Made by a program: the position numbers and the translations under genes. A stretch of 64,000 bases of DNA from Clostridiales bacterium (GTDB taxonomy: Bacteria > Bacillota > Clostridia > Lachnospirales > Lachnospiraceae): contig JAATFT010000005.1 of NCBI GenBank assembly GCA_015655075.1, positions 1 to 64,000 on the forward strand. The letters are read 5' to 3'. The notes beneath the pieces were generated by a model. The model saw only the letters and a list, made by a program, of their open reading frames with translations, made no database searches and had not been told where the DNA came from. Below are positions 1 through 64,000 of this stretch, one piece after another. Positions within the stretch are counted from its first letter, which is position 1. Each line of letters begins with the position of its first letter.

Positions 1-98
1 ATATGAATAGACATCCACAAAATGGTTAAACTATAAATGAACACAAAATTCGACAAGAGAAATACATATTTAATTCCTGCCAAAAGCAATGGTATTCA

Positions 99-188
99 TC
101 ATGATACTTCAGCTTTGGACACAGAAAAATTTACGCCCTCGACAATTAAATTATTTGCAAATGTATTTCCTTTTCCATTATTAGACAT
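99..188 (-). CDS. Short 29-codon ORF after the sugar ATPase gene; possible gene stub
   Basis: The frame starts with ATG at 188, eight bases after a perfect AGGAGG (197-202) that overlaps the end of the ATPase gene, so its translation signal is as good as that of any gene here. It begins MSNNGKGNTF and stops at TGA 99-101. No family is recognised and there is no membrane segment. In RbsA-type operons a permease or binding protein usually follows at this point, so this may be the stub of a gene whose body was lost, or a short coupled peptide. Bases 1-98 hold no open frame that continues it. Confidence 0.3.
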   Translation of the reverse strand: MSNNGKGNTFANNLIVEGVNFSVSKAEVS

Positions 189-200
189 CACGTTTTCCTC

Positions 201-1694
201 CTAATTCCTAAGCGTTGCCATACTCATAATCTTCTCCTGTGTTGCTTCTGAGATGTCTATTTCACCAATCTTTTTACCTTCGCACATAACCACGATACGG
301 TCGCTCATTCTAAGTATCTCTGCCATTTCAGAAGAAATCATGATGATTGACTTCCCTTCTGTAACAAACTCATTCATCAGATGATATATCTCGCTTTTTG
401 CTCCGACGTCAATTCCTCTTGTCGGTTCGTCAAAGATCAGAATGTCACTGTCCTTTACCAACCATTTCGCTATAATTACCTTCTGCTGGTTCCCTCCTGA
501 CAGATTTACCACTAGCTGCTCCACTCCCGGTGTCTTTATCTTTAGCTTTTCCACATACTTCTCTGCAACTTCTTTTTCTTTCTTCTTGTTGATGAAGATT
601 CCTGACATGAAGTTCTTCAGAGCCACCATGGTGGAGTTCTCTGCTACCGATTTCTCCACCACGATCCCGTAACGTTTCCGGTCCTCTGACAAATATCCAA
701 TTCCGTAGGCTACTGCATCCATCGGCGTCTTGATATCCACCTTCCTGCCATTTATGTAGATATCTCCGCTTTCCTTGGGATCCGCTCCAAACAGTACTCT
801 TGCCGTCTCCGTTCTTCCCGCGCCCATCAGACCCGAGAATCCCAGGATCTCTCCTTTGCGCAGTTCAAAGCTTACGTCTCTTACCAGCTTACCGGCATTT
901 AAGTGTTCCACTTTGAGCACCACAGGCGCATCCTTTGCCACATTGCTCTTCTGCTTCGGAGCTTCGTAGATGACGCGCCCTACCATCATTTTGATGATAT
1001 CCTCCTTGGTACACTCCTTCGTAATCAGGGTTCCTACATATCCTCCGTCCCTCATTACCGTTACTCTGTCCGTGATGACTTTTATTTCATCTATTCGATG
1101 GGAAATATATATAATTCCCAGATTCTTCTCCCGAATATCCCGTATAATTTTAAAGAGTTCCTCTACTTCCGACTCCGTTAGGGCCGCGGAAGGCTCGTCA
1201 AATACGATTACCTTGGCTTCCTGGGAAATGGCCTTGGCAATTTCACACATCTGCTGTTTTCCTACCGTCAACTTGCCCATCTTTTTCGTCGGGTCTATGT
1301 TAATATGCAATTTATCAAAAAGCTTTTCAGTTTCCTCATTCATTCTGGCATCATCAATGATTCCGCCCTTCATGAACTCTCTGCCGATAAAGATATTCTG
1401 CGCCACGGTCAGATGCCCCATCATGTTAAGCTCCTGATGCACGATTACCACTCCGGCATCCTGGGCATCCCTTGGACTTGCGAATTCCGTTTCTTTTCCT
1501 TCGTATGTAATAGTTCCGGAATCCTTTTTATATATCCCTGTCAGTACTTTCATCAATGTAGATTTTCCGGCTCCGTTTTCTCCCATCAGTGCATGAACCT
1601 CGCCTTTTCTTACTTCAAAATTCACATGATCCAATGCATGTACGCCCGGAAATGATTTGTCGATTCCTTTCATTGTTAATATTACTTCGCCCAC
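201..1694 (-). CDS. Sugar ABC importer ATPase, RbsA/MglA type
   Basis: This 497-residue protein has two fused ABC ATPase domains, the hallmark of monosaccharide importers of the ribose/galactose class, where it powers uptake at the inner face of the membrane. The first Walker A (GENGAGKS, residues 38-45) is followed by a TVGKQQM signature and VIVFDEPSAAL. The second half has the usual degenerate P-loop (GLMGAGRTE), a normal LSGGNQQK signature and FDEPTRGIDVGAKSE. The start is GTG at 1694, preceded by AAGGTG; the reading frame opens with GEVILTMKGI. It lies 58 bp after the permease gene on the same strand. The sugar cannot be told from sequence; the neighbouring catabolic genes suggest a hexose or polyol. 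Length is normal for the family. Confidence 0.93.
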   Translation of the reverse strand: MGEVILTMKGIDKSFPGVHALDHVNFEVRKGEVHALMGENGAGKSTLMKVLTGIYKKDSGTITYEGKETEFASPRDAQDAGVVIVHQELNMMGHLTVAQNIFIGREFMKGGIIDDARMNEETEKLFDKLHINIDPTKKMGKLTVGKQQMCEIAKAISQEAKVIVFDEPSAALTESEVEELFKIIRDIREKNLGIIYISHRIDEIKVITDRVTVMRDGGYVGTLITKECTKEDIIKMMVGRVIYEAPKQKSNVAKDAPVVLKVEHLNAGKLVRDVSFELRKGEILGFSGLMGAGRTETARVLFGADPKESGDIYINGRKVDIKTPMDAVAYGIGYLSEDRKRYGIVVEKSVAENSTMVALKNFMSGIFINKKKEKEVAEKYVEKLKIKTPGVEQLVVNLSGGNQQKVIIAKWLVKDSDILIFDEPTRGIDVGAKSEIYHLMNEFVTEGKSIIMISSEMAEILRMSDRIVVMCEGKKIGEIDISEATQEKIMSMATLRN

Positions 1695-1752
1695 AGTTTC
1701 ACCTTTCCGTCCTTTCCATCGTTATCCATAGTCTGTAAACATATCTGTCTGA

Positions 1753-2736
1753 TTAATTTTTTCTTCTTCTTGACAAAATATCTGCATATACAGCAATGAT
1801 TACAATAATACTAGTAATTACAAGCTGATAATCCTTCGTGAATCCCATTGCCAGAATACCTTCCTGAAGCAATGCGATAATCATTACACCAATGACAGTA
1901 CCGCCGATTGATGCGACACCGCCTGCCATTGAAGTTCCACCCATTACACAACCTGCAATTGCTTCATTGTTATACTGGTCACCAAGTCCGGGCTGAATAG
2001 TTGTATAAGCTCCTACAAAGAAAATTGCTGCGATACCTGCAAGCACTCCACAAATAATATAAGCAATCATTTCCCATTTTTTCACGTTTACACCGGATAA
2101 ACGAACGGCTTCCTTGTTACTTCCGAGACATAAAATATTACGTCCCACTTTTGTTTTATTCAATATAATGGAGCAGATTACCGCTACAATCAATAAGATA
2201 ATAAGTCCGCTTGGAATCTCCACTCCGCCGATTTTTGCCTTAACAAGATAACGGTACCAGCCGTTTTTCTGGGTTGCCTGAGGCCAGCTTACGGATTGTG
2301 CTTTGGTAAATACGGATCCAAGACCTTTTGAAATTTGCATGATAGCCAGGGATGTTATAAATGGAGGTACATGACAATAAGCTACCAGAAATCCGTTTAA
2401 AGTTCCAAATAACAAACCAACTACAATACTTACAATCAAACATAAGATTAACGGCCATCCACTTTTGGTCAATAACTGACCTGAAACCAATGCCGCACAG
2501 AACATAACCGGTCCGATGGAGAAATCAATACCGGCGGTTCCGATAACAAAGGTTACACCCAGTGCAAGAAATCCCAGGAAATAAGCATAGCTTAATGCGC
2601 TGAGGATTCTGCTATAACTTAAAAACGTCGGACTAATAATTGCAAATGCAGCATACATAAGAATCAGTACACAGATTAAAACCAATCTGTTAAAACCAAT
2701 CCGTTTTACCAATGGGTTGTTCTTAATACTTTCCAA
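1753..2736 (-). CDS. Sugar ABC importer permease, RbsC type
   Basis: A 327-residue membrane protein of the RbsC/MglC family (BPD_transp_2), with about eight to ten hydrophobic segments and the family block GVNVKKWEMIAYIICGVLAG before the last helices. It forms the channel for the ATPase gene that follows. The start is TTG at 2736, chosen because a perfect AGGAGG (2745-2750) lies eight bases upstream; no ATG fits. That Shine-Dalgarno overlaps the stop codon of the ATPase relic just upstream. A binding protein for this transporter is not directly beside it; the only candidate nearby is the one at 3156-4157, which is coupled to the sensor kinase. Confidence 0.9.
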   Translation of the reverse strand: MESIKNNPLVKRIGFNRLVLICVLILMYAAFAIISPTFLSYSRILSALSYAYFLGFLALGVTFVIGTAGIDFSIGPVMFCAALVSGQLLTKSGWPLILCLIVSIVVGLLFGTLNGFLVAYCHVPPFITSLAIMQISKGLGSVFTKAQSVSWPQATQKNGWYRYLVKAKIGGVEIPSGLIILLIVAVICSIILNKTKVGRNILCLGSNKEAVRLSGVNVKKWEMIAYIICGVLAGIAAIFFVGAYTTIQPGLGDQYNNEAIAGCVMGGTSMAGGVASIGGTVIGVMIIALLQEGILAMGFTKDYQLVITSIIVIIAVYADILSRRRKN

Positions 2737-2748
2737 TTTCTTTTCCTC

Positions 2749-3005
2749 CTAATTTCTGAGTGTTGCCGTACTTATAATCTTTTCCTGTGTTGCTTCTGAA
2801 ATGCCCATTTCATCTCTGCTACCGATTTCTGTGGCGCGATTCCGTGACGTTTCCGGCCCTCCTACAAATATCCGATGCCGTAGACTGCCGCATCCATTGG
2901 TGCCTTGATATCCACCTTTCTTCCATTTATTATAGAGGTCTTTGCTTTCCTTGGGCTCTGCTCCAAACAGTGCTCTTACTGTCTCCCTTCTTTCCAATCC
3001 AATTC
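2749..3005 (-). pseudogene. Degraded remnant of a second RbsA-type ATPase gene
   Basis: The translated fragment matches two separate pieces of the intact ATPase at 201-1694. Its N-terminal piece RETVRALFGAEPKES parallels the intact RTETARVLFGADPKES. In a second frame it continues with a recognisable NGRKVDIKAPMDAAVYGIGYL, then a stop. Its last 16 residues (ISEATQEKIISTATLRN) match the C-terminus of the intact protein. About 150 internal codons are missing and there is at least one frameshift and one stop. Even the ribosome binding site after the stop codon resembles that after the intact gene, so an ATPase-permease unit was probably duplicated and this copy then decayed. Confidence 0.85.
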
Positions 3006-3101
3006 CTTTAAGATATGAATATTATATGTTCAAACTATGAATATTTTAATAGAATATTCTCCTATAAATGGTTAAAATCTTACTGAAAAAAAGTAAAAAA
3101 A

Positions 3102-3141
3102 GGTTAAAAAACTATGGGACAATTGTTTTTTAACCTTTTTT
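3102..3141 (-). terminator. Rho-independent terminator after the binding-protein gene
   Basis: An 11-bp perfect stem (GGTTAAAAAAC with GTTTTTTAACC, 3102-3112 and 3125-3135) is flanked by a T-run on either strand. On the minus strand it ends the regulator-kinase-binding protein unit 15 bases after the stop codon. Confidence 0.75.
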
Positions 3142-3155
3142 ACAGAAACAAACAT

Positions 3156-4157
3156 CTACCGGGATTCCCAGGTCTGGCTTCCCAGGAAAGGAAAGAGCAA
3201 TTTTTGGTTTTCTTTGGTATACATATTTTCTTTTGTAATCAATTGGGAACCTGAATCAACATTTTTTAATACATTTTCTCCCTTAACTGCCTTTACCGCC
3301 GCTTCGATCCCCAGATACCCCATATTAAAGGGTTTCTGGATTACGATTCCCTGAAATACGCCTTCTTCCAATAACTCCACCTCTTCAATGGAACTATCAA
3401 AGCCGATTACCTTTATCTTATCGGTAAACCCAAGAGCTTTGACCGCTCTGGCCGCTCCCACAGAGGAATACTCATTTAACCCGGCAATCATGGTAATGTC
3501 CGGATACTTATTTAACAGCTCTTCTGTTAAGCTGTACGCTTTGTCGAATGCAGAGTCGCAGAATACCACTTTAACAATCCGGCTCTCATCTTCGCCCAAG
3601 CCTGCCCGCAGTCCCTTCTCCCGTTCAATGGCGGTGGAAGCTGTCTTTACATGTCCCACAATTGCTATCTTGGTATCTTTGTTTACGAATTTCTTCATAA
3701 ATTCGCCCATTTTTTTACTTGCAATGAAATTATCCGTTGCAATAATGGCATCCTCCACATCTTTATCCACGGCGGAGTCAATAAAAATCAATTTTATTTT
3801 ATTCTGAACAACCTTTTTTGCCATTTCCGTGGTTTCCGTATAATTTGCCGGAGACAGGGCAATGGCATCGGGATTCTGTTTAATCGCCCGCTCAATTAAT
3901 TTATTCTGCATCTCATAATCTTCTTCCGCATCCGGTGCCATAACAGTCAAATCCACATTATATTCCTTAGCTGCCATTTTGGCCCCGCCAATTAAAACCG
4001 ACCAAAACTCATTGGTATCATCAATGATTTTGGGAATATAGATAATCTTTATCGGCTTTTCCGGTTTTAAGCTGCCCAGAGCAATCATAACAATACAGGA
4101 AACAATAATGCATAACAAAAAAAACATGATGATAATAGGATGTTTATGCTTTCTCAT
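3156..4157 (-). CDS. Sugar-binding protein (RbsB-like) coupled to a sensor kinase
   Basis: A 333-residue periplasmic-binding-protein-like domain (Peripla_BP_4 type) anchored by an uncleaved-looking N-terminal hydrophobic segment (residues about 8-28) without a lipobox cysteine. Family signs include KLIERAIKQNPDAIALSPAN and the sequence DKIKVIGFDSS. It starts with ATG 4157 after GGAGGAG and overlaps the kinase gene by 14 bases, so translation is coupled. In Firmicutes such proteins encoded with a YesM-type kinase and YesN-type regulator often act as the extracellular sugar sensor rather than as importer subunit; that role is inferred from the gene order. A strong terminator follows, separating it from the transporter genes. 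Confidence 0.85.
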   Translation of the reverse strand: MRKHKHPIIIMFFLLCIIVSCIVMIALGSLKPEKPIKIIYIPKIIDDTNEFWSVLIGGAKMAAKEYNVDLTVMAPDAEEDYEMQNKLIERAIKQNPDAIALSPANYTETTEMAKKVVQNKIKLIFIDSAVDKDVEDAIIATDNFIASKKMGEFMKKFVNKDTKIAIVGHVKTASTAIEREKGLRAGLGEDESRIVKVVFCDSAFDKAYSLTEELLNKYPDITMIAGLNEYSSVGAARAVKALGFTDKIKVIGFDSSIEEVELLEEGVFQGIVIQKPFNMGYLGIEAAVKAVKGENVLKNVDSGSQLITKENMYTKENQKLLFPFLGSQTWESR

Positions 4158-5955
4158 TATTCTCCTCCTGCGCCACTCTTTTTGGTATTGTTATTGTAGC
4201 GGTGGTCCCTTCTCCTTCTTTACTCTGGTAAGTGATTCCGTAGTTCTTTCCATAGTATAGCTGAAGCCTCATCTGTACATTATGGACACCCACACCGTTG
4301 GATTTGTAATTTACCTTATGCTCATCAAAAATATGATTCAGCACTTCCTCCGACATTCCGATTCCATTGTCGATAATCTTTATAATAATATCATTTTCCC
4401 GAGAATATCCTTCTATCCGAAGCAGACACTTGGTATTTTTAAATTTGATTCCGTGATAAATGGCATTTTCGACCAGAGGCTGGAGAATCAATTTGGCAAT
4501 ATTCTCGTTATAAATATCTTTCTCCACATCAATCTCAAATTCCAGCTTATCCTTATATCTCATTTTCTGTATGGTTAGATAGTTCTCTATATAACTGATT
4601 TCCTGCTCTATGGTCAAGACCTCATTTTCATTGCCGATACTCTGACGCAGCAGCCTGGCAAGAGAAGAGGTCATCAATACTACCTCTTTTGTTTTATTTC
4701 CTTCTGCCATCCAAATTATAGAATCCAAGGTATTATAAAGAAAATGCGGATTAATCTGGGACTGCAAAGCTTTTAACTCACTTCTCCTCTTCTGCTTCTG
4801 TTCGTAAATATTTTTTTCCATCAGATTCTTGATTTCCGTAGTCATAATGTTAAAGGATTTGCTTAAGCTTCCAATTTCGTTATCGGCAATATAATCAATA
4901 TTGGCATTTTCAAAATGCCCCTGCTTCACTTCTTTCATGGAATCCTTTAAAATCAAAATCGGTTTGGTAATTCCGGCGGAAATAATTACGGAAATTACCA
5001 TGGCTGCTATTAACAATATAGCTGCAACCAGGATGTACATAAACTGTGTTTTGGTCTTATTCTTCATAAGCTCCGACGTATAGGCGACCCCTACTACGGT
5101 CCAGCCGGTCTTCTCCGAAGTGGAAATCGTATAAAGCTTGCTTTTTTCCCCCTCTGCCGTGACAAAATGGTCCGTTTTGCTGCTCATGACATCTTCCGTC
5201 CGTTCTGTTTTCAGACCGCTGTACAGCAACAGCTGTTGGGGATGATAAATAATATCGCCTTCCTTGTCCAGAATGAAAAGATATCCCCTTTCTCCCAGAC
5301 TGTTGCTTTCACACATATTGCTTATAATACTGTAATTCAAATCAATCAGAAAGATTCCGTTTTCTTTCCCGGAATAGGGATTTTTAATGCTCTTTCCCAG
5401 AGTAATAACCCATTTGTAATTATTTTTAATTAAATTCTGCACATGGGAAGAAGACAGAACCGTCTCGTCGGGATAGAATAGGGCCTCCTGATACCAGTCC
5501 AGATCACCGAGAGAAACATATTCATTCAATTTGTCAACTCCGTCATTTATAATATACCTTCCGTCACTAGATATTACTGCAATATTATAAATATCCTCCC
5601 TTGCCTCCATAATTGTTTCGAACTCTGTCAAAATACCGGAATACAGCTCATCCTGCTGCTCTCTGGTCAGGTTCTTATCGAACAGATATTCCTTTACATC
5701 GGAATTATTGGTAACCAATGCCGAGATGTTCTTCATGTAATCAGTATAGGAATCAATATCCGCATTGACCTGTTCAATCAACTGGGTTGTATAATCAATG
5801 GAATTATCCAGCACGGTTTCTTCCGTATAATTCAGTGATATCAGCAAAAAGGTCAGCAATGCAAAAACAATCAGCATGGAAAAGGAAAACAGCATGGCCA
5901 TACGGATGCTTTTAAAATGATAAAATATTGTCCTGTGTCTTCTGTACTTTTTCAC
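4144..5955 (-). CDS. Sensor histidine kinase, YesM/LytS type
   Basis: The 603-residue protein has an N-terminal membrane helix (about residues 16-40), an extracellular Cache-like sensing domain, a second helix (about 305-325), a HAMP segment, a His_kinase domain and a HATPase_c domain. The phosphorylated histidine is H404 in NPHFLYN; ATP-binding boxes are ENAIYHG, DNGIGM and GVGVHNV. The start is GTG at 5955 with AGAGGT upstream; no ATG fits the family start. It lies three bases after the regulator stop codon and overlaps the binding-protein gene, so the three form one translationally linked sensory unit, presumably detecting an extracellular sugar. Confidence 0.93.
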   Translation of the reverse strand: MKKYRRHRTIFYHFKSIRMAMLFSFSMLIVFALLTFLLISLNYTEETVLDNSIDYTTQLIEQVNADIDSYTDYMKNISALVTNNSDVKEYLFDKNLTREQQDELYSGILTEFETIMEAREDIYNIAVISSDGRYIINDGVDKLNEYVSLGDLDWYQEALFYPDETVLSSSHVQNLIKNNYKWVITLGKSIKNPYSGKENGIFLIDLNYSIISNMCESNSLGERGYLFILDKEGDIIYHPQQLLLYSGLKTERTEDVMSSKTDHFVTAEGEKSKLYTISTSEKTGWTVVGVAYTSELMKNKTKTQFMYILVAAILLIAAMVISVIISAGITKPILILKDSMKEVKQGHFENANIDYIADNEIGSLSKSFNIMTTEIKNLMEKNIYEQKQKRRSELKALQSQINPHFLYNTLDSIIWMAEGNKTKEVVLMTSSLARLLRQSIGNENEVLTIEQEISYIENYLTIQKMRYKDKLEFEIDVEKDIYNENIAKLILQPLVENAIYHGIKFKNTKCLLRIEGYSRENDIIIKIIDNGIGMSEEVLNHIFDEHKVNYKSNGVGVHNVQMRLQLYYGKNYGITYQSKEGEGTTATITIPKRVAQEENNEKA

Positions 5956-5958
5956 AGG

Positions 5959-7572
5959 CTACCTCTTCTCTCTTGCATATTCCGTAGGTGTTTTTCCAGT
6001 CATCTTTTTAAATGAAATACTGAAATAATGTGGATCGCTAAAGCCTATTTTTTCCGCAATCTCGTAATTCTTTAAATCCGTATTTTCCAGCAGTTCCTTG
6101 GCTTTCTGCATTCTGGTATGTATGAGAACCTCCATAAAGGTCTCTCCGGTTGCAATCTTGAATATAGTGCTGAATCTGCTGGGGCTTATGGAGAGGTAGG
6201 AACATATGCTGTTAAGATTGATCTCCGAATCCGCATAATTCTTTTCAATGTAATCCAGAGCCAGAAATGCATACTTCTTTCCACCGGTATTCTTCCGTAT
6301 GTCCAGCTCATCTGCAATTTGACGGCAATATTGTTTTAACAGGGATATTGCCTCATATAAAGTTTGGGAATCGGCAATATCCGTTAACAACTGGTTTTTT
6401 CTTGTATAATAAAAACTTCCTTCCAGGTCAGAAGCCCGTAACGTTTCTGTTACAGCCATCACAATTTGCTGCAGACATAAACTGCTTCTGCTCTTATCTG
6501 CCAGAGTACCGATTATGGTATTCTGAATATGCTGGAATATTTCATCCATTTGCTGCTTGTCATTGAGCTTAATGCTCATGATCAGGGAATCTATCTTGTC
6601 ATCAATGGATATCTCCTGACTCAAGTTGTCAGAAATTTCTTTCATGTCAATAATACTGCTCTCTCCGAACAGGTAGCGATAACGAAGGGAAACCTCGGCA
6701 TCCTCATAGGATTTATAAATCTCCCTTTGATTTTTTACACATCTTCCGATTCCGGTAGTAATGCCAATTTTCATGTATTGTCTTACGTGGTCCTTTATTT
6801 CTAAGCAAATGGACTTTATTTCTAATTCAAATTCTTTTACCTGATTTTTCATAAACAGAATAAAAACCCTGTTAAGATTTCCTTGGCATACAATCCCAGC
6901 CTGATGCTGCCATACGATTTCATCGCTGATATTATAAACGGCAAATGCCATTAGGGTACTTTGCTGTTTTATCGTTTTGTCCGCGTCATACAATTCCGAA
7001 TATAGATCAATCTCAACAACCGCTACGCAGTATTTTGATGTGTCCAGTATGATATTGGCTTCCTGTAAATCCCTCCGGCTCTCCTCTTCGGTTTTACTTC
7101 CCATAATAAAATCCGCCACTACTTTAGATTTTATTAAAATCTTGTTCTTATTATACGCTTCATTCAGACGGTCCAGCTTCCTCTCGGTTTCTTTTCTTTT
7201 ATCCACCTTTTCTTTCAGATTGGTCAGAATCCCCGATAGCTCGGAAGCTGTAACAGGCTTGAGAAGATATTCCCTTACATTATATTTAATTGCTTTCTGG
7301 GCGTATTCAAAATCATCAAATCCACTGAATATTATAATGTTGGTTTCCGGTAAATTTTTGAATATGAATTCACTCAGGCCCATTCCATCTACATATGGCA
7401 TACAGATATCCGTCAGAACCACATCAACCGGTTCTTTCTCCAGAAATTCGATTGCTTCTTTTCCGTTCTGACAGCTGCCAGCCAGCTCATAGCCCAATTC
7501 CCCCCAATGAATATTTTCGCTGATGGCCTCTCTTACAAGAATTTCATCATCGACTAGCAACACTCGATACAT
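5959..7572 (-). CDS. Response regulator with AraC-type DNA-binding domain, YesN type
   Basis: At 537 residues this is a normal YesN-like regulator. The receiver domain (1-120) has the acidic pair in VDDE, the phosphorylation aspartate in VVLTDICMP and the conserved lysine in LLKP. A long linker follows, and two helix-turn-helix motifs fill residues 435-537, ending with the family block IGFSDPHYFSISFKKMTGKTP. ATG 7572 has AGGAG seven bases upstream. It is the first gene of the regulator-kinase-binding protein unit and is separated from the aldo/keto reductase gene by a hairpin. Likely targets are the sugar importer downstream or the catabolic genes upstream (inferred). Confidence 0.93.
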   Translation of the reverse strand: MYRVLLVDDEILVREAISENIHWGELGYELAGSCQNGKEAIEFLEKEPVDVVLTDICMPYVDGMGLSEFIFKNLPETNIIIFSGFDDFEYAQKAIKYNVREYLLKPVTASELSGILTNLKEKVDKRKETERKLDRLNEAYNKNKILIKSKVVADFIMGSKTEEESRRDLQEANIILDTSKYCVAVVEIDLYSELYDADKTIKQQSTLMAFAVYNISDEIVWQHQAGIVCQGNLNRVFILFMKNQVKEFELEIKSICLEIKDHVRQYMKIGITTGIGRCVKNQREIYKSYEDAEVSLRYRYLFGESSIIDMKEISDNLSQEISIDDKIDSLIMSIKLNDKQQMDEIFQHIQNTIIGTLADKSRSSLCLQQIVMAVTETLRASDLEGSFYYTRKNQLLTDIADSQTLYEAISLLKQYCRQIADELDIRKNTGGKKYAFLALDYIEKNYADSEINLNSICSYLSISPSRFSTIFKIATGETFMEVLIHTRMQKAKELLENTDLKNYEIAEKIGFSDPHYFSISFKKMTGKTPTEYAREKR

Positions 7573-7602
7573 TATATCACTCCTATAATTTTATATTTCC
7601 AA

Positions 7603-7636
7603 AAGGGTACTATATTTGTTATCATATAGTACCCTT
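7603..7636 (-). terminator. Terminator-like hairpin between the catabolic operon and the sensory genes
   Basis: A 12-bp perfect stem (AAGGGTACTATA, 7603-7614, with its complement ending at 7636) follows the aldo/keto reductase gene. The T-run after it on the minus strand is short, so it may only attenuate read-through into the response regulator gene. Confidence 0.55.
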
Positions 7637-7665
7637 GTATCATTATTTATATATTATTATTATAT

Positions 7666-8679
7666 TTATTTGGTAATTGTACCATCCAAATCCCAAAGAT
7701 CTTCCCAGTCTTTGGCACCCTCCCACAGGAATACCTGACCTTTGATCAAACGGTTGTTTTTATCTATGGTTTTCAGAATCGCCATTTCTTCATCTGTTAA
7801 GGGATCCTCTGTCACACGTTTTAGATTACTTACATATTCATTTTCATGAATGGAAAATGGAATTGGAATCTGACCTCTTTGCACCGCCCATTTTAAACAG
7901 ATCACTGCCGGATGTACATTGTGAGCCTTGGCAATCTCAACCAGCTTTGGTACCTGAATATCCGCAATATCGTCCGGTGTTTTATCACGGTCCGGTCTGG
8001 TTGGGGAACCGATGGGACAAAAACCGATTGGTTGGATACTGTGAGCCAGACAGTAATCAACCAATTCCGGCTGTTGAAAGCATGGGTGTAATTCCATCTC
8101 AAGAGCAACCGGTTTAATTTTGCAAAGAGGAAGTACCGCTTCTAATTTGGGAATTGTCATATTAGACATACCAATATGCTTTGCCAGCCCCATTTCTACT
8201 AAACGTTCGCATTGTCTCCATATACTCATGAATTCTTCTATGCTGAACGGCTTAGAATTCGGATTACGGGAATCTCCGTCACATCCCGGCGCATGATAAT
8301 TCGGGAATGGCCAGTGAACGAAGAAAAGATCGATATAATCTAATTTTAAATCTCTTAAGCTTTTTGCACAAGAAAGTAATACGTCTCCTTTTCCATGCAT
8401 GTCATTCCATACCTTGGTTGTGATAAATAATTCTTCTCTTTTTACGGTTCCTTTATCGAAGGCGGCCTGGAATACTTCACCGATCTGGTCTTCATTTTCA
8501 TAAACGGCCGCACAGTCGAATAAGCGATATCCTGCCTCAATTGCTCCTGAAACTGCCGCGGATACCTGCTCCGGCGTAAAACGGTCAGAACCAAAGGTTC
8601 CCATACCGATGGCAGGCATATAATCGCCTGTGTAAAGTCTTCTTTGAGGTACTGATTTGGGATCAATAAATGTTGGCAT
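7666..8679 (-). CDS. Aldo/keto reductase
   Basis: A 337-residue NAD(P)H-dependent aldo/keto reductase. The catalytic tetrad is visible: Asp and Tyr in FDCAAVYENEDQIGE, Lys in TTKVWN and His in FFVHWPFP. The C-terminal half has the cofactor-binding PIPFSIHENE region. It begins at ATG 8679 after AAGGAGA and is the last gene of the catabolic cluster. Members of this family reduce aldoses to polyols or oxidise the reverse; in this cluster, with a hexitol-phosphate-like dehydrogenase and tagatose-phosphate enzymes, an aldose-polyol interconversion is plausible but inferred. It is somewhat longer than the typical 280-320 residues. Confidence 0.9.
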   Translation of the reverse strand: MPTFIDPKSVPQRRLYTGDYMPAIGMGTFGSDRFTPEQVSAAVSGAIEAGYRLFDCAAVYENEDQIGEVFQAAFDKGTVKREELFITTKVWNDMHGKGDVLLSCAKSLRDLKLDYIDLFFVHWPFPNYHAPGCDGDSRNPNSKPFSIEEFMSIWRQCERLVEMGLAKHIGMSNMTIPKLEAVLPLCKIKPVALEMELHPCFQQPELVDYCLAHSIQPIGFCPIGSPTRPDRDKTPDDIADIQVPKLVEIAKAHNVHPAVICLKWAVQRGQIPIPFSIHENEYVSNLKRVTEDPLTDEEMAILKTIDKNNRLIKGQVFLWEGAKDWEDLWDLDGTITK

Positions 8680-8720
8680 AATTCATTCTCCTTTTTTGTT
8701 TTCTTTGTTTGGTTCGGGTG

Positions 8721-9695
8721 TCACAAGGCAGGTTTTAGCCTTATATATTCCGAACCAATATTTACTTTATTTTTTTTTACTTTTATCTGGGGCAGCAATT
8801 CTTCCATATCTTTTGTGATAAGGAATCCTGTTTCCATCCTAAGCGCATTGGCAGCCGATAAGGCACTGGCCAGCCGAATGGTTTCCTCCATTGACATGCC
8901 TCTGGAAAAGCCTACTGCAAAGCCTGCAATCATGGAGTCACCGCATCCCACCGTATTGACCGCATCAATCCTGGGAACAGAGGCCTGATAGACACCTTCT
9001 TCACATACCACCAGGGAACCTTCACTGCCTCTGGAAACTGCAACAATCTCCACACCGGATTTTCGGATCTTTTCTGCCTCCTCAATCAACTCTTCCAGAC
9101 TGTCCATTGCTTTTCCTGTGAGCATCCGGATTTCATCCATATTAGGCTTAATCATGGTAGGTTTTGCTGTCAGGGATTCCTCCAGTAATTTACCGCTGGT
9201 ATCCAGAATAACCTTTTTATTATTTTCCCTGGCAATCTGTATCATACTCTTATATAAGAAGCTGTCCACTCCCTTGGGAACACTGCCAGAGATAACCACA
9301 ACCGAACATTTCCCAACCAGTTTTATATATTTTTCAAACATCTTTTCGTGGGCGGCATCGGTTACATATATCCCCGGTTCTAAAAATTCCGTTTGAGTCT
9401 GATTGGTTTCATCGTAAACATTAATGCAGGATCTGCTTTCTCCGCTGATATGCACAAAATCACTTTTTATCTTCTGTCCTTCCAGTGCCTCTACGATATA
9501 ATTTCCGGCATGACCCCCTACAAATCCCGTAGCCGTAACCTGTTCACCGGCAATTACTGCAACTCTTGATACATTCAGTCCTTTTCCGCCGGCTGAATAG
9601 GTGCATTCCTTTACTCTGTTTACACTGCCTGGCTGGAAATTTTCCACTACATACCTTTTGTCAATGGCTGCATTCAAAGTGACTGTTAAGATCAT
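8721..9695 (-). CDS. PfkB sugar-phosphate kinase (1-phosphofructokinase / tagatose-6-phosphate kinase group)
   Basis: The 324-residue protein is a ribokinase-fold kinase of the FruK/LacC subgroup. It starts MILTVTLNAAIDKRY, has the first PfkB signature GGKGLNVSR and the second NTVGCGDSMIAGF with the catalytic aspartate. Such enzymes phosphorylate fructose-1-phosphate or tagatose-6-phosphate to the bisphosphate in the cytoplasm. Because a GatY/KbaY-like aldolase and a GatD-like dehydrogenase are in the same cluster, tagatose-6-phosphate is the more likely substrate (inference). ATG 9695 follows TAGGAGG, and the gene sits 10 bases after the dehydrogenase gene. Confidence 0.9.
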   Translation of the reverse strand: MILTVTLNAAIDKRYVVENFQPGSVNRVKECTYSAGGKGLNVSRVAVIAGEQVTATGFVGGHAGNYIVEALEGQKIKSDFVHISGESRSCINVYDETNQTQTEFLEPGIYVTDAAHEKMFEKYIKLVGKCSVVVISGSVPKGVDSFLYKSMIQIARENNKKVILDTSGKLLEESLTAKPTMIKPNMDEIRMLTGKAMDSLEELIEEAEKIRKSGVEIVAVSRGSEGSLVVCEEGVYQASVPRIDAVNTVGCGDSMIAGFAVGFSRGMSMEETIRLASALSAANALRMETGFLITKDMEELLPQIKVKKNKVNIGSEYIRLKPAL

Positions 9696-9705
9696 CCTTT
9701 TCCTC

Positions 9706-10755
9706 CTAGTCTTTGTTTACCAGCAATATTTTTCCGTTTACGGCACCGGGGGTTTTAAACAGCTGAAATGCTTCCTGAGCCTGGCTCATGGGGAATTTGC
9801 AGGCAATAAGACCGGGATCGAATTTCAATTGTCCCGTTGCAAAATAATGTGCGGTCAATTCCCATTCCTTTCCTGGGAAAGGAGCGCTGTAGGACATCCA
9901 TGAACCGGTCAATTTAAATTCCTTCCGGTTCATATTTTCCCACATTTTCGGTGTAAACTCCAAATTCACATGAGGGGTACCGATAAAGCATACATGGGAT
10001 TTGTTTCCTGCCAATTCGAAAGCCATATACATGGTAGGCGTAGCTCCGGCTGTTTCAAATACAAAGTCATATCCTTTTCCACCGGTATATTCTTTTGCCT
10101 TTTCCATGAAGCCTTTTTCTGCGGTATTGATTACTTCATCTCCCCCGAGACGTTTGGCAAGGACGAGTCTTTCGTTATTGATATCAAATACCACAACTTT
10201 TCTGGAACCGAAGATTTTAGCCCATTGCATGGTAAACATACCAATGGTTCCGCCTCCCAGCACAGCCACATATTTACCTCCCTGGTAATCATTCTGCATC
10301 AGACCATGTAGTGCCACTGTGGAAGGCTCAACCATGGCTCCCTGTTCATAAGGAATGCTGCTGTCAAGTACAACAGTGTTTCTCTCTGGAATAACCACGT
10401 AGTCCGCGTTACTTCCCTGCTCTCTGGAACCAATAAAGCTGTAATGCTTGCATAGGGAATAATTCCCCTTCTGGCAATCGTCACAGGTTAAACAGGGAAG
10501 AAGGGGAGCTCCCGAAACTCTGTCTCCAATCTTGACTCTGGTCACTCCTTCTCCAATCTCCACAACATCTCCGGAAAATTCATGGCCCAGAACGATCGGA
10601 TAGAAATGTACACCATTGTGCAATACTCTTGGAATATCCGAGCCACAGATACCAGAAGCTTTTACCTTTACTTTCACGGTACCCGGTTTTACCTGTGGTT
10701 CCTGGTATTCCTTATAACGTACATCCTCATTAGCTACAACAACTGCTGCTTTCAT
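9706..10755 (-). CDS. Zinc-dependent dehydrogenase, galactitol-1-phosphate 5-dehydrogenase (GatD) like
   Basis: A 349-residue medium-chain dehydrogenase. The catalytic zinc site is in ICGSDIPR and GHEFSG; four cysteines of the structural zinc site are in PCLTCDDCQKGNYSLC; the Rossmann motif is VLGGGTIG. Stretches such as LHNGVHFYPIVLGHEFSG, the adjoining GAPLLPCLTC and later GSWMSYSAPFPG closely parallel E. coli GatD as I remember it, which oxidises galactitol-1-phosphate to tagatose-6-phosphate. The next gene is a kinase fitting tagatose-6-phosphate. The gene lies four bases from the FGGY kinase gene, so the two are cotranscribed. Exact hexitol phosphate is uncertain. Confidence 0.85.
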   Translation of the reverse strand: MKAAVVVANEDVRYKEYQEPQVKPGTVKVKVKASGICGSDIPRVLHNGVHFYPIVLGHEFSGDVVEIGEGVTRVKIGDRVSGAPLLPCLTCDDCQKGNYSLCKHYSFIGSREQGSNADYVVIPERNTVVLDSSIPYEQGAMVEPSTVALHGLMQNDYQGGKYVAVLGGGTIGMFTMQWAKIFGSRKVVVFDINNERLVLAKRLGGDEVINTAEKGFMEKAKEYTGGKGYDFVFETAGATPTMYMAFELAGNKSHVCFIGTPHVNLEFTPKMWENMNRKEFKLTGSWMSYSAPFPGKEWELTAHYFATGQLKFDPGLIACKFPMSQAQEAFQLFKTPGAVNGKILLVNKD

Positions 10756-10759
10756 GCCC

Positions 10760-12271
10760 TTACCTCTCTTTCATAGTGTTTTTTAAATTACGGTATAAAT
10801 CCAAATAAGTTTCGTATCTTTTTGAATAAACTTCCTGGTTCTCTTTATTTGGAGTATGATTTCTACACACCTTTACGGTTAGTTCCACTGCTTCTTCAAA
10901 ATCCTTATACATGCCTACTCCGATTCCAGCCAGTATGACTGCTCCCAAAGCAGTTGCCGTGTCCGAGGGCGGCACTGCGATCGGCTTATTAGTTATATCA
11001 GATTTTATCTGGGTCCATAGCAGAGAATTGGCTGAACCTCCCGTGGCTCTTAATTCCTTTACCTCTGCTCCTGTTGCAGCCGCAATTTCCAAATTATGCT
11101 TCAGGGAAAATGCAACTCCTTCCATGGATGCCCGGACAAAATGTCCCTTAGTTTTACTGTAATCCAGCCCATAATAAACTCCCTTGGCATGGATATCCCA
11201 AATAGGGGATCTTTCTCCTGCCATATAGGGCAGGAATACCACCCCGTCGCTTCCGGGATTTACTTTTCCGGCAATTTCATTGAGCAATTCCAAAGAGGAT
11301 TTTCCTATTCTTTTCCCCTCTTCTCTTTCATAATCTGCAAATTCCCGTTCAAACCATCTCATTACTCCACCACCTCCCGTAGTTCCTCCCTGGAGAAGCC
11401 ATTGGTTTGGTACTACATGGAAGCTTAAAATCAGTCTTGGATCAGCACGGTATGCATCCGTACAGATGCTTATGCCACCCGCCTGGCCGCCCTGCTCCTG
11501 AGTTTCACCCGGATGTATTACTCCGACACCTAGAGTTCCGCAGGCCGCATCCAGTCCGCCGGCAACCACAGGAGTACCAACAGCCAGTCCGGAAACCCTG
11601 GCAGCACTCTCTGTTACCTGTCCGACTACCTGATGACCGTCATAAATGTCAGGCAACAGCCCCCTGGGAATACCAAGACGCCGACACATTTCCTCACTCC
11701 ATTGTCCTGTATGCATATCAAAGCAATGCAGACCATAGCCCTGTGACTTATCCTGACTTAAGACATCCGTCAGCCGGTACACAATAAAGCTGTTGGATTG
11801 GAGTATTTTTACGGTTTTTTCATAGACTTCCGGCATATGCTCCTTATACCACAGTATTTTTGCCGTTGTATAAGAGGGCTGCAAAGAATTACCTGCCATA
11901 TCAAAAATTGCATTTTCACCAATCTCACGATTCAGCCTGTCACAAATCTCGCTGGACCTCGTATCCATCCAGATCGGTGTTCTGGTCAGTACATTGCCTT
12001 CCCGGTCAATGGCAATAGCAGACCAGCTCTGTCCGTCCACTCCCACACCTGCTATTTCTTCTGACCGGATACTATATTGCTCCAGAGTTTTCTTAATCGT
12101 CTTACTGATAACCTCCCACCATTCCTCTGGATCCTGTTCCACATATCCGGGCTTGGGATAATAGACATGATATTCTCCCTTTCCGTTGGCAATTACCTGT
12201 CCTTCCTTGTTAAAAATTGCTATTTTACAGGCACTTGTACCAATATCAATACCTAGTAAATACTGTTTCAT
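10760..12271 (-). CDS. FGGY-family carbohydrate kinase
   Basis: A 503-residue sugar or polyol kinase with both FGGY domains. The N-terminal phosphate loop is LLGIDIGTSACKIAIF; the C-terminal half has GGTTGGGGVMRWF, LPYMAGERSPIWD and RATGGSANSLLWTQIKSD. The start used is ATG 12271, because GGGAG lies five bases upstream; a possible ATG four codons earlier has no ribosome binding site. The family phosphorylates xylulose, gluconate, ribulose, glycerol or tetritols. In this cluster it would supply the phosphorylated sugar alcohol that the GatD-like enzyme oxidises, since there is no PTS. That substrate is inferred. An AACGTTTCG operator-like site lies just upstream. Confidence 0.9.
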   Translation of the reverse strand: MKQYLLGIDIGTSACKIAIFNKEGQVIANGKGEYHVYYPKPGYVEQDPEEWWEVISKTIKKTLEQYSIRSEEIAGVGVDGQSWSAIAIDREGNVLTRTPIWMDTRSSEICDRLNREIGENAIFDMAGNSLQPSYTTAKILWYKEHMPEVYEKTVKILQSNSFIVYRLTDVLSQDKSQGYGLHCFDMHTGQWSEEMCRRLGIPRGLLPDIYDGHQVVGQVTESAARVSGLAVGTPVVAGGLDAACGTLGVGVIHPGETQEQGGQAGGISICTDAYRADPRLILSFHVVPNQWLLQGGTTGGGGVMRWFEREFADYEREEGKRIGKSSLELLNEIAGKVNPGSDGVVFLPYMAGERSPIWDIHAKGVYYGLDYSKTKGHFVRASMEGVAFSLKHNLEIAAATGAEVKELRATGGSANSLLWTQIKSDITNKPIAVPPSDTATALGAVILAGIGVGMYKDFEEAVELTVKVCRNHTPNKENQEVYSKRYETYLDLYRNLKNTMKER

Positions 12272-12298
12272 ATACGCTCCCATCTGTTTCTACAGCTC

Positions 12299-12309
12299 GT
12301 AACGTTTCG
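12299..12309. promoter_or_regulatory. Operator-like site before the FGGY kinase operon
   Basis: TAACGTTTCG matches one and a half arms of the perfect LacI-type palindrome GAAACGTTTC found before the aldolase gene at 14830-14839, and lies 28 bases upstream of the kinase start. It is probably a second, weaker operator for the LacI repressor encoded at 12616-13620. Confidence 0.5.
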
Positions 12310-12340
12310 CCTTTCTCGTTAAAAACTAGTACCGCGTTGG

Positions 12341-12480
12341 CTAAATAACCGGGCAAATTTCTGAGAATGATTTTTCTTTAGACAGTGATGGACAAACGCA
12401 GACGTAGTGGGGCTACGCCGAAGCTTGACCGTTGCTGTATAAGGAAAATCAGGCCAGATAATTTGCATAGTTATTTACAG
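12341..12480. repeat. Long imperfect palindrome, family C
   Basis: Bases 12341-12480 form an imperfect palindrome with arms of about 66 bp. The left arm starts CTAAATAACCGGGCAAATT and the right arm, read inward on the other strand, starts CTGTAAATAACTATGCAAATT. Shared blocks inside include TGATTTT and ACAG. The exact centre is a hairpin CGTAG-TGGGG-CTACG (12403-12417). Only one copy is seen in the window. It fills most of the 344-base gap between the LacI and kinase genes. Confidence 0.75.
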
Positions 12481-12535
12481 GATGTTGTACGATTCTGTAT
12501 GGAAATTATCATGCTTCGCATGAACAAAATCGGCC

Positions 12536-12594
12536 ATGCAACGTCAAAATGCAAATACTTTTGACGTTGCATATAGTATCCTTATAGAGGATAC
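12536..12594 (-). terminator. Tandem hairpins after the lacI-type gene
   Basis: Two stems follow the repressor gene: a 7-bp stem 12576-12594 (GTATCCT/AGGATAC) and a 14-bp stem 12536-12572 (ATGCAACGTCAAAA with its exact complement). Neither is followed by a long T-run on the minus strand, so this may be an attenuating or RNA-stabilising structure. Confidence 0.5.
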
Positions 12595-12615
12595 CGTTCT
12601 TTTTTTCTATTACAG

Positions 12616-13620
12616 TTATATTTGCTTGATAGAATTTCCTTCCAGTATTTCCGTCTGAAGTTTGAGCACTCTATATTCCTGTTCTTCCTTATTATTATGA
12701 ATCCGTTCCAGAATTAATTCCGCCACATTCCTGGCAATTTCCTCCATGGGCTGAGTGACAATAGTCAGCTTCGGCTTACATGCCCTCGCAAATTCTTTGT
12801 TATCAAATCCGATTACGGAAAGCTCTTCTGGAATTCGGACACCCAGTTCATTTACTCCGATCACAGCTCCCATGGTCATTTCATAATTGGCAACAAACAC
12901 AGCCGTCATATCCTGATTGCGTTGCACCAAATTCTCCAGACATCTGACTCCGCTATTAATCGTATAGTCGCCGTGCTCCACAAAACGTTCCTCAGGTATG
13001 ATACCGTCCTCCATCAATGCCAGCTTGTATCCCAGCAGTCTTTCCTGGGCTGTAAAGATATCTTCCGGACCGCCTATCATTCCTATTTTGGTATGTCCGT
13101 GATTAATCAGCATCTGCACGGCATTTTTCGCCGCTGTCAGGTTATCCACCAATACACAATCACATTGAAGCGCATTAATTTTACGGTCGAGCAGAACAAT
13201 AGGCTTCTTGGTCTTTTGAAAACTCTCCAGGTGAGAACCATCTGTATTTACCGGCATATTAATGATTCCATCCACTCTCTTCCGGTACAGGAAATCAATT
13301 GCATCTTTTTCCAAGGTTTTATTGGTTCTGCAGTCACAGATTATGGTAGCATAACCATGGTTCCGCAAAATATCCTCCATACCAGTAATAATTTCAGCAC
13401 AAAAAATATTATTCAACTCGGGAATTACAACACCAACTGTCTTCGTTTTGTTTGTCTTCAACCCCCGTGCAACTTCATTGACTTCAAAATTTAGCTCTTC
13501 AATGGCCGCTTCTATCTTCTTTTTATTCTCTTCGCGTACTTTTCCGCCATTTATGTACGAGGAAATCGTCGCAAGTCCAAGCCCCGTATGCTTTGCGATA
13601 TCTTTAATCGTCGCTGCCAA
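12616..13620 (-). CDS. LacI-family transcriptional repressor
   Basis: A 334-residue LacI/GalR repressor: helix-turn-helix at residues 4-26 (TIKDIAKHTGLGLATIS), hinge ARGLKTNKTKTVGVVIP, then the periplasmic-binding-like effector domain to the C-terminus (SVIGFDNKEFARACKPKLT). The start is TTG at 13620 with GGGAG five bases upstream; this fits the family N-terminus exactly. It lies inside the catabolic cluster it probably controls. A perfect GAAACGTTTC palindrome sits between the aldolase promoter and its start codon, and a partial one precedes the kinase gene. The inducer is not known from sequence. Confidence 0.92.
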   Translation of the reverse strand: MAATIKDIAKHTGLGLATISSYINGGKVREENKKKIEAAIEELNFEVNEVARGLKTNKTKTVGVVIPELNNIFCAEIITGMEDILRNHGYATIICDCRTNKTLEKDAIDFLYRKRVDGIINMPVNTDGSHLESFQKTKKPIVLLDRKINALQCDCVLVDNLTAAKNAVQMLINHGHTKIGMIGGPEDIFTAQERLLGYKLALMEDGIIPEERFVEHGDYTINSGVRCLENLVQRNQDMTAVFVANYEMTMGAVIGVNELGVRIPEELSVIGFDNKEFARACKPKLTIVTQPMEEIARNVAELILERIHNNKEEQEYRVLKLQTEILEGNSIKQI

Positions 13621-13762
13621 TCATTCTCCCTACCTTTATCCTAATATAATGCTTCGTTACCCGGTGAACTGTCCCATGGCACATTTTCCCTTGCAGACAA
13701 GTAGAGGTGCTTTCATGAGCTATGCCATCACTTCGCGACTATTCCACGGGCATTTTTACCCT

Positions 13763-13924
13763 AGAGCGTGTTTGAAAAATCATCGCACCGTTCTGACCGC
13801 CCCACTTTGCGGTATACTGCGTCGCAATTTTGGGCGCGTAGTTGGTGCTACGCTCCCAAAATCGTTCCTTGCCTCCCACTAAGTGGAGCATCCAGCCCGG
13901 CACAAGCATTTTTCAAACACACTC
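13763..13924 (+). repeat. Long imperfect palindrome, family A, copy 1
   Basis: Full-length 162-bp copy between the aldolase and lacI genes. The ends are inverted (AGAGCGTGTTTGAAAAAT and ATTTTTCAAACACACTC). Each 80-bp arm carries CCACTTTGCGG or CCACTAAGTGG and a block with ATTTTGGG before the apex CGTAG-TTGGTG-CTACG (13837-13852), which lies within one base of the element midpoint. I define this orientation as plus. Confidence 0.9.
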
Positions 13925-13955
13925 CAGTGGACAAGCAAAAATGCTTTGCCAAATA

Positions 13956-14807
13956 TTATAGCACTTTATTGTCGCATCCGCAAATTAACATACGGTTTTT
14001 TACAAGATTTTTCACATTTTCCATGCCCGCTTTTCCAAAGCTCTTGGGATCAAAAGTATCCGGCTTCTCCTGGAGCAGTTTCTTAATTCCATCTGCATAT
14101 GCCACTCTTAGTTCCGTAGCAAAATTCACCTTGCAGATACCCCGTCTTATGCACTCCTTTACATCTTTATCACTTAATCCCGAAGCTCCGTGCAACACCA
14201 GCGGAACGGAGACCACATTACATATTTCCGATAATCTTTCTTTATCCAGTACGGGGGTTTTTAAATAAAAACCGTGTACCGTTCCGATTGCAACGGCAAG
14301 GGAACTGATTCCTGTTCTATCTACAAACTCCTTTGCTTCCATGGGGTCCGTATTGGTATCTGTTTCTGCCTCTAAATCATCTTCCTTACCGCCTACTTTG
14401 CCCAGTTCGGCTTCTACCGGAATGCCATTGGGTCTTGCAGCTTCCACTACTTTTTTAGTAACTGCTATATTATCCTCAAATGCTTCATGGGATCCGTCTA
14501 TCATTATGGAGGTATATCCTTCTTCGATTGCTCTGACTGCAAGTTCAAAACTGCTGCCATGATCCAGATGCAACGCAACCGGAATCGAAGTCTTCTTAGC
14601 CTCTGCCGTAACAATTGCCACATAAGTTTCGAGGGTGCCATATTTGATCGTTGAAGGAGTCGTCTGAAGCATAACCGGAGCACGAAGTTCTTCTGCCGCC
14701 GCAATAATAGCCTTTACCATTTCCATATTTTCAACGTTAAATGCTCCAATCGCATATCCGCTCTTCTGAGCGTCTAACAACATTTTTTCTGATGTTACCA
14801 ATGACAT
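13956..14807 (-). CDS. Class II ketose-bisphosphate aldolase (tagatose-1,6-bisphosphate aldolase GatY/KbaY type)
   Basis: A 283-residue zinc-dependent aldolase that cleaves a ketose-1,6-bisphosphate to dihydroxyacetone phosphate and glyceraldehyde-3-phosphate. Zinc ligands and active-site motifs are visible: LHLDHGSSFELA, IDGSH, EAELGKVGGKED, TVHGFY and LHGASGLS. The start is ATG 14807 (MSLVTSEKML), because AAGGAGG lies directly upstream; the frame is open for 27 more codons but those overlap the promoter. With a GatD-like dehydrogenase and a PfkB kinase in the same cluster, tagatose-1,6-bisphosphate is the likely substrate, though fructose-1,6-bisphosphate cannot be excluded. First gene of the cluster. 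Confidence 0.9.
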   Translation of the reverse strand: MSLVTSEKMLLDAQKSGYAIGAFNVENMEMVKAIIAAAEELRAPVMLQTTPSTIKYGTLETYVAIVTAEAKKTSIPVALHLDHGSSFELAVRAIEEGYTSIMIDGSHEAFEDNIAVTKKVVEAARPNGIPVEAELGKVGGKEDDLEAETDTNTDPMEAKEFVDRTGISSLAVAIGTVHGFYLKTPVLDKERLSEICNVVSVPLVLHGASGLSDKDVKECIRRGICKVNFATELRVAYADGIKKLLQEKPDTFDPKSFGKAGMENVKNLVKNRMLICGCDNKVL

Positions 14808-14829
14808 ATCTATTTCCTCCTTATAATCC

Positions 14830-14839
14830 GAAACGTTTC
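14830..14839. promoter_or_regulatory. LacI-type operator before the aldolase gene
   Basis: GAAACGTTTC is a perfect 10-bp palindrome with the central CG typical of LacI/GalR operators. It lies 15 bases downstream of the predicted -10 box and 22 bases before the start codon, an ideal repression position. Confidence 0.75.
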
Positions 14840-14853
14840 TACTTTGCATCTCT

Positions 14854-14882
14854 ATCCTATCTTCTTTTGATATAATTGTCAA
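14854..14882 (-). promoter_or_regulatory. Promoter of the aldolase gene
   Basis: On the minus strand TTGACA (14877-14882) and TAGGAT (14854-14859) are spaced by exactly 17 bases. The LacI-type operator lies just downstream. Confidence 0.7.
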
Positions 14883-15043
14883 TATCAAAAGATAAATTCG
14901 TATTAAGTTATAATCCTAATGTATTAAGTAAGAACAGTGTCGGATAATTTAACTATCAAAAGGCAATCCTTTCTTTTTTCTCAATCTTATAATTATGTGG
15001 ATAATCATTTGATACTGCCGTTTTTATGGGGAGACCGGACTTT

Positions 15044-16030
15044 TCAATTCCAATAGTATTTCATACTTTTTGCATCAAGTTCTATGATGAAATTTCTTTT
15101 TAACATAAGAAAATATTCCAGTTCCTTCATAATATGAAAAAGTATCGCACGGTTTTCAAACTCCTCACGGAACTTCGGAAGCGCTTCCTTACGAAAATAC
15201 TCCTTCAACTCCTCCAGTTCCGCTAAAAGTCCCTCCACATTATTTTTTTCATGGAAGGAGGCCGCAACACTCTCCATAAAATCCGCAATCGGCTGGGCCT
15301 GGACCGGCAATGCCACAATATGCTTCCCGTTCACCAGAATGCTTTTTAGCACCCCCACCTGAAGCTTTCTCATTTCCAGATAGGAAACGAGATATCTGGT
15401 ATCGCTTAAGAGCCTGTTTCCCGCTTCCTCATAGGCACTTTTTAACAAGCCTTCCAAAAGTGTGTCCAGAGGTATAAAATCTACCTTTTTCTCCTTCTCC
15501 TTCAGAATTTCTCCGATACTTCGAAGAGCTTTCTTCATCTCCTCCTCCAGAAACAGCTGTTCCCTGCGAATTCGATTCCTGTTGCGAGGCATAATAAGAT
15601 TAATTGCAATTCCAAGCCCCATTCCAATAAAAAGCAACGCGGTTTCGTTCAGGATCAGGGGCAAGCCCATCTGCTTTTCTATCAGAAAATGTGTTGCAAG
15701 CACCGCATTCATTGCAATAGCATCCCTTAGTCCAAGTATGACACACAGTGCTACAAATAAAGTAATAAATACTCCAAAAGCAACGGCACTGTAGCCAAGG
15801 CTGTTAAAAACAAGATACGCTGATACCGCTGCGAGTACAAAGGCTCCAATTCTTTTCAAAGCTATATCAATGGTTTCTTTTTTCGTATTCTGGATGGTCA
15901 GCAAGGTGATAATACCTGCCGACGGGCTGTAAGCCAAACCGATCCCTTCCGCCAGCAAAATGGCAATTGCCGAACCGATGCCGGTTTTCAATAAAAATAA
16001 CAAATTAACCGTTTTCAGCTTATCTTTCAC
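15044..16030 (-). CDS. ArAE-type aromatic acid exporter family membrane protein
   Basis: A 328-residue protein with about five to six N-terminal membrane segments (residues 10-145) followed by a charged, coiled-coil-prone cytoplasmic half. The membrane half matches the ArAE_1 (DUF939/FUSC-like) family, with TGIGSAIAILLAEGIGLAYSP followed within ten residues by TLLTIQNTKKETI. The C-terminal half fits the ArAE_1_C domain seen in Bacillus YqjA-like proteins. It is proposed to export organic or aromatic acids, but the substrate is unknown. ATG 16030 follows a GAAGGAGAT-like site. It stands alone between the aldolase promoter and a repeat region. Confidence 0.8.
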   Translation of the reverse strand: MKDKLKTVNLLFLLKTGIGSAIAILLAEGIGLAYSPSAGIITLLTIQNTKKETIDIALKRIGAFVLAAVSAYLVFNSLGYSAVAFGVFITLFVALCVILGLRDAIAMNAVLATHFLIEKQMGLPLILNETALLFIGMGLGIAINLIMPRNRNRIRREQLFLEEEMKKALRSIGEILKEKEKKVDFIPLDTLLEGLLKSAYEEAGNRLLSDTRYLVSYLEMRKLQVGVLKSILVNGKHIVALPVQAQPIADFMESVAASFHEKNNVEGLLAELEELKEYFRKEALPKFREEFENRAILFHIMKELEYFLMLKRNFIIELDAKSMKYYWN

Positions 16031-16124
16031 TTTTCATGTATCTCCTTCCTGGGTCCGTATGAATCCTTGTATGAATAAGTATGCCAAAAAACCGTTGATT
16101 TTTCAAATATTATTATTTATTAAG

Positions 16125-16255
16125 AAAGATTTGCAAAGCAAACTCTGCGCTGATGCTTGTCGCATCGCGGCATAATACCCTGCAAGCGTCATGCGCATCC
16201 CGCCTGAAAGGCTTTTTATTGAATAGGAAATTCACGGAATTTTTTATTCAATAAA
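16125..16255. repeat. Structured repeat D, copy 1 (first half)
   Basis: This 131-bp stretch holds three hairpins: TTTGC-AAA-GCAAA; an outer stem GCGCTGATGCTTG with CAAGCGTCATGCGC enclosing GTCGC-ATC-GCGGC; and a long AT-rich palindrome built on TTTTTATTGAATA/TATTCAATAAAAA. The same order recurs at 22690-22830 with different stem sequences but preserved pairing. It fills the gap between the exporter and DtxR genes. Confidence 0.65.
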
Positions 16256-16300
16256 AAACCGGATGAAAAAACAGCAAATTCCTATTTTCTCATCCGGTTT
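16256..16300 (-). terminator. Rho-independent terminator of the DtxR-type gene
   Basis: An 11-bp perfect stem (AAACCGGATGA, 16256-16266, with TCATCCGGTTT, 16290-16300) runs into six T residues on the minus strand, 48 bases after the stop codon. Confidence 0.8.
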
Positions 16301-16348
16301 AAATCAGATATTTTGTTCAGGCGCTTATCGGAATTTATGCTCCCAAGC

Positions 16349-16735
16349 TTAATGAACGGCGTCTTCCGGAATCTTAAGAGACTTAAGAAACCTCTTTATT
16401 CCCTGATACGTATCTTCACTGATAACATGTTCTATTCTGCATGCATCTTTTTCTGCCGCCTCATGGGATACGCCTGCCGTTTCCATCAAAAATACGGTTA
16501 ATTGCTGATGCCTGTCATATACGCTTTCCGCTTTCTCTTTTCCCTCTTCCGTCAGTTCTATATAGCCGCTGCCATCTACTACAATTAAGCCGTCCTCTTT
16601 TAAAATTCCTACCGCCCGGCTTACACTAGGTTTGCTATATTCCAGTTCTCTGGCTATATCAATGGATCTGACTTCTCCAATACGTCTCTTTAATATAAGG
16701 ATTGTTTCTAAATAGTTTTCACCTGATTCGTACAT
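16349..16735 (-). CDS. DtxR/MntR-family metal-dependent regulator
   Basis: A 128-residue winged helix regulator. The DNA-binding part (1-70) carries SIDIAREL and KPSVSRAVGILKEDGLI; the dimerisation and metal-binding part has the family block KDACRIEHVISEDTYQGIKRFL. There is no SH3-like C-terminal domain, as in MntR. Members sense manganese or iron and repress uptake genes. ATG 16735 follows GGAGG. Two abutting 17-bp inverted repeats directly upstream are probably its own operator. Halves of a structured repeat flank the gene on both sides. Confidence 0.9.
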   Translation of the reverse strand: MYESGENYLETILILKRRIGEVRSIDIARELEYSKPSVSRAVGILKEDGLIVVDGSGYIELTEEGKEKAESVYDRHQQLTVFLMETAGVSHEAAEKDACRIEHVISEDTYQGIKRFLKSLKIPEDAVH

Positions 16736-16750
16736 AAAGTTTCCTCCATA

Positions 16751-16784
16751 TTGATATATTTTATCAATTGATATAATTTATCAT
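16751..16784. promoter_or_regulatory. Tandem operator of the DtxR-type gene
   Basis: TTGATATATTTTATCAA (16751-16767) and TTGATATAATTTATCAT (16768-16784) are two directly abutting near-identical 17-mers, each an inverted repeat. They lie immediately upstream of the ribosome binding site, so binding would block transcription: autoregulation is likely. Confidence 0.6.
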
Positions 16785-16825
16785 ATCGCATTTTAAGAAA
16801 ACTTTCCAGTAAAAATTTTAATTTG

Positions 16826-16906
16826 TGACGAATACAAGTCAGAATATATTATAGGAACAAAAATCATGTTCCTATAATCGGATGCACGGCGGTAAAAAAC
16901 ACCGCC
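16826..16906. repeat. Structured repeat D/E, second half, copy 1
   Basis: A perfect 12-bp stem (ATTATAGGAACA, 16848-16859, with TGTTCCTATAAT, 16867-16878) is followed by GGATGCACGGCGG. About 38 bases here recur at 22831-22868 with only a few changes, directly after the other repeat parts. The segment GAATACAAGT before it recurs at 18859. A small GGCGGT/ACCGCC hairpin closes the block. Confidence 0.6.
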
Positions 16907-16908
16907 TT

Positions 16909-16940
16909 TTATCAGAAGATAAAAAGACATCTTCTGATAA
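16909..16940 (-). terminator. Hairpin after galactonate dehydratase
   Basis: A 12-bp perfect stem (TTATCAGAAGAT, 16909-16920, with its complement 16929-16940) lies 37 bases after the stop codon of the dehydratase gene. The following GGCGGT hairpin has a T-rich loop; the pair probably ends transcription. Confidence 0.5.
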
Positions 16941-16976
16941 GTTATATTATAAAATTGCAGAAATACATTTGATGGC

Positions 16977-18125
16977 TTACCACTCTGCAACCGTACCATC
17001 CGGATTCCTCCACACAGGATTTTTCCAATCAAATGGTACAAAAGACATTTCCCGTACTTTATCCTCATTAATTTCAATTCCAAGTCCCGGACTAACAGGC
17101 AATTCTACCACACCGTCCTTATATTTAAATACGGACTTTTCCTGCAAATAATCCAAAACATCACTGCCCTGGTTATAATGGATTCCCAGGCTCTGTTCCT
17201 GTATTACTGCATTTGCACAGGTAGCATCCACCTGCAGACATGCGGACAATGCAATCGGCCCAAGGGGACAATGTGGTGCCAGCGCGACATCATAGGCCTC
17301 CGCCATGGAAGCAATCTTCTTACACTCTGTGATTCCTCCCGCATGGGACAGGTCCGGCTGTATGATATCCACATATCCGGCATTTAACAGGTTCTTATAA
17401 TCCCATCTCGAAAACATCCTTTCCCCTGTAGCAATAGGGATATTGGAGTGTTTCGTAATTTCTTTTAAAGCTTCTATATTCTCTGTTAATACCGGTTCTT
17501 CAATAAACATCAGGTGGAAGACTTCCAGCTCTTTGGCCAGAATTTTAGCCATTGGTTTATGCACCCTTCCATGGAAATCAACGCCTATTCCAAAGTATTG
17601 CCCGGCAGCATCCCGAATTGCCCCCACCCGCTGCAAAACCAGATCTATTTTTTTATAACTGTCGATATAATGCATTTCTTCCGTTGCATTCATTTTAATT
17701 GCTGAAAATCCCTGTTTTTTCTTTTCAACTGCCTGAACTGCCACATCCTTTGGACGGTCTCCGCCAATCCAGGAATATACCTGGATATTATCCCGGCATT
17801 TTCCTCCCATCAGATTATATATGGGAGTATGATAAAATTTCCCCTTAATATCCCATAATGCCTGGTCTATACCGGAAATGGCACTCATCATAACGGGACC
17901 TCCCCGATAAAATCCTCCCCGGTATAAAACCTGCCAGATATCCTCTATTTTCTGCGGATCACGGCCGATCAGATAATACTTAAGCTCCTCAACACAAGCC
18001 TTTACGGTATCCGCCCTGCCTTCTATAACGGGTTCTCCCCAGCCGGTTAACCCGTCGTCCGTTGTCATTTTTAAAAATAACCAACGGGGCGGAACTTTAA
18101 ACAATTCAATATTATTTATCTTCAT
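16977..18125 (-). CDS. dgoD: D-galactonate dehydratase (enolase superfamily)
   Basis: A 382-residue acid sugar dehydratase that converts D-galactonate to 2-keto-3-deoxygalactonate. Sequence parallels to E. coli DgoD are extensive: FYRGGPVMMSAISGIDQALW, DFHGRVHKPMAK, LFIEEPV-like FIEEPVLTEN, GERMFSRWD, QPDLSHAGGITECKKIA and APHCPLGPIALSACL. Metal ligands fall at the Asp of DFHGR and the Glu residues of FIEEP and GERMF; the catalytic histidines are in DFHGR and APHCPLGP. ATG 18125 (MKINNIELF) is used because AGAGG precedes it; an upstream start would add nine residues unlike the family. It follows an alpha-L-fucosidase relic. The rest of the galactonate pathway is not in the window. Confidence 0.92.
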   Translation of the reverse strand: MKINNIELFKVPPRWLFLKMTTDDGLTGWGEPVIEGRADTVKACVEELKYYLIGRDPQKIEDIWQVLYRGGFYRGGPVMMSAISGIDQALWDIKGKFYHTPIYNLMGGKCRDNIQVYSWIGGDRPKDVAVQAVEKKKQGFSAIKMNATEEMHYIDSYKKIDLVLQRVGAIRDAAGQYFGIGVDFHGRVHKPMAKILAKELEVFHLMFIEEPVLTENIEALKEITKHSNIPIATGERMFSRWDYKNLLNAGYVDIIQPDLSHAGGITECKKIASMAEAYDVALAPHCPLGPIALSACLQVDATCANAVIQEQSLGIHYNQGSDVLDYLQEKSVFKYKDGVVELPVSPGLGIEINEDKVREMSFVPFDWKNPVWRNPDGTVAEW

Positions 18126-18182
18126 AATATTCCATCCTCTCTTCCGGTCCATTTATATTCGTTTCCAGCCATTTCCCGTGAG

Positions 18183-18590
18183 TTAATCCCTCTTCATCAT
18201 AAGGCCTTGGACTTCCGGTTTTTCCTCAGGCCCAACCACCGCCACCGTATCCAGGGAATCTGCAACCTCTGAAGGAAACATCACCCGAAACCGGTATTCA
18301 TCCCAAGCAATTTCATAGGATTGGAAAAACAAAAGTTCTTCCCCGGTCTTTAACAGGTATACCCTCCTTGCCTTAGACTTTAACCCTACCACACAGATTT
18401 CATATGGAAAGGCGGATAACTCCTTCGGCATATTATACGGTGTATCAAACCATATCAGACCTATTTTCCCATATTTGGTTAATAATTCTTTTACCTGGGA
18501 TTTTACTATAAATGAAATATATTCCCCGCAGACAGTGTTCCGGACAATTATATAAAAAGCCTGAAAGGTCCCTTTAATGCTACGGATTAC
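18183..18590 (-). pseudogene. Alpha-L-fucosidase (GH29) relic with a large internal deletion
   Basis: An open frame of 161 codons exists, but its first 25 codons are read from repeat A. From about 18545 it encodes a GH29 signature, SQVKELLTKYGKIGLIWFDT, then PYNMPKELS. After that it jumps to a typical fucosidase C-terminal domain (KARRVYLLKTGEELLFFQSY, then DEYRFRVMFP and DTVAVVG). Roughly 300 residues between the two parts and the N-terminal catalytic half are missing. It was presumably part of the same sugar-acid operon as dgoD, 57 bases downstream. No catalytic nucleophile region remains, so the product would be inactive. Confidence 0.8.
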
Positions 18591-18693
18591 AATGATTTTC
18601 AAACACGCTCTAGAGTGTGTTTGAAAAATGCTTGTGCCGGGCTGGACGCTCCAATTTGAGGGAGGCAAGGAGCAATTTTGGGTGCGTAGTGGT
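18591..18693 (-). repeat. Family A palindrome, copy 2 (half-element with a facing end)
   Basis: The 82 bases 18612-18693 are one arm of repeat A from its terminus (AGAGTGTGTTTGAAAAATG) to the apex (GCGTAGTGGT), where it stops abruptly. Directly in front, 18591-18611 is the terminal 20 bases of another copy in the opposite direction, so two ends meet at CTCTAGAG. It forms the 5' border of the fucosidase relic. Confidence 0.8.
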
Positions 18694-18710
18694 AATCTTA
18701 ATAATTTATA

Positions 18711-18770
18711 AAAGGGCGGCTGTTAAATTCCAGGTTACACAACCTGATCGACTGCAGCCGCCCTTTTTTT
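18711..18770. terminator. Bidirectional-looking terminator
   Basis: A 9-bp perfect stem GGGCGGCTG/CAGCCGCCC (18714-18722 and 18755-18763) with an inner GGTT/AACC hairpin in the loop. A run of seven T follows on the plus strand and TTTTATAAATT on the minus strand. It lies 110 bases after the ABC transporter operon. Confidence 0.7.
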
Positions 18771-18880
18771 ATTGCCGTCTGTTTTAAATTTCTTTTCCTA
18801 CACTTGCGGTATGAAAAGTGCACGGGGTGCCCTCAAGCGACAGGTTATTCTTTATGATGAATACAAGTTAAAATATATTA

Positions 18881-20632
18881 TTAAACGCTCCAGCCCATAC
18901 TCTCCTGCTGAATTCGGTAAAGCTTTTCATAAAGCCCCTTCTTAGCTATGAGTGTATCATGGGTTCCCTCTTCAACAAGCCTTCCTTGATTTAAAACAAT
19001 AATTTTATCAGCTCCGGCCACAGTCCGCAGCCTGTGGGCTATTACAATAACAGTTTTTCCTTTAATGAGCCTGGAGATTGCCTGCTGGATCAGCACCTCG
19101 TTTTCCGGGTCCAAGGAAGCCGTAGCCTCATCCAACAAAACAATAGGAGCATTTTTAAGCAGTGCCCGTGCAATGGAAATCCGCTGCCTTTCCCCGCCGG
19201 ACAGGGTACTTCCGTTCTCTCCCAGCATAGTTTCATATCCTTCCCGCAAATTGCCTGCAAATTCATCACAGCAGGCCGCCTCTGCGGCTTTAAGGACCTG
19301 TTCCCTCGTTGCCTCCATATTGCCGATCCGTATATTATTATAAATTGTGTCATGAAACAATACCACATCCTGAAATACAAAGGACATATAGCTCATTAAA
19401 TGTTCCGGATCCAGGGTCTTAATATCGGTTCCGCCGATTTTTATAGTTCCGCCGTCCACATCCCAGAATCTTGCAATCAGCTTTGATACGGTGCTCTTCC
19501 CGCAGCCTGACGGGCCTACCAAAGCAGTAATGCCTTCCGCCGGGATTGAAACCGAGAAATCCTTTATTACGGATTCCTCCGGAGTATTTACTTTATTATA
19601 GCTAAAGGACACCTTGTCAAATTCTATATTAAAATTCTTAATTTCCTTTTCCGTACTTCCCTCCATTATGGCAGTGGATATCAAAGTCCTCATCCGCTTT
19701 GTGGATAACCGGAGGTACATAAGCTCCGGAAGCAGGGTCAGCTCAACAAGAACGGGACCGTAAATCCGGACAACGATAAGAAAAAACATCAACAGGGGAA
19801 TTAATTCAATCTGTCCGCCTGTTAACAGATAAGTTCCTGCAAAAACAGTAAGCCCCACGCCGGCCTGAACAATAATCTGCGCTCCGGTTACAAAAATACC
19901 CGTTACAAATTCCATCTGGATTGCTATTTTTTTCATAAAGCGCAGAGCATCGTCAAGAGCTGCAAATTTATCTCCCTCTAAGCCGCAGGCTTTAATAACT
20001 TTAATTCCTTCAAAATATTCCTGGACCTGGTCAGAAGCCTTAAGTTTTGCCTGGATGTGGCTCTCGCTTAATCTGTTTTGAACTTTTCTGCTTCCAAGGA
20101 TTACAAAAAATGCGACCGGTACCGTTATGAAAACCGTAAGGGCCAGTCTCCATTCAAAAAAGGAAAGCATAATGCATACGATTACTATGGATATCCCATT
20201 GGCTAAAAGCTGCGGAATCACACGACTCAATACCTGTTCCGTGGTTGCACAGTCTCCCATCATATTTGTTGTAAGTTCCGTTAAGTCTTTCGAATTGAAA
20301 AAGCTCATGGGCAGCTTCCTGATATGTTCCGCGACACGGATTCTTGTGGCTTCCGATTCGTTATAGGAGGTAACGTATGTCTTTTTATAATCATTTTTAT
20401 TGGCGAGGAATACCAGGACAGCCGCACCTATCCCGGCTAAAAAATAACCCCACATTTTAATCCAGGATATTTCTTCCCCCATAAACGGTTTTAGCAATTC
20501 CATAAATATTCCGATTGTAACACCAAAGGGCAGCATCAAAGATAAATTCGTAACGGTGCACGCCAGAATTGCTTTCTTTAAATCCCTATATCCCTTCTCC
20601 GTCAGCAACAGCAGTTCTTTTAAATTACCCAT
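18881..20632 (-). CDS. ABC transporter, fused membrane and ATPase domains (pair 1, second subunit)
   Basis: A 583-residue half-transporter: six membrane helices in residues 1-310, then an ATPase with Walker A GPSGCGKST, signature LSGGERQRIS and Walker B IVLLDEATASLD. It surely pairs with the upstream subunit. ATG 20632 (MGNLKELLLL) is chosen because GGCGGAG precedes it, giving an eight-base overlap with the upstream gene. Pairs of this type with an AraC regulator resemble YbtP/YbtQ siderophore importers but equally multidrug or lipid exporters, so substrate and direction are open. The stop codon is followed directly by an AATATATT repeat also found at 16840. Confidence 0.9.
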   Translation of the reverse strand: MGNLKELLLLTEKGYRDLKKAILACTVTNLSLMLPFGVTIGIFMELLKPFMGEEISWIKMWGYFLAGIGAAVLVFLANKNDYKKTYVTSYNESEATRIRVAEHIRKLPMSFFNSKDLTELTTNMMGDCATTEQVLSRVIPQLLANGISIVIVCIMLSFFEWRLALTVFITVPVAFFVILGSRKVQNRLSESHIQAKLKASDQVQEYFEGIKVIKACGLEGDKFAALDDALRFMKKIAIQMEFVTGIFVTGAQIIVQAGVGLTVFAGTYLLTGGQIELIPLLMFFLIVVRIYGPVLVELTLLPELMYLRLSTKRMRTLISTAIMEGSTEKEIKNFNIEFDKVSFSYNKVNTPEESVIKDFSVSIPAEGITALVGPSGCGKSTVSKLIARFWDVDGGTIKIGGTDIKTLDPEHLMSYMSFVFQDVVLFHDTIYNNIRIGNMEATREQVLKAAEAACCDEFAGNLREGYETMLGENGSTLSGGERQRISIARALLKNAPIVLLDEATASLDPENEVLIQQAISRLIKGKTVIVIAHRLRTVAGADKIIVLNQGRLVEEGTHDTLIAKKGLYEKLYRIQQESMGWSV

Positions 20633-22454
20633 GGATCTCCGCCTCCTTTTTACTATGCATTTTCCAGTCAAGGGATCGGGTGTACATATTCCACATATGG
20701 TAATACCTGCCTTTCTGTGCGATTAATCCCTCATGACCTCCCTGTTCAACCAGCTGCCCCTTCTCCATTACCAGAATATTATTGGCTCCCCTTATGGTGG
20801 AAAGCCGATGGGCAATCAGGATAACTGTTTTATTCTGCATCAGTTTCTCAAAGGCTTTCTGGATCAGGTATTCATTTTCCGGATCCGAAAAAGCCGTGGC
20901 TTCATCCAATACAATAATCGGTGCATCCTTTACAATGGCTCTTGCAATTACAATGCGTTGCTGCTCCCCCACAGAGAGATGGACTCCTTTCGAGCCAATA
21001 ACCGTATTATACTTTTCCGGAAGTTTTTCGATAAATTCATGGCACTGTGCCGCTTTTGCCGCCGCAATGATCTGGGAATCCGTAGCATTCTGGTTTCCAA
21101 TGCGGATATTATCCGTAATACTCTGTTTAAATAGATAAATATCCTGGAATACAAAGCTTACTTTATCCATTAAATATTCAAATTTCATCTCCCTGATATC
21201 CACGCCGCCAATACGGATGCTGCCTTCTGCTATATCGTAGAAACGGGGAATCAGATGGGCAATCGTACTCTTCCCCCCTCCGGAAGGGCCGACAATTGCC
21301 GTTATTTCTCCCTGCCTTGCGGTAAAGGAAACATCGGCCAGAGCCCGGTTTTCCTTGTCTTCCTCATAAGAAAAGGATACTCTGCAAAATTCAATGTCAT
21401 AGCCTTTACAGGTCTTTGGCTCCCTTGTTTCCGCTAAAGGAGCTTTATTTAAAATGAGATCCATTCTTTCCACTCCGTTAATAATCTGCATACCGCTTGA
21501 GGATACATACATAATCTTAAGCATAATGGAGGAAATGGCCGGAACAAAAAGCAGATAGAAAATAAATGTAATTGCAAAAGCCTTATAATCGGAAGTCCTG
21601 GTTCCGATTATAATTCCCACCGGTATTAAGAACAGATATATGTTATTTACGATTGTGGTAAAACCCGACATATAATTTTCCCAGCTTAAGGTATAGGGTA
21701 TTACAAAACTGGTATAGTTTTTAATGGTCTCATGGAGCCTCCGGAAGGAATAGACCGTCTGCTTAAAAGCTTTAACCACCGTAATTCCCCTTATGTATTC
21801 TACCGACGCATTATTCATGTCTTCCAGAGAAGTTTGGTATTTATCCATCATGGTTTTGGCATTGGCATTGCCATAGGCCCTGAATTCCACAATAAAGGCC
21901 GCAATAATTCCGGCTAACGCCGCCAGGCCAAAGCACCAGTCAAAACTCATTAAAATAGCCGTCATTACAACCGGTGCCACAAGGGCGGCTACGAGATCCG
22001 GAAGCTGATGTGCTATAAAGCCTTCCACCTTTTCAATATTCTCATCCATAATTTTACGCACCTTCCCGCTTCCCTCCGTCAGGTGAAACCCCAGGGGAAG
22101 CTTAGCAATATAAGCCGCAAAATTTACCTTTAATTCATAGAGCGTGCCAAAGGCCGCCAGATGGGAACACACCAGCGCGGCATAATATAATAAAATATTG
22201 CCGATAATTCCGCCAAAGGCAATCCATCCGAAGCCGACGGTTTTCTTAACATCCAATTGATTAAAATCAGGATAGGCCTCCATGATCTCCCGCACAATAA
22301 AATATATGGCAATATATGGAATGAAGGACGCTATGGAAGCTAAGGCCGATAAAATTACCGAACTTATTATAAGCGGCTTTTTCGTTGCGGCAAGCTCCAA
22401 AAGTCTACCCATTCCGCTTTTTGGCTTTGAAATATTTGTTTTATCTTTTTTCAT
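20625..22454 (-). CDS. ABC transporter, fused membrane and ATPase domains (pair 1, first subunit)
   Basis: A 609-residue partner of the next gene, with six membrane helices and an ATPase carrying Walker A GPSGGGKST, signature LSVGEQQRI (unusual SVGEQ in place of SGGEQ) and IVLDEATAFSDPENE. The signature change and the D-loop AFSDPENE suggest a non-equivalent ATP site, as in heterodimeric ABC proteins. ATG 22454 (MKKDKTNISK) has GAGGT upstream; longer starts lack one. A 24-bp palindrome with TTAGC/GCTAA arms lies 133 bases upstream, and an AraC-type gene is upstream of that. Confidence 0.9.
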   Translation of the reverse strand: MKKDKTNISKPKSGMGRLLELAATKKPLIISSVILSALASIASFIPYIAIYFIVREIMEAYPDFNQLDVKKTVGFGWIAFGGIIGNILLYYAALVCSHLAAFGTLYELKVNFAAYIAKLPLGFHLTEGSGKVRKIMDENIEKVEGFIAHQLPDLVAALVAPVVMTAILMSFDWCFGLAALAGIIAAFIVEFRAYGNANAKTMMDKYQTSLEDMNNASVEYIRGITVVKAFKQTVYSFRRLHETIKNYTSFVIPYTLSWENYMSGFTTIVNNIYLFLIPVGIIIGTRTSDYKAFAITFIFYLLFVPAISSIMLKIMYVSSSGMQIINGVERMDLILNKAPLAETREPKTCKGYDIEFCRVSFSYEEDKENRALADVSFTARQGEITAIVGPSGGGKSTIAHLIPRFYDIAEGSIRIGGVDIREMKFEYLMDKVSFVFQDIYLFKQSITDNIRIGNQNATDSQIIAAAKAAQCHEFIEKLPEKYNTVIGSKGVHLSVGEQQRIVIARAIVKDAPIIVLDEATAFSDPENEYLIQKAFEKLMQNKTVILIAHRLSTIRGANNILVMEKGQLVEQGGHEGLIAQKGRYYHMWNMYTRSLDWKMHSKKEAEIHG

Positions 22455-22586
22455 ATTTACCTCATTTCTGCGCTGCTTTTTGCACATCTCAAGTTTGTGG
22501 TTGCAGCGCAGACACAAGCTTGCTGAGTGAAAGAATTAACAAATTCTTTCACTCTTACCTCCATTGAAAACCTCCCGTAAAAATTG

Positions 22587-22610
22587 TTGGGTTAGCATGC
22601 GCTAACCCAA
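22587..22610. promoter_or_regulatory. Large palindromic operator before ABC pair 1
   Basis: Ten-base perfect arms TTGGGTTAGC and GCTAACCCAA surround ATGC. A shorter version, TTAGCATATGCTAA followed by CCC, stands before ABC pair 2 at 46520-46533. The arms resemble those of DtxR/IdeR boxes, but the four-base centre does not, so the regulator is not assigned. Confidence 0.65.
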
Positions 22611-22689
22611 TTCTATCACCACTTATTTCTGTTTTCTACTCCATACAGCCGGCATTGCTCCATATGGCCGGCCGTATGTCAGGGTATTA

Positions 22690-22868
22690 TAAATAAGTAA
22701 GAGTCTGGCTTGACAGACTCTGGCGCTGACGCTTGGTCGCTTTGCGACATAATACCTTGCAAGCGTCATGCGCATCTCCCGCCGGTTTATTTATCGAATA
22801 GGACACAATTTCCTATTCGATAAATAATAAGAACAAAAATTGTGTCCCTATAATGGGATGCACGGCGC
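22690..22868. repeat. Structured repeat D/E, contiguous copy 2
   Basis: In order: hairpin GAGTCTG-GCTTGA-CAGACTC; outer stem GCGCTGACGCTTG with CAAGCGTCATGCGC around inner hairpin GTCGC-TTT-GCGAC; CCCGCCGG; palindrome TTATTTATCGAATAGGA with its complement; then the 38-base block ending GGATGCACGGCG. The two halves of this element are separated by the DtxR gene at 16125-16906. Together with the palindromic operator it accounts for the 440-base gap between the AraC gene and ABC pair 1; a GCCGGC hairpin (about 22643-22675) lies in between. Confidence 0.65.
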
Positions 22869-22896
22869 AAAAGCAATCTGACCATAAGTTTATCGC

Positions 22897-23865
22897 TCAA
22901 TACCGTTTACTGTACTCTCTCGGCGATACACCCATAACATCCTTAAAGGCACTGGAAAACTTACTGGCATTCTGATATCCCACCAATCCTCCTACCTCAC
23001 TAATGGAATATTTGCCTTGCTTTATCAATACCGCCGCATGATTCATCCTGATTTTTTTCAGATATTTATAAGGCGGTAATCCGTAGATATCCTTAAAGCA
23101 GGTTTTTAACATGGTTTTTGTAATATTGTGCTCCTTCGCAAGCTGGTCAATGGTAACGCGCCTTGACAGTTCTTCCGTAAGGTGTTCTTTTACATTCTTA
23201 ACCTTAAGCACCGTGTTTTTTTCATAGTACCGGCATTTATATTTCATTTCAACGGTAATCCCATTACTTAGTAAATTAAGTAATTCCAGAACCTTTATTT
23301 TTATATATGCCAATTGCCGGGAAGGATCTGAAAAATAAATTTTTTCCAATATACTCTGAATTTCACTATCTCCCTTCAGCACAAATATATTACCGTCCGT
23401 ACATAAGCTGTCTATAATCAGGCCTAAATCGATGGAAAATTCTTTCAAATAGCCTTTTAATAATTTATTTACCGTTTCAATATCAAAGATAATTCCAAAT
23501 CCTTTAAAAATCTTCTGAGGGAATCTGGATCGCAGGGATTCGAATATATTGCATAAAGCAATGAATTCACCTTCGCCGATATAAATACAGCGGTTATCCC
23601 TAAGCTCGAATTCATAAGTCCCTTCATGGCTGTAGCCCAGCTCAAAATATTTATCCATGTCAAACTTTCCCGCAAAGTCACAGGCCGTGTTATAATCGTT
23701 GTAGTAAACGTCTATTCCGGGAAAGATCCTGCACATAAGCATTTTCCCATATCCGTTCTTATCATCCAGCTCGTAGAGAACGGTATCCCCGCTTTTACGG
23801 GCGGTTTTTAAATCAAACTGTGCGATATCAATAAATGAATTATTATTCTTTATAACAACTCCCAT
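22897..23865 (-). CDS. AraC-family transcriptional regulator
   Basis: A 322-residue regulator with an N-terminal effector domain of PchR/YbtA-like length and two C-terminal helix-turn-helix motifs (residues about 222-322). The DNA-binding half includes IDQLAKEHNITKTMLKTCFK and VGYQNASKFSSAFKDVMGVSP. It lies upstream of ABC pair 1 on the same strand and is the likely activator of that operon. ATG 23865 has only a weak AAGGA twelve bases upstream, but the frame and family start agree. Confidence 0.88.
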   Translation of the reverse strand: MGVVIKNNNSFIDIAQFDLKTARKSGDTVLYELDDKNGYGKMLMCRIFPGIDVYYNDYNTACDFAGKFDMDKYFELGYSHEGTYEFELRDNRCIYIGEGEFIALCNIFESLRSRFPQKIFKGFGIIFDIETVNKLLKGYLKEFSIDLGLIIDSLCTDGNIFVLKGDSEIQSILEKIYFSDPSRQLAYIKIKVLELLNLLSNGITVEMKYKCRYYEKNTVLKVKNVKEHLTEELSRRVTIDQLAKEHNITKTMLKTCFKDIYGLPPYKYLKKIRMNHAAVLIKQGKYSISEVGGLVGYQNASKFSSAFKDVMGVSPREYSKRY

Positions 23866-23985
23866 AACTTATCTTATTCCTTTCCGGATATTAAACGATA
23901 AACCCATAACTCTTTTACACTGCCTACGATACTAATATCTATTGTAGCTTATTTCAAATATTTCAGTCAATAACTATTAAGAATT

Positions 23986-24135
23986 TCACGGAGCAATTTC
24001 CTTCTCCTTGTATTCATCCTTCCCAACAGCCGCGCTATATAGATTATTGGGTCCCTCTTTTTCGCATATCAAAAAGCCTTTTTCTGTCAGGCGTGTAAGT
24101 ACCGTCATTAAAGTTGACAAAGCCCATTTACATGG
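23986..24135 (-). pseudogene. BlaI/MecI-type repressor relic
   Basis: On the minus strand this segment reads KWALSTLMTVLTRLTEKG, then FLICEKEGPNNLYSAAVGK and DEYKEKE before a stop at 23986-23988. These match the recognition helix and wing of penicillinase-repressor (BlaI/MecI) proteins. The N-terminal third has no ATG and the C-terminal dimerisation region is gone. BlaI genes are normally paired with BlaR1/M56 genes; a relic of one lies 2.4 kb away. The rest of 23866-24231 holds only the promoter of the next gene. Confidence 0.65.
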
Positions 24136-24168
24136 AGAAATTAAAATATTCAGCAGATGTGCCGCTAT

Positions 24169-24197
24169 TTTACATATACTTCCTACTGTGTTATAAT
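24169..24197 (+). promoter_or_regulatory. Promoter of the small membrane protein gene
   Basis: TTTACA (24169-24174) and TATAAT (24192-24197) are spaced by 17 bases, 35 bases before the start codon. Confidence 0.75.
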
Positions 24198-24231
24198 ACC
24201 GTTAAATAAATTATACTTGGAGGTAATTTTT

Positions 24232-24615
24232 ATGGGAAAACGTTTAAAAAAATATATACAATATATGGAATCCTTCAAAACGACAACATTGAACGATTTA
24301 TCAGAAAAAGAACTGGACCGGTTAAAAGTGGATCTGCTCACCCAAATCAGCTTTTTCCAGCATGAACGGCTGATTCACCTTATTGTTACCGCTCTTTTTG
24401 CAATACTGACCATATTATCCGTTTTATCCATCCTTTTTATCCAATCCACAGGACTATATCTCTTAACCGGAATGTTTCTTATCCTGCTTATTCCCTACAT
24501 ACAGCACTATTATATTTTGGAAAACGGCGTGCAGAAACTGTATATCTACTATGATATGCTGGGGCAATGCTCTGTGAGTAGTCAGAAATTCATGGAATCT
24601 GCCGTAAAACCTTAA
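24232..24615 (+). CDS. Small membrane protein of unknown function
   Basis: A 127-residue protein with a basic N-terminus (GKRLKKYIQYMESF), an amphipathic stretch (residues 18-50) and two hydrophobic helices (about 53-75 and 80-98). ATG 24232 follows a strong GGAGG eight bases upstream and a near-consensus promoter; the frame is open further upstream but those codons overlap the promoter. No known domain is recognised. It stands alone among gene relics, is intact and well expressed by its signals, so it is probably a real gene, perhaps the survivor of a larger island. Confidence 0.75.
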   Translation: MGKRLKKYIQYMESFKTTTLNDLSEKELDRLKVDLLTQISFFQHERLIHLIVTALFAILTILSVLSILFIQSTGLYLLTGMFLILLIPYIQHYYILENGVQKLYIYYDMLGQCSVSSQKFMESAVKP

Positions 24616-24731
24616 GTTTTCCCGGTGTCCGTAAATCCGGCGCGGCCGTTTTGCGGCAAGGATGCTTAAGGTCAATTGAATTCGTTGAAATCATTATCCG
24701 CTTGCAAAAGAAAATTCAGCACGATATACTT

Positions 24732-24753
24732 ACTTGTAGTAATTACTATAAGT
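24732..24753. promoter_or_regulatory. MarR-type operator left before a broken marR gene
   Basis: A 22-bp inverted repeat with arms ACTTGTAGTAA and TTACTATAAGT (one mismatch) lies 31 bases upstream of the marR fragment. It has the size and AT-rich character of MarR operators. Confidence 0.5.
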
Positions 24754-24784
24754 AATAATTATTAATAATAAAACAGGGGCTATC

Positions 24785-24895
24785 ATGACACAAGTACAGC
24801 TACAGCATCTTTTAGATGCATGCTTTTACGGTAAACGCATTACGGAATTATCACAACCGGCTTGCACTGATACCGGAAACTCTTTCGGAAGATGA
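24785..24895 (+). pseudogene. N-terminal stub of a MarR-family regulator gene
   Basis: The ATG at 24785 opens a 36-codon frame starting MTQVQLQHLLDACFYGKRI, which resembles the first helix of MarR regulators, and then runs into TGA. The preceding GGGGC is a poor ribosome binding site. The sequence changes abruptly to that of a transporter C-terminus in another frame, so this looks like the left edge of a deletion. Confidence 0.5.
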
Positions 24896-25100
24896 CTGTG
24901 AAGCTTCCAGCCTTTTGACAACCGGCAGTTCTGCCTATCTTGTCCAAGGCTTAAGTACGGCACAGGCGTATACCAACGGCTTTCGGGAAACCCTCGGTTT
25001 TTTCCTTGTCCTTTCAGTAATTGGGCTTATTTTGGCTGTCTTTGCAAGAAAGGCCGGTGAAAAGTTGAAAAATCAAGAAAGCATCCATAGAGCAGGTTAA
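24880..25100 (+). pseudogene. C-terminal scrap of an MFS-type transporter
   Basis: The frame encodes GSSAYLVQGLSTAQAYTNGF, then one hydrophobic helix (RETLGFFLVLSVIGLILAVF) and a basic tail ending at 25100. This is what the last helix and tail of a major facilitator drug exporter look like; everything upstream is missing. Together with the marR stub it marks a deletion that fused a regulator start to an efflux gene end. Confidence 0.5.
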
Positions 25101-25228
25101 CCCATACAGAGTGAAATGGAATAATCTATTTTTCCATGTCGCGATTTATCAAAATTTATAAGTTGAATTTAATATTCCCCACTTTCTTTGAGTTTTGTGC
25201 TATAATTTGAAAAAAGGAGCGATGCACA

Positions 25229-25873
25229 ATGAAGATTGAAGTAGGTAAAAACCGCCCAGATACCTTTACAGAAATCTATCCGGGTATGTTTGATATTTTT
25301 TCTCATTTTGAATTTGCCACGGCAATTCCGCATGTCTTGTTTGCAATCACCACATTAAAAGAAAACGGACAACCCAATATCAATTTCCATTCATGGAGCT
25401 GTTTTCAGGGTGACCCCGGTGGTTTTTTTGCTATCCTATCAGGTATATATCAGCACACACATACTTATGCCAATGTAAAGCGTACAAGGGAATTTTGTGT
25501 GAACTTTTTATCACTTAATTATTTGGATAACCTTAATGCGACAATAGAAAAGAACGAGATTGAGGACGATGAATTTCAAACAGGAAAATTCTCAATCGAA
25601 AAGGCTGAAATGGTAAGCGCACCACGGATAGCTGAAAGTTTTTTAACTTTGGAATGTACTGTTAAGCAAATCACCGATTTATCAGGAGCGGGCATGACTG
25701 CAATGATAGTCGGTGAAGTACAGCAAGTAGCCATTGAGGAAGAATATGCAAAAGATATGCGTCGCTACGGTGAAGGTGGTTTTATGCTTTTGTGCCATTC
25801 GCCGTTTGATTTTCAGGCCAAGACTTATAATAAAACAAAGGCAGCAATCTTAGACTTGCGTAAGGTAACCTAA
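25229..25873 (+). CDS. Flavin reductase-like domain protein
   Basis: A 214-residue FMN-binding split-barrel protein of the flavin reductase-like group. Recognisable blocks are FATAIPHVLFAITTLKENGQ, HSWSCFQGDPGGFFAIL and REFCVNFLS. Members bind FMN and reduce it with NAD(P)H or act as small flavoenzymes. ATG 25229 follows AAAGGAG, and an extended -10 box (TGCTATAAT, -10 at 25201-25206) lies 22 bases upstream, so it has its own promoter. Neighbours on both sides are gene relics. Confidence 0.85.
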   Translation: MKIEVGKNRPDTFTEIYPGMFDIFSHFEFATAIPHVLFAITTLKENGQPNINFHSWSCFQGDPGGFFAILSGIYQHTHTYANVKRTREFCVNFLSLNYLDNLNATIEKNEIEDDEFQTGKFSIEKAEMVSAPRIAESFLTLECTVKQITDLSGAGMTAMIVGEVQQVAIEEEYAKDMRRYGEGGFMLLCHSPFDFQAKTYNKTKAAILDLRKVT

Positions 25874-25924
25874 AATCATGTGGTCCCGCCGCCCATAGAG
25901 GAGGCGGGCTTTTCATTCCTGCCG

Positions 25925-26155
25925 TTATTCTTCGCCGTTCTCCTGTTCCTCTGCGTTTTCTTCGGTGTCGGGAGCGTCCCCGGGTTCCTCGTCGTACTCG
26001 TCAAAATCAAAATCGTCATGATCGTCATTGCCTTTTACACTCTGTTTCGGCTTCAAAACCTTAAAATAATAGAGCGTGGTGCCAGTTCGGGTTCCGGCTG
26101 CGGCGTGACTTCCGGCGTTGGTGTCAGGCTGTGCTTGTCCGGGGTCACACAGTAA
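25925..26155 (-). pseudogene. C-terminal fragment of a conjugative-element protein
   Basis: On the minus strand the segment reads GTTLYYFKVLKPKQSVKG, then an acidic tail DDHDDFDFDEYDEEPGD ending at TAA 25925. Such tails are typical of CD1107-like (DUF4366) proteins of Firmicute integrative elements; this assignment is from memory and weak. A second frame upstream (TPDKHSLTPTPEVTPQP) also looks coding, suggesting a frameshift. Confidence 0.4.
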
Positions 26156-26504
26156 CCACCCATATATTGCTGTAATTTCTTGAAACTATGCAGAAGAAAA
26201 ACTTCTGCCACATCCAGCCGTCGCGATAGGGTGGCGGCCCCTCACGAACAGAAAACAGCGGCTTCGGATGCATAAAGATCTCCTATCCCAAAGTCGCCGT
26301 TGTCGTTATGGGCTGAAAAAAAGGTGCACTTATCACGCCCTTCGCAAACTTTTTTTGAAAAGACAAGCGACGGCTTCGATTTTTTGATTTCAAAACCGCT
26401 GCTTGCATTCGGCTATGCTTTAGCGCATGTTCTTATTCCGCCGTTGAAACAACGGTTTATTCTCGTACTAATGCGGAGAAGTATCCTGTCAACAAGACAG
26501 CGTT
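26156..26504. other. Element debris without an assignable gene
   Basis: The base composition is richer in G and C than the flanks. A minus-strand frame starting MHPKPLFSVREGPPPYRDG with GGAG before it runs for about 40 codons but matches nothing I know. A CCGTTG-AAA-CAACGG hairpin (26442-26456) lies after the M56 relic. Confidence 0.35.
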
Positions 26505-27290
26505 TTATTTCACAACCTCAATCCCAATCAACGTGCCATATCCGTTGGCGTCAAGTTTCGTATAATCTCGTACAGCCTCTATTTCATTTTCCCCGTCAGG
26601 GCTACCCAGCTGCCGCATAGACCCCTTGAATTTTCCGCCTGAAAACGATTCTCCGTTTGATGCTAATACGTCAACAAACTGCCGAACCAGCTTGCCGTTA
26701 TAATAAAAGCAATCTTGCTTTTTATCGTAAGTTAAGCCAAACGGCTCGTAAACCGCGTACAATTTTGCATATTCATCGGGTGTTAATTTAGGACCGGTTT
26801 CTGCCGCATACGTGTACCCTGAAAACAGACTGTTGTCCGGTAATTCCTGCGCCGTGGAGGAATTATCTGCCGCAGAGGACTCATCCACCGACGTCGCTTG
26901 CATGGGCGGATTTTTTAATTCTTCAATGTTCCTTGCGTCAAAATCAGTCCGCACCACCGTTTCATCACAGGACAGTTCAATGTCCCTGTTTGCCAGCACA
27001 TACATTACCCATACAAAGGGATTGAACCAGTGTATGCATAAGGCGGCGGCCAGAAGCAGCTTCGTCAGCGTGTCAAAACGCCGGATATGCACAAATTCAT
27101 GGGTAAGGATAACCTTTAGTCTTGTTTCGTCCGTCCAGTCTGTTTGCTTAGGTATAAGTACCACGGGGCGCAATACCCCATAGGTCAGCAGAGCGGCTAT
27201 CCTATCTGATTGGCGGATTTCCACCTTACGTCTTGTAGGATGCTCTTTTTTCCAGCCCCTAACAAATTGGTTATCAACCGGCAGGTAGAT
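26505..27290 (-). pseudogene. BlaR1-type M56 metallopeptidase relic
   Basis: The open part (240 codons from GTG 27224) starts in the middle of the M56 domain. It keeps LLTYGVLRPVVLIPKQ, the zinc motif HEFVHIRR and the second-helix block NRDIELSCDETVV. Upstream in frame, WKKEHPTRRK belongs to the same domain but there is no start. After NIEELKNPP the sequence jumps to an unrelated C-terminal piece (KLTPDEYAKLYAVYEPFGL), so internal sequence is lost. BlaR1 proteins sense beta-lactams and cut a BlaI-type repressor, whose relic lies at 23986. The 5' edge is fused to a coupling-protein fragment. Confidence 0.75.
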
Positions 27291-27572
27291 ATGATAACAA
27301 AAAGCTCTGTTTTTGGTCGCCTATGGTGTCAAGCTCCATTTCGTCGATTTCCATGAGTTCCCGCAATTCTCGAATGTCAAAGGAAAGGGCGCAAATCGCG
27401 CCCCGCAGCTTATCAGAATAGATTTTGCCGTTTTACCCGCTGAAGTTTGTATTTTTTTGTACTGCTTCAATGCAAAATGCTCCGGGTCTTTCCGCTCCAA
27501 GCGTTCAAACATGAGGTCAACGGGATTTTGAAAATCCTCGTCGTCCTCGCGGGCTTCCGACGCATTTATCAT
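27291..27572 (-). pseudogene. VirD4/TraG-type coupling protein fragment
   Basis: Minus-strand translation gives NASEAREDDEDFQNPVDLMF, KDPEHFALKQYKK, GKTAKSILISCGAR and, after a five-base frame-breaking insertion near 27380, DIRELRELMEIDEMELDTIG. These are internal blocks of type IV coupling proteins of Firmicute conjugative elements. Only about 95 codons survive. The left edge runs into the BlaR1 relic near 27290, and the right edge cuts a PfkB gene near 27580. Confidence 0.75.
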
Positions 27573-27727
27573 TTCAAGCAGCGTCCCATCTGTACGATGA
27601 CATTGGTTCCGCTGCCCCCTGGGGCATAAGCCGTATTTTCAATAACACAAAAGGAATCTTCTTTCGGAAGTACATCTACTTTATAAAGCTTATCCATTGC
27701 TAAAGTTCCCATTCCAACAACGTCCAT
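27569..27727 (-). pseudogene. 5' stub of a PfkB (ribokinase-family) gene cut by element debris
   Basis: ATG 27727 follows a perfect GGAAGGAGG and opens MDVVGMGTLAMDKLYKVDV, a typical PfkB start, and reaches PGGSGTNVIVQMGR, the first substrate-binding signature. Four codons later it meets TGA, exactly where coupling-protein sequence begins. It lies 27 bases after the ADP-ribosylglycohydrolase gene and was clearly the last gene of that operon. Confidence 0.85.
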
Positions 27728-27754
27728 TGTTACCTCCTTCCATAGCAAAACAAA

Positions 27755-29890
27755 TTAATGCACGAAAATTTCCTGATAACTGCAATGGCTCCCGTTCTTT
27801 ACGGATATGCCTATACCCCCTTCAAGATAAGGCTTTTCCCTATCCCTGAATTCCAGCCTTACATTGTCATTAATAACGGCCGACAGATAATTCCCGCGGG
27901 CAGATACTAAAATCCTGTACTCCTCTCCTAATTTCCAGTCAAACTCATTTTCTGCCAGAACCACATATCCGTTATTATTTTTCAAAAGGGCTATTTTACT
28001 ATGGGGCATCAGGGCAACCGCATAGGAACGGATAGCTCCCTGCACCCGGAAATTCACTCCGTGATGCTCACCTAAAAGGGGGATAAAGCGATATTCCGCC
28101 TGATAATCCCTCCAATTATGACTACCCGTATAGGCTTCCCCAAAATCCGGGCAGGAGAGATGAAGACTTCCCTCTTCTAAATACATCAGCCCCTTTAGTC
28201 TGGTCATCTGGCTGATCTCTCGGTGCAGTCCGTTCCATTTTTCTTCCTCTTCTTTAGAAAAGTCCAGGACATAATCTGCCTTACCGTCAACATAAAGATC
28301 GTCGATGAAAGTAACCAATTCCATTCTTTCCCCATGGCATCCCCGTATTCCGAACTGGAAGCCCACTTCATCAATTAGTGCCCCTCTCATGGGCGGAATA
28401 GTAAAATACATTTCTTCCCATTTGCCCTTTTGAAGGATAACCGGTTCACCTGTTAAAATATTTCCGCTTCTCTTTTCCCTTGCATACAGACGAACCTGGC
28501 ATTCACTCCCATATTCAGGAAGAAAAGCACTGCCATGTAAGGTCTGGCCGGGATAAACCAAAGGGGAAAAGCAAGGATCATACCGGCTGTCATGAAAATC
28601 CTCCGGCACATAATAAGCTTTTTTATATACATATATTCTGTCTCCGGGAATTGCCGGTTTCGCCATTACTTTCAAAGAGCGGTTTCCGGTGAACGCGGTT
28701 TCCGTACTGTTTAACAGGTTATATTCTAATCCCCTGTCCTCTGTTTCATCCTCCGTATGCGCCCGCACCCTTACAGCATGGGTTGATCCGGCATATTCAA
28801 AATGACAGGAGTCTATGCGGGCTTCGAATATGGTTTTATAGGGCTTTGGTATATCCTCACCGGCAATGGAATACGCAAGTTTTGCTATGTAAGATGCACC
28901 GTAGGGAATATCCATGATATTCATGGAACCAACCACGCTGGAGCATATCAAAAGATCATTGACGGGTTTTCTCCATTTCTCATACCCGATACCCTCAAGC
29001 CCGTTGCGCACTCCCATAATGGCTGCCGCATTTCCTACATTGCAATCCGTATCCCAGCCGCACATATTCGTAATATTGATTGTATCGGAAAAATCACCTT
29101 CCCCATATAATAATCCCAGTATAATCACCGCCGTGTTAGGAATTATATGGCAGTTGCCCGGATATTTGTCATAACCGAAATTATCAAATACATATTGGAA
29201 ACAATCCCTCCAGTTATGGGGATTTTTTTCATAATAATTTATGACTGCATTTACAACTCTCGCATATTCACAGTCTTTCGGTATATAGGACAAGCCTTTT
29301 TCAATTATCTTTTTAATATTTTTTTCCTCAAATGCGTAGCTGATACAGGAAGCAATAAAAATCCCGCCGTAGACTCCGTTGCCCCCATGGGTGACACTGG
29401 CGGCCTCCTTTGCATATCTGGCGGCCAGGTCCGGATTTCCTGCCGTGACAAGCCCCCAGGTATCAATAAAAATCTGACCGCCGATCTGTTCCGCCACCGC
29501 TTCCCCGTTTTGTTCCACGCTCCCGCTCCTTGGTGCCGGGATTTTGCTGCAAAGATTTAAATATGCCGTGTGTTCCGTTGAAATGCCGTAACCGCCCCAC
29601 CAGAAAAAACCGTGTTCATAAGGCGCATAATTTAAAAGCGCCACCCCGACATCCCGGGCCTTTAAATTATAATGATTTCCGGTATTTTCCAGGGCCTTCA
29701 GGAAGAACAACGGACCATTGCTGTCATCATCCGCCGCAAATTCCCGGTATAAAACCGGATAATGCTCCAGTTCCCCGTAAATATTTTTAATTTTTTCATA
29801 GGTCCATCCTTCAACCGGTGCGCCTAACCGTATGCCGATTATTTTGGCCAGCCACCCCGCATAAATTTTTTCAATATATTCCGCTTTCAT
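27755..29890 (-). CDS. ADP-ribosylglycohydrolase family protein with C-terminal beta-sandwich region
   Basis: A 711-residue protein. Residues 1-350 form an ADP-ribosylglycohydrolase (DraG-like) domain with both metal-binding motifs: FAADDDSNGPLFFLKAL and MCGWDTDCNVGNAAAIMG. The remaining half looks like two non-catalytic beta-sandwich modules (YDPCFSPLVYPGQTLHG, FIDDLYVDG), as in large carbohydrate enzymes. The family cleaves N- or O-ribosyl bonds. Being encoded with a sugar ABC importer, an intact ribokinase and a truncated PfkB kinase, it probably frees ribose or a related sugar from an imported riboside (inference). ATG 29890 has AAAGGAG; a GTG two codons earlier does not fit. Confidence 0.85.
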   Translation of the reverse strand: MKAEYIEKIYAGWLAKIIGIRLGAPVEGWTYEKIKNIYGELEHYPVLYREFAADDDSNGPLFFLKALENTGNHYNLKARDVGVALLNYAPYEHGFFWWGGYGISTEHTAYLNLCSKIPAPRSGSVEQNGEAVAEQIGGQIFIDTWGLVTAGNPDLAARYAKEAASVTHGGNGVYGGIFIASCISYAFEEKNIKKIIEKGLSYIPKDCEYARVVNAVINYYEKNPHNWRDCFQYVFDNFGYDKYPGNCHIIPNTAVIILGLLYGEGDFSDTINITNMCGWDTDCNVGNAAAIMGVRNGLEGIGYEKWRKPVNDLLICSSVVGSMNIMDIPYGASYIAKLAYSIAGEDIPKPYKTIFEARIDSCHFEYAGSTHAVRVRAHTEDETEDRGLEYNLLNSTETAFTGNRSLKVMAKPAIPGDRIYVYKKAYYVPEDFHDSRYDPCFSPLVYPGQTLHGSAFLPEYGSECQVRLYAREKRSGNILTGEPVILQKGKWEEMYFTIPPMRGALIDEVGFQFGIRGCHGERMELVTFIDDLYVDGKADYVLDFSKEEEEKWNGLHREISQMTRLKGLMYLEEGSLHLSCPDFGEAYTGSHNWRDYQAEYRFIPLLGEHHGVNFRVQGAIRSYAVALMPHSKIALLKNNNGYVVLAENEFDWKLGEEYRILVSARGNYLSAVINDNVRLEFRDREKPYLEGGIGISVKNGSHCSYQEIFVH

Positions 29891-29927
29891 TGCCACCGCT
29901 CCTTTATTCCTGATTTTTTGTTTATTA

Positions 29928-30770
29928 TTATCCTTTTACACTTCCGCTAGTCATACCTTCAATAAATTTATTGCTGAATATAAAGTACAGAAGAACAACC
30001 GGTAAGATGGAGATTACGCTTGCCGTATAAATCCTGGCCATATTGGAGGAATATTCACCGGTAAATTTAACAAATCTTGTAGCCACGGTTTTTAATTCAT
30101 CGGTTATGATAAAGGTATTGGACCAGAGATATTCATTCCAGACATTTACAAACACCAATAAAGCCACGGTCAGAAATATAGGCTTTGCAATGGGCACCGT
30201 GATTTTAAGCAAACTGTTCAGTTCATTGCAGCCGTCTATTTTGGCCGCTTCCTCCAGTTCCCTTGGGATTCCCCCCAAAAACGTCCGCAGCAAAAGCATG
30301 TTAAAGGGTATCTGCATTGCCGTATAGACGATAACCAGGCTCATTCTGGTGTCCAATATTCCTATTTTATTCATAAAGAAATAATCCGGAACTATATATA
30401 AAAAACCCGGCAGAGAAATTGCAACAAAAAAATAGGCCGTAAAAAACCCCCGCATTTTAAAATGAAGTTTGCTTAACGCATAAGCACCTAATCCAACTAC
30501 CGTCAATACAATAACAATGGTACAGCCGCCTACCAAGAAACTGTTAAAATAGGCCCTGGCATATCCTCCGATTTCCCATGCATCCCGGTAATTATTGAAC
30601 ACCCATTTTTCCGGCAGCCCTATGGGCATAGTTTTTACGTCCGCATCCGTTTTAAAGGAATTTATTACTACCTGAATCAGAGGGAACGCGGCAAAGACTA
30701 ACATTATTGTCAAAAAAGCATATTTAAAACCATCTGCGGTTATCTGTTTCACCTTTTTCCTAGTCTTCAT
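29928..30770 (-). CDS. Sugar ABC importer permease, MalG/LacG type
   Basis: A 280-residue inner membrane subunit with six helices and the EAA loop EEAAKIDGCNELNSLLKITV that contacts the ATPase. ATG 30770 (MKTRKKVKQI) is chosen from AAGGAGG seven bases upstream, giving an 11-base overlap with the partner permease gene. The long open stretch upstream overlaps that gene in another frame. The cluster has no ATPase gene, as usual for carbohydrate uptake class 1 importers of Firmicutes, which share an MsmK-type ATPase. Confidence 0.92.
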   Translation of the reverse strand: MKTRKKVKQITADGFKYAFLTIMLVFAAFPLIQVVINSFKTDADVKTMPIGLPEKWVFNNYRDAWEIGGYARAYFNSFLVGGCTIVIVLTVVGLGAYALSKLHFKMRGFFTAYFFVAISLPGFLYIVPDYFFMNKIGILDTRMSLVIVYTAMQIPFNMLLLRTFLGGIPRELEEAAKIDGCNELNSLLKITVPIAKPIFLTVALLVFVNVWNEYLWSNTFIITDELKTVATRFVKFTGEYSSNMARIYTASVISILPVVLLYFIFSNKFIEGMTSGSVKG

Positions 30771-31641
30771 CTTCCATGCCTCCTTTTTTGCTGATATATC
30801 TTTGTACAAAATAGAATACAAGACAAATACCGCTTTGCAGGACACATAAGGCATTGGCATAGCCCGCCCTGTATTTTGCAAATGCATTTTTATAAATCCA
30901 GGTTGCCAGAATTTCCGTGGAATTTGCGGGTCCGCCGTTGGTCATAACGTATACATAATCAAAGGTTAAAAATGACCACATTACCGTCATAATTAATACA
31001 AATGCAATCGTAGGCTTTATTCCGGGTATCGATACATGAAGCAATTCCCGGATTCGGTTTGCGCCGTCCACCCGTGCGGCTTCGTATAGTACAGGGTCAA
31101 CCTGCTGCAGGGCCCCTAAAAACAGGACCATAACGAATCCCCACCAGTGCCAGTTATCTACAAAAGCAACGGAATAAAGCGCTATTTTAGGATTTCCCAG
31201 CCATAGGGTATCCCCTAAAGAGGTTAACCCGATTTTATCCAGAAACACATTGATCCCATAATAGGGATTCATATATGCCGTAAAAATTTTTCCGGCAACT
31301 GCTGCGGATATAACATAGGGAATAAAATATACCACCCGGAAAAACATCTGTCCTTTTATGATCCGGCTGACTATAATTGCGACAATAAAACCCATTATAA
31401 TGGGTACGGTTATAAAAATTGCCAGCCATTTCAGGTTGTTTATAATTGCAATTTTAACTACATTGTCTTCCGTAAATATTTCCGTAAAATTGCCGAATCC
31501 GATAAAGGTCGCATTGCCTATACCGTTCCATTCAAAAAGAGACATGGCCAAAGTGCTCAAAGACGGTAAGGTTACAATACAAAAATGTATAATAAATGCC
31601 GGTAAGATAAACAAATAAGGTATTATACTCGTTTTTTTCAT
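30760..31641 (-). CDS. Sugar ABC importer permease, MalF/LacF type
   Basis: A 293-residue permease with six helices; EAA loop YEAARVDGANRIRELLHVSI. It starts like its family, KKTSIIPYLFILPAF. The start is uncertain: ATG 31641 fits best by homology but has only a weak purine-rich site; ATG 31668 is the alternative. The intergenic space before it contains a scrap of repeat F. It works with the next permease and the lipoprotein at 31797. Confidence 0.9.
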   Translation of the reverse strand: MKKTSIIPYLFILPAFIIHFCIVTLPSLSTLAMSLFEWNGIGNATFIGFGNFTEIFTEDNVVKIAIINNLKWLAIFITVPIIMGFIVAIIVSRIIKGQMFFRVVYFIPYVISAAVAGKIFTAYMNPYYGINVFLDKIGLTSLGDTLWLGNPKIALYSVAFVDNWHWWGFVMVLFLGALQQVDPVLYEAARVDGANRIRELLHVSIPGIKPTIAFVLIMTVMWSFLTFDYVYVMTNGGPANSTEILATWIYKNAFAKYRAGYANALCVLQSGICLVFYFVQRYISKKGGMEDED

Positions 31642-31718
31642 ATTATTTATCACTTTCTTATTTCTCATAATTGCAAACAACGCAGTCTGTCCCAAGTTGT
31701 TGTTCATATTTTAATATA

Positions 31719-31738
31719 GGGTTGCTGCAAAATCTTAA
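31719..31738. repeat. Scrap of repeat F
   Basis: GGGTTGCTGCAAAATCTTAA matches the terminal arm of repeat F at 47340-47472 (GGCTGCTGCAAAATTCTTAA) with few changes. It sits between the binding-protein and permease genes, inside one operon. Confidence 0.5.
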
Positions 31739-31796
31739 GCCTGTCCGCCCTGCACAGCCCCATTTGGTGCTGTATAAGTGTTTTCGTTTTACAGGA

Positions 31797-33170
31797 TCAT
31801 GGTACGGTGGGTGCAGTTCCGTCTGCCAGGGCGGCATCCACAAACTCCTGTATCTTTGTCATATAGTCCTCTACCGTAAGGCTGCCTAAAAAGAGAGCGT
31901 CCGTATTCTCATTCATATAGGTACGTGCATCTGCCGGGAAAAATGTCCAGGAACAATAACCTATGTTACCTGCCGCCATTGCCTCTTCCATGGTTTTATA
32001 AATATTATATAACCGTTCATCCATGCCTTTTCCCTGGCACTGCTCAATGGAGAATTTCTTTATGGGATAAGGGCAATAACTGGCCTCTATAACCGCTTTT
32101 TCCATCCGGTCCATATCTGTAAATAAATAATTTAAAATGTCTGCACAGATATCCGGATTTTTGGAGTTCGCATTAATTGCAAAGCCTCCGGAACTGGCTA
32201 TCGGCAGAACAGGTCCCACTCCCTCCCTCATTTCAAAAGGTGTCTCGCAAACCCAGTTGCAGTCCGGATAGGAGGAAATCAGGGAAGACGCCGCCCAGGT
32301 TCCGTCTATCATCATCGCCGCTTTTCCCTGTGCAAACAAAGCAATCATATCATCATTGGTAATAGACTGGGATGCCTTGTCTCCTATATACCCTTTCTGC
32401 CACCAATCGGCCATTAACTGAATGCCTCCCGCCACCGTTTCATCCGTCATGGGAGTTTTCCCTTCCAGGGCGCTCTTTAATACCTTAGGTCCCGAATATC
32501 CGCTCATAAATGTGGAATATAACCAGTCGACGGCTCCCACATAATTGGAATTGCCAAAAGAAAAAGGAATAATGTCCTTCTTCATCATATCCTCCATAAG
32601 GGGTTCTGCTTCCGCAACCGTAGTAGGTATTTCCCACCCATATTTATCAAATACGTCCGTATTATAATAAATGACCATACTTTCATAACCTGTAGGCAGG
32701 GAATATAGTTTTTTATTATAAAAACTGCTGTCATATGCCCAATCATAGAACATATTGTCCCAGCCGTATTTAACGGCATAATCATCTAATGCAACAATCC
32801 TGTCGGCCCGTGCGAATTCCACCACATCGGACAATCCGTCCAGATCCAGGATGTCGGGTCCTCCGCCGCCTGCCACCTGAACCTGTAAGCTCTGCCTGTC
32901 ATTAAATACTTCCACCGAAATGTCATAATCGGGAAAAGCTGCCTGTATGGGTTTCGTGTAATATTCCTCCCGAAGCAGTGTTCCGGCTTCATCGGCAGGA
33001 TAGCAGGAAATAACAATTTTAGGTTTATCACCTGACTTTGTTTCTCCTGAAGTGTTCCCCCCATCATCATTTGCCGTTTTTGCTGTTTCCGTTTTACTCT
33101 GGCATGCCGCCAATGACATAATCAGTATGGCTGCCAGTAATACAGAAATAACTTTTCTCATTCTTTCCAT
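31797..33170 (-). CDS. Sugar-binding lipoprotein of an ABC importer
   Basis: A 457-residue family 1 extracellular solute-binding protein. The lipobox is LIMSLAACQ with the lipidated cysteine at about residue 23, followed by a polar linker. Typical blocks are DILDLDGLSDVVEFARADRI and GKAAMMIDGTWAASSLISSY. ATG 33170 follows AGGAGG at seven bases. It captures the substrate of the ribokinase/ADP-ribosylglycohydrolase operon; the ligand is likely a riboside or pentose conjugate, inferred only from context. A stem-loop at 33212-33256 separates it from rbsK. Confidence 0.92.
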   Translation of the reverse strand: MERMRKVISVLLAAILIMSLAACQSKTETAKTANDDGGNTSGETKSGDKPKIVISCYPADEAGTLLREEYYTKPIQAAFPDYDISVEVFNDRQSLQVQVAGGGGPDILDLDGLSDVVEFARADRIVALDDYAVKYGWDNMFYDWAYDSSFYNKKLYSLPTGYESMVIYYNTDVFDKYGWEIPTTVAEAEPLMEDMMKKDIIPFSFGNSNYVGAVDWLYSTFMSGYSGPKVLKSALEGKTPMTDETVAGGIQLMADWWQKGYIGDKASQSITNDDMIALFAQGKAAMMIDGTWAASSLISSYPDCNWVCETPFEMREGVGPVLPIASSGGFAINANSKNPDICADILNYLFTDMDRMEKAVIEASYCPYPIKKFSIEQCQGKGMDERLYNIYKTMEEAMAAGNIGYCSWTFFPADARTYMNENTDALFLGSLTVEDYMTKIQEFVDAALADGTAPTVP

Positions 33171-33211
33171 TGAAATACCTCCTTTTATTATTTGAGCACT
33201 CTATTTATGAA

Positions 33212-33256
33212 GATTAGGAATTACTGTTATTGTTTATTGAATATAAATTCCTAATC
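33212..33256 (-). terminator. Stem-loop between rbsK-type and binding-protein genes
   Basis: An 11-bp perfect stem (GATTAGGAATT, 33212-33222, with AATTCCTAATC, 33246-33256) and no T-run, so it may be an mRNA processing or stability element that sets the high level of the binding protein. Confidence 0.45.
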
Positions 33257-33281
33257 CACAATACATAATTAATAAACCCCA

Positions 33282-34205
33282 TTATAAATTTCTTATGATA
33301 TCTTCAATTTCCTTTCTATCCGGCAATGAGCTCTGGGCTCCCTTTCTGGTCACTGCAACCGATGCGCAAATATTGGCAAAACGAATAGCCTGCTCTTCAT
33401 CCATGTTATCGGCCAGTCCAACAACAAACGCCGCATTAAAACAATCTCCTGCCGCCGTTGTATCTATACTTTCTGCTTTTCTGGCGGGAAAAAGTTTTTC
33501 CATTTTCTCATTTACCAGTAATACGCCCTGGTCTCCTAATGTAACCAGAACATTTTTTACCCCTTTTTTCAGCAGCTTTTCGGAAGCTTTCCGATAATCC
33601 TTTATACTGTTACAGGTACAATTGGTCAGTTTCCTCAATTCGGTTTCGTTGGGAGTTATGTAGTCCAGCATTTTTAATACATCGTCAGGCAGTTCCTCCG
33701 GTGCCGGTGCGGGATTTAAGATAATCGTTTTATTTAATTGTCTTGCTTTTGTAATACTGTATATTACTGAATCATAAGGAATTTCCATTTGGAGGATTAA
33801 ATAATCACACCACTCAAGCAAAGTATCATTTTCCCTTAAATATTCCCTGTCACATTCCCTGTTGGCACCTGAAATAACTACAATACTGTTGTCCCCTGTC
33901 TCATTTACATAAATAATCGCCGTTCCCGTATTGCTTTTTTCTGAGATTTTTAATTTAGCGACATTTACACCTGCCTCTTTTAAATTCGAAATCTGTATCT
34001 TACTAAATTCATCATTACCGACGCATCCCAGCATGGCTACGTCGCCTGATAATTTGCCTGCGGCGCAGGCCTGATTGGCACCTTTTCCTCCTGGAATATA
34101 AGCAAGGGATTTTCCTGATACCGTTTCCCCTATATTAGGCATGTCTTTTAATGAAACTACAATATCCATATTAAGGCTTCCTATTATTAGTATTCTTTTT
34201 CTCAT
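33282..34205 (-). CDS. rbsK: Ribokinase
   Basis: A 307-residue PfkB-family kinase of ribokinase type that makes ribose-5-phosphate from ribose and ATP. It has MRKRILIIGSLNMDIVV at the start, PfkB signature 1 IPGGKGANQACAAGKL and signature 2 DTTAAGDCFNAAFV (usually TGAGD; the catalytic Asp is kept). ATG 34205 is chosen for the family start although the ribosome binding site (GGGTG) is modest; the open frame runs 45 codons further but crosses the leader hairpins. First gene of the riboside operon. Confidence 0.85.
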   Translation of the reverse strand: MRKRILIIGSLNMDIVVSLKDMPNIGETVSGKSLAYIPGGKGANQACAAGKLSGDVAMLGCVGNDEFSKIQISNLKEAGVNVAKLKISEKSNTGTAIIYVNETGDNSIVVISGANRECDREYLRENDTLLEWCDYLILQMEIPYDSVIYSITKARQLNKTIILNPAPAPEELPDDVLKMLDYITPNETELRKLTNCTCNSIKDYRKASEKLLKKGVKNVLVTLGDQGVLLVNEKMEKLFPARKAESIDTTAAGDCFNAAFVVGLADNMDEEQAIRFANICASVAVTRKGAQSSLPDRKEIEDIIRNL

Positions 34206-34322
34206 CTTTACACCCAATGTATACCGCAACCTGGCCTGCGGTATTGCCACAACATAAAAATTTGAAAGAATCATTATGTGGCGTCCTTTCTCTGATTCAT
34301 ATTTTTTCAACCTTACCGACAT

Positions 34323-34400
34323 GATGCCGCTCTGCGGCATCTTAAGAATAATAAAGTGAATTACTCTTTTAATTCACTTTGTGAAGACGCTTTTCTTCAC
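34323..34400 (-). promoter_or_regulatory. Three consecutive hairpins in the leader of the rbsK operon
   Basis: GATGCCGC/TGCGGCATC (34323-34341), AAAGTGAATT/AATTCACTTT (34353-34380) and GTGAAGA/TCTTCAC (34381-34400) are perfect stems that follow one another with almost no gap. They lie 118-195 bases before the rbsK start. The rest of the 417-base divergent region is very AT-rich with no other clear signal apart from the plus-strand promoter. Confidence 0.5.
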
Positions 34401-34560
34401 AATGGATATCTCTGACATTTTATTTTTTATATATTATGTATATAAAAATATTATCTTAAATTATTTTTATATGCATAATACCTTAATATTCAAATTATGT
34501 CAATCCGCATCTTATATTTTTGTATGTTTATTTTTATATATTTTAATGTTTTTTAAACTA

Positions 34561-34589
34561 TTGACTTTTCCAAACCGGTAGATGATAAT
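34561..34589 (+). promoter_or_regulatory. Promoter of the LacI-ribokinase fusion gene
   Basis: TTGACT (34561-34566) and GATAAT (34584-34589) are spaced by 17 bases. Between them AAACCGGTA resembles a LacI operator arm, so the fusion protein may regulate itself. Confidence 0.6.
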
Positions 34590-34622
34590 GAATTTATCCT
34601 ATGGAGAATTTCGGAGGTTTTT

Positions 34623-36503
34623 ATGACAATAAAAGAGATAGCACAATTAGCCGGTGTTTCTGTTTCAACCGTTTCTAAAATCGTCAATGGAAAAGATGAA
34701 AATATTAATATCGAGACCAGGAATCGTGTACTTAAAATAGTAAAAGAATATAATTATTCTCCCTATTCCTTCGTTAAAAATTTCACTTCGGCAAAAACCT
34801 TTTGTATTGCAGCATTATTAACCGAAGCTTCCGCTAATGTTCCCTTCATCAATGGAATCGTTAACAGGGCCAAATCCTTAAATTATCAGGTTACTCTCGT
34901 ATACGTCAATTCTGCGGAAGACGAACTGAAGTCTATTACGGCCCTTTGCAAGAATAGAATTGACGGAATAATCTGGGAGCAAATGAACGGGGATTCCCAA
35001 ATTTGCCGGAAACAGCTGACAGAAAACAACGTTCCTTATGTCTGTATCAATAACGATAGGTCATCTTCTGCTGTGAATATAGATTTTACCGGACTGGGTG
35101 AATTGGCCACCCAAAAATTAATTCAAAATAAGCATCAGAAGATTGCTTATTTCCCATCTCCCCGATTGAAACAGGAGGGTTCATTTTTTAACGGTTTTAA
35201 ACAATGTTTAACTCACAATCTGATTCCTTATACAGAATCCATGCGCATCAACCACATAGATTCCCATTTAGTCGAAACCCTTCTGGTAAATGAGTTTACC
35301 GGGGCTATTTGTGCCGGCCGTGAAACCGCTTTATCCGTCTATGAACAGTTGGACCGTCTCCACCGGAAAATTCCCCGTGATTTTTCCCTGATCTGCCTTC
35401 AGGAGGACTTTCCGGCCGAAACCACGTATCCCAAAATATCCCATCTGGAGATCCCCTATTATAATTACGGAGAATTCGTTTGTAATTATTTAATTGAGGA
35501 ACTGGAAAAGCTTCCTCACAAGGAGGATTCCTTCCATTGTCCGGAGCCTGTTATAGACGGGGATAGTATTGACATACCAAGAACGGTACGTCCCAAACAT
35601 ATTGTCGTTGTGGGCAGTATCCATATGGATATTAATTTGAATGTAAAGGAACCGCCCCAATTAGGTAAAAGTATTGAAGCGGACTATTGTGCATTAATTC
35701 CCGGCGGAAAGGGCGCCAACCAGGCAGTGGGAGTTGCTAAATTAGGAAAGGAAGTATCCTTAATCGGAAAGGTCGGAAATGATTATGAGGGAACCTTGAT
35801 TCTGGATTTTCTTGACAAAAATGATGTTAATATACAGGGTATAACCCGGGATAAATACGCAGATACCGGAAAAGCCTTCATCCATATACTGAAAGACGGC
35901 GAAAGTTCCATCACTTTCTACCCGGCGGCAAATAACCGTTTGACTCCGGAGGATATCGACAAAAATATCAACGCCTTCAAAAATGCCCGTTTTTGTCTCA
36001 TTCAAACTGAGATTTCTTTAAAAACCATAGAACGGACAGCTGAAATTGCAAAGGAAAATAAGATAGAAATTATACTAAAGCCTTCCGCAGTTCCCAACCT
36101 TAGCAGCCGTCTTTTAAAAATGCTGGATTACTTTGTACCCAACCAAAAGGAAATAAATTATCTGTGCCCTGACTTATACACGCCGGAAGAACAGACGGCC
36201 TATTTTATTGATAAAGGTGTAAAAAACGTTATCCTTACGGCGGGCCATAACGGATGCTATTTACGAAGCGGCAGTACGTTTACTCACTTTCCGGCGGCTG
36301 ACTTTACTCCTGTGGACACCACCGGCGCCGCGGATGCATTTATCGCGGCTCTTTCCGTTTACTTATCGGAAGACCGTTCCATAGAAGAAGCCGTAAAATA
36401 TGCAACCTGTGCGGCAGGTTTTTGTATCACCAGAGAAGGTGTGACCTCCGCCATGATTGACCGCAATTCGTTGGAAACCTATGTCAGTAAACTGAATTCT
36501 TAA
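34623..36503 (+). CDS. LacI-family regulator fused to a ribokinase domain
   Basis: A 626-residue fusion. Residues 1-50 are a LacI helix-turn-helix (TIKEIAQLAGVSVSTVSKIV), 55-320 a periplasmic-binding-like effector domain, and 328-626 a complete ribokinase domain (VVVGSIHMDINLNV, PGGKGANQAVGVAKLG, DTTGAADAFIAAL). The kinase motif reads GAAD where GAGD is usual, but the catalytic aspartate is present. ATG 34623 follows GGAGG. It is transcribed away from the rbsK operon, the natural target. It may sense ribose and ADP/ATP state directly, or simply couple expression of a second kinase; both are inferences. Confidence 0.92.
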   Translation: MTIKEIAQLAGVSVSTVSKIVNGKDENINIETRNRVLKIVKEYNYSPYSFVKNFTSAKTFCIAALLTEASANVPFINGIVNRAKSLNYQVTLVYVNSAEDELKSITALCKNRIDGIIWEQMNGDSQICRKQLTENNVPYVCINNDRSSSAVNIDFTGLGELATQKLIQNKHQKIAYFPSPRLKQEGSFFNGFKQCLTHNLIPYTESMRINHIDSHLVETLLVNEFTGAICAGRETALSVYEQLDRLHRKIPRDFSLICLQEDFPAETTYPKISHLEIPYYNYGEFVCNYLIEELEKLPHKEDSFHCPEPVIDGDSIDIPRTVRPKHIVVVGSIHMDINLNVKEPPQLGKSIEADYCALIPGGKGANQAVGVAKLGKEVSLIGKVGNDYEGTLILDFLDKNDVNIQGITRDKYADTGKAFIHILKDGESSITFYPAANNRLTPEDIDKNINAFKNARFCLIQTEISLKTIERTAEIAKENKIEIILKPSAVPNLSSRLLKMLDYFVPNQKEINYLCPDLYTPEEQTAYFIDKGVKNVILTAGHNGCYLRSGSTFTHFPAADFTPVDTTGAADAFIAALSVYLSEDRSIEEAVKYATCAAGFCITREGVTSAMIDRNSLETYVSKLNS

Positions 36504-36515
36504 TAGAATTATCCT

Positions 36516-37823
36516 GTGTCGTGCCGGCCATCCGGTAAAAATGGATGGAAAAAGGAAATTTTGTACGAATCGGAAAATCCGTTGGACAAAGCAGAAAATA
36601 TCGCAATTTTAATCGGCCAAACTTTATATACAAACACAATAATCCGTATTCTTCCATATAATGCTAAAGATAAACGGCATAAAAATGCCGGAATAAAGGA
36701 AGATAAAAAGAAACAGGCCATGATTGACAGAAGTTTTACAATTTTAAGCCATGCGAATGCCCGGTATCGGAATAAGGATTTTATCCGGTCAGGCATACAT
36801 GCTTATCAGAATTTTTCTTACCAGATTGAAACAGTTGCGGATAATCTATATATTCCCTGGGCAGTGGACATAAGCCGGGACGGCAGGCTGTACTTTACGG
36901 AACGCAGCGGAAATCTGCGGATCATAGAAAACGGAATACTAAACCCAGAGCCGGTGTATACCTTTGGGCCCCCTTTTGTCAGTTTAGGGGAAGGTGGACT
37001 TATGGGGCTTGCTTTGAATAGGGAGTTTCTTTCAAACGGTTTTCTTTATTTAATGTATACCTATGAGGAAAACGGAACGATTTATAACCGTGTGGTGCGG
37101 ATGAATATAGAGGACAATACCGCCTCACAGGAGGAAATTCTTCTGGACCGGATTCCGGGAGGACGTATCCATAACGGCGGCAGGATTAAAATAGGCCCCG
37201 ACGGTTATTTGTATATAACAGCCGGGGATGCGGGCATACGGGAGCTGGCACAGGATTTAAACAGCCTGGCCGGTAAAATCCTGCGGATAGGAACAGACGG
37301 CAGTATTCCGCCTGATAATCCCTTTCCGGGATCGCCGGTTTATTCCCTGGGTCACCGGAATCCCCAGGGACTGGCCTGGAATAGAAGAAACGTTTTATAT
37401 GCCTCGGAGCACGGGGAAACGGCCCACGATGAAATCAATATAATACAGCCGGGCGGCAACTACGGCTGGCCTGTTGTTACGGGAAACGAAGATATACCGG
37501 GATACGGTTTTCTAAGTCCTCTCATACAAAGCGGGGATGAAACCTGGGCGCCTGCAGGAATTGCCTTTGTCACCGGCGGCCCCTGGATGGATACATTACT
37601 CGTATCAACACTCCGGGGATCAGAGCTTTTGGCAATAACCCTGAATGAAGAAGGCAGGGAAGCTCTTAATCTGGAACGGCTGCTGCAGGGTGAATACGGA
37701 CGGTTAAGGGAAGCCTATCAGGCGGCGGACGGTTTCCTATATCTTACTACCAGCAACCTGGACGGCAGAGGACAGCCAAATCCCGGGGATGATAAAATAC
37801 TCCGCCTGGCGCCCCGTTTATAA
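36516..37823 (+). CDS. PQQ-dependent-type sugar dehydrogenase (GSDH beta-propeller)
   Basis: A glucose/sorbosone dehydrogenase-type propeller covering residues from about 100 to the end of the 435-codon frame. Motifs: PPFVSLGEGGLMGLALNREF, IHNGGRIKIGPDGYLYITAG, GHRNPQGLAW, and SEHGETAHDEINII with GGNYGWP close behind. The true start is unclear: GTG 36516, TTG 36561 (AAGGA nearby) and ATG 36720 are all possible. No signal peptide is visible from any, which is unexpected for a PQQ enzyme. It follows the fusion gene by 12 bases and is probably cotranscribed. The substrate is unknown. A tail of a second copy of this gene lies at 42615-42671. Confidence 0.8.
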   Translation: MSCRPSGKNGWKKEILYESENPLDKAENIAILIGQTLYTNTIIRILPYNAKDKRHKNAGIKEDKKKQAMIDRSFTILSHANARYRNKDFIRSGIHAYQNFSYQIETVADNLYIPWAVDISRDGRLYFTERSGNLRIIENGILNPEPVYTFGPPFVSLGEGGLMGLALNREFLSNGFLYLMYTYEENGTIYNRVVRMNIEDNTASQEEILLDRIPGGRIHNGGRIKIGPDGYLYITAGDAGIRELAQDLNSLAGKILRIGTDGSIPPDNPFPGSPVYSLGHRNPQGLAWNRRNVLYASEHGETAHDEINIIQPGGNYGWPVVTGNEDIPGYGFLSPLIQSGDETWAPAGIAFVTGGPWMDTLLVSTLRGSELLAITLNEEGREALNLERLLQGEYGRLREAYQAADGFLYLTTSNLDGRGQPNPGDDKILRLAPRL

Positions 37824-37846
37824 AGAGATATTGAAAGTGCGAAGCA

Positions 37847-37870
37847 GGGCAGATAAAATCTAATCTGCCC
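37847..37870 (+). terminator. Terminator-like hairpin between convergent genes
   Basis: An 8-bp perfect stem GGGCAGAT/ATCTGCCC follows the sugar dehydrogenase gene by 23 bases; only a short T-rich tail follows. Confidence 0.5.
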
Positions 37871-38021
37871 CTCCTTTACAGCTTCTTTAATTTAATTGTT
37901 ACTGCGCCTCTTCCCATTCGCTTTTTTTAAGACTTCCATGTGCATCGGTGATTTACAATAGGACAGCAAACCTGTCATAATGCTTGAACTTTACGAAAAA
38001 ACAACAGAGCGGCAAAGCCTT

Positions 38022-38567
38022 TTAGCAATTGGTGCCCGAATATTTGTATAACTCCTCGGACCAGGATCCCATAAGTTTATGAAGCACCGGTATAATAATC
38101 ATAAGCAAAACGGCCCCCAGCAGGCAAGCAAACAGTATTGTCCCTGCCCCATAGTGTAATATCTTAGCAGCCTTAATTAAAAACCAGATACTGGGAAATA
38201 AAAATATGACCGATGTGATAACTCCCGGCACATAGTTTTTAAACTTGATGCATATTAACATATGGACAAATACATAATGTAAGGTCAGCCCTAAGAAAGC
38301 GCCATACCAAAGAAAATAACCTTGAAAGATTACCGAAAACAAACTGATAAGCGAAAAAAGCAGGAATTCGGCTTCTACTCCGATGCTAAGGGTCGCCGTC
38401 TGGTAATAATGTATATACTTCAAGCCAAACGGCTTCCATTTAGGCAAGACTGCGCTGATTTTCTTTTTATAACGCATGCTCCATACTTCCACCATAATGA
38501 TTTCTTCAAAATCATGAAGCATAAAAATAACCGGCAGCATCCACACGATAAAATTCATGGTATTCAT
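38022..38567 (-). CDS. HXXEE-type membrane protein
   Basis: A 181-residue protein with five or so membrane helices and the family signature HDFEE (HxxEE) at about residues 17-21, in VIFMLHDFEEIIMVE. Its biochemical role is unknown. ATG 38567 follows AAAGGAG; the frame is open upstream but crosses the promoter. It is transcribed divergently from a TetR gene, with a promoter and a TTGTCA-N13-TGACAA inverted repeat between them, so it is the likely TetR target. Confidence 0.8.
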   Translation of the reverse strand: MNTMNFIVWMLPVIFMLHDFEEIIMVEVWSMRYKKKISAVLPKWKPFGLKYIHYYQTATLSIGVEAEFLLFSLISLFSVIFQGYFLWYGAFLGLTLHYVFVHMLICIKFKNYVPGVITSVIFLFPSIWFLIKAAKILHYGAGTILFACLLGAVLLMIIIPVLHKLMGSWSEELYKYSGTNC

Positions 38568-38598
38568 AAATATTCTCCTTTCCATTGTCAGAGTACTC

Positions 38599-38656
38599 TT
38601 GTCACAGTTGTGTCGATTGACAATATCTATTATAATAAGTAAAGAAACAGAGTCAA
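38599..38656 (-). promoter_or_regulatory. Promoter and probable TetR operator of the HXXEE gene
   Basis: On the minus strand TTGACT (38651-38656) and TATAAT (38629-38634) are 16 bases apart. Directly downstream, TTGTCA (38599-38604) and TGACAA (38618-38623) form an inverted repeat with a 13-base centre. Confidence 0.6.
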
Positions 38657-38720
38657 TCATTTTGGCCCAATAGCTACAGATTGGAAATTATGTGACGATG
38701 TAAAATGTGGAGGAATATTT

Positions 38721-39293
38721 ATGTCAGATAAAAACAAAGGAAATCCTAAATCAAATCAGTCAAAGCTATGGATGGAGGAGGCTCTGTTAAAGCTGATGCA
38801 TACAGAAGAATACCAGGAAATTACCATACAGGAAATTACGGCTCATGCCGGGCTTTCCAGACGTACTTTTTACCGGAACTACTCCTCAAAAGACGAAATC
38901 TTAGAAGGCCGCTTTTATAAAATCTGGATGGAATACAGGTCTCTTCTCGTACAGCAGACAGACCTGTCTTTACCTAATATTGCCAAAATCTTTTTCACAC
39001 AGATGCAAAACCATAAGGATTTTTTATTACTTGTTAACCGCCATCAATTGCTCCCTCTCTTTCTTGCAAAAGTCGATGAGCTTTTACCTCCGGCCTTTAA
39101 TGAGTTAAAAGGGGAAACGGCGCCTTTTTCAAGGGAAAGCATTTCGTATGCTTTAGCATTTAGTGCCGGCGGATTTATGCGTATCCTTATCCGGTGGCTA
39201 AACGACAGCCCGCAGAAATCCCCGGAAAAAATGGCGGCAATCGTAGAGGATTTTATTTTCATCTGCAGCTATCCAAATCCGCCGGAGAAGTGA
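38721..39293 (+). CDS. TetR/AcrR-family regulator
   Basis: A 190-residue regulator. The N-terminal helix-turn-helix is ITIQEITAHAGLSRRTFYRN; the C-terminal part fits a TetR ligand-binding domain (TetR_C of the AcrR group). ATG 38721 follows GGAGG. It is divergent from the HXXEE membrane protein gene, the usual arrangement for a TetR repressor and its target. Inducer unknown. Confidence 0.9.
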   Translation: MSDKNKGNPKSNQSKLWMEEALLKLMHTEEYQEITIQEITAHAGLSRRTFYRNYSSKDEILEGRFYKIWMEYRSLLVQQTDLSLPNIAKIFFTQMQNHKDFLLLVNRHQLLPLFLAKVDELLPPAFNELKGETAPFSRESISYALAFSAGGFMRILIRWLNDSPQKSPEKMAAIVEDFIFICSYPNPPEK

Positions 39294-39593
39294 TTTACCG
39301 GCTTTTCTCCCGCCGCGTTCAATACGTTCCGTGAAATTGACCGCTTTTTCGGAAGAAAATTCCTAAAGTCTCCTGGCAAAAGCGGAGTAAATTTAAATGA
39401 AAGACCAATTTGTGAATCCTTAAAGCATACGAATATGGATTCAAAATTGTCCTTTAAATTTTTATTAAGAAACCTATATTTTTTTACATTCCTCCATGAG
39501 TTTATAATATTTATGCCTTTGGCATGAAATTGAAACTGTATCTATTTTACAACTTTGATACAACTTTTCCTGTGTTTTCTGCTATAATTTTAT

Positions 39594-39745
39594 GAGTACT
39601 CCCGGAAACTCTTTGTATGCAGATCTATGAGATGATTTTTTGTCAGATAAGCACAAATTTATGAGGCGTACGTTGATTAAATTTGTGTGCAGCCGGCGAA
39701 AAATCAGCCGCAAAGATGCGTACAGGGGAGTTTCCGTGAATGCTC
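39594..39745. repeat. Long imperfect palindrome, family G
   Basis: The 152-bp element has arms starting GAGTACTCCCGGAAACTC on the left and ending GAGTTTCCGTGAATGCTC on the right, with internal paired blocks TGATTTTT and CACAAATTTA. The symmetry centre (39669.5) falls exactly on CGTACG. It lies between an extended -10 box (TGCTATAAT, ending 39588) and the response regulator start, so it would be transcribed as the 5' leader. The stretch 39294-39593 holds nothing else I can identify. Confidence 0.7.
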
Positions 39746-39768
39746 TTTGTAAAAAAGGAGGTAACGCC

Positions 39769-40431
39769 ATGGCAAAAATTCTGGTAGTGGAAGATGAACC
39801 GGCAATTGCCGATTTAATTTTAATGAACCTGAAACTGGTTGGACATACGGGATTTCATACCGACAGAGGAGATAAGGTTCTAAGCGATATGGAAATATAT
39901 AAACCGGATTTGATTATCCTGGATATTATGCTGCCGGGAAAAGACGGTTTTACATTGATGAAAGAGATTGAGCCGATGCAGATTCCCGTAATTTTTTTAA
40001 GTGCCAGGGACGAACTGACCGATAAGATTACAGGGCTAAAACTTGGGGCTGATGACTATATGGTAAAACCTTTTGCAGCCGTGGAACTGCTGACAAGAAT
40101 CGAAACGGTACTAAAACGGTACAAGATTGGCGGCGGCAATGTCTTTGCCATGGATAATCTTAAGGTGGATCTGGATGCGCATATGGTTTTACTGGACAGC
40201 TGTCCTGTTGAACTGACTATAAAAGAATTTATACTTCTGGAGATTTTAATCCGGAACAAAAATATTGCCCTGTCGAGGGAGAAGCTTCTGGAATTGGTCT
40301 GGGGATATGATTATATGGGTGAAACCCGTACCGTTGACGTTCATATACAAAGACTCAGAAAAAAACTGGGTTTGGACGATAATATAAAAACCGTATATAA
40401 AATGGGATACAGGCTGGAGGTGCCGCGATGA
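39769..40431 (+). CDS. OmpR-family response regulator
   Basis: A 220-residue regulator. The receiver domain has VEDE, the phosphorylated Asp52 in LIILDIMLPG and Lys in VKPF. The C-terminal winged helix ends with TRTVDVHIQRLRKKLG. ATG 39769 is chosen because AAGGAGG lies seven bases upstream and the family starts there; the longer open frame is the palindrome G read through. It overlaps the kinase gene by four bases (ATGA). Confidence 0.93.
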   Translation: MAKILVVEDEPAIADLILMNLKLVGHTGFHTDRGDKVLSDMEIYKPDLIILDIMLPGKDGFTLMKEIEPMQIPVIFLSARDELTDKITGLKLGADDYMVKPFAAVELLTRIETVLKRYKIGGGNVFAMDNLKVDLDAHMVLLDSCPVELTIKEFILLEILIRNKNIALSREKLLELVWGYDYMGETRTVDVHIQRLRKKLGLDDNIKTVYKMGYRLEVPR

Positions 40432-41963
40432 AATTCTGGCAGAAAGCTTATATCTGTATCATGCTCGTATTTTTTATCGGCTTTGATGCCGTCCTCCTGC
40501 TCCTTGTCACAAAAAGTACTTCTTTAAGTACACAGGAAAAATTCGCTACGGCAGAAAATGAACGATATGTGATCCAGAAATCCCTCCAGAGCAGAATTTC
40601 GGGTATTTCCAAGCTCTATGAGGAAATGAATGCAAAAAATTTAAAAATGTATGTGGCCCCTTATGGAGACTATTACAAGGGTCAGGGTATTTTTATGGAG
40701 CTTTATTATGAGGGGGATCTCGTGTATTCCAATTTTTTGCAGACAGAAAATTTGTCACAGTCTGAAAATTTTTTACAGACAGAAAAAGACAGACCTGAGC
40801 TTTCTATTAAGCCCGGTGATAAAAGCACTATTTTAAGGGAAGTAGACGGCATTCACTATTACATTGTAACCGGCTTTCTGGAAGAACCCTACTCCAATAT
40901 AAAATATGTATATATAAAAGACATACAGGACTTGGTGGATTATAAATCAGAAATAATCCGTTATACCGTTATTATCGGCATTGTTATCGCCGTACTTCTT
41001 TCCGTCCTCCTCCTCGTCCTGCTGTTAAAACTAAACGCTCCCATACGAAAACTGAATGAAATAACAAAGGAGATTGCAGGCGGGCACTATGAAAAGCGCG
41101 TGGAAATTAAGAGCCGGGATGAAATTGGTGAACTGGCCGGAAATTTTAATATCATGGCGGAATCCGTGAATACCCATATCAGGGAACTTTCCGATATCAC
41201 CGAGGAACGGCAGAGATTTATCGACAATCTGGCCCATGAAATGAGGACGCCCATTACCGCTATTATGGGATACGGCGAATTTCTTAAATATACCAATCAT
41301 ACTCCGGAAGAAAGTATCAAAGCCATTGACTATATTATCCGCCAAAGTGAACGTATGAAAAATATGGCCCATAAATTAATTGACCTGGCCGGACTTGGCA
41401 AGATGGAAATAACCTTTGAAACAATCGAGCTTTCAGAAATCCTGACCCAGGTAGAAAATACCCTGGTACCAAATCTAAAAGAAAAACACCTCCATATTGA
41501 GAAGGAATTGCAAATAAACCTTATACAAGGCGATAAGGATCTGATGGAATCCTTAATTCTTAATCTTATGGAAAACGCCGTCCGGGCGCTGCCGGATGAG
41601 GGTATCATTAAAATAAAGTCCTGTGGGGCCGAAAACGGATGGACACTTTCCATTGCGGATAACGGAAGGGGAATTGAGGAAGATAAAATCTCTAAAATTT
41701 ATGAGCCCTTCTATCGTGCGGATAAATCAAGGGCCAGAGCTTACGGAGGCGCCGGACTGGGTATGGCTTTATGCAAACAGATTTGCGATTTGCACCATGC
41801 CGATATAGAGATTTCCTCCCGGCTTAATAAAGGCACAACCGTGACTATAAAATTTACAAATCTGCCGCAACTTTATGATTACTCTGAAATACAAAAGAGT
41901 TATGATATCCCTGCAACCAAAAAAGAGTTGCAAAATAACAATAAAGGAGCGAATAAAAGATGA
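40428..41963 (+). CDS. Sensor histidine kinase, VanS/BaeS type
   Basis: A 511-residue kinase with two membrane helices (about residues 8-28 and 178-200), an extracellular sensor of 150 residues, HAMP (201-255), HisKA with H270 in LAHEMRTPI and HATPase_c (ENAVRAL, DNGRGI, GAGLGMALC). The sensor contains a short internal duplication (FLQTENLSQSENFLQTEK). It is sandwiched between the regulator and a PepSY-domain protein, each overlapping by four bases. This gene order resembles envelope-stress or antimicrobial-peptide systems; that role is inferred. Confidence 0.93.
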   Translation: MKFWQKAYICIMLVFFIGFDAVLLLLVTKSTSLSTQEKFATAENERYVIQKSLQSRISGISKLYEEMNAKNLKMYVAPYGDYYKGQGIFMELYYEGDLVYSNFLQTENLSQSENFLQTEKDRPELSIKPGDKSTILREVDGIHYYIVTGFLEEPYSNIKYVYIKDIQDLVDYKSEIIRYTVIIGIVIAVLLSVLLLVLLLKLNAPIRKLNEITKEIAGGHYEKRVEIKSRDEIGELAGNFNIMAESVNTHIRELSDITEERQRFIDNLAHEMRTPITAIMGYGEFLKYTNHTPEESIKAIDYIIRQSERMKNMAHKLIDLAGLGKMEITFETIELSEILTQVENTLVPNLKEKHLHIEKELQINLIQGDKDLMESLILNLMENAVRALPDEGIIKIKSCGAENGWTLSIADNGRGIEEDKISKIYEPFYRADKSRARAYGGAGLGMALCKQICDLHHADIEISSRLNKGTTVTIKFTNLPQLYDYSEIQKSYDIPATKKELQNNNKGANKR

Positions 41964-42577
41964 AGAAAACAGTATCAAAAATTGTACTTGGCATGGCCGT
42001 AACGGCGGCCATAGGAGCAGGAGCCGCTGCAGTAAACGGTTTTATTGTCTCTTCCGTTTTGGCATCGGGAGGCGTTCAGGACACACCGGTCATTACGCAG
42101 GATTTAGCAGCACCGGGCACCAACACCGAATCCGGCCGGGGGGCTGTCATAAGTGTGGATGATAACGGGAAGGAAACCATAGTTTCTGATGAAGCCCTTC
42201 CAGAGGATCAAAAACCCAAAACGCGGGAGGAGCTGGCGAGATTACAAAAAGATCTGGAGGGCGGAGAAGCTTCGGAAACCGGTACTCCCGTATTTGTTGC
42301 CGGAACACCTTCAGAAAAGGATCTGACGGAAACGGAAGCGATTAAAACCGCAAAGGAAGCAATCACTAAGGAATATGCCCTGACAAAGGAAACACTGTCA
42401 AGGTTTTCCATTGACACCGCATTCAATGTTGCCGATTTAAACGCTCCCATATGGAGCATTACATTCTACCCCACCGATCAAAATGATTTTTCTGAAATCG
42501 GGACCTATAATATAACCGTTGATTCACAGTCCGGTAAAATAATTAAAATTTTATCGGCGGCAGACGGCGTGGGCTGA
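41960..42577 (+). CDS. Secreted PepSY-domain protein
   Basis: A 205-residue exported protein: signal sequence MKKTVSKIVLGMAVTAAIG with a small-residue-rich cleavage region, a low-complexity linker (residues 40-105), then a PepSY-like domain with LTETEAIKTAKEAI and WSITFYPTDQN. PepSY domains outside the cell often modulate peptidases or sensor kinases. Its start overlaps the kinase stop by four bases after AAAGGAG, so it is made with the kinase and may be its extracytoplasmic partner. A GC-rich hairpin follows. Confidence 0.8.
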   Translation: MKKTVSKIVLGMAVTAAIGAGAAAVNGFIVSSVLASGGVQDTPVITQDLAAPGTNTESGRGAVISVDDNGKETIVSDEALPEDQKPKTREELARLQKDLEGGEASETGTPVFVAGTPSEKDLTETEAIKTAKEAITKEYALTKETLSRFSIDTAFNVADLNAPIWSITFYPTDQNDFSEIGTYNITVDSQSGKIIKILSAADGVG

Positions 42578-42595
42578 TTAAAGTAATCTAAAAAA

Positions 42596-42624
42596 CCCGC
42601 CGCCGCATACCTGGCGGCAGCGGG
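42596..42624 (+). terminator. GC-rich hairpin after the PepSY gene, missing its T-run
   Basis: CCCGCCGCCGC pairs with GCGGCAGCGGG (one mismatch) across a seven-base loop. Where the T-run should be, the sequence passes directly into a fragment of another gene. Confidence 0.55.
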
Positions 42625-42671
42625 CGGCCCAATCCCGGAGATGATAAAATTCTACGCCAGGTTCCCTGATT
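42615..42671 (+). pseudogene. C-terminal tail of a second GSDH-type sugar dehydrogenase
   Basis: The frame GSGRPNPGDDKILRQVP-stop matches the end of the intact dehydrogenase at 36516-37823 (GRGQPNPGDDKILRLAPRL). It starts abruptly inside the hairpin after the PepSY gene and is followed three bases later by repeat A copy 3. Only 17-18 codons are left. Confidence 0.7.
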
Positions 42672-42673
42672 TC

Positions 42674-42840
42674 TAGCGTGTATCTGAAAAATGCCTGTGC
42701 CGGGCTGTATGCTGCTCCGCTTTGTGGGAGGCAAGGAGCGATTTTAGGCGCGTAGTGGTGCTACGCTCCCAAAATTGCGACGCAGTTTACCGCAAAGCGG
42801 GGCGTTCAAAATGGTGCGATAATTTTTCAAACACGCTCTA
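42674..42840 (-). repeat. Long imperfect palindrome, family A, copy 3
   Basis: Full-length 167-bp copy in reverse orientation between convergent genes. Ends TAGCGTGTATCTGAAAAATG and ATTTTTCAAACACGCTCTA; apex CGTAG-TGGTG-CTACG at the centre. It fills the 340-base gap together with the dehydrogenase tail. Confidence 0.9.
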
Positions 42841-42917
42841 ACCTACAGGGTATTCGTTTACCCCTTTTAATCTTATTTACTGCCGTATAGGATCCGTTCC
42901 CTTTTTTAATGAATAAT

Positions 42918-44666
42918 TTACCCGATACTCCAGCCTTCCGCCTGGCTTCGGATATTCATAAACCGTTTATAAACGCCTTCCAGTCCGATTAGCTGTTCAT
43001 GAGTACCTCTTTGTACAATTTTCCCCTGATCCACTACTAATATCTGATCGGCGTTCTGAATAGTTGCCAGACGGTGGGCTATGATAATTATAGTTTTTCC
43101 TCTTACCAGCGCACTGATGGCAGCCTGTATCTCATGTTCATTCTCCGGATCCACACTGGCAGTGGCTTCATCCAGAAGAATAATAGGCGCATCTTTCAAC
43201 ATGGCCCTTGCAATGGAAATGCGCTGTTTTTCACCGCCCGATAGGGTGGCGCCGCCATCCCCGATTACCGTATCATATCCTTGCGGCAGATTCATGATAA
43301 ATTCATGGCAGCAGGCCTTTTTCGCCGCTTCCACAATCTCTTCCATAGAAGCTTCCGGCTTTCCGAACCGGACATTATTCCGGATTGTATCATGAAATAA
43401 ATATACTTTCTGGAATACCATGCTGATATCGGACAGTAAGCTGTCACAGGTCATTTCCCTGATGTCGGTTCCTCCTATTGCTATCCTGCCGCCGTCTACA
43501 TCATAAAACCTTGCCAGGAGGTTTAATATGGTAGTCTTACCGCCGCCGGAAGGACCCACAATCGCCGTCGTGGTATTCTCCGGGATCTGAAAAGAAACCC
43601 TGTCCAATACCTTCCTGCTGTCATAGGCAAAGATAACCTGCTCAAAGGCTATATTATACTTTTTCAGCTTAATATCCTTGCAGCCGGCATCAATAAAATC
43701 AGCATTTTTTATCTCCTCCACCTTATCCATGGTTGCATCAATCATATTTAAAACATGGGCAGCACTGTTCACCTGTTCCACATGCCCGTATATGACAAAG
43801 GAAAATACGGACAGCATAAGCATGGTGGGAATATCCATGCCGCCCTTAACCGCAAAAAGTGCCGACGCGGCTACAATCCCCGTGGAGGCCAGCTTTAAAG
43901 AAAGCAGGTGCAGACAGTTAAAAACCACATAGTTTTTCTCTATTTTAATATTGATTTTACGGCTCATCCCATAGGCGTCTTTAATACCCTTTGAAGAGAT
44001 TCCCTCCTGTTTAAAGGCTTTAACCACCTGCATGCCCCTTATATATTCTATGGTTGCGCCGATCATGCTCTCCTGGGCCCTTTCATGTACCGTGGAATTT
44101 CTCCGGCTGCACCGGCCCAGTGCTTTTAATGCCAGCGCCGACAATCCAATTCCTGCCATGGCAATCCCTGCAACCTGAATATTAAAAAAAGCAAGGCATA
44201 AAATCATGACAAACGCACCGATATATCCGTTTACAACCGTATCAATCATTTTCATACTATACATCTCTAAATACGATAAATCGGAGGTTATGGCAGTGGT
44301 TATCTCTCCGGCGTTTTTCTTTTCAAAAAAGCCCAGGGAAACCCTTTTTAAAATATCACCTATGGCAATTCTCTCTTCCGCCGTCACTTCATATGCGATA
44401 CTCTCCTGGTTGACAGCGCGGCAATAGGACATGAGGAATCTTGCCAATACCATCAGGATTAAGAAAACGGCTGTATAAAATACCCATTCTGCCGTTAAGG
44501 GGCTTTCCCCTCTTTTATCCGACATAATCAGATTCAGAATGAAAGCTACCGCCATAATGGGCATGGCTGTAAATAAGGTATGGAAAAAGGAATATATAAA
44601 ACCGATATACAGACGTTTTTTCCTTTCTCCGCTCCATTTTATGATCCGTCCCATAGTTTTAAGCAT
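42918..44666 (-). CDS. ABC transporter, fused membrane and ATPase domains (pair 2, second subunit)
   Basis: A 582-residue half-transporter with six helices and an ATPase with Walker A GPSGGGKTT, signature LSGGEKQRIS and IILLDEATASVD. ATG 44666 (MLKTMGRII) follows AAGGAGG; it shares one base with the stop codon of the partner gene. Like pair 1 it could import a siderophore-like compound or export a drug or lipid. Pair 2 has a TetR gene at its head instead of AraC. Confidence 0.9.
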   Translation of the reverse strand: MLKTMGRIIKWSGERKKRLYIGFIYSFFHTLFTAMPIMAVAFILNLIMSDKRGESPLTAEWVFYTAVFLILMVLARFLMSYCRAVNQESIAYEVTAEERIAIGDILKRVSLGFFEKKNAGEITTAITSDLSYLEMYSMKMIDTVVNGYIGAFVMILCLAFFNIQVAGIAMAGIGLSALALKALGRCSRRNSTVHERAQESMIGATIEYIRGMQVVKAFKQEGISSKGIKDAYGMSRKINIKIEKNYVVFNCLHLLSLKLASTGIVAASALFAVKGGMDIPTMLMLSVFSFVIYGHVEQVNSAAHVLNMIDATMDKVEEIKNADFIDAGCKDIKLKKYNIAFEQVIFAYDSRKVLDRVSFQIPENTTTAIVGPSGGGKTTILNLLARFYDVDGGRIAIGGTDIREMTCDSLLSDISMVFQKVYLFHDTIRNNVRFGKPEASMEEIVEAAKKACCHEFIMNLPQGYDTVIGDGGATLSGGEKQRISIARAMLKDAPIILLDEATASVDPENEHEIQAAISALVRGKTIIIIAHRLATIQNADQILVVDQGKIVQRGTHEQLIGLEGVYKRFMNIRSQAEGWSIG

Positions 44667-46432
44667 TACTCTTTCCCTCCTTTCGCAGCCCAATTTTTCG
44701 AACCGATATGGGCCACCCACATTTTCCTATAGGTTTCGCATTTTTCAAGTAAATCCTCGTGGGTTCCCTCTTCTTCAATCTTACCGTCTTTTAATACCAC
44801 AATTTTATCGGCATTTTTAATCGTGGACAAACGATGGGCAATTACAACCAGAGTTTTTCCTTTAGTAAGCGCGGCGATGGATTTTTGAATTTTATCTTCA
44901 TTCTCCGGGTCGGTAAAGGCAGTGGCCTCATCCAGTATTACAATGGGGGCATTCTTTAAAATTGCCCTTGCTATGGCAATTCTTTGTTTCTCACCTCCGG
45001 AAAGCTTCGCTCCCGCCACTCCGGCATTGGTATCGTATCCCTCTTCCAGCTTCAGGATAAATTCATCGCAGCAGGCTGCCTTTGCCGCCTCCGATACTTG
45101 GCCGTCGCTTGCCTTTGGATTGCCCAGCCGGATATTTTCCTTTACGGAGCATTGAAATAAAAAATTATCCTGGGTTACAAAGCTGACTAAGTCCGCCAGC
45201 TGGCTTAAAGGTATTTCTTTTATATTACGGCCTCCGATTAGGATTTCTCCATCCGTTACATCCCAGAACCTGGCTATTAATTTTGCCACCGTGGATTTTC
45301 CCCCGCCGGAAGGGCCAACAATTGCGGTAAAATCACCTTCCCTCATGGTTAGATTTATATTTTTCAGTACCCGCTCCTCTTTATTAACGGCACTTCCATA
45401 GGTAAAGGAAACATTTTTTAATTGTATATTACAGTTTTCAACGGCCGCCTTTTCTTTTGTCTCGGTAAGTTCCTCCAGATTCAGAAATTGGTCGGTATCC
45501 ATTACGGCAAATTGAATGGACTTTAAATCATTTACAAATATGGTAAAGCTGGTCAGAGGAGCCACAATGCCCATGGATAATATAAGACTTATCACAAAAT
45601 CCGCCGGAGTAAGGCCGCCGGCAAGATACAATGCCAGGCCGACGGGAAGGGTTCCAAGGAGCGTGGAAGGAAGAATCGCACCGCCAAGATTCATAAGCTT
45701 CCAGGTACTTTGAAACCATTCCAGAGTGTAATTTCGAAAGGAAATTACCGCCTTTTCAAATTTATCATAAGAGGCGGCCGATTGGTTAAAAGCCTTAATT
45801 ACTTCGATTCCCTCCACATATTCTACAATAACACCGTTTACATGGTTGCTTGCCTGCATATACTCCTCATATTTCCTGCCAAAGTTATTCATCATAATTC
45901 CATAAACAACTCCTGCAATAGGTACCGTCAGGACGGCGGCCAACGCCATTCTGAAGTCAATGGTGCACAGATAGACAAAAACCGCCACCGGCAGAAGGAA
46001 ATAGGAAATTCCTTCCGGTATCATGTGGGCAAGGGGAAGTTCAATCGTCTCCACCCGGTCAACAATAACATTTTTTAATTTTCCTGCCGTTTCATTTAAC
46101 ACCGTTCCAAGAGGTGCCTTCATTAATTTTCCCGTAATTGCCAACCTCATGCTTTCCAATATGTTATAAGCCGAGATATGGGATAAGGTAGTGGATACTC
46201 CGTAAAACACCACCTTGATTAAATGCCCGGCCACGCAAAAGCCGCACCAATATAAAACCTCATCCGCGGACTGTGTTCCATTAAAAAACAGTAAGATAAT
46301 CCGGTATACTCCTAGGTAGGGTATAATACTTCCCGCTACGCTGATAATGGCACAAATTACGGAAAGTATCATTTTCCCCCTGCACTCTTTTGCAAAGGAC
46401 AGTACCGTTCTCATCCAGTTTCTTTGTTTCAT
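44666..46432 (-). CDS. ABC transporter, fused membrane and ATPase domains (pair 2, first subunit)
   Basis: A 588-residue partner subunit: six helices in the first 310 residues, Walker A GPSGGGKST, signature LSGGEKQRIA, Walker B IVILDEATAFTDPENE. ATG 46432 (MKQRNWM) is chosen for its GGGAG six bases upstream; ATG 46438 has none. The promoter region has two palindromes, GTTATC-TTT-GATAAC and TTAGCATATGCTAA. Confidence 0.9.
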   Translation of the reverse strand: MKQRNWMRTVLSFAKECRGKMILSVICAIISVAGSIIPYLGVYRIILLFFNGTQSADEVLYWCGFCVAGHLIKVVFYGVSTTLSHISAYNILESMRLAITGKLMKAPLGTVLNETAGKLKNVIVDRVETIELPLAHMIPEGISYFLLPVAVFVYLCTIDFRMALAAVLTVPIAGVVYGIMMNNFGRKYEEYMQASNHVNGVIVEYVEGIEVIKAFNQSAASYDKFEKAVISFRNYTLEWFQSTWKLMNLGGAILPSTLLGTLPVGLALYLAGGLTPADFVISLILSMGIVAPLTSFTIFVNDLKSIQFAVMDTDQFLNLEELTETKEKAAVENCNIQLKNVSFTYGSAVNKEERVLKNINLTMREGDFTAIVGPSGGGKSTVAKLIARFWDVTDGEILIGGRNIKEIPLSQLADLVSFVTQDNFLFQCSVKENIRLGNPKASDGQVSEAAKAACCDEFILKLEEGYDTNAGVAGAKLSGGEKQRIAIARAILKNAPIVILDEATAFTDPENEDKIQKSIAALTKGKTLVVIAHRLSTIKNADKIVVLKDGKIEEEGTHEDLLEKCETYRKMWVAHIGSKNWAAKGGKE

Positions 46433-46490
46433 ATTCATCTCCCATCTGCCCGCACGGACGGACATTTTGATTAGGTCTTTACTTCTAAAT

Positions 46491-46505
46491 GTTATCTTTG
46501 ATAAC
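46491..46505. promoter_or_regulatory. Probable TetR operator before ABC pair 2
   Basis: GTTATC-TTT-GATAAC is a perfect inverted repeat. The reciprocal GATAAC-ATT-GTTATC stands before the TetR gene at 47236-47250, so one repressor probably binds both. Confidence 0.6.
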
Positions 46506-46519
46506 GTTTTACATTTTGA

Positions 46520-46533
46520 TTAGCATATGCTAA
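46520..46533. promoter_or_regulatory. TTAGC palindrome before ABC pair 2
   Basis: TTAGCATATGCTAA is a perfect 14-bp palindrome followed by CCC, matching the core and right arm of the larger palindrome before ABC pair 1 (22587-22610). Confidence 0.65.
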
Positions 46534-46556
46534 CCCTCCTTAAAAAAATAATATTT

Positions 46557-47180
46557 TTATATTTCTATTCCCAGAAGCCCATTCCAGCCGTAAAACTGGA
46601 ATAATCCAATAGTTTTAAAATATTCCTCCGAATCCTCTCTTGAAATATCACGGATTGCCACTTCAAAAACAGTGGTCAAAAAACCCCTTGTCAAAAAATG
46701 TACGGCCAGTTTTCCCGGCATTTTTTTTGCTATCTTAGCTTCGTATGCCTTTTCAATAAAATCCATGTTGTTTTCCGTATATACGTCAACCAGCCGTTCC
46801 ATAAAATCTTCTTTTCCGGAACCCTGGGCATATAAAAGCAGGAGTTTAAATTCATCCATATTCCGGTAAATGAAATCCAAAAACGGCCTCATTCTCTCTA
46901 AACCCTTGTCAAAGGTATTTCCTTTCATTCTCTCCCAGATATCAGCTGTTTCATCCGCGCTTTTCAATAATAAAATCGTATTTTCATAAACTTCCTTCAC
47001 GATTTCATAAAACAATTCCTCCTTATTTCTAAAATGCCGGTATAAAGCCCCTGTGGTCACCTGTGCTTTTTTTGCAATATCCCTAAGATTTGCCTTCTGA
47101 TATCCCTTTGCTAAAAATTCTTCTTTGGCAGATTGCTTTATTCTTTTTGCCGTCAGACTGGAACAATAAGTTATTATCAT
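46557..47180 (-). CDS. TetR-family regulator of ABC pair 2
   Basis: A 207-residue TetR repressor. The DNA-binding domain (residues 8-55) contains NLRDIAKKAQVTTGALYRHF. The rest is all-helical with no recognised ligand family. The ATG at 47180 is preceded by GGGGG only two bases away, so the start is somewhat uncertain. It is the first gene upstream of ABC pair 2 on the same strand, and matching GATAAC/GTTATC palindromes precede both, indicating autoregulation and control of the pair. Confidence 0.88.
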   Translation of the reverse strand: MIITYCSSLTAKRIKQSAKEEFLAKGYQKANLRDIAKKAQVTTGALYRHFRNKEELFYEIVKEVYENTILLLKSADETADIWERMKGNTFDKGLERMRPFLDFIYRNMDEFKLLLLYAQGSGKEDFMERLVDVYTENNMDFIEKAYEAKIAKKMPGKLAVHFLTRGFLTTVFEVAIRDISREDSEEYFKTIGLFQFYGWNGLLGIEI

Positions 47181-47235
47181 CACCCCCAAAAAAATTTTAG
47201 TTAGTTTTACTAATGCCTACTTTGATTAAAAAAAT

Positions 47236-47250
47236 GATAACATTGTTATC
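47236..47250. promoter_or_regulatory. Probable TetR operator before its own gene
   Basis: GATAAC-ATT-GTTATC is a perfect inverted repeat 56 bases before the start codon. A further TGTTATCA half-site lies at about 47262-47269. Confidence 0.6.
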
Positions 47251-47339
47251 TTTTATTACTATGTTATCAATAATTCCGTACAAGTCAATAAAGATTACTT
47301 CTAATGATATATTTTATCACCAATACTAAATAACAAAAT

Positions 47340-47472
47340 GGCTGCTGCAAAATTCTTAAACTTTATCGTATGGAAAACCCATTTTCCTTGCCTCCCACAA
47401 ATTGGAGCGTCCAGCCCGGCACAAGCATTTTTCAAACACGCTCAAGATAAAAATTAAGATTTTACAACAGCC
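47340..47472. repeat. Repeat F interrupted by a half copy of repeat A (copy 4)
   Basis: The outer arms GGCTGCTGCAAAATTCTTAA (47340-47359) and, inverted, GGCTGTTGTAAAATCTTAAT at the other end (47472 backwards) define element F. Inside, 47381-47443 is the right arm of repeat A in plus orientation (CCTTGCCTCCCACAAATTGG through CAAACACGCTC). So A sequence lies nested in F. This fills the space between the TetR and VOC genes. Confidence 0.65.
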
Positions 47473-47488
47473 CTTGTCCAATCTATAT

Positions 47489-48109
47489 TCAGTTAGCCGC
47501 ATATTCAAATTCCAATTCCTTAATTCCGCTACCTATAAATAAAGTCAATGTAGTATCATCACACAGTTTCTCAATGATTGGTACAAATTCTTTCCTGGTT
47601 CCAAAGGATATGTTCTTTATTCTTCTCACACCGTTAGGATGTATAAAGTTCCTGGGTTTAGGATCAATGTTAAAATAGGTCATCAAAAACGGAAGCTGCA
47701 ATTCATCAGGGAAAAGGCAGGTAAACCGTAATTTTCTCCCCTTTGTGTCATTCCTTCGCGAGGGCATCAGGAAATAACCCTGTTTGTATTTTTCCAAGAT
47801 ACCTATTTCTTCCTTTAAATCCTTTTTATAATCCTCAAGCGCGACACCGCACGGACCCGCCTTATGGTTATCCCAAAAGTCCAGGCGGTCGACCAGCTTG
47901 CCCTTCCCAAAAGTACGTAAAATTTTTTTCATGAATTTCGGCATCCCGCTTGAAGCAAGCAGCTCCAAATACGGGCCTTCAGAAAAATAAATAATTGCGT
48001 TATAAGGATTTTTCTTTGTTCCAAATTCCACCTCAAATCCCTTGTTTTTAAATTCTTCTACAGCCTGATACAGGTCATCTACCTTATATATTATATGGCT
48101 GACTTTCAT
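47489..48109 (-). CDS. VOC/glyoxalase-like family protein
   Basis: A 206-residue protein of the glyoxalase_3-like VOC group: starts KVSHIIYKVDDLYQAVEEF, with NAIIYFSEGPYLELLAS as the first metal-ligand strand. The family includes ring-opening dioxygenases, glyoxalases and resistance proteins; no substrate can be assigned. ATG 48109 has GGAGGAG upstream. It is 100 bases after the neighbouring membrane-protein gene and may be cotranscribed. Confidence 0.75.
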   Translation of the reverse strand: MKVSHIIYKVDDLYQAVEEFKNKGFEVEFGTKKNPYNAIIYFSEGPYLELLASSGMPKFMKKILRTFGKGKLVDRLDFWDNHKAGPCGVALEDYKKDLKEEIGILEKYKQGYFLMPSRRNDTKGRKLRFTCLFPDELQLPFLMTYFNIDPKPRNFIHPNGVRRIKNISFGTRKEFVPIIEKLCDDTTLTLFIGSGIKELEFEYAAN

Positions 48110-48210
48110 TTTTCCGACTCCTCCTATCCGTTTCGCCTCTTATCAATAAGAAGAGCTCCCGTTCCAGGATACCTTGCCCTTCTCCGGTCTCTCCCAACAC
48201 CAGGGATGTC

Positions 48211-48744
48211 CTACCAAATAAAATATTTTAGAATACCATAGCAGATTCCCGCATATACCAACGCAAAAATTGATATATATACCAGTCCATGTAAAAATCC
48301 CTTTAAATGAAACCCGTAATCCTTCCATCCCTTGCAGTCCTCCGTTCCGGGGAAATGAAAAAGTATCCATTTTGGCGTAAAGAAGCAGACAACCAACCAG
48401 TCTACCAATAATAAATCTATTACATTCCACATCTGACAAAGAATCCATTCATGCCCCAACAGACTGAAAAATGAAATCGGTGCCGACGAAAAAGTACTGA
48501 CACCGCTCCATATGGCAAATGCAGATAAAATAACATACGAAATTACAGTTACCAGCATTGCCTGCCGGGAAGTTTTCCTATCCATATCCGGCAATTTAGC
48601 CTTTTCTTTAATATCTTCCGGGAAGTCATGTTCCATTGCTTTTGGATATTTAAAGAGCAATATACCTATAAATATAATCCAAAGTAATGACCAGATCACT
48701 CCATATATTACCGCCATTCCTATATCCATCCCGATTTTCTCCAT
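48211..48744 (-). CDS. Membrane protein of unknown function
   Basis: A 177-residue protein with four to five hydrophobic segments (about residues 10-30, 60-80, 95-120, 150-172). The loop between the first two, with KYPKAMEHDFPEDIKEKAK, is charged. No family is recognised with certainty. ATG 48744 has GGAG ten bases before it; ATG 48729 is an alternative with a similar site. Its upstream region contains repeat A copy 5. Confidence 0.7.
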   Translation of the reverse strand: MEKIGMDIGMAVIYGVIWSLLWIIFIGILLFKYPKAMEHDFPEDIKEKAKLPDMDRKTSRQAMLVTVISYVILSAFAIWSGVSTFSSAPISFFSLLGHEWILCQMWNVIDLLLVDWLVVCFFTPKWILFHFPGTEDCKGWKDYGFHLKGFLHGLVYISIFALVYAGICYGILKYFIW

Positions 48745-48852
48745 TTCATTTTTTCTCCATGCAGATACTTATGAAAAAAATTCCGTACTTTATGTTAAAC
48801 TGATTATTTATTATATCTTTCTGCTCCCATCGTCTGCCCCGGATTTTAGATC

Positions 48853-49013
48853 TAGAGCGTGTTTGAAAAATTCTTGTGCCGGGGTCTGTTCCACTTTGCG
48901 GGAGGTAAGGAGCGATTCCGTGAGCGTAGCGGGACTACGTTTCCAAAATTGGGACGCCAAATACCTCAAAGTGGGACAGTCAGAACAGTCAATGATTTTT
49001 CAAACACGCTCTA
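48853..49013 (-). repeat. Long imperfect palindrome, family A, copy 5
   Basis: A 161-bp full-length copy in reverse orientation with ends TAGAGCGTGTTTGAAAAAT and ATTTTTCAAACACGCTCTA, perfectly complementary over 19 bases. It is the most diverged inside, yet the apex stem is intact: CGTAG-CGGGA-CTACG. It lies between enolase and the membrane-protein gene. Confidence 0.9.
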
Positions 49014-49085
49014 AAAGGCCTATCTAAAAATAGGGGCATATGCAGAAATATATACATTGCCCCATTGCCCCTATATTCAGAATTT

Positions 49086-50685
<1,600 letters not shown>

Positions 50686-52536
50686 TTATTCCGTTGTAAA
50701 AGGTGCCGCCGGCAGTCCTTCCCTATTATAAAGGTTGGCTCCGTCAGGATAATTCTCCCAGGCATACCTTACATGACAGGGTTTTCCTATGCCGTCACAT
50801 CTGACAACCACCGTGTTCCCTTCGATTCTTGCCGTTCCGGGAACAAATACGCCGTCTTCACCGCAGATCCTAAACTGCTTTAATTCCCTTCCCTTCACCA
50901 TCAGCCCGCTTCCCGTATGCATAAAAGTAAGGCGGATTGTATTGCCTTCCTTTTTCATTTTCTTATAGAAAGGGCCGCTGTAAACGACCTCCTCACCATA
51001 TGCCAGTTTTCTGGCCGCCAGGGCCAGACGTATTCCCAAATCCTTTTTATTGAAAGGATGTAAGTCGTTATATTCCCCTATATCAATTGTCACAATCATT
51101 GCCGTGGACGGTAATTCCAGTGCTTTCCTCTGTTCCTCCCGAAGCTTTGCCCAAAGATATCCGCCGCCCTTTTTCCTGCCAAATCCGAAGCCTGCCAGCT
51201 GTACATAAAGAAAAGGCAGATCTCCCTGTCCAAGCAAAACACGCCAGTCCGTTATCATTGCTTTAAATAAAGAATAATACTGATAAGGATTATCCCCGTT
51301 GGATTCCCCCTGATAGAAAGCAATTCCCTTCATTCCCGTCCGGCTTAAGGGCGCAATCATACCGTTGTACAATCCGGAGGGCTCATATTGGAAAAAAGTA
51401 ACCGGCTGAAGGGCTCTTACCTTGGCTCCGATACGAAAATACCACAAGCCTTTCAAATCGATTTTTTTTCCGCCAAGCTTTAAAAAATATGGTTTATCGG
51501 GTATAAATCCGCCAATATTGGCAGTACTTATAAGCCTGACCGTAATACTGTTCTTTCCTTCGTGCAATACACCTTTGGGTATGACATATCTGCGAGGCGG
51601 ATATTGGTAACCGGTGCTTCCTATCAGAACTCCGTTTACATAGGTATCATCCCCGTCCACTAAGGTGCCAAGTGCCAGCCTGGCTTCCCCGTAAGCCTGA
51701 CAGGTAGGAAGCTCTATCTCCTTTCTAAGCCATATGCTTCCCCGTATATCCGCAAGCTCCGTATTATACCAGTATCCGGGCACAACGATCTGGGTCCAGT
51801 CCGAAATATCCGTCTCTTCTTCATACCATTTTCCGGCAAGTCCTTCATCCCCAAGATTTAAGCCGTTATACCATGCCTGTGTCCTCTGGGCCTCCTCTTT
51901 TATCGTATTCTGGACATAGGAGTCCGATTTATTCCGGTTCAGCTTTTCCGTAAACCGGTCAAAGCCTTTTAAAGAAGGCTCGCTGATCCAAGCTTCCACA
52001 GGAGTGCCGCCAACCGCTGTCAGAATCAGGCCGATGGGTATCTTATAAGCCCTATACAAATCCCTTGCAAAAAAATACCCCGCGGCACTGAAATTCATGA
52101 CATTTTCTTTGGTCGCACTTTCCCAGCAGCCGGTCCCGTACTCTTTCCTGGGAGCGTGGAAATCATATATCTGGGGGGCATGAAACAGCCGAATATTTTT
52201 TTCGTCAGCTCCGGTAAGCTCCTTTTCATATTGTTCAAAAACCCTTGCCACCGGAAGCTGCATATTGGACTGGCCTCCAAGAAGCCAGACATCCCCAATC
52301 AGAATATTATGTATAAATAATGACTTTCCATCGGATATTTCCAGTTCATATGGGCCGCCGGCTTCCATAGGCGGCAGCTTTACTTCCCATTTACCGGCTC
52401 CATCTGCTTTTGTTTCATAAATTTTTCCGTAAAAGGATAATTTAATGCTGCTCTCCTTTTCTGCACTTCCCCAAAATACTATTTCCTTTCCCCGCTGCAG
52501 GACCATGCCGTCGCTAAAAATTGATGATAATTTCAT
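50686..52536 (-). CDS. Sialate O-acetylesterase-like carbohydrate esterase
   Basis: A 616-residue SASA-type SGNH esterase. The nucleophile block is GGQSNMQLPVARV; GIAFYQGESNGDNPYQYY supplies the oxyanion region and DIGEYNDLHPFNKKDLG the catalytic Asp-x-x-His. A beta-sandwich insert lies between residues 220 and 350 (WLRKEIELP, YVNGVLIGSTG). The family removes acetyl groups from sialic acid or from plant xylan/pectin. No signal peptide is visible, so it is probably cytoplasmic and acts on imported glycans. ATG 52536 follows AAGGGA. Monocistronic. Confidence 0.87.
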   Translation of the reverse strand: MKLSSIFSDGMVLQRGKEIVFWGSAEKESSIKLSFYGKIYETKADGAGKWEVKLPPMEAGGPYELEISDGKSLFIHNILIGDVWLLGGQSNMQLPVARVFEQYEKELTGADEKNIRLFHAPQIYDFHAPRKEYGTGCWESATKENVMNFSAAGYFFARDLYRAYKIPIGLILTAVGGTPVEAWISEPSLKGFDRFTEKLNRNKSDSYVQNTIKEEAQRTQAWYNGLNLGDEGLAGKWYEEETDISDWTQIVVPGYWYNTELADIRGSIWLRKEIELPTCQAYGEARLALGTLVDGDDTYVNGVLIGSTGYQYPPRRYVIPKGVLHEGKNSITVRLISTANIGGFIPDKPYFLKLGGKKIDLKGLWYFRIGAKVRALQPVTFFQYEPSGLYNGMIAPLSRTGMKGIAFYQGESNGDNPYQYYSLFKAMITDWRVLLGQGDLPFLYVQLAGFGFGRKKGGGYLWAKLREEQRKALELPSTAMIVTIDIGEYNDLHPFNKKDLGIRLALAARKLAYGEEVVYSGPFYKKMKKEGNTIRLTFMHTGSGLMVKGRELKQFRICGEDGVFVPGTARIEGNTVVVRCDGIGKPCHVRYAWENYPDGANLYNREGLPAAPFTTE

Positions 52537-52590
52537 TATTGTCCCTTCTGTACCAATGCCTCCCGGCTTAAAATTAATTTTGCAATCTGT

Positions 52591-52745
52591 TAGGGCGTGT
52601 CTGAAAAATGCTTATGCCGGGCTGGACGCTCCACTTTGTGGGAGGCAAGGAGCAATTTTGGGTGCGTAGTGGTGCTACGCTCCCAAAATCACGACGCGGT
52701 ATACCGCAAAGTGGGGCGTTCAGAACGGTGCAATGAAACACACTC
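52591..52745 (-). repeat. Long imperfect palindrome, family A, copy 6
   Basis: A 155-bp copy in reverse orientation; left end TAGGGCGTGTCTGAAAAATG, apex CGTAG-TGGTG-CTACG. The right end lacks about seven bases of the terminal repeat (GTGCAATGAAACACACTC). Confidence 0.88.
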
Positions 52746-53064
52746 CAGTAGTCCAAAAAGTTTGTAGTCGATAAAACAAAGTGGTATTATAAGTTTGAGG
52801 TGATAAAAATACGTCCAAGAAAATACCATGTTACCAGGATCAAGTTAAAATCACTTTATCCGGTTATCAAATAAACTAACTTTTAGTAAGCTTATAATTT
52901 TTTATCTGCGCTTTTATTATATTATGAACATAAAACGTGTTCATGATCTTTTGCGGCCTTCGGAATCTGCAGCCAAGCTTGCAATTCCTCTCTGCTTTTA
53001 TTATATTATAATAGAAGGTCAATAGCTTATCAGTTATTGCTATTATATTTTCACAAATTGCTTA
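52746..53064. other. Intergenic region with a direct repeat
   Basis: No gene is seen. A roughly 36-bp imperfect direct repeat occurs at 52888-52925 and 52975-53009; both copies start AAGCTT and end GCTTTTATTATATTAT. A GAACA/TGTTC palindrome lies between them. Confidence 0.45.
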
Positions 53065-54363
53065 TTATTCCGTCGACTGCAATGTGGAAGCTATCACATT
53101 CTTCATAATTTCTTTGGTCATCATTCCGGGAACATATCCATACACATTACCCTTCTTATCTATCATAAAGGTGGTAGGAAAAGCTGCAATATAATAATTA
53201 TTAAGTATTTCCCCCGTTTCATCAAACAGAATGGGAAAAGTAATCCCATTGGTATCTATGAAATCTACTAGTTCCTCCTTTTCCACATCCTGATTATAGG
53301 GATGATTTTTATTTTTGGGATTGGCAATACCTAAAAACACCACCTCATCCTCATTACAATTATACTCCTGATAAAGCTCCTCTATATACGGCATTTCTTC
53401 CTTGCAGGGCGGACACCAGGACGCCCAGAAATTTAAGAATACCACCTGCCCCTTATAATCGGAAAGAGTATGTTCGTTCCCATATTGATCTGTCAGGGTA
53501 AAATCAAAGGCCGGAATTACAGGTTTTTCTCCCTGTTTTCTATCTCTGCTGCCCGCTGTTACATCGTCTTTTGTTGTACTGTTTTTATTTTCGGCCGCCG
53601 TATCCTGAATGCTTTTTTGCTGTTTTGAGCCTATGGTATTTAAGTAACCGGAGATGCCGTTCATCCATCCGGTAAAGGTCATAATACCCATAACAATAAG
53701 TATTACCCCTCCTGCTTTTATGGTATATTTCAACAGCATCCGTTTTGCTTTTAAAAATCCCAGCACCTGTGCCGTAAATAGACCAAGCAGTAAGAACGGA
53801 AGGACAAAACCCATTGTATAAAGGACTACCAGCATGTTGCCGGCCAGGGAAGTTTTTGCCCCGGAGGCCATAATCAATACAGATGACAGGACGGGTCCGA
53901 TACAGGGAGTCCAGGCAAAACTAAAAGTGAAACCCAATACAAGGGCAATAAGAGGATTTATTTCCTTATCAGTAAGATTCAGATTTATTTTTCTTTCCTT
54001 TTGCAGAAATGCAAAATCTAAAATACCAAGCTGAAATAATCCTAAAACAATAATCAGTATCCCGCCGATTCTGGTAAATAGCATTTTATTACCGGTAAAA
54101 AATTTGCCCAGTGCCGTAAATGACATACCTAACAGAAAAAAGGCAGACGATATTCCCAAAACAAAAAATAATGTGTGGAAAAATACCTTCCTTCTTTCAT
54201 AGATAACCGTACCGTCTTCTCCCGTCTTTTTCACATTTCCTGCCAGAAATCCCATATATACCGGTATCAACGGAATAATACAGGGTGAAAAAAAAGATAT
54301 TACACCTTCCGAAAATACGAGTATAAAACTGATATTTTCTGTGTTCACAAGCCCTCCGATCAT
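53065..54363 (-). CDS. CcdA-type membrane protein fused to a TlpA/ResA thioredoxin domain
   Basis: A 432-residue fusion. Residues 1-245 are a six-helix CcdA/DsbD-like reductant carrier with its two redox cysteines in FFSPCIIPLIP and WTPCIGPVL. After a polar linker (250-280) a thioredoxin-like TlpA domain has the active site WCPPC (C317, C320) and AAFPTTFMID with the cis-proline. Electrons from cytoplasmic thioredoxin would cross the membrane within one polypeptide to reduce an extracellular partner. ATG 54363 follows GGAGG and overlaps the stop of a small upstream frame. Confidence 0.9.
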   Translation of the reverse strand: MIGGLVNTENISFILVFSEGVISFFSPCIIPLIPVYMGFLAGNVKKTGEDGTVIYERRKVFFHTLFFVLGISSAFFLLGMSFTALGKFFTGNKMLFTRIGGILIIVLGLFQLGILDFAFLQKERKINLNLTDKEINPLIALVLGFTFSFAWTPCIGPVLSSVLIMASGAKTSLAGNMLVVLYTMGFVLPFLLLGLFTAQVLGFLKAKRMLLKYTIKAGGVILIVMGIMTFTGWMNGISGYLNTIGSKQQKSIQDTAAENKNSTTKDDVTAGSRDRKQGEKPVIPAFDFTLTDQYGNEHTLSDYKGQVVFLNFWASWCPPCKEEMPYIEELYQEYNCNEDEVVFLGIANPKNKNHPYNQDVEKEELVDFIDTNGITFPILFDETGEILNNYYIAAFPTTFMIDKKGNVYGYVPGMMTKEIMKNVIASTLQSTE

Positions 54364-54455
54364 AACTTTCCTCCATTAACAATTCCATACATAAATTGAA
54401 CAAATAACATCTCAACTGGTATTAAGGATACAATTTCTAAAGGACACTTTTTCAT
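54360..54455 (-). CDS. Possible 31-residue coupled peptide upstream of the CcdA-TlpA gene
   Basis: ATG 54453-54455 follows GGGAG seven bases upstream and opens MKKCPLEIVSLIPVEMLF, ending at a TGA that overlaps the ATG of the next gene (ATGA-type coupling). No family is recognised. It could be a leader that couples translation or a real microprotein. From 54456 to 54763 no gene or clear signal is seen. Confidence 0.4.
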   Translation of the reverse strand: MKKCPLEIVSLIPVEMLFVQFMYGIVNGGKL

Positions 54456-54763
54456 AAAAAATCTCCCGTTATGAAATTAATATGATAAACTGCCCGAATT
54501 TATTAACAGATTCTTCCTGCCCGCCGTTATAATAAAAATTGAAAATCTCCGTATCTAATTATCTAATTTGGCCGGCAAGCCCATAAGCAAAGACCAATAA
54601 CATGGTTCCATTTTAAAGTAGTTATTTTTTTCTTTGTGCTTTTTCCTTTCATTTGTTCAATTCAAATACATTAACCATGGGGAAATATAATCTCAGCCAA
54701 CAGCTCAATGACTACGATTGATTAAGTAATATACAAAGACATTAAAAATGGGGCGGTTGCTCA

Positions 54764-54928
54764 CTAGTGCACTGGCAAGTTGATATCTTGTCTAATGGCT
54801 TGCCTGAATTTCCATCTGCTTCGTTGTCGTCAATCGACGTAGCCACCGCTACGCCTCATTTCTCCGCCTCGCAGAATAAAAATCCATTCTACGCCATTAG
54901 TCCAAGTATCAACTTGTCAGCACACTAG
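54764..54928. repeat. Long imperfect palindrome, family B, copy 1
   Basis: A 165-bp element with arms of 80 bp. Left end CTAGTGCACTGGCAAGTTGA; the right end, read inward on the other strand, is CTAGTGTGCTGACAAGTTGA. The block CTAATGGC recurs in both arms. The centre is CGTAG-CCACCG-CTACG (54838-54853), within half a base of the midpoint. Its right end shares TAG with the left end of repeat A copy 7. Confidence 0.85.
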
Positions 54929-55087
54929 AACGTGTTTGAAAAATGCTTGTGCCGGGCTGGATGCTCCATTTTGTGGGAGGCAAGGAGCGATTTTGGGTGC
55001 GTAGTGGTGCTACGCTCCCAAAATTGCGACATAGAATACCCCAAAGTGGGGCGGTCAGAACGGTGTGATGATTTTTCAAGCACGCTC
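54926..55087 (-). repeat. Long imperfect palindrome, family A, copy 7
   Basis: Full-length 162-bp reverse copy directly abutting repeat B. Ends TAGAACGTGTTTGAAAAATG and ATTTTTCAAGCACGCTC; apex CGTAG-TGGTG-CTACG (55000-55014) at the midpoint. A TAATGGAG/CTCCACTA hairpin after the dehydrogenase gene lies just beside it. Confidence 0.9.
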
Positions 55088-55141
55088 AAAAATGAATATA
55101 GTGGAGTAACCGCTCCATTATGGTGATATTTTATGTCTCTT

Positions 55142-56164
55142 TTACAACCACGGATTTATTATATATTTTCCCTTTGTACGCAGCTCAGGCTTACTTAAAA
55201 TACCACTTAATTCCTCTAAGGAAGCCACCTTGCCGACCATGGAACTGACATCAAGCTTTTTGGAATCAATTAAATTAACCGCCCTTGACTGGGTATAGGG
55301 ATTTATAAAGGAAGCCTTTAATTCTATTTCTTTTTTAAACATTTCAAAAGGTTTAACAGAAACCGTATCCTCCGGTTTCGTAAGGCCAAACATCATGACG
55401 ATGGATTTATTACCCGCCAGCTCAATCGCCTGTGCTATGGTCTTAGTCAGGCCCACACATTCGATAACCGCATCAAAGCGGTTTATTTTATGGTCCTCAA
55501 GGACGGAATATATATCCTCCGACGGGTTAAGGCAAAGATCAGCGCCCAACTTCTTTGCAATATTCCTCTTTTGCTCCACAGGTTCCATAAGAACTACGGC
55601 GGAAGCTCCGCTTAATCTGGCAAGCTGCAACATAATCAGTCCGATCATACCTCCGCCGATAACCAATACGGTACTGCCGGGCCTGATGTTACACATATCG
55701 ATTCCATGAAGACAGCAGGCAACCGGCTCTGTCATGGCCGCTTCTTCAAAAGTGGTGCTGTCCGCAATTTTATACACCTGTGACTGGGGCACAACGCAAT
55801 ATCCGGAAAATCCGCCGTTGCAGGTAGTACCGATTCCTGTTATTTCTTCGCAAAAATGTCCGATTCCGTTTTTACAATAATAACACTCCCCGCATAAAAC
55901 ATTGGGATCAACACAAACCCGGTCCCCTGCTTTATAATTTTTTACCGAAGCCCCCACCGCTTCCACAATACCGGAGAATTCATGTCCAAGTACCGTGCCG
56001 GAGGGACAATCGGCAGCTCCCTTATCCCCCCCATAGATGTGTACATCCGTGCCGCATACGCCGCATGCCATAACCCGGATTAAAACCTCTTTTTCTTTGG
56101 GTTCCGGTTTTGGCAGTTCTTCAATTCTTAAATCATGTTTACCATAAAATACCGCACTCTTCAT
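55142..56164 (-). CDS. Zinc-dependent medium-chain dehydrogenase, sorbitol/L-iditol dehydrogenase type
   Basis: A 340-residue NAD(P)-dependent alcohol dehydrogenase: catalytic zinc site in CGVCGTDVHIYGG and GHEFSG, structural zinc cysteines in CGECYYCKNGIGHFC, Rossmann motif VIGGGMIGL. ATG 56164 (MKSAVFYGKHD) follows GAGGAAAGG; upstream codons do not fit the family. Typical substrates are polyols or threonine-like secondary alcohols; none can be assigned here. It stands alone, bordered on both sides by repeat A/B clusters. Confidence 0.9.
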   Translation of the reverse strand: MKSAVFYGKHDLRIEELPKPEPKEKEVLIRVMACGVCGTDVHIYGGDKGAADCPSGTVLGHEFSGIVEAVGASVKNYKAGDRVCVDPNVLCGECYYCKNGIGHFCEEITGIGTTCNGGFSGYCVVPQSQVYKIADSTTFEEAAMTEPVACCLHGIDMCNIRPGSTVLVIGGGMIGLIMLQLARLSGASAVVLMEPVEQKRNIAKKLGADLCLNPSEDIYSVLEDHKINRFDAVIECVGLTKTIAQAIELAGNKSIVMMFGLTKPEDTVSVKPFEMFKKEIELKASFINPYTQSRAVNLIDSKKLDVSSMVGKVASLEELSGILSKPELRTKGKYIINPWL

Positions 56165-56353
56165 AAGCCTTTCCTCACTTTTTTGTATATTATTAATCAT
56201 AATTATCCTATAATAGAAATATTACTATTAATTCTGCCAATTATCAATAAATAATTTACTCCATTCTCGGAATTTTTCTTATTTCAAGACGGCCGCCTTG
56301 CCCTATCGCAAATATCAGGCACTGAATTTCATCGAAATTTATGCAATGCTGTA

Positions 56354-56392
56354 CCAGTGTGCTGACAAGATATCAACTTGCCAGTGCACTAG
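56354..56392. repeat. Family B palindrome, internally deleted copy 2
   Basis: Both ends of repeat B (CAGTGTGCTGACAAG and ATCAACTTGCCAGTGCACT) are joined directly, leaving 39 bp. As at copy 1, its end runs straight into a repeat A terminus. Confidence 0.7.
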
Positions 56393-56553
56393 ATCGTGTT
56401 TGAAAAATCATCGCACCGTTCTGACCGCTCCACTTTGCGGTATTCTGCGTCGCAATTTTGGGAGCGTAGCACCACTACGCACCCAAAATCGCTCCTTGTC
56501 TCCCACAAATTGGAGCATCCAGCCCGGCACAAGCATTTTTCAAACACACTCTA
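56390..56553 (+). repeat. Long imperfect palindrome, family A, copy 8
   Basis: Full-length 164-bp copy in plus orientation; ends TAGATCGTGTTTGAAAAAT and ATTTTTCAAACACACTCTA, apex CGTAG-CACCA-CTACG at the centre. It lies between the PLP decarboxylase stop and the dehydrogenase gene. Confidence 0.9.
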
Positions 56554-56599
56554 GAAGGTACCGTAAGTACATCCTTTGGCAATATCTGAATAAGTTATT

Positions 56600-58336
56600 T
56601 TATCTAAACCCACGGCCGCTTTGAGGTATGAAAACCCCGCGTTTTGCATCAGGAACGATTACTTCCCCCTGGTTCAGTTGAATGCCCGGCTGATCAGGGA
56701 AGGCGTCCGGCGCCTTTAAATCCGTTACTAAGTCGTTAACCAGTTTAGGAGTTACGGATTCCATCAGATATATATGGGAATACCCACGTCTTTCATTATT
56801 TACGTACAGCACTTCTCTGGATAAGGAATATTTAAAAATTATGGAAGCATTAGGCTGTTTAAAACGAAGGGCAAGAGACCGGGGGGAATATTCCACCCAC
56901 AAGTCCTTTCCCACCTGTTTTTCAAGCTCCTTAAGCCTGTCTAGCGCATATCGGGCCATCTTCTCGGTATACAGTGCTTTATTGATTAGGTCCTGATAAG
57001 AATACCTTGAAAAATAATCCCATAAAATCAGTGGGGAAAATCCATTCCGCGAACCGGCAAAGGTACTGTCCGGCGCCCCGATGTATATAGGATTGTCGAG
57101 AGGCAGCAGCTGATATTTGACCTTTGTCATATAGATACCACAGGGCCACGGCGCCCCGATCCACTTGTGCCCGCTCATGGCAATGGACTGCAATTCCTTG
57201 ATCCTAAAATCAAAGACCGGGAAATCCTCACTTTTTTCCGCCATCTCAAGAAAGGGCATATAGGCGGCCCCCAAAGCGCCGTCCACATGGAACCAATAAC
57301 CGGTACGGGTATCCGATTTTTTATGTTCCGGATCATACTCCACTTCCCGTTCGTAAAGACCATACTGCTGCAATATAGGTACAAGCTCCCTTACGGCAAA
57401 AGCCACATTATCAAATGCTCCCTTAAATGTAGTACCATAATTAAAATTCACTATTATGGGATAGCCCTGCTTTGCAAAAGCTTCCACCAGTTTTTTCAAA
57501 GCCGGAATATAGATGCAGCCGGAATTATCGGAAGGGACCTCCAGGGGCCAGCCATTCTCATCAAGATAATATAAGGAATAATCAGGTGGATAATCGTCGG
57601 GATAGGTCAATGGACAGTCAAACTTTCCGCTTCCTTCTTCGTTAAAAGTTGTAATGCTAAGCACCCTCATGGCTTTTATGATAGAATAGTGAGTATCCTG
57701 TGAATAAAAAGCAATTGGGGTATACTTATTAGACTCATTCTCCGGTGCTTTTGCCTGGTAGTATAGCAGGCGCGGTTCTACGGCAGCAGGCCGTCCGTCC
57801 ATACTTGCAAGTCTGGCCTGTTCCTCGGCATAGGGATCCTCTAAGATAAATTTGCCGGAAAGATAATCCCTTGCATTCCATAGCCCATAAATATTTCCTT
57901 CCGTACAGCCCATGGAAACAATATAACCCCAATAACTGTTCCTCCAATCCTTATCAGCCGAATCAGGGGAGTATTCATGGGGCCACTTTGCATTCCATAA
58001 TGCCGCAAAATAATCAAGCACTGCCCGTTCAACGAATTTTGTATTGAGTGTATCGTTCCCTGAAACAAAAGGATCTCCGATGTTATTTATGTGATAATTC
58101 AGGTATATTGATAAGTCATCTTTAAAGTCCAGCTTCTGGTTGGACTGGTATCCCATAAAATTGTCTTTCTGGACGGTTTCATACTCATAAAGCTGCCTTA
58201 AAGCACGGCGCCTCTGTTCCTCCGGCATCCTTTCCGGAGACAGCTTAAAATCATCGTAGTTAATCCCCGGAACCTTGGGATAAACATCGTCCGGATCTTT
58301 GGTCGGCATAGTTAGCTGATAGTTCTGCACTGCCAT
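56600..58336 (-). CDS. PLP-dependent group II amino acid decarboxylase-like protein
   Basis: A 578-residue pyridoxal-phosphate enzyme. The PLP lysine is in AMSGHKWIGAPWPCGIYM; the cofactor-stacking region is FYSQDTHYSIIKAMRVL and the aspartate contact WFHVDGALGAAYMPF. The block GCTEGNIYGLWNARD resembles histidine decarboxylases, and the protein is longer than the usual 380-490 residues of bacterial members, with an extended N-terminus (residues 1-90). It may make an amine such as histamine, tyramine or tryptamine; the substrate is not readable. ATG 58336 follows GGAAAGG. No transporter for an amino acid/amine exchange is adjacent. Confidence 0.85.
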   Translation of the reverse strand: MAVQNYQLTMPTKDPDDVYPKVPGINYDDFKLSPERMPEEQRRRALRQLYEYETVQKDNFMGYQSNQKLDFKDDLSIYLNYHINNIGDPFVSGNDTLNTKFVERAVLDYFAALWNAKWPHEYSPDSADKDWRNSYWGYIVSMGCTEGNIYGLWNARDYLSGKFILEDPYAEEQARLASMDGRPAAVEPRLLYYQAKAPENESNKYTPIAFYSQDTHYSIIKAMRVLSITTFNEEGSGKFDCPLTYPDDYPPDYSLYYLDENGWPLEVPSDNSGCIYIPALKKLVEAFAKQGYPIIVNFNYGTTFKGAFDNVAFAVRELVPILQQYGLYEREVEYDPEHKKSDTRTGYWFHVDGALGAAYMPFLEMAEKSEDFPVFDFRIKELQSIAMSGHKWIGAPWPCGIYMTKVKYQLLPLDNPIYIGAPDSTFAGSRNGFSPLILWDYFSRYSYQDLINKALYTEKMARYALDRLKELEKQVGKDLWVEYSPRSLALRFKQPNASIIFKYSLSREVLYVNNERRGYSHIYLMESVTPKLVNDLVTDLKAPDAFPDQPGIQLNQGEVIVPDAKRGVFIPQSGRGFR

Positions 58337-58491
58337 TTTTATATTGCCTTTCCGTTACAGTATCATATTACCTGTATAATAACTTTATATATTATTATAT
58401 ATTATTCAGAATACTTTATAAATTTGCCTCCTATTTAATAAAAGAGTCTTCTTCAATGTACCGGAATAGAACCCGTTTAATGTGACTTATT

Positions 58492-61476
58492 TTATTCTTG
58501 CTTTGTCAGGATCTCAATCTGTCCGCACCCAAACGGCACAAAAGAATAATCATCCGTCCATGTGTCGTCCGATATCAAATCATAATTTACAATAAAATCT
58601 TCATAGCCCTTTAAGCCTTTAAAAGTATTACATCCGACAAAATTATTTTCACCCTTAATATGATGATGAGGTCCAAAAATATTTCGGTTTGTTCCATGTA
58701 AAATAATACTGACGGTATTTTCACCTTTTTCAAGGAAATTTGTTATCTGTGCTTCATAAGGAGCCATATAAAGCAATGCCGATTTTCCGTTACACTTCAC
58801 TTCAACACAAGCAGCCTGGGGATTCTTAATGCGAAGATACTTGCCTTTTGCACCGTCCCAGTCAACCGGCAGATCTGCCTTGATATTACCGCGGTAAAAC
58901 CAATATCCCTGAGAAGTAATATCTGTCATACCCGTAATTTTTTCAGCATCCTTAAGAAAAAAGCCTGGATTTACGGCCCTGATATGTGTTCTGTTAAAAT
59001 ATACATTCCCCCTATGACCTACTCCAAAGGAACCTAAAATGTATATTGCTTCCGGCTCTACCGGATAGAAGAAACGGTTTACTTCCGTTTCAAACAGACT
59101 GTCAACATCCAAAATATCTAACTTCTGCAGCCGATATATTACAACAATTGTATTCTTTCCTTTTTTAACCGTATCACCCAGCAAATACTTATGGATACCT
59201 CTGTCAATATACCAGTCGCCTGCCGCAGCATAAATGGATATTCCATTACAAATTACATCAATGCAATCCTTATCTTCAATAGCTGCATATAGAATTCCTG
59301 TGTCCGTCATTTCACTGGTGAATTCATATTTCGTATAAATAAGCCCTTTATCAGATTGTGCAAGGTCTTTATAAAGAACCGGATGCATCTTCACAACCGG
59401 AAGAGCCTCAGAATATTTTTCACCGTCCACTGAGTAGGAAGCATAATCGATTACCAAAACATTTTCACCACAGCAGGACAAATCAATTTGCGGATATTCT
59501 GCTTTCTTAAAAGACTTCACCGGTTCTGTTTTTTCGCAGCTGTCTTCTGCTTCCAGAAGTAAGGATTGATAACCCGAAATCTCTATCGGCACAATAGTTT
59601 CATTTTCACCTGAACGGGTATTTAATTTTATTCTTTCCAGAGTTTCGGGGTTTACTTTATAAACATCTTTATATCCGGGAATACTCACCGTCAATTCACG
59701 GCAGCTGTCCGTCATAAAGTTCCAGATATAAGCTCTTAGCATATCACGGTCAGCTTTTAAGGATACATTTAGGCCGCGTGCAATGTCAAATCCGCTTTTA
59801 TCATATACGGTGACTTGTCTGTTAAAATGTAAATAGGAAAAATATTTATACCAAAACCTTCTGCTGTTTTGGATTACCGGACAGTCCTTGATCCACACTT
59901 CATCTTCAATATTCTTATTTTCCGGTGTCCGGTCAGAAAAAGTTACCACTCCGCCGTTTTGTTTAAATTTCTTAAGCAAAGCCCAGGTTGATTCAGAAAG
60001 ACGAATAGCCTTTGAGACAATTACATAATGATATCTGCATTTCCCTGCCTGAAGCACATTCTTATGTACGCTTCCGTCTTCTTCTAAAACTGCCTCATCC
60101 CCAATATCAAATCCAATCTGCACATCCAGCAGATTATCGCAAAGACATCGGTAGGATGCCGCTAATTCCTTTTCCCGTTCTGAAAAGGGAATGGTATGGC
60201 AGCAATATATACTCTGCATAGGGCTGATAACCAAGACATCTTCCATCCATTTACCAAGAGACATTTTATAATTAATACCGCTCATCCATCTGCCGACATG
60301 GCCAAACTCTTCCCACCAGGGTTCCTGATATGCATAAAAAGCCGGATAATCCCTTTTTCTGATGCCTCTGATGGAATGTGTTCCAATATGCAGGCATGGG
60401 ACATTAATTCCTGCCGCCGCCTGCCAGCCCCAGATATAGCATAACTGTTCAAATGAAACATTCCAGCCTGCACATCCAAAAGTCTCTGAGAGAATTTTTT
60501 TTCGGCCCGTCTGTTTTGCCATACTGGCAACCTGCTTTGTTAAAAGAACCGATGTAATTCTTCTTCCCAGATGATCGATGCCCGGCATCTGCATATTCTT
60601 ATATTTCGGCATAACTCCCGCTGTTGAACCTATCTGCTGAATTAAACTGTCCTCACCCGGACAGTGTCCGGTAAAGATAACATGATTTTCTTCACACCAT
60701 TTATAAATCTGATGAAAAAAGTTTTCATTCATCATTTCCTGTATGGTATTCCAATAATCTTTGCGGAAATCATATGCCTCTTCTCCTGAAAATTCATCCA
60801 ACAGATAATACAAGTTTTTAATCAGGGGGTATCCGTTCCGTTTATCAAAATATGCTTCCAGTTCCAGGCTGTAAGGATAACCTTGCCTGAAATATTGGGG
60901 TTCATCGGTAAAAAAGCCGGGAACCGTGTCGCCAAGCCGGCTGCCTAATTCTTTCTTATAGCGATCATAGGTAACTTCAATAAAAGCCTTTGTAACTTTT
61001 GAGGATAACAGGTCAACATAATTTGGTTCTATGGTGTAATAAGCATAAAGCTCAGCCTCCTCTGAACTGCAGGTTACATACCGGCCCCCTTCTTTGTGGA
61101 AGGAAGCAATCAGATTTTCAGGTTTTTTATTACGTATAAATTCCATATATTTTGACCGGTACTCATCTCCGAGCCCGTTCACCCGTCCGCCTGCAAAACC
61201 GCTTGGCCAGCCGTCTTCGTCATAAATCCAGGCCTTCATGTTGTATTCTGCCGCAGTATCCGCCGCAACCCTGCATGCATGGAACCATTCATCAGAAAAA
61301 TAAGGAGTTAACAGTCCTCCCCGTGAATGCATGAAAAAACCTCCGATTCCCTGTTTATGAAATTCCTTAATTCTCTGACCGATGCTTACATCATCCATGC
61401 TTTCATTCCATGCCCAAAAATTTAACGGGGCAAAATCTTCCCTTTTCCAATTCATATTTTCATCCAGAAATTCCAT
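58492..61476 (-). CDS. Large glycoside hydrolase, GH106-like (alpha-L-rhamnosidase type)
   Basis: A 994-residue protein. Residues 1-450 look like a TIM barrel of the GH106-related group: PLNFWAWNES, GGFFMHSRGGL, WIYDEDGWPSGFAGG, VPGFFTDEPQYF and ETFGCAGWNVSF. The C-terminal 400 residues contain galactose-binding-like beta-sandwiches (YWFYRGNIKADLP, YMAPYEAQI). No signal peptide is visible, so it probably acts inside on imported oligosaccharides, which fits the ABC importer genes directly upstream (25 bases). ATG 61476 is used since GGGAGG lies seven bases upstream. Rhamnosidase activity is inferred; the family assignment is from motifs only. Confidence 0.82.
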   Translation of the reverse strand: MEFLDENMNWKREDFAPLNFWAWNESMDDVSIGQRIKEFHKQGIGGFFMHSRGGLLTPYFSDEWFHACRVAADTAAEYNMKAWIYDEDGWPSGFAGGRVNGLGDEYRSKYMEFIRNKKPENLIASFHKEGGRYVTCSSEEAELYAYYTIEPNYVDLLSSKVTKAFIEVTYDRYKKELGSRLGDTVPGFFTDEPQYFRQGYPYSLELEAYFDKRNGYPLIKNLYYLLDEFSGEEAYDFRKDYWNTIQEMMNENFFHQIYKWCEENHVIFTGHCPGEDSLIQQIGSTAGVMPKYKNMQMPGIDHLGRRITSVLLTKQVASMAKQTGRKKILSETFGCAGWNVSFEQLCYIWGWQAAAGINVPCLHIGTHSIRGIRKRDYPAFYAYQEPWWEEFGHVGRWMSGINYKMSLGKWMEDVLVISPMQSIYCCHTIPFSEREKELAASYRCLCDNLLDVQIGFDIGDEAVLEEDGSVHKNVLQAGKCRYHYVIVSKAIRLSESTWALLKKFKQNGGVVTFSDRTPENKNIEDEVWIKDCPVIQNSRRFWYKYFSYLHFNRQVTVYDKSGFDIARGLNVSLKADRDMLRAYIWNFMTDSCRELTVSIPGYKDVYKVNPETLERIKLNTRSGENETIVPIEISGYQSLLLEAEDSCEKTEPVKSFKKAEYPQIDLSCCGENVLVIDYASYSVDGEKYSEALPVVKMHPVLYKDLAQSDKGLIYTKYEFTSEMTDTGILYAAIEDKDCIDVICNGISIYAAAGDWYIDRGIHKYLLGDTVKKGKNTIVVIYRLQKLDILDVDSLFETEVNRFFYPVEPEAIYILGSFGVGHRGNVYFNRTHIRAVNPGFFLKDAEKITGMTDITSQGYWFYRGNIKADLPVDWDGAKGKYLRIKNPQAACVEVKCNGKSALLYMAPYEAQITNFLEKGENTVSIILHGTNRNIFGPHHHIKGENNFVGCNTFKGLKGYEDFIVNYDLISDDTWTDDYSFVPFGCGQIEILTKQE

Positions 61477-61500
61477 ATTCAATCCTCCCGATCTTTATCG

Positions 61501-62352
61501 CTACTCTTTTACCGCACCGCCGGTAATTCCTTCTATAATCTGACTGGAAAACAGAAAATAGATTAGGATAATCGGAATCAGGGTAATAATTACCGCTGCA
61601 AAGGACACATTCATCTGTTTTAAAAATTCGTTCAGATAATTGTAAATAGCCAATGTTAAGGTCCGGCAAGTCTTTTTTCCCAAAAAAACCATGGGCATAT
61701 AGAAATCATTCCAATACCCTACGGAGTTAATCAATGCTACGGTAAATACAACCGGCTTACAAAGAGGTAAAATAATCTTTAAATATATGGTAAATTCTTT
61801 CGCGCCGTCTATTCTGGCCGATTCATCCAGGGATTTTGGCACCGTACGGAAAAACTTCTGAAAAATGTATACCGGAAGGGACATTCCGGCAGCATAAACC
61901 AGAATCATTCCTCCAAGAGTATTTAACAAAGACATTTTCTTTAAAATAATGAACAATGGAAGAACACTGATTTGAATTGGAAACATCATCCCGAACAAGA
62001 AATAGGAGGCTAAAAATCCTTTTCCCTTAAAATTAAACCGTGCAATTCCATAAGCCACCATAGAGGCTAAAAAGATACAGCAAAAAGTACCGCAGAAGGT
62101 AAGTATGATACTATTTCTGAAATACAATCCAAATTTATCTTCCGTAAACACGGTAATATAGCTGCTTAATAAAAATTTCTCAGGCCATCCGAATGTATTA
62201 TTAATTAAATCGGATTTGCTTTTAAAAGAATTAATCAGCGTAGAAAGTAAGATAAAAATAGTTATGCTTGTATATAATAATAACAGGATTGAAAAAACCC
62301 ACCGGATAATTTTTGATTTTGGTGATAATATTTCTCTTTTTTCTCTAGCCAT
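61501..62352 (-). CDS. Sugar ABC importer permease, MalG type
   Basis: A 283-residue six-helix permease; EAA loop DESARIDGAKEFTIYLKIIL. ATG 62352 (MAREKREILS) is chosen from GAGGAG seven bases upstream; the stop of the partner gene lies 11 bases before. It serves the importer that feeds the GH106-like glycosidase. Confidence 0.92.
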   Translation of the reverse strand: MAREKREILSPKSKIIRWVFSILLLLYTSITIFILLSTLINSFKSKSDLINNTFGWPEKFLLSSYITVFTEDKFGLYFRNSIILTFCGTFCCIFLASMVAYGIARFNFKGKGFLASYFLFGMMFPIQISVLPLFIILKKMSLLNTLGGMILVYAAGMSLPVYIFQKFFRTVPKSLDESARIDGAKEFTIYLKIILPLCKPVVFTVALINSVGYWNDFYMPMVFLGKKTCRTLTLAIYNYLNEFLKQMNVSFAAVIITLIPIILIYFLFSSQIIEGITGGAVKE

Positions 62353-62363
62353 TTCGTTTCTCC

Positions 62364-63278
62364 TCAATTATCATATTCAAATTTTGACAGGATTTTATTC
62401 TGCACCAAGGTAACGATAACAATAATAATAAACATTGCCACACTAATTGCCGCACCAAAACCAAGATCTGATTTACCATTCAAGACATTACCAAAAGTGT
62501 AGCGGTAAAATACCATTGTTACAAAATCCAGACTATTGCTGACACCACCGGAGGAACCGCCTAAAATGAATGGAATATCAAAAATACCCAATGCCCAAAT
62601 AGAACTCATGACAATAATGGATGCACAGGACGGAAGTGACAATGGCAGTAATATATTCCAAAATCGTTGTGCTTCCGAGCATCCGTCAATTCTGCTTGCT
62701 TCTATAATTTCCGTGGGAATATCCATCATGTTAGCATAAAAAATCATCATACCGGAGCCGGAGCCCTGCCAGATAATGATAATAATCATAATCTTAAAAG
62801 CCAGATTCGGATCCCCTAACCAGGCACCTGTTAAATGAGACAGACCTATATTCGTTAAGAATTCATTTAAAAATCCAATACTGGGATTAAAAATCATGGT
62901 TGCAAAGAAACTTACAATTGTTGAACTGATCACATATGGCATAAATATCATTAATTTATAATATTTATAAAATGGAATTTTTAAATAAAACAAATATGCC
63001 AGCAGAAACTGAACCGGTGTAATAATAAACCATACACACAGAAGATATTTTAAATTATTTCCCAGGGCATGCCAAAAAGTCGGAGCAATACGCGGACTAT
63101 TAAACAATGTTTTAAAATTATCAAGCCCGACAAAGGTCATAGGTCCAAGTCCCGACCATTTAAATAAGCACAGATATAGGATAAAGAGAATAGGAAAAAT
63201 AATAAAAACTGTGTAGAGAATAAACCCTGGCGCAATAAACAACAGATAAGGTTTTTTTCTTTTTTGCTTTTTTTTCAT
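62364..63278 (-). CDS. Sugar ABC importer permease, MalF type
   Basis: A 304-residue six-helix permease with the family N-terminus PYLLFIAPGFILYTVFIIFP and EAA loop IEASRIDGCSEAQRFWNILL. ATG 63278 follows AAGGAG. It forms the heterodimeric channel with the next gene. As in the 30-kb cluster, no ATPase is encoded nearby, so a shared MsmK-type ATPase is expected. Confidence 0.92.
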   Translation of the reverse strand: MKKKQKRKKPYLLFIAPGFILYTVFIIFPILFILYLCLFKWSGLGPMTFVGLDNFKTLFNSPRIAPTFWHALGNNLKYLLCVWFIITPVQFLLAYLFYLKIPFYKYYKLMIFMPYVISSTIVSFFATMIFNPSIGFLNEFLTNIGLSHLTGAWLGDPNLAFKIMIIIIIWQGSGSGMMIFYANMMDIPTEIIEASRIDGCSEAQRFWNILLPLSLPSCASIIVMSSIWALGIFDIPFILGGSSGGVSNSLDFVTMVFYRYTFGNVLNGKSDLGFGAAISVAMFIIIVIVTLVQNKILSKFEYDN

Positions 63279-63338
63279 TTAATCACTCCTTAATAGGGAA
63301 CCCAACGATAACCTGTTAATGATCATTTCTTATAAAAA

Positions 63339-63369
63339 GGATGCCCCGCCGCAGATGCGGCAGACATCC
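63339..63369 (-). terminator. Attenuating terminator between binding-protein and permease genes
   Basis: A hairpin with GCCGCA/TGCGGC and GGATG/CATCC stems is followed by five T on the minus strand. It lies 35 bases after the binding-protein stop and would make that product more abundant than the permeases. Confidence 0.7.
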
Positions 63370-63403
63370 TCTCTATCCAGAATTGCTTACGTTTAATAAG
63401 ATA

Positions 63404-64000
63404 TTATTGCATAACCTTAGCAATTTCACTTAAAAGTTCATCCACGGAAATATCACCTGAAAATAGTTTCGGTGAAACATCTTCCCAAAGAGTGGTTGCA
63501 GATTCACCCTCTTTTACATAACCGGAAAGGACTGACTGCCAGCTTGTATAAGTATTATCACAATCGGCGATTTCATTGGCAACCTCATTGCTGGATGGAA
63601 TATCCGGTGTTCCGGAAACCCCGCCCTGGTTCTGTACCCAAAGAGTCTGAGCATTAAGAGTTGCACAATATTGAATAAACGCTTCCGCGGCTTCCAGATT
63701 CTGGGTGTCCTTATATACGGAGAAACCATTAGCAAATGTACCAACCATACCGGTTGTTCCGTCTTCTGCCGGAATCTGGAATGCACCATAATTTAAATCC
63801 GGATTATTTGCTTCAAAAGTTGACATTTCCCAGGAACCTGCCACTTCCATAACTGCCTTACCTGTTGTAAATGCCAGATCCTGCGCATCATTGTTAGAAA
63901 CACCCAGATAATTATCCCCAAAATAACCGGCTTTAGCCCATTCAAGCGCTTTATTCAGCGCATCCGTAACAGGTTTATCCGTTGCTTTCACGGAATAATC
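63404..64000 (-). CDS. Sugar-binding protein of ABC importer, C-terminal part (runs off the window)
   Basis: About 198 C-terminal residues of a family 1 solute-binding protein; the frame stays open to base 64000, so the start and any lipobox lie outside. Typical blocks: FTTGKAVMEVAGSWEMSTFE, GTFANGFSVYKDTQN and EAAEAFIQYCATLNAQ. It would bind the oligosaccharide, probably rhamnose-containing, that the permeases import for the GH106-like enzyme. Confidence 0.9.
   Translation of the reverse strand, partial: DYSVKATDKPVTDALNKALEWAKAGYFGDNYLGVSNNDAQDLAFTTGKAVMEVAGSWEMSTFEANNPDLNYGAFQIPAEDGTTGMVGTFANGFSVYKDTQNLEAAEAFIQYCATLNAQTLWVQNQGGVSGTPDIPSSNEVANEIADCDNTYTSWQSVLSGYVKEGESATTLWEDVSPKLFSGDISVDELLSEIAKVMQ

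Follow-up and report, generated by a model that had tools for sequence, protein, structure and literature searches.

The window (the whole 64-kb stretch of Clostridiales bacterium DNA analysed here) carries a series of palindromes with a short hairpin, CGTAG-loop-CTACG (the apex), at their midpoint. There are eight exact sites of the pattern CGTAGN{3,8}CTACG in the window versus 0.02 expected from shuffles. Six of them belong to palindromes of family A (at 13837, 42751, 48925, 52665, 55000, and 56465), the remaining two to family B (54838) and family C (12403).

The family C element (12326–12493, + strand, apex 12403–12417) starts with CTAG and its right end has decayed to CGAT; it extends from 12326 to approximately 12493, beyond the 12341–12480 given in the initial annotation. 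Family A elements are located at 13761–13927 (−, with the loop inverted relative to its own arms), 42673–42840 (+, apex 42751–42765), 48851–49013 (+, apex 48925–48939) and 52591–52736 (+, apex 52665–52679, right end truncated). A truncated copy consisting of the left half lies at 18610–18689 (+), and a left-half fragment at 47385–47446 (−). The 165 bp family B element (54764–54928, −, apex 54838–54853) is abutted by another family A element (54925–55087, +), the two having one CTAG in common. A three-element array begins with half of a family D element (56293–56357, −), followed by a miniature B of 39 bp which has both ends and lacks the centre (56354–56392, +) and by a family A element (56389–56554, −, apex 56465–56479). 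The family G palindrome centred on CGTACG (39594–39745, +) is a possible distant member; its + strand has a predicted folding energy of −63.3 vs. −45.1 kcal/mol. The window copies occupy intergenic positions and have very stable predicted folds.

Arm families and modularity of the elements

The genome-wide search proposed in the initial annotation found 185 CGTAG-loop-CTACG sites, compared to 26 for a reversed-pattern control. Congeners have 0–13 apexes, against 180 counted in this genome. Six arm families (A–F) and two chimeras were distinguished among 149 collected palindromes. Intact elements are about 165 bp long. In the 12 half-arm consensuses the distance from CTAG to CGTAG is 79–81 nt, with element totals of 165–167; as these halves are nearly equal, the apex is central. 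The shared midpoint apex reported in the initial annotation is thus real.

The 149 elements come from loci chosen mainly for the apex, a family A match or CTAGTACARC ends, a choice that under-represents copies lacking the apex. Centres and ends of the elements appear to be exchangeable: where two elements have centres of at least 80% identity (56 pairs), their termini are no more than 50% identical in 36 cases. The chimeras F1C2 and D2B2 are joined at the apex, and mini-hairpins of 39–51 bp also occur.

Common centre, fold and strand asymmetry

As read from the consensus, the central hairpin of about 70 nt has internal loops that are rich in purines and contain G.A mismatches in tandem, followed by the apex stem-loop. 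A covariance model, R1, was built from 24 centres of families B, D, and E. In the window it found, on the matching strand, the family C element (12370–12449, +, E = 1.2e-4) and the two family A copies starting at 52591 (E = 0.013) and 56389 (E = 0.086). Three other A copies scored no better than chance matches, which begin at E = 0.69: those at 42673 (E = 1.3), 13761 (13829–13861, −, E = 7.1) and 54925 (E = 7.4, apex part only). The A element at 48851 is absent from the R1 matches, family G gives E = 2.1, and the family B element scores 95.7 bits, but its sequence is among the model's own inputs. Judged by these matches, the centres of B, D, and E, of C and, weakly, of A are homologous beyond the apex. 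The families had been described as unrelated; for the centres this does not hold, as they are diverged copies of one another, while the arms do not reduce to such copies.

A covariance-model search of 299 genomes belonging to this taxonomic family found relatives of the centre in 48. Rfam 15 gives no window matches at gathering score; when five further loci were searched against it with a limit of E = 1, the single match scored far under the gathering score of its family. The centre is thus a widespread repeat that annotation pipelines may miss. We found no description of such repeats in this bacterial family among the titles and abstract openings listed from open-licence literature. Element length is 160–166 nt in the 16 bounded elements of other genera. 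Relatives of about 280 nt, predicted to be Y-shaped, carry two copies of the centre and have TA at both ends with variable outer bases. Taken together, the palindromes are likely to be one kind of small mobile element found across the bacterial family.

The fold is conserved better than the sequence, as is also the case for integron attC sites. Arms differ between genera yet stay paired: two-sided changes show covariation at 45 of 58 base pairs, and 92.7% of cells are paired, against 71.6% in shuffles and 29.5–46.4% when slid (in alignment A3, row L126 is too short and was kept with its right end misaligned). The apex follows the same rule. Its stem, described initially as invariant, is CGTAG/CTACG in all six family A apexes of the window, but is replaced in other genera by CGATG/CATCG (L153, L165) or CGGAG/CTCCG (L168).

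The two strands are not equivalent. The strand with the loop YGGNG is predicted to be the more stable one in 127 of 127 copies of this genome (all those of 150–175 bp, which represent few families and are not independent), and with DNA parameters only one of the 127 reverses the preference. The same strand is favoured in 16 of 16 elements of other genera, i.e., those of the 26 loci (L149–L174) for which ends and orientation were found. The one Y-shaped relative folded has almost no preference (−155.5 vs. −153.0). In six consensuses, mismatches on the YGGNG strand comprise 34 GT and 42 GA versus 16 AC (GT vs. AC, p = 0.015). Non-singleton variants at paired G-C positions give C>T to G>A ratios of 125:64 in family A, 17:13 in B, and 16:12 in D. 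Singletons at such positions are unbiased over these three families (17 C>T, 21 G>A), and the elements show no preferred orientation between co-directional flanking genes, 22 lying with them and 28 against (among the 110 of 149 elements with enough flank). Since neither is biased, the asymmetry does not resemble the product of post-insertion mutation.

Element ends and candidate transposases

The elements are inserted at YTAR, mostly CTAG. Among the 122 copies with both ends readable, the pairs CTAG/CTAG (62), CTAG/CTAA (16) and TTAG/CTAG (6) are found, while TTAG/TTAG is absent and CTAA/CTAA occurs once, though a 4-bp duplication predicts both. Because these two pairs are almost lacking, the outermost base looks target-derived, and we infer that TA is duplicated on insertion. 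CCAG (11) and CTGG (9) 5′ ends and ten CTGG 3′ ends fall outside this simple target rule. No empty sites were recovered in congeners; at one aligned site the genes could be aligned and the intergenic DNA could not. A similar target choice is known for the IS630 family: ISY100 is described as inserting in vitro at TA, which is duplicated (PMC2170065), and a 1991 title in the reference list of that paper states that IS630 prefers TA in CTAG.

We compared 44 termini, 12 of them consensus ends from this genome and 32 belonging to 16 elements elsewhere, with 76 IS630 ends. IS630 identity was taken from NF033545 (reference transposase) and PF13358. For IS ends we took whichever inverted pair of YTAR type or TA scored best in the vicinity of the gene, with a CTAG bonus in a set of 80 loci; they were read from 53 of these 80 and from 21 further loci, loci without readable ends being excluded. 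Thirty-four of the 44 termini match one of the IS630 ends (p < 0.01 vs. 1000 shuffles). Both consensus ends of families B, C, D, and F match (8/8, p ≤ 0.003), as does one of the two family E ends. The ten termini with no IS630 match at p < 0.01 include both family A ends. The B, C, D, F, and E elements, at about 165 bp, are too short to contain a transposase gene and have none. On the strength of their termini, families B, C, D, and F appear to be IS630-type MITEs, and family E probably is one.

Of the 48 genomes that have the centre, 10 contain DDE_3, as do 18 of the 251 that lack it (Fisher p = 0.006), a hand count which takes two lists as the same 299 genomes and was preceded by a look at 41. 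PF13358 has no matches in the genome studied, which is 78.6% complete. In the two genomes where element and IS ends were compared directly, they match poorly (7–10/26 in G151, 12–15/26 in G291).

For family A, the A-type end YTAGRGYGTGTYTGAAAA adjoins IS5_3 (NF033580) genes in two viral-contig loci, at one end in L360 and at the other in L365. The A-type pattern matched 14 viral loci; an IS5 gene stands beside two of them, with one end each, and no complete IS5 with both A-type ends was seen among the 14. A candidate IS5 partner of family A would have GAGYGTGTTTGAAAA ends. Family A ends are perhaps of IS5 type. No family A copies were found in plasmids and phages at E ≤ 1e-3, and the exact 22-base B/D core was not found in viral contigs.

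An IS1182-type transposase (PF13751) was also considered as a partner and rejected: the genome has three fragments of it, and the surrounding CTAG sites lack matching ends. A search for a common neighbour gene (809 open frames at 49 loci, 25 largest clusters checked) gave three clusters reaching 3–4 genomes, none of them a transposase by eye.

Interpretation and comparison with known repeats

Copy numbers, ends, IS-end similarity, centre homology, covariation, and strand asymmetry were all computed, and probably reflect a modular MITE superfamily in which selection acts on the folded strand as the elements propagate. The first 25–30 nt of the outer arms would serve as the terminal inverted repeats on which a DDE transposase works in trans. 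This enzyme would belong to the IS630 (Tc1/mariner) type in families B, C, D, F, and probably also E, and perhaps to the IS5 type in A; both types would insert at TA within YTAR, mostly CTAG. We infer that matching transposases move these elements. Exchangeable arms would allow one centre to be carried by several transposases, with the apex as the meeting point of arms of different families, as in both chimeras. Selection during propagation would keep the YGGNG strand as a single hairpin of near-constant length, and folding of this strand, as RNA or single-stranded DNA, would presumably be needed for propagation.

Bacterial MITEs are commonly viewed as leftovers of one insertion sequence. If the elements were ordinary MITEs of this kind, the centre would be common by descent alone, the arms would simply have diverged and the strand asymmetry would be an inherited accident. 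Homology of the centre across families fits this, as do the Y-shaped relative without strand preference and the small bacterial MITEs known to give long stem-loop transcripts (PMC2229807). However, descent alone leaves the covariation of widely changed arms, the constant length in other genera and the excess of G.T and G.A over A.C mismatches on the same strand to be explained, and we consider it unlikely. A stronger version of selection on the folded strand makes it an obligate intermediate: the element would be copied by way of its RNA (or of a single strand that is displaced), with the IS630- or IS5-type transposases doing no more than inserting the copy. This seems rather doubtful. If true, the centre would signal replication or packaging and would have recruited different transposases through changes of the ends, and the elements a bacterial counterpart of SINEs joined to DNA transposases.

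Template switching at replication forks (quasi-palindrome correction) could keep the arms complementary without selection and produce arm swaps and mini-hairpins; the 39–51 bp mini-hairpins and the chimeras joined at the apex do resemble replication events on palindromes. It predicts perfect Watson-Crick arms and no strand preference, whereas mismatches are conserved and one strand is favoured. The strand-asymmetric wobble pairs conserved across genera argue against such correction as the sole cause, which is quite improbable, though it may be the mechanism of arm swapping.

The initial annotation had suggested that one process recognises the shared apex, with RAYT enzymes acting on REP elements as a parallel. 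A single conserved folded centre and a single target preference support one process behind the families; RAYT as its agent does not fit. Strand-specific folding would suit a single-stranded DNA substrate read at its apex by a RAYT/Y1 or other HUH enzyme, and the apex contains GTAG. Yet PF01797, the sole HUH profile searched, has no matches in the genome (78.6% complete), Y1 does not covary with the apex in a set of 40 relatives (in G002, 17 Y1 matches stand against two apexes), and the ends match DDE transposons. GTAG, moreover, lies not beside the hairpin but within the stem of the apex, where other genera have GATG/CATC or GGAG/CTCC instead, with compensation. We regard movement by such enzymes as highly improbable. 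Retention as RNA parts useful to the host (terminators, mRNA stabilisers) is scarcely credible either: the intergenic positions and very stable folds in the window would agree with it, while the lack of orientation bias to flanking genes and of singleton strand bias, and the great variation of apex number among congeners, speak against it.

The modular superfamily proposed here combines a conserved centre with ends that resemble several transposase groups, and its fold was maintained while most arm bases changed. Two questions become testable: how a non-autonomous element comes to switch transposase, and why full-length hairpins are so frequent among bacterial MITEs.

Among known systems, RUP of Streptococcus pneumoniae is similar in being a small intergenic repeat with IS630-like ends, a TA target and a transposase (IS630-Spn1) proposed to act in trans; it differs in that PMC2229807 links the 107-bp repeat to a single IS, whereas the elements described here combine one centre with ends like several IS630 subgroups, and perhaps IS5, and have a fold showing covariation between genera. 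Terminal TA, a duplicated target and long, stable stem-loop transcripts are also features of ERIC/IRU (127 bp) and Correia/NEMIS (107 and 155 bp); the relevant part of PMC2229807 describes for them no constant centre whose ends can be exchanged, and our elements add evidence of strand-specific covariation. CIR of Caulobacter and Brucella is a two-armed folded repeat like the Y-shaped relatives, but has a GANTC motif at a terminal loop (PMC2229807), while the Y-shaped elements carry two copies of the centre. REP/REPIN elements with RAYT likewise form many hairpins per genome and contain GTAG (PMC2817692, PMC3116915); in contrast to them, the present elements are longer (about 165 bp), their GTAG is replaceable within the apex stem, their ends are IS-like, and their genome, at its 78.6% completeness, yielded no Y1 (PF01797) match.

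Palindromes with a common apex

The palindromes considered here probably form one modular superfamily of MITEs (miniature non-autonomous transposons). Their common apex, reported in the initial annotation, is real and extends beyond the window: the window has eight CGTAG-N(3-8)-CTACG sites where 0.02 would be expected, and the 4.5-Mb genome has 185, against 26 for the same pattern read backwards. With loops of 4-7 bases there are 180 sites in this genome and 0-19 in each of 40 relatives, suggesting an expansion within this species. By their arms, the 149 non-redundant palindromes from the fetched loci sort into six families: A with 81 members, B with 37, D with 17, C with 7, F with 4 and E with a single one. 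The remaining two are chimeras (F1C2 and D2B2) joined at the apex.

Intact copies are mostly 163-168 bp long and have CTAG or a near variant at both termini. The distance from CTAG to CGTAG is 79-81 nt in each half-arm consensus, despite the differing arm sequences. Neighbouring elements abut with one tetranucleotide common to both, as in a B and A pair (window 54764-55087) and an array of D, mini-B and A (window 56293-56554). Deleted forms of 39-51 bp retain only the ends; such mini-hairpins, with the centre gone and both B or D ends kept, are located at window 56354-56392, L131:1851-1901 and L132:2115-2155. A family A copy (window 13761-13927) has its loop inverted relative to the arms, as if the apex had been flipped.

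The window holds other repeats as well. Stretches of a sugar ABC-transporter ATPase gene (193-819) have a second, partial copy at 2741-2995 (77-88% identical), apparently a remnant, and another pair of repeats is 83-90% identical (16159-16199 and 22736-22776; 16844-16896 and 22820-22872).

Centre and ends

R1, a covariance model of the central hairpin (about 70 nt), was built from 24 B, D and E centres. In the window it matched the C element (E=1.2e-4) and, on the matching strand, two A copies (E=0.013 and 0.086); three further A copies scored only E=1.3, 7.1 and 7.4, level with chance matches. In other loci, C copies gave E values of 2.4e-6 to 3e-4 and F copies 0.028 to 0.11. The centre is homologous across the families, which were initially described as unrelated. 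A draw of 299 genomes within this taxonomic family gave 48 with R1 matches at E<=0.001, a lower bound since stricter filters were used. Family G (window 39594-39745), a candidate member by its likeness to the centre around CGTACG, lies directly upstream of a response-regulator gene, and its + strand folds better.

Among 22 elements (231 pairs, not independent), centres are at least 80% identical in 56 pairs, 36 of which have termini at most 50% identical. The two chimeras point the same way, and both observations support a constant centre whose ends have been exchanged.

A Y-shaped relative of about 280 nt with TA at both ends (e.g., L171:1-278) was found at ten loci in six R1-positive genomes (L171, L178-L185, L197). 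It consists of a closing stem, ends that are mostly TA-GCGTCRGTGTAC, and two inverted hairpins whose CGTAC/GTACG apexes match the centre model; R1 was run on four of these elements and located a pair of centres in every one. When one copy was folded, its two strands differed little in stability (-155.5 vs -153.0).

Target site and candidate transposases

Both ends are readable in 122 copies: CTAG/CTAG 62, CTAG/CTAA 16, CCAG/CTAG 7, TTAG/CTAG 6, CTAG/CTGG 6, CTGG/CTAG 4 and others 21. Since TTAG/TTAG is absent and CTAA/CTAA occurs once, the outermost base looks target-derived and TA duplicated; CCAG and CTGG ends do not fit this reading. TA duplication is the IS630/Tc1-mariner rule, according to the ISY100 paper (PMC2170065). 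No empty site was found at the single congener site aligned.

The parallel drawn earlier with RAYT-mobilised REP elements is not supported. When 41 genomes were searched with Pfam DDE_3 (PF13358, the IS630 transposase domain), 6 had IS630-type genes, while this genome (assembly 78.6% complete) gave none. The domain is present in 10 of the 48 genomes with the centre and 18 of the 251 without (p=0.006). An IS630-type locus in a relative (L216 in G017; IS630 by NCBIfam) has CTAG on both sides; relatives have ends of the kind CTAGTAYA...TAAATAACTGGAC, like families C and F. B-like ends occur at IS630 loci L339, L340 and L351, and D-like ends at L335. When hairpin ends were compared with 76 IS630 ends and scored against shuffles, 34 of 44 matched one at p<0.01; the ten without a match comprise the two A ends, one of the E ends, the end pairs of L158, L159 and L168, and a single end of L169. 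One E end has its best match in a B-like IS end (L351). Of 14 viral loci, two have an A-type end next to an IS5_3 gene. Against a link with these transposases, the element and IS ends compared within G151 and within G291 match poorly.

Conservation of the fold

In a cross-genus alignment (19 elements, 17 genomes), two-sided changes occur at 45 of 58 pairs, the apex stem covarying too. Of all cells 92.7% pair; column shuffles give 71.6% and slid structures 29.5-46.4%. Family A by itself has such changes at 13 of 58 pairs. What is conserved, to read the alignment, is the shape. In an A subfamily (alignment A2; L051, L053, L058), compensatory changes within the terminal repeat turned two T-A or A-T pairs into C-G (columns 12/161 and 19/154). 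In another genus, L169:1457-1622 has one old and one new apex half (CGTAG and CTCCG), as if intermediate between two apex types.

The strand with the YGGNG loop is the more stable in 127 of 127 copies here by RNA parameters (126 by DNA parameters) and likewise in 16 of 16 elements from other genera; the arms of these differ, though some pairs are alike. Mismatches in six consensuses are G.T (34), G.A (42) and A.C (16). Single-copy mutations at paired G-C show no strand bias (17 C>T, 21 G>A), nor do the elements favour either orientation relative to co-directional flanking genes (22 and 28), so the asymmetry seems to be a property of the propagating lineage rather than of inserted copies. The molecule under selection may be RNA or single-stranded DNA.

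RUP, the IS630-linked repeat of S. pneumoniae, is likewise an IS-mobilised MITE. Among such MITEs the elements described here are unusual in their exchangeable ends and their strand-specific, covarying fold.
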